Shown here: positions 1 to 22,567 of the stretch, piece after piece
Layout: each line of letters begins with the position of its first letter
Position numbering within the stretch: the first letter of the stretch is position 1
Made by a program: the position numbers and the translations under genes
The notes under the pieces: model-generated
The model's database searches: none
Told to the model about the DNA's origin: nothing
Seen by the model: the letters and a program-made list of their open reading frames with translations, nothing else
IMG/VR virus record: IMGVR_UViG_3300029267_004699
Span: 1-22,567 of that record
Strand: one strand, 5' to 3'
DNA: 22,567 bases
DNA from: a virus

Positions 1-193
1 TTTCAGATTTTAGTTTGAGGTTTTCTTTCAACAGTACCAGAACAATCCAAATTAGGCACTGCTCAAAAGTTGCTAACTTTCTGTGGAAAAAAGTTTCGAT
101 GGTACTATGAAGAATCACATCATCTTTGGCAGCTTCAAAAAAATCTTCCCTTTTGACATCGGGAGGCCAGATGTCTCCTAGTGGTGTGCTCAT
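1..193 (-). CDS. Partial minus-strand protein, N-terminal 64 residues, unknown function
   Basis: An open frame runs on the minus strand from an ATG at 193-191 to the window edge without a stop, beginning MSTPLGDIWPPDVKREDFFE. Directly upstream of this ATG (194-206 read on the minus strand) lies AAAGGAGAGCGACC, the same extended Shine-Dalgarno leader that precedes plus-strand genes at 2512 and 21728. That is the main reason for calling it real and for choosing this start. A competing minus-strand frame (135-326) has no such site. The visible peptide has a mixed acidic/aromatic start and a hydrophobic helix-like stretch near residues 46-55 (CLIWIVLVLL) that could be membrane-seeking or a buried helix. 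The family is not recognised. It is transcribed divergently from the gene at 326. Confidence 0.75.
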   Translation of the reverse strand, partial: MSTPLGDIWPPDVKREDFFEAAKDDVILHSTIETFFHRKLATFEQCLIWIVLVLLKENLKLKSE

Positions 194-205
194 GGTCGCT
201 CTCCT

Positions 206-235
206 TTGCACATGTCAACTGAACTAGATTAAAAT
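206..235 (+). promoter_or_regulatory. Candidate divergent plus-strand promoter
   Basis: TTGCAC (206-211), an 18-base spacer and TAAAAT (230-235) could drive the small-gene cluster starting at 326. Its -10 overlaps the proposed -10 of the minus-strand promoter, so the two would be mutually exclusive. The -35 is poor, so this is only a candidate. Confidence 0.3.
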
Positions 236-254
236 GGGAAGAATGAGAAGTCAA
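226..254 (-). promoter_or_regulatory. Candidate sigma70-like promoter for the minus-strand gene
   Basis: Read on the minus strand, TTGACT (254-249) is followed after 17 bases by TAATCT (231-226), about 30 bases upstream of the ATG at 193. The -35 matches the consensus at 5 of 6 positions, but the -10 is weak (3 of 6). Confidence 0.35.
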
Positions 255-325
255 GCAAAATTGGGAAGAAAAAAAGATTTGCAAAGAAAGAATAGAGCTG
301 ATAAGAATGGGAAGTGGAGGTTGCA

Positions 326-505
326 ATGTCAGAAGGGAAAGATTTCTACACCATAAAGGAGATAGCCGAACTCCTAAGTGTGTCTGTGTCTACGGTACAT
401 CGGTATATTGACGACGGCTATTTGCATGCTTATCGAATAGCGAATAGAGGTCCGTATCGAATCAAAAAGAAGGAGTACAAAAGATTTTTGAAGGCAGGTC
501 AGTGA
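326..505 (+). CDS. Small HTH DNA-binding protein, excisionase/MerR type
   Basis: A 59-residue protein beginning MSEGKDFYTIKEIAELL. The pattern FYTIKEIAELLSVSVSTVHR followed by YIDDGYLHAYRI and a basic C-terminal KKKEYKRFL is the compact winged HTH of the excisionase (HTH_17/MerR-like) class: helix-turn-helix at about residues 8-27 and a wing near 30-45. Such proteins bind DNA as excisionases or small transcription regulators. The start was chosen at the ATG at 326 because GGAGG (316-320) lies 5 bases upstream; a GTG at 314 would extend it by four residues but lacks a comparable site. Its stop overlaps the next start by one base. Being first after the divergent spacer fits a local regulator, though no operator is evident. 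The fold is assigned with good confidence, the specific role is not. Confidence 0.85.
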   Translation: MSEGKDFYTIKEIAELLSVSVSTVHRYIDDGYLHAYRIANRGPYRIKKKEYKRFLKAGQ

Positions 506-741
506 TGGCAAAGGCCACCAGGGAAAAGATGCTGGAGTATGTGTTCAGGGATGATAACAGCATACCTACATCAGAAGGCTATGACAGGTGTTTAACTTTT
601 CTTTGCTCCAAACTAGATGAAATGCAGGCTCGAATTGATGTACTCGAGCGCAAAAATAATATCCCCTGGAAATGTGAAGAGTGCAACCAGTCGAATGTAG
701 CCTGGAGCGATGAATGTGGAAGATGTGGAGGGAAGAGATGA
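505..741 (+). CDS. Small protein with a RanBP2-type zinc finger
   Basis: A 78-residue protein starting MAKATREKMLEYVF. The first ~50 residues are probably helical, with a short coiled-coil-like run near LDEMQARIDVLERK. The C-terminal part (about residues 54-75) reads W-K-C-E-E-C-NQS-N-VAWSDE-C-GR-C, exactly the RanBP2-type zinc-finger spacing (W-x-C-x2-C-x3-N-x6-C-x2-C). In characterised proteins such fingers bind single-stranded RNA or ubiquitin; which partner is used here cannot be told. The start at 505 overlaps the upstream stop by one base (TGATG); a GTG at 502 is possible but unnecessary. The end overlaps the next gene by ATGA, so the three genes are probably co-translated. Confidence 0.85.
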   Translation: MAKATREKMLEYVFRDDNSIPTSEGYDRCLTFLCSKLDEMQARIDVLERKNNIPWKCEECNQSNVAWSDECGRCGGKR

Positions 742-1001
742 TAATTTACAAATACGAAATACCTATACAAAGTCGATTTCAAATTCCCTTGCCGTATGGC
801 TCGAGAATTCTCAAATTTGAAGAGCAGAAAAATCAAGGTCTTTTCATTTGGGTGATGCATAATAAGCTACAAAAACCAATGACCAGGACTTTTGGTATTC
901 GTGCAACTGGTGAAGAATTCGATTTGTTTGATAACATGGATTACGTCGGAACAGCACAGACCAGTAGCGGGTATGTCTGGCACTTGTTTGAGTTTGTGTA
1001 G
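738..1001 (+). CDS. DUF7352-like small phage protein
   Basis: An 87-residue protein beginning MIIYKYEIPIQSRFQIPLP. The order KYEIPI, a 'LPYGSRILKFEEQ' strand-turn, an aromatic strand (GLFIWVMH), a 'F-x-I-x-x-TG' strand, then YVGTA and a final VWHLFEF closely resembles, from memory, the widespread small phage family annotated DUF7352. That family has no established biochemical role and probably folds as a small beta-barrel. The start is at 738 in an ATGA overlap with the preceding gene, with GGAAG just upstream; a GTG at 714 would lie inside the upstream zinc-finger gene. It sits in the small accessory operon ahead of the structural block. Confidence 0.85.
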   Translation: MIIYKYEIPIQSRFQIPLPYGSRILKFEEQKNQGLFIWVMHNKLQKPMTRTFGIRATGEEFDLFDNMDYVGTAQTSSGYVWHLFEFV

Positions 1002-1012
1002 GAGAAAAAGAG

Positions 1013-1558
1013 ATGAGCGATGAAGCCAAATGGATGATGATAGAGTTTGAAGACAAAGGGCAGAAGTTAAGAAGGCACTTGCACGAAACAGAAGATGGCT
1101 ATATTTGTACTATTCTCGAACTCAAAGGTGTACCCAGAATCGAGACTGTCATCACTGGACCAGATGCATACAGAAATGACTTCAAACTGGTTCTGCATAA
1201 GCCAAACTCATTCGATGATGAAGTAATAAAAAAAGATGTCGAAAAATACAAAAAGCGATGCATCACTCACATCGCAGATCACAGGCAGGTCACAGAATCC
1301 AAGCGAATAGAAAAATACCAGGCCAGAATCGAAAAGCTTCCAGAAGTGCAGTGCAGTAAGCTGGAGCAAATAGCAATCGACAAAGATTCTTCAGGTTATA
1401 CCCAAATGGAATACAAGGGTCACTTTCATGGTTTTGGAGTTGACTTCGAAGAATCGAATGTAGGAGTAGGAAGTTTTTCAGTAGCCATAGTCGAAATAGA
1501 AGGTGGAAAGATAATTACCGTACCTGCAGAAGACATAATATTTTTGGATGCAAAATGA
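1013..1558 (+). CDS. Unknown 181-residue accessory protein
   Basis: A protein with GGAG (1001-1004) properly spaced before ATG 1013, ending in an ATGA overlap with the next gene. It starts MSDEAKWMMIEFEDKGQKLR. There are three visible zones: an N-terminal beta-rich part (residues 1-65), a very basic helical middle (about 66-115) with many Lys/Arg, and a C-terminal beta-rich part (about 125-181) with a FHGFGVDFEES segment. The basic middle could touch nucleic acid, but there is no recognisable motif. The family is not recognised. Its place in the operon and its SD support it as a genuine gene. Confidence 0.85.
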   Translation: MSDEAKWMMIEFEDKGQKLRRHLHETEDGYICTILELKGVPRIETVITGPDAYRNDFKLVLHKPNSFDDEVIKKDVEKYKKRCITHIADHRQVTESKRIEKYQARIEKLPEVQCSKLEQIAIDKDSSGYTQMEYKGHFHGFGVDFEESNVGVGSFSVAIVEIEGGKIITVPAEDIIFLDAK

Positions 1559-1914
1559 GACAACTAGCAGACACATTAGACTACGAAGATACGAAGATAC
1601 ATCGTAGAGAAGATTGCAAGAAGTACGAACAATGTCTTGATATGGCAGCTATCAAGAGATGGAAATCCTTCTCTTGCTCACATTGTCTTGAATTCGAGCA
1701 AGGCACTGTAAATGTTGACATATTCGCCAAACAACTAATTGAGCCACCAATACCAGATCGGTTTGGAATGGCCAGGTTTAGCAAACTGCTCTCCAAACGC
1801 ATGAGAGCCAGAGGTATACCTATAAAACCAGAAGGTGTAAAATGGGGACATTATGAGCAGTTAAAGAATTTGAAGAAGATGCAGAAGAAAGAAAGTGAGG
1901 TGTATGATGAGTAA
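1555..1914 (+). CDS. Small Cys-motif (putative zinc-binding) protein
   Basis: A 119-residue protein beginning MRQLADTLDYEDTKIHRRED. Residues about 21-48 contain C-x5-C-L followed by W-K-S-F-S-C-x2-C, so two Cys pairs (CKKYEQC and CSHC) could bind zinc. This arrangement (C..Y..CL..AA...W..F.C..C) is seen in small phage proteins of unknown role. The C-terminal half is helical and basic (KLLSKRMRARGIPIKPEG, then KNLKKMQKKES). The ATG overlaps the upstream stop (ATGA), and the tail overlaps the next gene by 8 bases, implying translational coupling. Zinc binding is inferred from spacing only. Confidence 0.8.
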   Translation: MRQLADTLDYEDTKIHRREDCKKYEQCLDMAAIKRWKSFSCSHCLEFEQGTVNVDIFAKQLIEPPIPDRFGMARFSKLLSKRMRARGIPIKPEGVKWGHYEQLKNLKKMQKKESEVYDE

Positions 1915-2104
1915 CGAAGTTCAGACAGATACATCGTACAAACCACCAAACACTGAAAGACCAGTGCCAACAGTTGTTGAGAAGCTAGGCCAGTCAGTAA
2001 AGAAGCACTGCAATTGTGGTGGTAGAGGTCCAGAAGATGTGAAAGCTTGTCCAGCTTGTTTGGTTTGGGCAGAAATGCAGAATGTTTTCCGAGCTCTAAT
2101 CTAA
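1907..2104 (+). CDS. Small Cys-rich protein, putative zinc knuckle
   Basis: A 65-residue protein starting MSNEVQTDTSYKPPNTERP. The start at 1907 is preferred because GAGG (1897-1900) lies 6 bases before it; ATG 1904 and GTG 1895 are in frame but worse placed. Residues about 35-51 hold C-N-C-GGRGPEDVKA-C-PA-C, a possible four-Cys zinc site. The rest is Pro/Thr-rich and probably disordered. The family is not recognised. It overlaps the previous gene by 8 bases and is followed by a 72-base gap, so it probably ends this operon segment. Confidence 0.75.
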   Translation: MSNEVQTDTSYKPPNTERPVPTVVEKLGQSVKKHCNCGGRGPEDVKACPACLVWAEMQNVFRALI

Positions 2105-2117
2105 ATTTTTTCTGTCC

Positions 2118-2147
2118 TTAATCCAGGGGCGAATCGTTATATATAGT
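2118..2147 (+). promoter_or_regulatory. Candidate promoter before the gene at 2177
   Basis: The gap 2105-2176 contains TTAATC (2118-2123), an 18-base spacer and TATAGT (2142-2147, 5 of 6 to TATAAT) inside an AT-rich TTATATATAG run. It is followed by the SD leader AAGGAGAGCGGCC before ATG 2177. The -35 is weak, so only the -10 is persuasive. Confidence 0.35.
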
Positions 2148-2176
2148 AGGGAGATTTTATTGAAGGAGAGCGGCCA

Positions 2177-2500
2177 ATGAGAGATGATTATACGAAGCGC
2201 AAAGAGGCATCCCAATACAAGAGTGGAAAAGTCATTGGGTACGTAACTCGCTATGCTTTGACAAATGGAATAATTGAATGTGAAGCAACATATTGTAACG
2301 AAGAATATGTTACAACGAATCTTCCAGAGGGATTTTCAGATAGCTACCACGTTGGAGTGGATTTTTACCTTACCAAAAAGTCTGCATGGGAACGAGCTAA
2401 GTTAATGAAAAAAAGAAAAATTATTTCGTTGAAGAAACAGATAGAAACCCTAGAGAATAAAAATATAACAATTAGAAATTACAGACCACAAAAAAAATAA
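2177..2500 (+). CDS. Unknown 107-residue accessory protein
   Basis: A protein starting MRDDYTKRKEASQYKSGKVI, behind the extended SD leader AAGGAGAGCGGCCA. The first ~70 residues look beta-rich (GKVIGYVTRYALTNGIIECE, EEYVTT, VGVDFYLT); the last ~35 form a strongly basic helical tail (MKKRKIISLKKQIETLENK). The family is not recognised. The shape, a small beta domain with a basic helix, would suit binding of nucleic acid or another protein, but this is a guess. It lies 11 bases before the next gene, which carries the same leader type. Confidence 0.8.
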   Translation: MRDDYTKRKEASQYKSGKVIGYVTRYALTNGIIECEATYCNEEYVTTNLPEGFSDSYHVGVDFYLTKKSAWERAKLMKKRKIISLKKQIETLENKNITIRNYRPQKK

Positions 2501-2511
2501 GGAGAGCGACC

Positions 2512-3921
2512 ATGCCAGTACGAAAGAACCACAGAAAGCCATGGGATGAGAAGAGCAAGCAAAGACTGCTTGATATGGTCAAAAATTGGAATGACTTGGT
2601 AGTTGGAGAGTACCGATTAGGTCTTCTCAACGAAAAGTTCAAAAGAAAACTCAAAAAAGAGTCTTGGGAAAAGCTCATTAGGAAATTGCGAAAAGAGAAT
2701 AAGAAGAAAACCAAAAAGGGGTACAAAAAAGTAAATCCTATGGATTCAATAAAGAAAAGCAAGTTTCTCTCCAAAGGTGAAAAGAAGATGATGACAGATG
2801 CAGTCAAAAAACGCACTAAATCTCGAAGGCAGTGGACACAAGAAGAGAAAGAGAAGCTTGTGGAAGACACTGGCCTATGGCCAACTACAATTGCCTGGTT
2901 CACCAGTGCTCAATCGACTCTTAACGGTAATTTTGGAAGAAGAATCTCTCCAAGGGGATGGCTTCGACTGGTTAGGAAGTTTCGAAAAGAGATGCTCGAG
3001 CAGGAAAAGTTCTTTGTCTGCAGTCGATGTGGCAAGTATACGCATGCAAAGGATGGAGCTGCAGATGACTTGCCGGATGCCTGCTCGGATTGTTGGGTGA
3101 AATACCAGATGCAAAAAGACCAGTTCAAAGAGCAGGAAGCAAAAGCCAAAGAGCTCGGAAAGAAAAAAAACCAGTGGATTGGCAAGCTGGCTCGATTGAA
3201 GCCAGGCCATGTTGGTGTCTACCTCGGAATAAACAAGACTGAAAGAATCAAAATCCTTGGTTTCGATGTTCACAATAGGGCTCTAGTCGAAGTATTCGAA
3301 AGAGATGATTCTGAGATGACAATCCCCAATGATGATCTCTTTGAGTACTTCGAGCTGGTTAAAATGGTGGAGCCACTGCAGGTTTTCACAGAATCTCTGA
3401 TGGGAAAATGGGTAGAATGTATTGATGCCAGTGGAAATGCTTCTGCTCATTTAGTCGAAGGAGAAGAATACGAAGTGCTTGGTGGAAGGCATTATACTAA
3501 ACCAGAACTTGATGACCAGCTGAATGTGAAATGTGGTAGTAATACTTTATGGGTAATCGGGCGATTTGCAGCACCAGAGTCTGAAGCAGTGACACAAAAA
3601 ACTTGGGATCTGCGAAATCTGAAGCTCCAGTCGAAGGTGGAAGAGCTCGAGGTAGACCTCGATAATGCCAAATATGCCTTCAAAGAGAAGCAGAATGAGT
3701 ACGATATTCTCTACAAAAATTTCGAAGCTCTCCAGAATGAGCTCACCGAAGAGCGTAGAAGACTTCAAATTCTGTCCAGTAAGAGGTTTCTCCACCTTGT
3801 GATGAATACCAATCCCAAAGCAATTGAATCCCTGCAGTTCATCATAGATAGGATTGGTTCATTCTCAGATGACTCGGTATGGAGAGAATTCGGAGCTCCA
3901 CTCGATTTCAAAACTAAATAG
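2512..3921 (+). CDS. Putative nucleic-acid-binding protein: paired Myb/SANT-like repeats, zinc knuckle, SH3-like parts, coiled coil
   Basis: A 469-residue protein behind the leader AAGGAGAGCGACC-ATG. Residues 8-62 and 105-162 form two related helical repeats (first KPWDEKSKQRLL...W, ending RKLRKEN; second RQWTQEEKEKLV...W, ending RKFRKEM). Their spaced tryptophans and basic ends recall Myb/SANT-type DNA-binding repeats. Residues 170-194 have C-x2-C (CSRC) and C-x2-C (CSDC), a likely zinc knuckle. Residues about 223-283 (GKLARLKPGHVGVYLG...) and 296-352 (GKWVECIDASG...GEEYEVL) look like two small SH3/KOW-like barrels. Residues 365-425 form a heptad-rich coiled coil. No catalytic motif is seen. 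A DNA- or RNA-binding regulator or scaffold fits; the actual role is unknown. Domain calls are by eye. Confidence 0.8.
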   Translation: MPVRKNHRKPWDEKSKQRLLDMVKNWNDLVVGEYRLGLLNEKFKRKLKKESWEKLIRKLRKENKKKTKKGYKKVNPMDSIKKSKFLSKGEKKMMTDAVKKRTKSRRQWTQEEKEKLVEDTGLWPTTIAWFTSAQSTLNGNFGRRISPRGWLRLVRKFRKEMLEQEKFFVCSRCGKYTHAKDGAADDLPDACSDCWVKYQMQKDQFKEQEAKAKELGKKKNQWIGKLARLKPGHVGVYLGINKTERIKILGFDVHNRALVEVFERDDSEMTIPNDDLFEYFELVKMVEPLQVFTESLMGKWVECIDASGNASAHLVEGEEYEVLGGRHYTKPELDDQLNVKCGSNTLWVIGRFAAPESEAVTQKTWDLRNLKLQSKVEELEVDLDNAKYAFKEKQNEYDILYKNFEALQNELTEERRRLQILSSKRFLHLVMNTNPKAIESLQFIIDRIGSFSDDSVWREFGAPLDFKTK

Positions 3922-4006
3922 CCGAATTCCAGAAAAATATCCCTCTTAGTACAACATTCACTTTACGTCTTGCCATAAATCGACAATAGGACTTAGGTTG
4001 AATTCA

Positions 4007-4062
4007 GACGGCATCGGTTAGTTTACGAGGTCGCTCTCCGTTCTTTCTGGTGCCGTCCTTTT
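4007..4062 (+). terminator. Long-loop hairpin with short T tract before the gene at 4080
   Basis: GACGGCATC (4007-4015) pairs with GGTGCCGTC (4049-4057), nine pairs including one G-T, with a 33-base loop, followed by CTTTT. It may be a weak terminator for the upstream gene or a 5' leader structure of the next gene, whose SD begins only a few bases later. The loop contains GGTCGCTCTCC (4029-4039), the exact reverse complement of the shared SD leader GGAGAGCGACC. Confidence 0.45.
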
Positions 4063-4079
4063 AAAATAGGAGCAAATTT

Positions 4080-6965
4080 GTGCCTGCACCAGTAGTGAAA
4101 ACAGCCGAACAGGAAAGATTGTGGCGAAAAGCGAAGAAACTAGCAGAAGAGCAAGGAAGAGCAGGCCAATACGACTATATAATGGGAATCTTTAAACAAA
4201 TGCGAGGTATGGAAAAAGCTGGATCCATGCCTGGCATTGCCAAACCAGGCCAGGACAGGCTTTGGGAAGTAGCCAAGAGAAAAGCCAGGCAAGCAGGTAG
4301 AGAACGTGATTACGATTATGTGATGCAGCTCTATCGGGAAATGACTGGATGGAAAAGCCAGGCCATGGAAAAGTCCTACCTGGTGCCTCAAAAGGTACTG
4401 GCTCATATGAGATTCCAGGGTCAAGTGCCAATTCCAGAAAATATCGAAGCCATTCGACTAGCAAAAGAGAAGCCTAAACCGATGTCAGTAGCTCGAATTA
4501 TGGCTCATGATGAGCCTAGAATCAAAGTATCGAGTATTGTCAAAGACTTAGGCATGGATATAGCTACTCAGAATGACTGGACTAACTTTCTGGAAACTGT
4601 AGTAGTGAGTGCTCCAGACGAAATATCACTGAGAAATGATGTGGTGAGCAAGTGCATGAATGAGCGAATGAATGCAGCTCTTCGAATGGCCATTCTCCAA
4701 CGTGCAGTACGCCACTGGAAGGAATATCGTAAGTCCATGATACACATAGTGAAACCAGAAGAATTGCTCGAGAAAGCAGAAGCAAGAGGTGGAAAGTATC
4801 ATAAGCGAGTACCACGGGAAAAAGGTGGCTACACGTACTATTACGATGAAGAGAAGTACAAGGCGAGCAAGAGAGCTCATACAAGCGGCGATGAAGCCAG
4901 CACTACCTACATCTCCAATCGCATCCAGAAATGCCTGGAGATGGCAGGGAAAGCTGGTTGTGGACCAGATTCTTTCAGTGATCTGGTAAAGAAGTATGGA
5001 GCCAAGAAGGTGGCCACGGTGCTCAAAGAAGGTACTGGCAAAAAGTACTCCTTCGAGAAGGGAAAATTCTTCCTGCAAAAAACAGACAAGAAAATTGCAG
5101 GAAAGCCAGAACCCAAAAAAGTAATGAAAGAGCCTGTTTCATTACCCAAAGAAAAAATCAAGAAATCCGAGCAATTCACTTTGGAAAAAGCAGGTCCACA
5201 TAAGTACATCTCAAAGAAAAGGGATTCCAAGGGTAACTGGGTTTACACCTACGAAGACAAAACCAAGGTAGGTGGCAAAGAATCTTTCACTATTCGAAGG
5301 AAGGATTTGGAGCGAATTGTGCCTGCCATTCGGGATTACCTTCAGTCTGGACGTGGTATCAGCATAGCTCAAGTGGCCAGGTCTTTTCGGATAGAAAAAA
5401 GAGCAGCCATCGAGATAATTCGTGGATTAGAAGAAGGTGGAGCCATCAAGAAAGATGGAGATAAGTATTATCACGTCCGTAGTAGGTCAGACTACATATC
5501 CAAAGAAACAAAGAAGGATTTGGCTCGACTGAAAAAAGAGCGCGAAGCAGAGAAGAAAAAACCAGAACCAAAGCTCGTAATTCCCAAAGAAGATAAGAAA
5601 AAGCTCGTACCTGGTGAGCAGCTAGGGCTTTTCCAGAAGCCAGTGAAGCCAGAAGAGCGAATTCTCACCATGGATGAAGAGAAGACCACTGAAGAAAAAG
5701 TGGAAGATTCTCAAAAGCAGAAGGAAAACCAGGAAAAGGAGCAAACCAAGGAAGAGCCTACTCCAGTTAAGACTGAATCAGAAGGAAATTGGGATGATAT
5801 GGACTGGCTGGAGTACGAGTACGAGCGCGTACATGAAGCAATGGCAGATGTAGAAGATACTGATGAAATGCTTCGTTTAAGAGCACGTTTCGACAAAGTA
5901 AAAAACGCAATATCAGCTTTGAAGAAGTTCAAAAAAGAACCAAAGCAGAAGCCAGTGCCAAAAGAGATAGTGGAAGATTCCAAACCTGAACAGAAGGCAG
6001 ACAAGGAGTACAAATTCACCATACCAGCGAAGACCATTCAGAAGCTGGAGTCGAAAGTGGACCACCAGCCATATTCAGCTGGAGATGTACTAGCTGGCAA
6101 TGCTCCATACGGACCAGGGGATTCAATGTCTGCAGACCATGATAGTCAAGAGAATGCTTACATCATCGATGACTATCCTTATGGCAGGCAAAGAACAGAA
6201 AAGCGTGTTTGGGTTGAAACGAATAAGAATGGCCAGCGAATGGTGAGCCAGACCAAACATCCCTACAAAGGTCATTGGAACAAACCCAAGTACAGCAATT
6301 ACTACGATATGCTTAGTCTCAAAATGGATGAAAAAGGTCACGTCACATACGGAATAGCTGATATGACCTATGCCAAAGAGGGACTTGCAAAATTCAAAGA
6401 AGAGCATCCAGATACCTATGCCAAGCTCTCTAAAAATCAGCAAATCCAAATCAATAGCATCATCAAATTTCAACAGAATCGAGATGCTGGAATGAGCTTC
6501 GAAGAAGCACGTCAAACCATGTTGAAAGAGCATGTTCAGACCTTGAAGCAAGAAGGTTTGCCGGAAACATGGAAGAAGCAGAAGGAAGCCAAGCAAAAGC
6601 AACAGAAAGAGAAGTTCAAGGAAGAGCCTATCGGTGAAGCACCAGTAGTTTCTGCAAAGCTGAAAGAGCTCGGGTTACTCAGTATTTCCGATGCAGCCAA
6701 AATGGACACAGTAGCAGATATAAAGGGTCATCTGGCAGAATATGGGAGATCCGATTACTTTGGTGCCAGATCGATAGCTAATGCCTATAAGCGATTGGCA
6801 AAGCAGGCCACAGAAACGAAACATCACAGACTGGCTACCCAGTACAAACACCTTGCCAGTGTATTGGACAATTTAGGTGGTCATGGTCTTCCTAGAAAAC
6901 AAGCAGTGAATGCTTTGGATAAGCTGAAAAAGCATGTAGCCAAACATGGTACGGTAGACGAATAA
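4080..6965 (+). CDS. Large modular phage polyprotein (961 aa) with repeats, Gly/Tyr modules and a winged helix
   Basis: It starts at GTG 4080 behind TAGGAG (4067-4072). Residues 8-42 and 56-90 are two copies of a helical unit (LWRKAKKLAEEQGRAGQYDY and LWEVAKRKARQAGRERDYDY). Residues 232-256 carry the RGGKY.KRVP...YTYYY module and 370-393 the GPHKYISKK...GNWVYTY module. Residues 405-466 look like a winged HTH (ISIAQVARSFRIEKRAAIEI, then a beta wing). Residues 480-640 are a charged Glu/Lys-rich linker, 650-760 an aromatic/Gly-rich part, and 760-961 helical. [LM]-E-K-A steps at residues 44-47, 230-233 and 368-371 fall near the domain edges. It ends in a TAATG overlap with the next giant gene and lies upstream of the portal, so a virion-internal polyprotein is plausible. 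Whole-protein function is not recognised. Confidence 0.85.
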   Translation: MPAPVVKTAEQERLWRKAKKLAEEQGRAGQYDYIMGIFKQMRGMEKAGSMPGIAKPGQDRLWEVAKRKARQAGRERDYDYVMQLYREMTGWKSQAMEKSYLVPQKVLAHMRFQGQVPIPENIEAIRLAKEKPKPMSVARIMAHDEPRIKVSSIVKDLGMDIATQNDWTNFLETVVVSAPDEISLRNDVVSKCMNERMNAALRMAILQRAVRHWKEYRKSMIHIVKPEELLEKAEARGGKYHKRVPREKGGYTYYYDEEKYKASKRAHTSGDEASTTYISNRIQKCLEMAGKAGCGPDSFSDLVKKYGAKKVATVLKEGTGKKYSFEKGKFFLQKTDKKIAGKPEPKKVMKEPVSLPKEKIKKSEQFTLEKAGPHKYISKKRDSKGNWVYTYEDKTKVGGKESFTIRRKDLERIVPAIRDYLQSGRGISIAQVARSFRIEKRAAIEIIRGLEEGGAIKKDGDKYYHVRSRSDYISKETKKDLARLKKEREAEKKKPEPKLVIPKEDKKKLVPGEQLGLFQKPVKPEERILTMDEEKTTEEKVEDSQKQKENQEKEQTKEEPTPVKTESEGNWDDMDWLEYEYERVHEAMADVEDTDEMLRLRARFDKVKNAISALKKFKKEPKQKPVPKEIVEDSKPEQKADKEYKFTIPAKTIQKLESKVDHQPYSAGDVLAGNAPYGPGDSMSADHDSQENAYIIDDYPYGRQRTEKRVWVETNKNGQRMVSQTKHPYKGHWNKPKYSNYYDMLSLKMDEKGHVTYGIADMTYAKEGLAKFKEEHPDTYAKLSKNQQIQINSIIKFQQNRDAGMSFEEARQTMLKEHVQTLKQEGLPETWKKQKEAKQKQQKEKFKEEPIGEAPVVSAKLKELGLLSISDAAKMDTVADIKGHLAEYGRSDYFGARSIANAYKRLAKQATETKHHRLATQYKHLASVLDNLGGHGLPRKQAVNALDKLKKHVAKHGTVDE
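4773..4847 (+). repeat. RGGKY..RVP...YYY module, copy 1
   Basis: Residues 232-256 of the 961-aa protein: K-AEARGGKYHKRVP, a short basic turn, then GGYTYYYD. A second copy lies in the MuF fusion protein at 15148. Both follow L-E-K-A. Probably a small beta hairpin; no named family recalled. Confidence 0.75.
5187..5258 (+). repeat. GPHKYIS...GNWVY module, copy 1
   Basis: Residues 370-393 of the 961-aa protein: KAGPHKYISKK, spacer, KGNWVYTYED, directly after L-E. A near-identical copy is in the 1164-aa protein at 8105. Confidence 0.8.
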
Positions 6966-9900
6966 TGGGTAACACAGTCGATACGCATGGAAGCAAGGGT
7001 AAGGGATGGATTGGTGTAGACCTCGATGGCACCTTAGCTCACTACGATGGATGGAAAGGTGAAGAGCACATCGGAAAGCCTATCCCTGCCATGGTTGACC
7101 GTGTGAAGCAGTGGCTCAATGAAGGTAAGGATGTACGAATCCTAACTGCCAGGGTAGCTCACCAAAGAGGTACTGGAAGCAGAAGACGTTCTATAACTGC
7201 AATCTACAATTGGCTGGAAGAGCATATCGGTCAAAAGCTCCAGCTTACAAATTCAAAAGACCATGAGATGATCGAGCTTTGGGATGATAGGGCAGTACAG
7301 GTAAAGCCCAATACTGGCCAAAGAGCAGATGGTCTCAAGAAGTCGATGGAGAAAAATATGTCTGGTAAATTCAAAATGAAATTAGTCACTGAAAAGAGTG
7401 AAAAGCCAGAAATTGATGAGCAAGAAAAAGAAGAGCTCAAAGAGCAGAAGAAAGAGCCACCGAGTATGGTGCCAGGCATAAAATCTGATTGTGAAGATGA
7501 CCTCGAAGACCTCAAGAAAGAAAAGAAGCTCGAGAAAGCAGGTCCGTACATAGGACCCCAAGGTGGAAAGTACAAAGATGCTCAACGCAAGATTCCTTGG
7601 AAAGAAGAGTACGGTGAAGAGCACAGTAAACCATCGAATAAATACCAGGCAGCACACGATAAGGCTCTCAAGAAATTACAAGATGTATGGGGGCCAACTG
7701 CTTTGGATATTAATCCAGACAAAATCTCAGATCCAAAGATAAGAAAGGTATTTGAGACAGCTCACCAGAAGTATTGGGATGCTAAAAATGATTTGATGGA
7801 TTATCAGACTGAGCAGCAAGAGAAGAAGGATGCGAAGGCCAGGGAAGCACGAAAAAAGCAATTGGGTTCTTTTAATACCAAGATAGAAAAAGATTTTAAG
7901 AAAATGAAAGAGGCACATCTTGCCAAATGGGGGGATGTGATGATTGATGAACTTCCCCCTGAAAAGAAGAAAGAGTGGGAAAGTGACTTTCGAAAAATCA
8001 AAATGAGGCAAGAGGCCATAATTGAACTACAGGCAGCTGGAAACAAAGCCAAAAAATCGATGGAGCCAGGCATGTCTGGCATCGAAGAGCTCGAGCAGTT
8101 TGCTAAGGCAGGACCACATAAGTACATCTCGAGAAAAAAGGTTAAGGGTAATTGGGTTTACGAATATCCAGAAGACAAGAAAAAGAAAAAAGGGCACATT
8201 AGGGCCAAAGCCGATGAAACTGTAGAGAAGTTAAATAGCAAACTGAAAGAAAGTGGATTGTCAGGAACAGCTCATGTCGATTATTTATATGGACGAATGG
8301 GTAACATTAGAATTGAAAGTGCTTCTGGCACTACAGCAGCAAACATCATGATTGATGATGGTGTCTTCAAAATACCTCGTAAGGTAAAAGAACAGTATGG
8401 AGCTGAGAGTAAATTTGTTAGAGTTTTGAAAGAAGTAGTAAAGCCTTCTGAAGACAGAAAAGTACAACAAACTGAAGGTGGCGAATTCAAGGATTTTGGA
8501 GAGCCCTTTGGTGTTGGAGCTGAATTGAAACTGAATGGTCATCCAGCTAAGGTCAAAAAGATAGTTGAAACCACGGATACACCAGGGAACAAAGAGTACG
8601 AGGTTACTCTTAGCCAAAAAAACAAACCTGATATAACCGCTAGACTGAATAGCGAAGGCCATTGGACTTATGCACGTGATTGGAAAGAATTCAAAGACCT
8701 ATGGCATCACAAAGATACAGGTAAAGAAGCAATAAAAATCAAACATGAAGTAATGAAAAAAAGCGAGGTAGCAATGTCTGGAATAGAAGAGCTAGAATCA
8801 TTCGTAAAAGGTGGACCATACATCGGGCCGCGTGGTGGGAAGTGGGCAGATCCAGATCACAAAATACCTTGGGCAGAATCTGAGAAGAAGAGAGCCAAAG
8901 GGAAGACTGCCAAAGAGTGGCCTACTTTGAAAGATGATAGAGTAGACTCTCATGCTGTTCGTGAGCTCGAGCTCTATGCTGATAATGACCACGATCTGTA
9001 CAGGCAGAAGGAAGCCTTCCATTCGAATGTGGTCAAGAAGATGGCAGCTGGAAAGTATGACCATGCACAAGCTCCACAACTTTGGTCTTACTATGCTGAT
9101 AGGGTAGCTGCGAAGTACACCAAGGAATTTGGTGGCAACTTCGATAAACCTACCAGGCAGGCACTGGCACATGAGATGGCCAATGACTTCCATGATGAAG
9201 TGAAGCAGAATCCAGACGACTACGAGAAGTTTGTACCCAAGAAGTACAAAAAGGATTGGGGCAAGAAGGAAGGCACTGGTCCAAAAGATGTGATGACTTC
9301 CATGCCAATTCTTAGCCAGATGAACACAATCAAGAGAGACCCTGCAGAACTATCCATGGGTGATAAAGCTGATTTGAAATCTGTTGGTTTTCTCAAAGTG
9401 AATAAGAATGGAAATTCAGTTCTTACAAAGCAGGGTAAGTATGTCAAGGAAACGATGCAGCCAGTAGCCTATGCAGCTGCTCGCAGAACAGTAGCCAGGC
9501 TACAAAACAACAAGATAGATATGGCAGAAGTTAGTTCTGACATCAAAACCGATTTGCGCGGTATGGGTTGGGCAAAAACAGACAAAAACGGAAACACAGT
9601 TCTTACCAAACAAGGTAAAGCTTCAATGAAAATAACTGGAGCTCCAAAGATAGAGAAAAGCGAGGTAAACATGTCTGGAATAGAAGAATTGGAAGAATTC
9701 ACAAAATCCAGTGGAGCAGGTGGCATGCCAACTGGAAAGCCACGAATTGGTGGCACTGGTGGAGAGCAAGGTGGACCACTGGCAGGCAAAGGGAAAACCA
9801 GTGGATCTGGTGATTCATCCAGTGGAGAGCCTATTGGAGCTCCAAAGCCGAAAAAGGACAAGTTGAGCGAAGATGATGCAGAAGACGAAAAGCAGATGAA

Positions 9901-10459
9901 GCCACATAAGAAGCCTATCGAGAAGATGGCCAAGTCTGATGATGATCTGCCTATCCAGAAGTCAGACACTTCTCCACAAGGCCAAAGAGACATGGTGGCA
10001 CATAGAACAGCTCAAGTAGTCTCGAAGATAAGGAAAGGCGAAGAAGACATCCAGGGTTATGCAGTTGGAGTAGCTCCACCACCAGCACCAAAAGAAGAGA
10101 TGGTGAAGGGCAAAGAGTGGAATCAAGGTCCAGATTCTTTTGTCAACTACTCCAATCAAGCAGACCTCGAGATAGAGAAGCTCTTCAAGTCTGATGATTT
10201 CTACACCAATGGCTCTCCTACTATAGGAATGCAGCCACTGTTGAAACAACAGAAGACTTGTCCATCATGCAAATCTATGATGAACAAATCTCTTTCTGCT
10301 TGTCCAAGTTGCGGATTTGGAACAGTAGAGCATCGAGTAGTGCCAGTGAAAGAGCAAAGCACTGAGATGCAGAAGTCCACCAGGGGACCACTGTTGAAAC
10401 CAAGGGTCGAGAAGGATTTGTATCTTCCTAATGGAGTAGACAATTCTGAAGAAGAGTAA
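6965..10459 (+). CDS. Giant modular protein (1164 aa): HAD-type phosphatase, repeated MSG cassettes, C-terminal zinc ribbon
   Basis: Its ATG overlaps the preceding stop (TAATG), so it is translationally coupled. Residues 14-115 are a HAD-superfamily hydrolase core: motif I D19-L-D-G-T23, motif II-like T61-A-R63 and acidic motif IV W-D107-D108-R-A. Residues 191-213 and 615-636 are GPYIGP.GGK(W/Y)...IPW modules; 381-404 is a GPHKYIS module. MSG boxes start at M132, M370, M604 and M903. Residues 664-760 (RELELYADNDHDLYRQ...) resemble a small domain that I recall from other phage proteins without a name. Residues 774-832 and 835-891 are a tandem repeat. Residues 915-960 form a Gly/Ser linker. C1099-x2-C1102 and C1113-x2-C1116 form a zinc ribbon. 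It lies 12 bases before the portal gene. It reads as a string of fused small proteins. HAD substrate unknown. Confidence 0.85.
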   Translation: MGNTVDTHGSKGKGWIGVDLDGTLAHYDGWKGEEHIGKPIPAMVDRVKQWLNEGKDVRILTARVAHQRGTGSRRRSITAIYNWLEEHIGQKLQLTNSKDHEMIELWDDRAVQVKPNTGQRADGLKKSMEKNMSGKFKMKLVTEKSEKPEIDEQEKEELKEQKKEPPSMVPGIKSDCEDDLEDLKKEKKLEKAGPYIGPQGGKYKDAQRKIPWKEEYGEEHSKPSNKYQAAHDKALKKLQDVWGPTALDINPDKISDPKIRKVFETAHQKYWDAKNDLMDYQTEQQEKKDAKAREARKKQLGSFNTKIEKDFKKMKEAHLAKWGDVMIDELPPEKKKEWESDFRKIKMRQEAIIELQAAGNKAKKSMEPGMSGIEELEQFAKAGPHKYISRKKVKGNWVYEYPEDKKKKKGHIRAKADETVEKLNSKLKESGLSGTAHVDYLYGRMGNIRIESASGTTAANIMIDDGVFKIPRKVKEQYGAESKFVRVLKEVVKPSEDRKVQQTEGGEFKDFGEPFGVGAELKLNGHPAKVKKIVETTDTPGNKEYEVTLSQKNKPDITARLNSEGHWTYARDWKEFKDLWHHKDTGKEAIKIKHEVMKKSEVAMSGIEELESFVKGGPYIGPRGGKWADPDHKIPWAESEKKRAKGKTAKEWPTLKDDRVDSHAVRELELYADNDHDLYRQKEAFHSNVVKKMAAGKYDHAQAPQLWSYYADRVAAKYTKEFGGNFDKPTRQALAHEMANDFHDEVKQNPDDYEKFVPKKYKKDWGKKEGTGPKDVMTSMPILSQMNTIKRDPAELSMGDKADLKSVGFLKVNKNGNSVLTKQGKYVKETMQPVAYAAARRTVARLQNNKIDMAEVSSDIKTDLRGMGWAKTDKNGNTVLTKQGKASMKITGAPKIEKSEVNMSGIEELEEFTKSSGAGGMPTGKPRIGGTGGEQGGPLAGKGKTSGSGDSSSGEPIGAPKPKKDKLSEDDAEDEKQMKPHKKPIEKMAKSDDDLPIQKSDTSPQGQRDMVAHRTAQVVSKIRKGEEDIQGYAVGVAPPPAPKEEMVKGKEWNQGPDSFVNYSNQADLEIEKLFKSDDFYTNGSPTIGMQPLLKQQKTCPSCKSMMNKSLSACPSCGFGTVEHRVVPVKEQSTEMQKSTRGPLLKPRVEKDLYLPNGVDNSEEE
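7346..7378 (+). repeat. MSG cassette 1: SD-like site plus in-frame internal ATG
   Basis: GGAG (7348-7351) lies 6 bases before the in-frame ATG at 7358, which reads MSGKFKMKLV after KKSMEKN. It is the most divergent of the four cassettes, lacking IEELE. Confidence 0.5.
7535..7603 (+). repeat. GPYIGPRGGKW-type module, copy 1
   Basis: Residues 191-213 of the 1164-aa protein: KAGPYIGPQGGKYKDA...KIPWK, just after L189-E190. It differs from the other three copies in Q for R and Y for W. Confidence 0.8.
8050..8104 (+). repeat. MSG cassette 2: SD-like site plus internal ATG
   Basis: GGAG (8062-8065) lies 6 bases before the in-frame ATG at 8072, which begins MSGIEELEQFA and leads straight into K-AGPHKYIS. 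It is preceded by KKSMEPG. Confidence 0.6.
8105..8176 (+). repeat. GPHKYIS...GNWVY module, copy 2
   Basis: Residues 381-404 of the 1164-aa protein: KAGPHKYISRK, then KGNWVYEYPED. It follows F379-A380 and matches the copy at 5187 with few changes. Confidence 0.8.
8756..8806 (+). repeat. MSG cassette 3: SD-like site plus internal ATG
   Basis: GAGG (8765-8768) lies 5 bases before the in-frame ATG at 8774, which begins MSGIEELESFV and runs into K-GGPYIGP. The DNA around it is nearly identical to cassette 4, suggesting recent duplication. Confidence 0.6.
8807..8872 (+). repeat. GPYIGPRGGKW module, copy 2
   Basis: Residues 615-636 of the 1164-aa protein: KGGPYIGPRGGKWADP...IPW, after F613-V614. 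It begins the third cassette unit. Confidence 0.85.
9284..9637 (+). repeat. Tandem ~58-residue repeat inside the 1164-aa protein
   Basis: Residues 774-832 and 835-891 align: GDKADLKSVGFLKVNKNGNS with SDIKTDLRGMGWAKTDKNGN, each followed by VLTKQGK. The DNA also matches (AA.GGAAA..CAGTTCTTAC.AA.CA.GGTAA). The upstream helices (ILSQMNTIKRDPAELS and TVARLQNNKIDMAEVS) align too, giving a small helix plus beta-wing unit duplicated in tandem, possibly winged-helix-like. Confidence 0.7.
9653..9714 (+). repeat. MSG cassette 4: SD-like site plus internal ATG
   Basis: GAGG (9662-9665) lies 5 bases before the in-frame ATG at 9671, beginning MSGIEELEEFTKSSGAGG. It leads into the Gly/Ser-rich linker rather than into a GP module. 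Confidence 0.6.
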
Positions 10460-10471
10460 AGGAAGTGCCCT

Positions 10472-12091
10472 ATGGGTTTTTTTCGAGATGAATTTGGAAG
10501 GCTAGGAAGAGAAGCTATAGGCTTACTTGGTGCCTCCCTGCAGAAAGCAGCACAATCTTCATCGGAAGAAACGCTTGAGAAAACCGATGCTGGTGGACCA
10601 GTGCCAACTGAGAGTGCTCAAGAAGACCCTAAAGCATTGCTTTGGGATCCATTCTCGATTGTAGAGCAGCTCGGATACAAAGATAGGAACAGTGCTATCA
10701 CCTATGGCACCTTGAAAGCCATCACTTATCGAATGCCAATTGTGCAAGCGATAATCCAGACTCGTATCAATCAGGTAGCTGCATTCGCAGTACCACAACA
10801 TGACAAATACCAGATAGGGTTTAGGGTCAAGTTGAGAGAAAGCGAGAAGGAGCCAACAAAGGCAGAGCTCAAGTGGATGAAGGATATGGAAGCTCTTCTA
10901 ATGAATACTGGTGTAACCAATAATCCACAAGGAAGAGACAACTTCGAGACTTTTCTGAGAAAGATTACCTACGATTCACTGACCTATGACCAGATGACTT
11001 ACGAAATCGTAGAGAACAAAAAAGGATTGCCTGCAGAACTGTATGCAGTGGATGCAGCCACCATGAGACTGGCAGATAGTGCCAGTGCAAATTTCGATGA
11101 AGATGATGTCGATGCTGTTAAGTACGTCCAAATCTACGATGGCATGATAATAAACGAATACACTCAAAATGAGATGTGTTTCGGTATCCGAAATCCTCGC
11201 TCGGATATTCGATTACAGGGTTATGGAGTGAGTGAGCTCGAGATGCTCATAACTACGATAACCAATCTCTTGTATTCGTGGCAGTGGAATCAAAACATAT
11301 TCACCCAAGGTTCTGCAGCCAAAGGTGTTTTGAACTTCAAAGGTACGATTCCAGAAAAGCAGCTCCAGGCTTTTAGGAAGCAGTGGTACACTCAGATTGC
11401 TTCTGTACAAAATGCCTGGAAGACACCGATTACCAATGCAGAAGATTTGCAGTACATCAATATGCAAACGACTGCCAGGGATATGGAGTTTTCTGCATGG
11501 ATGGACTTTCAAATCAAAGTCTGTTGTGCACTCTACTCCATGGACCCGATAGAGCTCAACTTCAAATATGGCAATGCTGGCCAGAAATCAGCACTCAATG
11601 AATCGAACAACAAAGAGAAAATCACTGAAAGTAAAGAGCGTGGTTTGAGACCACTTCTTCGATTCATCGCACAAGGTCTGAACCAGAACTTCTTGTGGCC
11701 TATCAATGAAAACTTCGAGTTTGCCTTTGTAGGACTGGATGCAAAGACACAAGCCGATACCATCGACATCAATACGAAGCGAGTCAAATCGATAATGATG
11801 ATAGATGAAATCCGAGCAGAAGACGACTTGCCACCACTTCCAGATGGAAAAGGTGAAGTGATACTCGATCCAACTTGGTTGCAATTCTCTCAAGGTGTAG
11901 ATGGACAACAGCAAGGCGAAGAAGGTGCGATGTTTGGAGAAGGTGAAGAAGGCGAAGAAGAGCCTGGTGGCGAAGAAGATGTGGACTACGAAAAGTTACT
12001 AGCTGAATACGAAGCAGAAGGCGATGAAGACGAAGAAGACGAAGAAGAGTCTGAAAAGAGCCTACGAAAAAGCTTCGTTGTGAATTTATAG
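10472..12091 (+). CDS. Portal protein
   Basis: A 539-residue protein, a typical portal length, that should form the dodecameric ring at the capsid vertex through which DNA is packaged and ejected. It is recognised by the order TYGTLKAITYRMPIVQAIIQ-TRINQVA (stem start), a middle with TYDQMTYEIVENKKGLPAEL, FGIRNPRSDIRLQGYGVSEL and AAKGVLNFKG, and FGRN-type residues replaced by NFKYGNAGQKSALNES, all characteristic of HK97/SPP1-like portals. The N-terminal ~60 residues are variable and contain L-Q-K-A (23-26) and L-E-K-T (35-38). The last ~75 residues (from about 465) are extremely acidic Glu/Asp/Gly sequence ending in a basic SEKSLRKSF tail, possibly disordered. The start follows GGAAG. It is followed at once by the gene at 12101. 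Confidence 0.92.
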   Translation: MGFFRDEFGRLGREAIGLLGASLQKAAQSSSEETLEKTDAGGPVPTESAQEDPKALLWDPFSIVEQLGYKDRNSAITYGTLKAITYRMPIVQAIIQTRINQVAAFAVPQHDKYQIGFRVKLRESEKEPTKAELKWMKDMEALLMNTGVTNNPQGRDNFETFLRKITYDSLTYDQMTYEIVENKKGLPAELYAVDAATMRLADSASANFDEDDVDAVKYVQIYDGMIINEYTQNEMCFGIRNPRSDIRLQGYGVSELEMLITTITNLLYSWQWNQNIFTQGSAAKGVLNFKGTIPEKQLQAFRKQWYTQIASVQNAWKTPITNAEDLQYINMQTTARDMEFSAWMDFQIKVCCALYSMDPIELNFKYGNAGQKSALNESNNKEKITESKERGLRPLLRFIAQGLNQNFLWPINENFEFAFVGLDAKTQADTIDINTKRVKSIMMIDEIRAEDDLPPLPDGKGEVILDPTWLQFSQGVDGQQQGEEGAMFGEGEEGEEEPGGEEDVDYEKLLAEYEAEGDEDEEDEEESEKSLRKSFVVNL

Positions 12092-12100
12092 GAGCAACAA

Positions 12101-12496
12101 ATGGCCATTAGAATCAAACACAAAGTAAGACCACAGATAGCTGAAGATACGGCTATGAAGAATCTTCTGTATGGTCCAGATGATACGCTATCTGAAGTCA
12201 CCATCGATTCGTATGTGAGGCAAACATCTGGAAAGATAAGCATCGCTCAAAATACGAATGAAGATGTTCCTTTGGGTGACATCACTGCAGTGAAGGGTTT
12301 CTTTCTTCAGGTGAATGGAGATTGCCAAATAAAAATCAATGGCAGTGCAGATGCCATCCAGGTACGCAAGGCCACAGATGCCAATGTGGATTGGGCAAAA
12401 TTCTTCATCGAAGCAGATATTAGCCAAGTGAATATCACTGCTCCAGCTGATTCGGCTATCAGTGGTACTTTCTGTGCTTGGGGTGATACCTCTTAA
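12101..12496 (+). CDS. Small beta-rich head-region protein, unknown
   Basis: A 131-residue protein with AGGAG before ATG 12101, 9 bases after the portal stop. It starts MAIRIKHKVRPQIAEDTAMK. After ~30 residues it is almost all beta strands with alternating hydrophobics (KISIAQNTNEDVPLGDITAV, GFFLQVNGDCQIKINGSADA, ADISQVNITAP). The shape suits a capsid decoration or head-completion component, or a small trimeric beta protein, but the family is not recognised. Placement between portal and minor-head genes supports a virion role. Confidence 0.8.
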   Translation: MAIRIKHKVRPQIAEDTAMKNLLYGPDDTLSEVTIDSYVRQTSGKISIAQNTNEDVPLGDITAVKGFFLQVNGDCQIKINGSADAIQVRKATDANVDWAKFFIEADISQVNITAPADSAISGTFCAWGDTS

Positions 12497-12512
12497 ACCT
12501 GAAGGATGAAAA

Positions 12513-13454
12513 ATGCGGTTAAAGCTGGATGCAACACCAGAAGAGCTTAAAGAGAAAGCACCTAATCTTCTGAAGTCTCTTGGTGAGATACTCGAGCCAG
12601 TCTCACCAGAAATGGCAGAAATACTTGAGAAGGCTTTACCTCGCAAGGAGTCGGAGCTCAAGTTTCCAGTTTTAAGAGAGCTCCAGAAGAGAACAGAAGT
12701 ACTCTACGACCAGCAACTAGAGCTCATGCTCAAAGACATCTCCAAAGTACTGAATCGAAGTAAGACCAGAAAGTCACTTGATGAAGAAAACGACTTAGAG
12801 AAGGCAGGACCCTATATCGGACCCAGAGGCGGGAAGTGGGCAGATGCTGCTCACACTATTCCTTGGAAGGAAGAAGAGCAACCTACCAAAGAACAACGTC
12901 TGGCAGCTATGAGCAAGGAGCAATTCAAAGAAGCGGTAAAAGATGGTGTTAGCTTGCATATGCATCGTGGCATGTCGAAAGAAGACAAAGGACATGGACC
13001 GCAATGGTTTGCTACTTCTAAAAAGACTGCATCTAGATACGCAAAAAATGTTGGAGAAGATGGTATAGTAAAAACCAAAACTGTAGTCATGAAAAAACCC
13101 TACATAGCCAGCACTGTAGAGATGATAAATGTTGCTACTGGCACTGTTCAAAAATTAAAAGAGCAAGGCTATGATGGAATTGTGACTCAGTGGAGCGGTG
13201 GAATACCCACTAAGTTTAATCCAAATCCAGAAAAAGAAATTTGGGCAGTAGATTTCGAGTCTATGAAGAAGTCTCTAGCCTCTCCAGACTACACCGAAAA
13301 GATAATAGACCAGGAAGAAGACAGGTACGAAATAGTCAAGCAAGAGTTGGTTAGCAGGGGATACCAGGAATCGGATTTTGAGCAAGGTGGACCCTTGCAT
13401 GGATACAGTACAAACGAATTGCTCGAGATGATACGAGACAAAAGGGATGATTAG
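12513..13454 (+). CDS. Putative ADP-ribosyltransferase (polyvalent-protein ART type) with GPRGGKW module
   Basis: A 313-residue protein. Residues 1-88 are helical; 97-118 hold the GPYIGPRGGKW...IPW module after L95-E96; 146-250 form an ART-like domain. The domain signs are H151-R152-G near its start, W165-F-A-T-S169 followed by the helix TASRYAKN, a late G218-Y-D-G-I-V and a final strand with E242-IWAVDF. This order (Arg strand, Ser/Thr strand, 'GYDGI', Glu-containing last strand) fits the R-S-E ART fold seen in phage polyvalent proteins and, functionally, T4 Alt, which modifies host proteins after injection. The exact catalytic Glu is not certain. Residues 266-313 form a helical SAP-like tail. 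It lies between portal and MuF genes; stop TAG overlaps the next GTG. An internal, injected enzyme is inferred, not shown. Confidence 0.75.
   Translation: MRLKLDATPEELKEKAPNLLKSLGEILEPVSPEMAEILEKALPRKESELKFPVLRELQKRTEVLYDQQLELMLKDISKVLNRSKTRKSLDEENDLEKAGPYIGPRGGKWADAAHTIPWKEEEQPTKEQRLAAMSKEQFKEAVKDGVSLHMHRGMSKEDKGHGPQWFATSKKTASRYAKNVGEDGIVKTKTVVMKKPYIASTVEMINVATGTVQKLKEQGYDGIVTQWSGGIPTKFNPNPEKEIWAVDFESMKKSLASPDYTEKIIDQEEDRYEIVKQELVSRGYQESDFEQGGPLHGYSTNELLEMIRDKRDD
12801..12866 (+). repeat. GPYIGPRGGKW module, copy 3
   Basis: Residues 97-118 of the putative ADP-ribosyltransferase: KAGPYIGPRGGKWADAAHTI then PW, after L-E. It separates the helical N-terminus from the enzyme domain. Confidence 0.85.
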
Positions 13455-13732
13455 TGAGACCTCGATTCAAAGTATTGGATAAGACTTTCAACACTCGAGC
13501 GAAGGATAAGACTTCGCTACGGAAAGCACAGCAAGCGAAGACCAGGGCTCCTATTGAAGATTCTGAAAAGTGCTACCTGTTTAAAGAGCCAGTGGCAGAA
13601 GAGCCCGAAGAAGTGAACATCCCTAGTGTTCAATGGGATTGGGGTGATACTACAGCTACGAGTGGTGATGTTTATATTTGGAATGGTCGTATGTATGTCC
13701 ACTCAAACGTAACGATGGGAGCTACTTGGTAA
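13454..13732 (+). CDS. Small 92-residue protein between minor-head genes, unknown
   Basis: It starts at GTG 13454, which overlaps the previous TAG stop, with AAAGGGA (13441-13447) as a plausible SD. It ends in a TAATG overlap with the MuF gene. Residues 1-45 are basic and probably disordered (RPRFKVLDKTFNTRAKDKTS); the C-terminal half is a beta-rich tail with WDWGDTTATSGDVYIWNGRM. The family is not recognised. Tight coupling on both sides supports it being translated with the head genes. Confidence 0.7.
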   Translation: MRPRFKVLDKTFNTRAKDKTSLRKAQQAKTRAPIEDSEKCYLFKEPVAEEPEEVNIPSVQWDWGDTTATSGDVYIWNGRMYVHSNVTMGATW

Positions 13733-16700
13733 TGCTACTGACACCAGAACAGCTGTTTGAAATACAGAAAATTATCGAAGAGCATCACCAGGCTTTTGCA
13801 GCCAATGCCTTTGGTCAAGATGCTGTTCCACCAGAAGTGTTAAGGAAGCTCAAAGAAAAAGGTCTCATCAAAGAATCCGTAGATTCTATTTCGGAGTCTT
13901 ACACATACGGTCAACTGATTGGTGTTCTAGAGAATCAAAAAGTAGCAGACATGTCCTATTTGGAATTCAAAGATTACATGTCTGACAATCCGATACCGCT
14001 ATCTCCAATCGAGCGCGGTGCGATGGCCATGGCAGCTGCTAGTGCTGGCCAGTACTGCAGGGGATTAGGAAATCGAGTCGATGTAGCCACTGGAGCGATA
14101 CTCATCGAAGCAGACCAGCAACTTCGAGCTCGGATGGAAGCAGACATTCGAACAGCTACTGAAGAGAACATAGCCAGGCGAGAAACAGTAGAGCAGCTGA
14201 AAACCGATTTGGGATGGGCTACTCGAGATTGGTCAAGAGATATGAAGCGAATCGCAGTCACTGAGAAAGTCACTGCGATGAACCACGGTACTGCAAACCA
14301 TTTCAAGAAGCAGCATGGAGCAGATGTCCTGGTGGCCAAGAGAGCCATGCCAGATGCCTGCAAACACTGCCAAAGACTCTACAATGGACCAAATGGACCA
14401 CGTGTATTCAAACTATCTACCCTCGAAGCCAATGGAACAAACGTAGGGAAGAAAACCGCTGATTGGTTAGCCATCGTAGGAGCTACCCATCCCAATTGCC
14501 AGTGCATTCTGATTCGGATTCCAAAGGGATGGGGATTCGATGAGCATGGTGATCTCGTACCAGGTGGAGAAATTGACCTCTATGAGACTCCAGATGACTT
14601 GGCAGCATCGCTCATGGAAGAGATGGAGCTCCAGAAGGCTTTCAAGCTCCAGGGTCATGTCACCTACCAGGGGATTCCGATTGCCATCGAAAATAAGGAA
14701 GGTTCTGTCCGTAAATGGACTGATGTGAATGGTGCCACTGGTGAGACCAAAATGGTCGGTGTCAACTACGGATATGTCAAAGGCACCATGGGTGCAGATG
14801 AAGACGAAATTGATGTTTTCGTAGGACCAGATCCAAGGGCAAAACTGGTCTATGTCATCGAGCAGCAAAATCCAGATACTGGTACTTACGATGAGCAGAA
14901 GTGCATGCTCGGATTCCCAAATCAGAAAACTGCAGAACGCGCATACATGCTCCATTACGACGATCCAGACACTTTCATCATCACTGTGGAGCCAATGGAA
15001 GTTGAGCACTTTAAGCGATGGGTGTCCACCACGAAGCCTAAAAAAGGCGAGATGGCAAAGAGCTCAAAAGATGATTTAAGTAAATCTAACCAAAATCATC
15101 TTGAAGACAAATTGAAGCTGGTTGTTCTAATTCCAGAAAGACTCGAAAAAGCAGCTGCTCGAGGTGGGAAGTACATCAGAAGAGTACCCTACACCGACAA
15201 AACAGGGAAAAGAAAGTACAGATATTACTACAGTCAATCAGCTGCAGCCAGGGATGTGCAAGCTGGAGAGACCATCAAACTCGGTAAACAGTATGCTGAA
15301 GTGAAGAAAATCGATAAGAATGGCACCATTCATCTCGAGGTAGGCAAAACCACCATTCGAGTAGCTCCAAAACAGTGGGATAATTTGCTGGCCACTCATT
15401 ATGGAGATGCCTACTTCAAGTGGGCAGAAAAGAGGGCAGCACAATCGGTCAATGCTGTTCTAAGGCATGTTCCCAAAGAAGAGCTGGTGGATTTGAAGGG
15501 CAGTACGGACAAGGAGAGACTCGAAGACCTCAAAACTCGAGTACCAAAAGTGTACGATAAACTCCAGAAATCCTTCCAAAGAGCTGGAGTGAATCCATTT
15601 AGAGCCAAGCAGGTACTGACTGCTTCCCTGGAAAGAAGGGGATGGGAACCAGAAGCTCGAGCAGCTGTTATCGGAAATGTCATCACCAAGAGGGATGAGA
15701 ATTATCGTACTACCATACGAGCAGCTGAAAACCTTGCTGGTGGAGCTCGAGTAAAGGTAGGACATGTCGGAGCAGTCACTGAGATAGTCGAGCAGGCCAA
15801 AAATCCAGAAAAAGACTCGATTGCAGAAGTGGCAGCACAAGCAGAAAAAGAACTGGCCAAGTTGAGCTCATTGCTGGCCAAAGCGAAATCGGGAAATCGG
15901 GAAGATGCTGGTGAAGCACTGGCAGCTGCACTCTCTTCGAAGGCTATCCAGCAACTGAACATGATTTCTAAGGCGTTTCCTGGCATTCAGGACAAGGCAG
16001 TAGAGCCTGCCAGGGAAGCCATGCTGGAAGCTCCATCAGTGGCTCCTACTAAGCCTAAGAGCGATGGGAGCTCCACCACAGTCTTTGTAGCTGGTGAAGG
16101 TGGACAACCAAAGGGGTTGAATGCCAGGTACAAGCTGGTGGAAGCAGATGATGCCATAGCCAGTCACGATCCAAGGTCTTTCAACCAAAGGAAAGACTAT
16201 CCAGAAGGTGTTCAGGAAAGAGCGTACCATCGAGACAAGTCAGAACAGGCAAAAGTCCAAAGGAATGCTCAAAGGCTAAGGCCAGAATTCGTTATCAATA
16301 CCAATCCCGATGCAGTGAATGGAGCTCCAATCATGGGTCCAGATGGAGTGGTACTTGGTGGCAATAGTCGAACCATGTCGATGCAACTGGCGTATGCCAG
16401 GCATCCAGAAAAAGCCAAAGAGCTACGCTCGTACATGCTCGAGCATGCTCACGAAGTGGGATTCTCCAAGGAAGATGTGGAGCAGTTCAAAAATCCGATA
16501 CTGGTACGAGTAGTCGAAGATGGTGGAAAAACCAAGGAAGACAAGCAGTTACTAGTTCGACAGATGAACGAATCCTTCACTCAAGGTATGGATCCACGTA
16601 CCATGCAAGTGGCCATGGGTAGGAAGCTCACCGATGAGACCTTGGAAGAGCTCGGAAAAGCCATGAAGCCAGATGAGACTCTCAATGCTTTCCTGGCTAC

Positions 16701-17985
16701 GAAGAGAGCAGAACCCTTCATCAATTCTCTCCAGAAAGTGGGAATCATCGACCAAAGGAATGCAAACCAGTACTTCCTGAAGAATACCAAGAAGTTGAAT
16801 CCAGATGGCAGAACACTGGTGGCCAGAATTCTCGTAGGACGTACCGTGGAAGATGCAGACCTCTTATCTGCTACCAAACCAAGTCTGATAGAGAACATCG
16901 CTCGAAGTGTACCGTACATGGCACAAGCAAAGTCATACGGTAAGGGTTACGATTTGAAAGACGACATTCGTACTGCCCTAGATGCCTATAATAGCCTGCA
17001 ATATCGAGTAGATACTGGCTCGATACCAGCATTGAATGCAGACATGACTGCTCATCGATTCGATAATCTGTTTGGCCAGCAAGAGATGTTTGGTGGCCAG
17101 CATCCAGTTACTGAGAATCCAAGGGCAATGGGATTGCTCGAGGTGCTGATACGGAAACCAGGACCAAATCAGATTACCAAGGTGTTCAAAGATTATGCCA
17201 GGCAAGCAGAACTGAATCCAGAAGGGCAGGCTTCGATTTTTGGAGCCAAAGAGTCCCCTACTGATATTTTCCAGAAAGTGGTCAAAGAAAATCTTCCTAA
17301 GCCACCAGAAGAGAAGCAAGCTGGCCTATTTGGGAAGAGCGAATTCATAGTGCCAGAAGGAATGGACAAGTCTTGGGGATACTTCGTAGGACCACGTGGT
17401 GGAAAATGGAAGGATGCTGCTCACACCATTCCATGGGAAGAGCCGGAAAAGGAAAAAGGCAGGAAGAAACTAGGGAAGCCAGGACCAGACACCGATGATG
17501 TGAAGCCACTTCCAGGCCAAATCGACATTTACGAGCATGTTTACGGGAAATCCTTCGAGGGACTGTCAGGGATAGAGCTGTTTTCCAAGGGAATCCCCAA
17601 TACCATTGGTGCGAGAACCAGTCCACAAGGGAATAGAGCTCCAGGACCAGGTTTGGGTGTCAACTACGTGATTCCGATGCCAAAGAAAAACCCTGGTCAT
17701 ACTCCAGGGGATAGGGAATTGCCTGGTAAGGATGAAATATTTGGATCCAAAGAGGGAAAATCGAAGCATTCCTTGTACACCACCAAGGAAGAATACGAAT
17801 TCATGGAGCAGAATCGCCGGAAATTCCCACTGGAAACACCACAAGTCTACATCGAAGCCAATGAAGATGCTAGAGTAGGCACTGAAGAGCGTGGAAAATA
17901 CGTGAAAGAAGAGAATCTTCGAAATGCTCCAAGACCTAAGAATAAAGCGAAGATAGAGCCTACTGAAGAAGAAGACGACGAATAA
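13732..17985 (+). CDS. MuF-type minor head protein fused to InPase-like and DdrB/ParB-like domains (1417 aa)
   Basis: The start at ATG 13732 overlaps the upstream stop. Residues ~90-265 are a MuF/SPP1 gp7-type head-morphogenesis domain ending in C210-x2-C213 and H253-P-N-C256-Q-C258, normally linked to the portal and carried in the head. Residues 303-436 are an inorganic-pyrophosphatase-like domain (GVNYGYVKGTMGADEDEIDV acidic cluster, then FVGPDP). Residues 473-500 are an RGGKY module, then helical regions to about 770. Residues 783-960 are a DdrB-like ParB-superfamily domain (G876-G-N-S-R880, then NPILVRVV), followed by its usual helical extension to about 1190. Residues 1213-1235 are a GPRGGKW module, then a basic, Pro-rich tail. 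InPase and DdrB/ParB domains on virion proteins are known from phage polyvalent proteins. [LFM]-x-K-[AS] steps mark several domain edges. Confidence 0.88.
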   Translation: MLLTPEQLFEIQKIIEEHHQAFAANAFGQDAVPPEVLRKLKEKGLIKESVDSISESYTYGQLIGVLENQKVADMSYLEFKDYMSDNPIPLSPIERGAMAMAAASAGQYCRGLGNRVDVATGAILIEADQQLRARMEADIRTATEENIARRETVEQLKTDLGWATRDWSRDMKRIAVTEKVTAMNHGTANHFKKQHGADVLVAKRAMPDACKHCQRLYNGPNGPRVFKLSTLEANGTNVGKKTADWLAIVGATHPNCQCILIRIPKGWGFDEHGDLVPGGEIDLYETPDDLAASLMEEMELQKAFKLQGHVTYQGIPIAIENKEGSVRKWTDVNGATGETKMVGVNYGYVKGTMGADEDEIDVFVGPDPRAKLVYVIEQQNPDTGTYDEQKCMLGFPNQKTAERAYMLHYDDPDTFIITVEPMEVEHFKRWVSTTKPKKGEMAKSSKDDLSKSNQNHLEDKLKLVVLIPERLEKAAARGGKYIRRVPYTDKTGKRKYRYYYSQSAAARDVQAGETIKLGKQYAEVKKIDKNGTIHLEVGKTTIRVAPKQWDNLLATHYGDAYFKWAEKRAAQSVNAVLRHVPKEELVDLKGSTDKERLEDLKTRVPKVYDKLQKSFQRAGVNPFRAKQVLTASLERRGWEPEARAAVIGNVITKRDENYRTTIRAAENLAGGARVKVGHVGAVTEIVEQAKNPEKDSIAEVAAQAEKELAKLSSLLAKAKSGNREDAGEALAAALSSKAIQQLNMISKAFPGIQDKAVEPAREAMLEAPSVAPTKPKSDGSSTTVFVAGEGGQPKGLNARYKLVEADDAIASHDPRSFNQRKDYPEGVQERAYHRDKSEQAKVQRNAQRLRPEFVINTNPDAVNGAPIMGPDGVVLGGNSRTMSMQLAYARHPEKAKELRSYMLEHAHEVGFSKEDVEQFKNPILVRVVEDGGKTKEDKQLLVRQMNESFTQGMDPRTMQVAMGRKLTDETLEELGKAMKPDETLNAFLATKRAEPFINSLQKVGIIDQRNANQYFLKNTKKLNPDGRTLVARILVGRTVEDADLLSATKPSLIENIARSVPYMAQAKSYGKGYDLKDDIRTALDAYNSLQYRVDTGSIPALNADMTAHRFDNLFGQQEMFGGQHPVTENPRAMGLLEVLIRKPGPNQITKVFKDYARQAELNPEGQASIFGAKESPTDIFQKVVKENLPKPPEEKQAGLFGKSEFIVPEGMDKSWGYFVGPRGGKWKDAAHTIPWEEPEKEKGRKKLGKPGPDTDDVKPLPGQIDIYEHVYGKSFEGLSGIELFSKGIPNTIGARTSPQGNRAPGPGLGVNYVIPMPKKNPGHTPGDRELPGKDEIFGSKEGKSKHSLYTTKEEYEFMEQNRRKFPLETPQVYIEANEDARVGTEERGKYVKEENLRNAPRPKNKAKIEPTEEEDDE
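15148..15231 (+). repeat. RGGKY..RVP...YYY module, copy 2
   Basis: Residues 473-500 of the MuF fusion: KAAARGGKYIRRVPYTDKTG, then KYRYYY, following L-E. It lies between the InPase-like domain and the helical middle. Confidence 0.75.
17368..17436 (+). repeat. GPRGGKW module, copy 4
   Basis: Residues 1213-1235 of the MuF fusion: KSWGYFVGPRGGKWKDAAHT then IPW, after M1211-D. Here GY-F-VGP replaces GPYIGP. Confidence 0.8.
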
Positions 17986-18191
17986 TGCGATGTCCTAAGT
18001 GCAAAAACCACGTACTTCAGAAGAGTGGACGTAGAACCAGGCTACGGACCACTGGCCAGGTTATCTTCGAGGATAACGTGTGCAAGGCCAAATGCTACTG
18101 GTGCAAGGAAGAAATCGAGATTCCACTGGAGATTCGAGAAGGCACTCCGATAGTCAGTGAGCAATTTATTTTGACAACCAATTCCGTTTAA
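17985..18191 (+). CDS. Small zinc-ribbon protein
   Basis: A 68-residue protein whose ATG overlaps the MuF-fusion stop (TAATG). It begins MRCPKCKNHVLQKSGRRTRL. C3-x2-C6 and C37-x2-C40 (CYWC), with a further Cys at 33, make a two-knuckle zinc ribbon around a beta hairpin. Small ribbons of this kind occur in phages beside minor-head genes; Mu Com, a translation regulator, has a comparable two-CxxC layout, but the resemblance is too slight to transfer function. The basic RTRLRTTG loop could contact RNA or DNA. Confidence 0.82.
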   Translation: MRCPKCKNHVLQKSGRRTRLRTTGQVIFEDNVCKAKCYWCKEEIEIPLEIREGTPIVSEQFILTTNSV

Positions 18192-18208
18192 TGCATTATT
18201 GTGGTGTT

Positions 18209-18269
18209 CGAGAGAGTTGATTTCCCTTCTCCACTAGTCCTGGTCCACCATGCCAGGACTGGTCTCTCT
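18209..18269 (+). other. Structured non-coding hairpin downstream of the zinc-ribbon gene
   Basis: CTAGTCCTGG (18234-18243) pairs with CCAGGACTGG (18253-18262), ten pairs with one wobble and a 9-base loop. Flanking AGAGAG (18210-18215) and CTCTCT (18264-18269) could close a larger stem. It is followed by TCTCTCTTAC rather than a pure T tract, so it is a processing, stability or weak termination structure rather than a classic terminator. Confidence 0.6.
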
Positions 18270-18299
18270 TACAATTGAAAAAGTCCAGAAAAACTAAGC

Positions 18300-18328
18300 T
18301 TGACACCTTCGTTCAATAACCATATTTT
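18300..18328 (+). promoter_or_regulatory. Sigma70-like promoter before the prohead protease operon
   Basis: TTGACA (18300-18305) is a perfect -35, followed after exactly 17 bases by TATTTT (18323-18328, 4 of 6). A transcript would start near 18335, about 95 bases before ATG 18431, and would include the terminator at 18376. It would drive protease, scaffold and capsid genes separately from the upstream block. Confidence 0.6.
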
Positions 18329-18375
18329 TACTTCAGATATGCGATAGGTCCAAAAAGAGTGTAAAAACTCGATAG

Positions 18376-18415
18376 GGGCAGACACGCTGATTCATCAGTA
18401 GTCTGCCCTTTTTTT
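18376..18415 (+). terminator. Intrinsic terminator or attenuator in the protease leader
   Basis: GGGCAGAC (18376-18383) and GTCTGCCC (18401-18408) form a perfect 8-bp GC-rich stem with a 17-base loop, followed by seven T's, G and four T's. It is a textbook rho-independent terminator, but lies only about 16 bases before the protease start and about 40 bases after the predicted promoter start. It may end readthrough from upstream or act as an attenuator. Confidence 0.8.
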
Positions 18416-18430
18416 GTTTTTGGAGAGAAA

Positions 18431-19270
18431 ATGTCAAAGTTGCCATTCGATTTTGAAGTACCCTTAGAAGTATTCGAAAAAGCCGATGCAGAACCAGGTA
18501 AACAAAAGAGAATTGGTGGACTGGCATCTGTAGAAACCAGGGATAGGCAAGATGAAACCATACTAGCACGTGGTTTGGATTTTTCAGACTTCCTTCACAA
18601 TGGCTGGTTCAATGATAATCATTCGAAAGTCACTACGGACATTTTGGGTTATCCAGAAGCTACTCAGTACGTGAGAAAAGGTTCTATGCTTCCTACTGGC
18701 AAGAAAGCCAAAGCAGATGGCCACTGGGTAGAGGGATACCTTCTCGATACCGAAAAAGCGAAAAAAGTTTATGAATTGGGAAAAGCTCTCCAAGAGACCA
18801 ATCGAAGACTTGGGTTTTCTGTAGAAGGCAAAATCCAAAAGAGAAGTGGTCCATCCAATAAGACAATCGCAAAAGCCCTGGTACGCAATGTGGCCATAAC
18901 AAACTGTCCAGTGAATCCAGATGCCACTATGGACATACTGGTGAAGTCACTGCATGCGGTAGAAAAATCCGAACCAGATGAGCTCGAGAAGATGCTTTCC
19001 ATGGGTACTCCTACTCCAGGCCAGGCTCCAACTGGAGTGAAGACTGGTGAAGGAGCTGGCCAGGTAATAACTGGTGAGAGTCTCGAAGATGATGAGAAGC
19101 TCCAAGAGTGGAAAAAAGAAGCCAAGAAAAAGAAAAAAGACACCAAAAAGTCTTTAAGCAATAAAGAAGTACGAGCTTGGTTCAAAGCTCGATTACCTAA
19201 AGCAACGTCAACACAGATTGATCGTGTTGTAAGGATTACCCATGCGTTGAAACGCAAAGGGGAAATTTAA
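18431..19270 (+). CDS. Prohead maturation protease (S78/XkdF-like)
   Basis: A 279-residue protein after GGAGAG. The core at residues 25-172 has the phage prohead serine-protease pattern: an N-terminal strand with IGGLASVETRDRQDE, H64 in WFNDNHSK as the likely catalytic His, S130 in R-LGFSVEG as the likely nucleophile, and VRNVAITNCPVNPDA as the closing strand with the family's 'V...P.NP.A' signature. Such enzymes cut scaffold and capsid N-terminal regions inside the immature head. Residues 180-279 are a charged helical extension that may act as scaffold or be self-cleaved; F15-E-K-A18 and E-K-S/E-K-M steps near residues 178-188 flank the core. It precedes scaffold-like and capsid genes, the classical order. 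Catalytic residues are assigned by pattern, not alignment. Confidence 0.88.
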   Translation: MSKLPFDFEVPLEVFEKADAEPGKQKRIGGLASVETRDRQDETILARGLDFSDFLHNGWFNDNHSKVTTDILGYPEATQYVRKGSMLPTGKKAKADGHWVEGYLLDTEKAKKVYELGKALQETNRRLGFSVEGKIQKRSGPSNKTIAKALVRNVAITNCPVNPDATMDILVKSLHAVEKSEPDELEKMLSMGTPTPGQAPTGVKTGEGAGQVITGESLEDDEKLQEWKKEAKKKKKDTKKSLSNKEVRAWFKARLPKATSTQIDRVVRITHALKRKGEI

Positions 19271-19281
19271 GGAGAGTGGCT

Positions 19282-20160
19282 ATGAGCGACAAAGAGAAGC
19301 AGAAGTCGAATGAGCTAGAGAAAGCCATGGAGCCAGAAGGAGAAGAAGAGGAAGTATCAGGTGAAGAGGAAAAAGAGGAAAAAGCTGGTCCTGATGATGG
19401 ATGCGGTAACACTGGTGGTGGAGTAAAAAGTAAAAATGCTCCTACTGCCAAGTCTGCTTGCAAATCCGAAGACCTCACCGAAGATGACCTCGAAAAATCC
19501 CTTGCAAAACTGGAAGAGTACACCGAAGAAAAAGATGTTCCTACCAGAAGGCAAGTACTTCTCGAGAAGGCTCAAGAAGGAGAGCTCACCAAATCCGAGC
19601 AAGATGAGCTCTTCCAGATCCTTGGTGGTGGTGAAGCCAAACCAGACTCCACTTTGGTAGAAGAAGTGGAGAAAGCCATGGAGCCAACTGAAGACATGCA
19701 GAAGGCACTGGATGTCTCTGACTTTCTTAGTGAAACTCACGAAGAAAACAAGCGAGTCAATACTGTTTTGGCAGAACGTATTGAGAAATCGGATTCCAGA
19801 CAGCAATCCTTCAATCTGATACTTGCGAAAGCAATAACAGACATTGGAAAGCTAACCAAGTCCGTAGATGAGAGACTTGCTGGAATCGAAGGTCAACCTG
19901 CTCGAAAGCCAAAGAGCCAGGCCAGACCACTAGCGAAGAGCTTTGCCAATGCTGAACCAACAGCTGGTCAAGGCAATTTGAGCAAATCTCAAATTCTCGA
20001 AACAATGGATGAATTGTTCAGGAAATCCATAGATGCTGGCAATGATGGACTGGTCGAAGGGGTCAACATGCAGATGGCATCTACCAAGTACGAAATGACA
20101 GGAAACGTATCTCCACAAGTTTTGGAGATGGTCAAAAGGCACAGAAGCTCAGTCCATTAA
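19282..20160 (+). CDS. Scaffold-like acidic head protein
   Basis: A 292-residue protein; ATG 19282 is chosen over GTG 19276 because AAGGAGAGTGGCT precedes it with the same layout as other genes. The first ~50 residues are Glu-rich and disordered, with KAGPDDGCGN and Gly/Ala/Ser-rich stretches after. The central part (about 60-200) is helical with coiled-coil character, and the last ~60 residues (MDELFRKSIDAGNDGLVEGV...) form a conserved-looking tail that may bind the capsid protein. EKAMEP occurs twice, and E-K-[AS] or Q-K-A steps recur (LEKA, LEKS, LLEKA, VEKA, MQKA, LAKS), as expected of a protein chopped up by the protease. Its position between protease and capsid genes supports scaffold; sequence alone does not prove it. 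Confidence 0.75.
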   Translation: MSDKEKQKSNELEKAMEPEGEEEEVSGEEEKEEKAGPDDGCGNTGGGVKSKNAPTAKSACKSEDLTEDDLEKSLAKLEEYTEEKDVPTRRQVLLEKAQEGELTKSEQDELFQILGGGEAKPDSTLVEEVEKAMEPTEDMQKALDVSDFLSETHEENKRVNTVLAERIEKSDSRQQSFNLILAKAITDIGKLTKSVDERLAGIEGQPARKPKSQARPLAKSFANAEPTAGQGNLSKSQILETMDELFRKSIDAGNDGLVEGVNMQMASTKYEMTGNVSPQVLEMVKRHRSSVH

Positions 20161-20183
20161 AGGGACAAGGCGTTAACAAGGAA

Positions 20184-20200
20184 TGTCTGAAACACAGACA
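20184..20200 (+). other. Small hairpin in the capsid-gene leader
   Basis: TGTCTG (20184-20189) pairs with CAGACA (20195-20200) around an AAACA loop, just before AAATAAGGAG. No T tract follows, so it is not a terminator. It could protect the mRNA 5' region or mark a processing site. Confidence 0.45.
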
Positions 20201-20217
20201 AAATAAGGAGAATGACA

Positions 20218-21648
20218 ATGCCGGAAATGGTAAGTTGGAAAGACTACGAAGGTGTTGAGGGATTTGCGGCCACGTCCCAAGAAGATGTCAATGAACTTAA
20301 CAAAGCACTCACTGCAGGTTCTGACATCAATGCACCAGGAAGTGTGACACCAGGTGATGGTTTTGCTCTCAGAGTGGAGAGTCTCGAAAGTACGCTGAAA
20401 AACACAACGTACAAGATGACTCACATCAGGTTCTGGAAGGGAATTCCCAAGCTTCCAGCCTACAACACTGTTGAAGAGCACAATGAGCTTTCGAGCTACG
20501 GTGAGAATCCAGATTCTGGATTCATCACAGAAGGAGCCCTTCCCACTGAAGACGACTCCAGCTACGAGAGAAAATACGCAGTAGTGAAATTTCTTGGTAC
20601 GACCAGGAAAGTTTCACATCCGATGACATTGGTTCGTCCTGCTCACGGCAACGTGATTAGTCAAGAGAGTATCAATGGAACCATGCACTTGCTGCGGATT
20701 CTCGAGCGAGCTCTCTTCTACGCGGATAGCTCTTTGAGCACTGTCCAGTTCGATGGTTATGAGAAACTCATAACCGACAATAGCCCCGCAAGCAACATCA
20801 TCGATCTAAGAGGTCAACCTCTTTCAGAAGACATTCTGACCGATGCCTGCTTGACTGTTCAAGATGCACCAAACTACGGTTTGCCGACACATCTGCATCT
20901 GAATCCCAAAGTCAAAGCAGACTTGGTGAAGACCTTCTATCCGAAAGAGCGACACAACACTCTGACCGATAAGAGTGGAATGATTGGTCTGGATGTTAAG
21001 GGATTCACTTCTCCAGCTGGTGATGTGGCTTTCGAGCCAAACGTCTTCATCACTGATGGTGGTGGACCGAATGCAGCTGCAGTAGGACCAGCTGCAGACA
21101 GGCCAGGAAATCCCACTATCTCGACTGCAGCCACCACTCCAGTGGATGGTGCTTCTCAGTTCGAAGATGATGATGCTGGTGACTACTTCATGGAAGTGGT
21201 TGCATGCAACAAATTCGGTCGAAGTGCAAAAGTCGCAGTGGACGGTAGTGCAATCGCAGTGGCAGCTGGAGACAAAATCACCTTTGGTGTTACTCCTTCG
21301 AGCGATACCACTGAGTGGTTCGAAGTCTATCGTACTCTCAAAGATGGTGCCGATGGAACAGAGCGATTGGTACTTCGAGTAGCGAATGGTGCTGGTGCTG
21401 GTGAGACCATCATCAATGAGTACAATGCGAACATTCCGTATTGCACGAGTGCCTTCCTGTTCCAACAGAATCTGGAATCACTTTCCTTCAAACAGTTAGC
21501 ACCCATGGTCAAACTGCCCTTGGCAACCATTGACACAAGTGTGCGCTTCTGCTTGTTGCTGTATGGTGTTCCAGTGATGTACACCCCTGGCAAGAATCTG
21601 CTCATCAAGAATATCGGCAGAGCCAGTGGTTACGTGGGTGCCCCGTAA
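20218..21648 (+). CDS. Major capsid protein with inserted Ig/Fn3-like domain
   Basis: A 476-residue protein; ATG 20218 lies 7 bases after GGAG (20207-20210), while ATG 20212 is only 1 base away and is rejected. Identity is inferred from its place after protease and scaffold-like genes, its length, and an HK97-fold-like course: N-terminal arm, E-loop-like region near residues 85-120 (SSYGENPDSGFITEGALPTE), long spine helix near 145-172 (NVISQESINGTMHLLRILER), then beta-rich P- and A-domain parts. Residues about 297-405 (NPTISTAATTPVDGA ... ETIINEYNANIP) look like an inserted Ig/fibronectin-type domain on the capsid surface. L27-N-K-A30 could be the cleavage step removing an N-terminal segment. 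No family name can be given with certainty. Confidence 0.85.
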   Translation: MPEMVSWKDYEGVEGFAATSQEDVNELNKALTAGSDINAPGSVTPGDGFALRVESLESTLKNTTYKMTHIRFWKGIPKLPAYNTVEEHNELSSYGENPDSGFITEGALPTEDDSSYERKYAVVKFLGTTRKVSHPMTLVRPAHGNVISQESINGTMHLLRILERALFYADSSLSTVQFDGYEKLITDNSPASNIIDLRGQPLSEDILTDACLTVQDAPNYGLPTHLHLNPKVKADLVKTFYPKERHNTLTDKSGMIGLDVKGFTSPAGDVAFEPNVFITDGGGPNAAAVGPAADRPGNPTISTAATTPVDGASQFEDDDAGDYFMEVVACNKFGRSAKVAVDGSAIAVAAGDKITFGVTPSSDTTEWFEVYRTLKDGADGTERLVLRVANGAGAGETIINEYNANIPYCTSAFLFQQNLESLSFKQLAPMVKLPLATIDTSVRFCLLLYGVPVMYTPGKNLLIKNIGRASGYVGAP

Positions 21649-21674
21649 CTGAGAAAAAGTAACTAATGTGATTT

Positions 21675-21699
21675 GGTAGGCTCGAATGAGCCTGCCTTT
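21675..21699 (+). terminator. Hairpin terminator or processing site after the capsid gene
   Basis: GGTAGGCTC (21675-21683), loop GAAT, GAGCCTGCC (21688-21696): nine pairs with one G-T, followed by TTT. A short T run suggests partial termination, which would keep capsid mRNA in excess over downstream genes. It also shows that the ATG at 21686 is inside a hairpin arm and not a start. Confidence 0.6.
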
Positions 21700-21727
21700 C
21701 ACAAATGTTACAAGAAAGGAGAGCGAC

Positions 21728-22120
21728 ATGAAATTGAGAACTGTACTGTCCCATAAGTTTGGCACATCAGTCAAAGTCGATGGTCAGAAGTATGACATCG
21801 ATGATGAAGGTTTTCTCGAGGTAGAGGACACAAAGCATGCTCTAAAGCTGTTACAAAATAACACTTGGCAAAGAGCGGTTGAGCGTACTCCATCGAAGGC
21901 AAAATCTCAGGCTAAGGACAAGCCAAAAGATGAGCCAAAAGACAAACCCAAAGAGAAGCCAAAAGAAGAAGAAGAGAATGGGGCAGATTATCCAGATCCA
22001 AGCATGTCCTTGACTCTTCCGAAGTTACGGGAAATGGCAGATGCCTACGAAGTACCGTACACTTCGAAAACCAAAAAAGCCGAATTGGTCGAATTGCTCA
22101 ATGAGGCTATGTACGAATAA
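21728..22120 (+). CDS. SAP/Rho-N-like small protein with KDKP-type linker
   Basis: A 130-residue protein starting MKLRTVLSHKFGTSVKVDGQ at ATG 21728 behind AAAGGAGAGCGAC. Residues 1-55 form a small domain with VDGQKYDIDDEGFLEVED and a helix KHALKLLQNN. Residues 63-83 are a tetrapeptide repeat of K-D/E-K/E-P type (from 21914). Residues 95-130 (SLTLPKLREMADAYEVP then a K-x-K-x-E-L-V-E-L-L helix) match the SAP/Rho-N helix-turn-helix pattern, often nucleic-acid-binding. Proteins combining a small domain, a charged linker and this tail are common just after phage capsid genes. The N-terminal part suggests a head accessory or completion protein; exact role unknown. Confidence 0.8.
   Translation: MKLRTVLSHKFGTSVKVDGQKYDIDDEGFLEVEDTKHALKLLQNNTWQRAVERTPSKAKSQAKDKPKDEPKDKPKEKPKEEEENGADYPDPSMSLTLPKLREMADAYEVPYTSKTKKAELVELLNEAMYE
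21914..21976 (+). repeat. KDKP/KEKP tetrapeptide repeat in the SAP-like protein
   Basis: Residues 63-83 read KDKP, KDEP, KDKP, KEKP, then KEEE. Lys-Asp/Glu-Lys/Glu-Pro repeats make an extended charged linker; the DNA is A-rich and imperfectly periodic. Confidence 0.75.
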
Positions 22121-22133
22121 GGAGTAGTCAACC

Positions 22134-22463
22134 ATGGCTAAGAAAGCAAGTGATTATATCCCATTCTGCAAAGACCAGGGGATTCCACATCTGACTGGAG
22201 CTGGAGCAGGTGGTTCTTCCATGCAGTTCAAAAACAATTGGGCAATGCCTGGTGGTGGAGCTTTTGTTTTTGAAGACCAAGGTTTGGTCAACATGTCAGA
22301 TGGAAACTACGTTGTACTGACTCAGAATCAGACCGATGTTTTAGATCCAGGTACTGTAGGCAGTAAGACCAAAACTGGTTTTGTCCTTACTGGACCAGAT
22401 GCTGCAGATGAGATCGACATCGTAATCATCGGTAGGCTGGATGGGCAATCAGCTGCTTCCTAA
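22134..22463 (+). CDS. Small Gly-rich, beta-rich head-region protein, unknown
   Basis: A 109-residue protein behind AAGGAG, beginning MAKKASDYIPFCKDQGIPHL. It is rich in glycine and beta-prone segments (AMPGGGAFVFEDQGLVNMSD, NYVVLTQNQTDV, TGFVLTGPDAADEIDIVIIG). It lies 13 bases after the SAP-like gene and 20 bases before the next gene. Position after capsid and head-accessory genes suggests a decoration or head-completion protein. The family is not recognised. Confidence 0.78.
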   Translation: MAKKASDYIPFCKDQGIPHLTGAGAGGSSMQFKNNWAMPGGGAFVFEDQGLVNMSDGNYVVLTQNQTDVLDPGTVGSKTKTGFVLTGPDAADEIDIVIIGRLDGQSAAS

Positions 22464-22483
22464 TCTGATATAGGAGGTTAGCG

Positions 22484-22567
22484 ATGTCAGTACAAGAAAC
22501 TAGAGGTGGCCATCCACATGTATTTTTGGATGGCATTACTACCACTGGAAGGAAGCATCGATTTCCT
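22484..22567 (+). CDS. Partial protein, N-terminal 28 residues, unknown
   Basis: ATG 22484 lies 6 bases after TAGGAGG (22471-22477). The frame stays open to the window edge and begins MSVQETRGGHPHVFLDGITT. Too little is visible to recognise a family; it continues the structural operon. Confidence 0.75.
   Translation, partial: MSVQETRGGHPHVFLDGITTTGRKHRFP

Follow-up and report, generated by a model that had tools for sequence, protein, structure and literature searches.

The head protease of the phage analysed here probably cuts the capsid protein, the portal, the scaffold, itself and a set of polyproteins at one lysine site, which is the best reading of the data although no experiment has been done on the phage itself. 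The motif, its enrichment, its conservation and its placement are shown by sequence; cutting of the polyproteins, targeting of their leaders to the prohead and ejection of their cargo are inferred and not shown. The window, that is the whole stretch of DNA analysed (IMG/VR virus record IMGVR_UViG_3300029267_004699, 22567 bases), carries from 4080 onward a head module of 961-aa and 1164-aa proteins, portal, small protein, ART-like protein, MuF fusion (with InPase and ddrB-ParB domains), S78-type protease, scaffold and major capsid protein (MCP); all features given below with coordinates in the form a..b lie on the + strand, and a slash marks the proposed cut. The order portal-protease-scaffold-MCP is that of the SPO1-type (herellevirus) head module, with the ART and MuF genes inserted between portal and protease, and the herelleviruses (SPO1, A511, phage K/812) have homologous MCP, portal, protease and scaffold in that order. 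With a homologous MCP that carries a Lys N-arm cut site (the cut by homology only), the window qualifies as an SPO1-type head module, and it is likely to be that of an uncultivated SPO1-related phage; membership in Herelleviridae is not claimed for a 22.5-kb fragment. Its multidomain proteins also qualify as polyvalent proteins, since they contain PolyVal-type domains and are encoded in the head locus of a phage. A small conserved protein (12101-12496) lies immediately 3' of the portal in the relatives compared.

In the MCP, of SPO1/herellevirus type (20212..21648; phrog_752, 3.2e-84; ~40% to SPO1 gp6.1), the N-arm site LNK/A (20296..20307) aligns with K23/S24 of A511 and K24/S25 of 812/K, and its Lys (K31) is invariant in an alignment of 17 capsid proteins. 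In the GenBank entry for Listeria phage A511 the capsid mat_peptide is annotated as beginning at residue 24, after ALK23. For phage 812 the deposited sequence of capsid chain 9row has 439 residues vs 463 in 5lii, with alignments offset by 24; the chain thus starts at S25, after VVK24. The herellevirus MCP N-arm is in this sense cut after Lys, and cleavage of the window capsid after Lys is supported by homology, resting on record annotation for A511 and deposited sequence for 812. All intact capsid proteins of the held-out loci described below (71/71) have [LIF]-x-K/A at the N-arm, with N, R, K, L, H, T or A at P2. The window capsid prefers K/A with Leu at P3, unlike herelleviruses, and no description of a Lys code for herelleviruses was found in the open-access literature searched.

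The prohead serine protease (18431..19270) is probably S78/assemblin-like, judged by profile (PF04586, 5.7e-5, 23.7 bits vs a cut-off of 21; phrog_1028, 1.4e-37) and by its catalytic residues, H64 and S130 being invariant in 51/51 sequences; protease activity itself is inferred. Its AF2 model has a confident core (~21-170) and low-confidence arms, with residues 1-15 at pLDDT <50 and a low-pLDDT stretch that begins at 173. Foldseek ranks 1-11 are all herpesvirus proteases (assemblins), with prob 0.98-1.0 for ranks 1-8, and these fold matches are weak (E about 1e-3 or worse, TM about 0.3). The core is flanked by conserved K17/A and K172/S, the former within FEK/A of the N-terminal arm (18473..18484; Lys in 48/51) and the latter within LVK/S just after the catalytic core (18938..18949; Lys in 49/51, Ser or Ala at P1' in 51/51), a candidate autocleavage site whose Lys is also invariant in A511, K, SPO1 and DAC19. 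The protease C-tail resembles the capsid N-arm, usually with the site, in 24/74 loci and in A511 (1e-11) and SPO1 (2e-10), so that the copied arm is a herellevirus feature too. Window protease and window MCP are only weakly similar (E 0.022), and the arm-copy claim therefore rests on other members. Such a copy could fit docking of the protease on the shell and release by autocleavage, a possibility that is drawn by analogy with SPN3US gp245, which undergoes C-terminal autocleavage (PMC5694885). The C-tail in locus L101 (L101:5844-6584) has 82% identity to the capsid N-arm, K/A site included, and the copy is also recorded at L018:43442-44233; in L131 (G021, oriented 34637-36000) a single open frame matches both protease and scaffold, and this fusion is reminiscent of UL26 of herpesviruses.

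The [LFM]-x-K-[AGS] sites listed across the head proteins by the initial annotation are all present where it placed them, given that its MuF-fusion residues 300/471/1211 assume a start at 13732 (they are 318/489/1229 of the longer ORF) and its capsid residue number a start at 20218. Restriction of P3 to [LFM] proved too narrow and was replaced by [LIVMFYW], with L commonest. The proposed excess of the motif over a shuffled background in head versus non-head proteins held in part and depends on the protein. In composition-matched shuffles, run protein by protein, the motif is enriched in the scaffold (10 sites vs 0.92 expected, p<0.0005), the 1164-aa protein (11 vs 3.8, p 0.002), the MuF fusion (10 vs 3.4, p 0.001), the ART protein (4 vs 0.95, p 0.014) and the protease (4 vs 0.96, p 0.012); the surplus falls short of significance in the 961-aa protein (5 vs 2.8, p 0.15), the portal (p 0.27) and the MCP (p 0.20), and the window's non-head genes show no significant surplus either. 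In the first three of these it is likely that the single conserved site, not site number, is what counts. The further claim that most sites fall at domain borders held for the sites then listed; however, being short, the motif also has copies inside folded parts (such as FWK/G of the MCP, from residue 74 with the ORF start at 20212), and the motif alone therefore does not make a cut site. Annotated domains are poor in sites (7 in 2417 aa vs 85 in 9791 aa, p 0.005).

The window and 8 relatives served to define the motif, which was then applied to 75 further, held-out loci; coupling, the joint occurrence of hydrophobic P3 and small P1' at Lys, is given as OR. Coupling is strong in scaffolds (OR 8.2 in the first set, 10.4 in held-out loci) and proteases (OR 14 and 9.5) and lower in 1164-type proteins (OR 3.6, first set); downstream proteins show none (OR 0.98 in the first set, 1.03 for 368 held-out proteins), and in the first set decoy P1 residues stay close to expected values for most classes. 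Site density per 1000 aa in held-out loci is 37 for scaffolds, 21 for proteases and 2.8 for downstream proteins. The p values are overstated because relatives share ancestry, and an Arg control OR of 4.1 for held-out proteases shows this non-independence of homologues. A very large protein of 2.2-2.7 thousand residues, which lies between MuF and protease in relatives and is absent from the window, was dropped as a candidate substrate, having no coupling (OR 0.90) and no site enrichment; examples of 2.4-2.7 thousand residues are at oriented coordinates G002 32067-39398, G004 20260-28317 and G007 21152-28549 (L025-L030, L037-L038). Two relatives, L107 (CP070713.1) and L108 (CP070677.1), are found within MAG chromosomes that bear the labels Myxococcales and Latescibacterota, which may point to prophages or to hosts if the binning is right.

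The site richness of the window scaffold (19276..20160; phrog_15087) recurs in 11 and 70 homologues of the two sets, and the scaffolds of SPO1 and K are rich in xxK/S. In the A511 scaffold the motif shows no enrichment (2 vs 1.4), and many copies of it occur in the unrelated ribonucleotide reductase genes of SPO1 and K, so single sites may be chance. The N-arm site of the portal, LQK/A in the window (10538..10549), is present in 9/9 portals compared, and the SPO1 portal N-arm carries SLSK/A.

In the large proteins the sites stand before short tags, whose forms are GPYIGPRGGKW, RGGxYxxR, GPHKYxS and, more rarely, RWxGxxGKW. The 961-aa protein has LEK/A before RGGKYHKR (4767..4778) and again before GPHKYIS (5181..5192); its residues 1-539 correspond to two separate genes in the relative G001, joined here at LEK/AGPHKYIS. 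The 1164-aa polyprotein (6965..10459), composed of leaders, tags and cargo, with multiple sites in its C-terminal region, has LEK/A with tag GPYIGPQGGKY (7529..7573) and FVK/G with tag GPYIGPRGGKW (8801..8845), and the ART-like protein has LEK/A before GPYIGPRGGKW (12795..12806). In the MuF fusion LQK/A (14629..14640) lies at the MuF/InPase border, where the InPase match starts at residue 321 and near which relatives have insertions between the two domains; LEK/A before RGGKYIRR (15142..15153) lies, with the two preceding MuF sites, in a predicted linker of pLDDT<50 between InPase and tag domain, and MDK/S (17362..17373) precedes the variant tag GYFVGPRGGKW. A zinc-ribbon-like CPSC...CPSC occurs at 10253-10320 (residues ~1097-1118 of the 1164-aa protein), and K/S or K/A between the Cys pairs, an odd position for a cut, is also seen in several relatives.

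Across 99 proteins 55/57 tags are preceded by a site, vs 18% of random positions, with 1-8 aa between Lys and tag. When a DNA pattern for the tag that is blind to Lys was run on viral contigs, 89 of the 96 unique tags found had a site just before them, with 18 kinds of residue at P2; a second site upstream is present for only 29/55 tags (27% at random). The window protease family is present on 15/18 tag contigs and the window capsid protein family on 14/18, the three contigs without protease being 20-39 kb records. A rival explanation is that the K-A/G/S step is no cut site and merely forms the beginning of a tag domain (EKAGPYIGPRGGKW) that has been duplicated and moves from gene to gene. Most of the sites first listed in the 961-aa, 1164-aa, ART and MuF proteins do precede related tags; however, the varying distance from Lys to tag is unlike a fixed duplicated domain, residues vary both before the Lys (as at P2) and between it and the tag, and MCP, portal, protease and scaffold carry untagged copies of the motif. 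We regard this rival as very unlikely.

A second rival accepts cleavage of capsid, scaffold and protease, and holds that the polyproteins stay intact or are cut at few places, other motifs being chance occurrences in Lys-rich linkers. In its favor, coupling is weak in pooled MuF/ART fusions (OR 1.4, first set), as in the large upstream proteins of held-out loci (OR 1.4), and 42 head proteins of SPN3US are reported uncleaved (PMC10052503). Against it, the tests on tags and on fusion edges respond specifically to Lys with a small residue after it: gene-fusion edges lie <=12 aa from a site in 16/20 and 15/23 cases (random 0.28 and 0.17), compared with 0-17% for R/E/D decoys. At internal C-edges of homologous blocks, sites are hardly more frequent than at random. 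Intact or sparsely cut polyproteins remain an unlikely alternative.

The leaders that end at these sites are acidic and amphipathic-looking, and are alike at gene starts (MTIEALDEFAK/GGPYYGPRGGKW) and inside proteins (K/SIDTLDDFAK/GGPYYGPRGGKW). Three copies of MSGIEELExFxK/ occur in the window, all in the 1164-aa protein: MSGIEELEQFAK/ (8072..8107) precedes a GPHKYIS tag, MSGIEELESFVK/ (8774..8809) has the upstream site KK/SEVA and a predicted excised peptide of 16 aa, and MSGIEELEEFTK/ (9671..9706) has the upstream site EK/SEVN. Gene-start propeptides of relatives likewise end at a protease site (MTIEALDEFAK/, MPARFLLRENFWK/ and MNK/, known by sequence only), and as short N-terminal propeptides they resemble capsid-targeting sequences; prohead targeting is inferred from sequence alone. 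Their acidity, their amphipathic look and the likeness of leaders at gene starts and in mid-protein would also suit a third rival, that leader-Lys segments are uncleaved motifs for docking to scaffold or capsid. The same P3/P1/P1' pattern marks, however, the place where the capsid proteins of A511 and 812 are cut, and docking and cleavage roles are also compatible; exclusive docking appears very improbable.

The proposal of the initial annotation, that a single S78-type protease reads one code in capsid, scaffold, protease, portal and polyproteins, is supported because the MCP site is homologous to the mature N-termini annotated for A511 and deposited for 812, because the pattern was replicated in 75 held-out loci with downstream-gene and other-P1 controls, because tags were found without reference to Lys, and because tag and protease family co-occur. 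It remains an inference, since no virion of the window phage has been analysed and neither polyprotein cuts nor retention of products in virions has been shown. In the preferred mechanism the protease would cut after Lys in hydrophobic-any-Lys/Ala, Ser or Gly within flexible segments, trimming the N-arms of capsid and portal, fragmenting the scaffold, cutting itself on either side of its catalytic core, and cutting polyvalent proteins between modules to give many separate products inside the capsid. Polyproteins would be strings of [short leader - K/ - tag - cargo] units, in which the leader, often with two flanking sites, would serve in the manner of T4 capsid-targeting sequences before its removal, leaving cargo with a small tag at its start to be ejected along with the DNA. 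A bolder reading, toward which we lean only slightly, is that each polyprotein carries, in its interior, several capsid-targeting leaders, that the head protease excises every one of these at a pair of Lys sites, and that a single gene would in this way supply first the capsid and then the host with several separate, tagged cargo proteins.

Capsid-targeting sequences of T4 cut by gp21 and propeptides of SPN3US/phiKZ are N-terminal leaders of 10-20 aa removed by the prohead protease, and these phages package internal proteins (PMC5694885, PMC9958956). T4, phiKZ and SPN3US cut after Glu, whereas the proposed window cuts are after Lys, and their leaders are described as N-terminal, whereas those of the window group also recur inside polyproteins. 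P1 gp23 was ruled out as a Lys-type case, being cut after Glu (MLE/S). In the HK97 gp4 protease/gp5 delta domain system, the gp5 sequence reads FNK/S at its known processing point; the capsid N-terminal domain of HK97 acts as scaffold (PMC9024508), and unlike the window HK97 has no such polyproteins. With the polyvalent proteins (Iyer et al. 2017, PMC5512222) the window group has cargo types in common, namely ddrB-ParB, InPase, ART-PolyVal, LPD1, SNF2 helicase and Zeta toxin. In P1, the capsid signal of DarB is N-terminal and no longer than 30 residues (PMC9024508). Processing of DdrB is ascribed to its own metallopeptidase domain, whereas for the window the head protease and repeated internal sites are proposed. 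Tag polyproteins were not found in cultured phages, which match the 1164-aa protein over its first 131 residues only (protein search). Short tag queries run by tblastn also gave no hit in them, although such queries are weak and absence is unproven.

The elements are known singly, and the combination was not found in the literature searched; what is new is a Lys version of the prohead code that would reach polyvalent polyproteins with repeated internal leaders. If this is true, the large polyvalent proteins of the window group would be precursors, and their cargo (pyrophosphatase, ParB-like, ART, helicase and Zeta-type kinases) would act as separate proteins with predictable N-termini. It would also provide a readable code with which to predict the injected proteome from sequence, and would suggest how cargo modules may fuse and swap without losing packaging.
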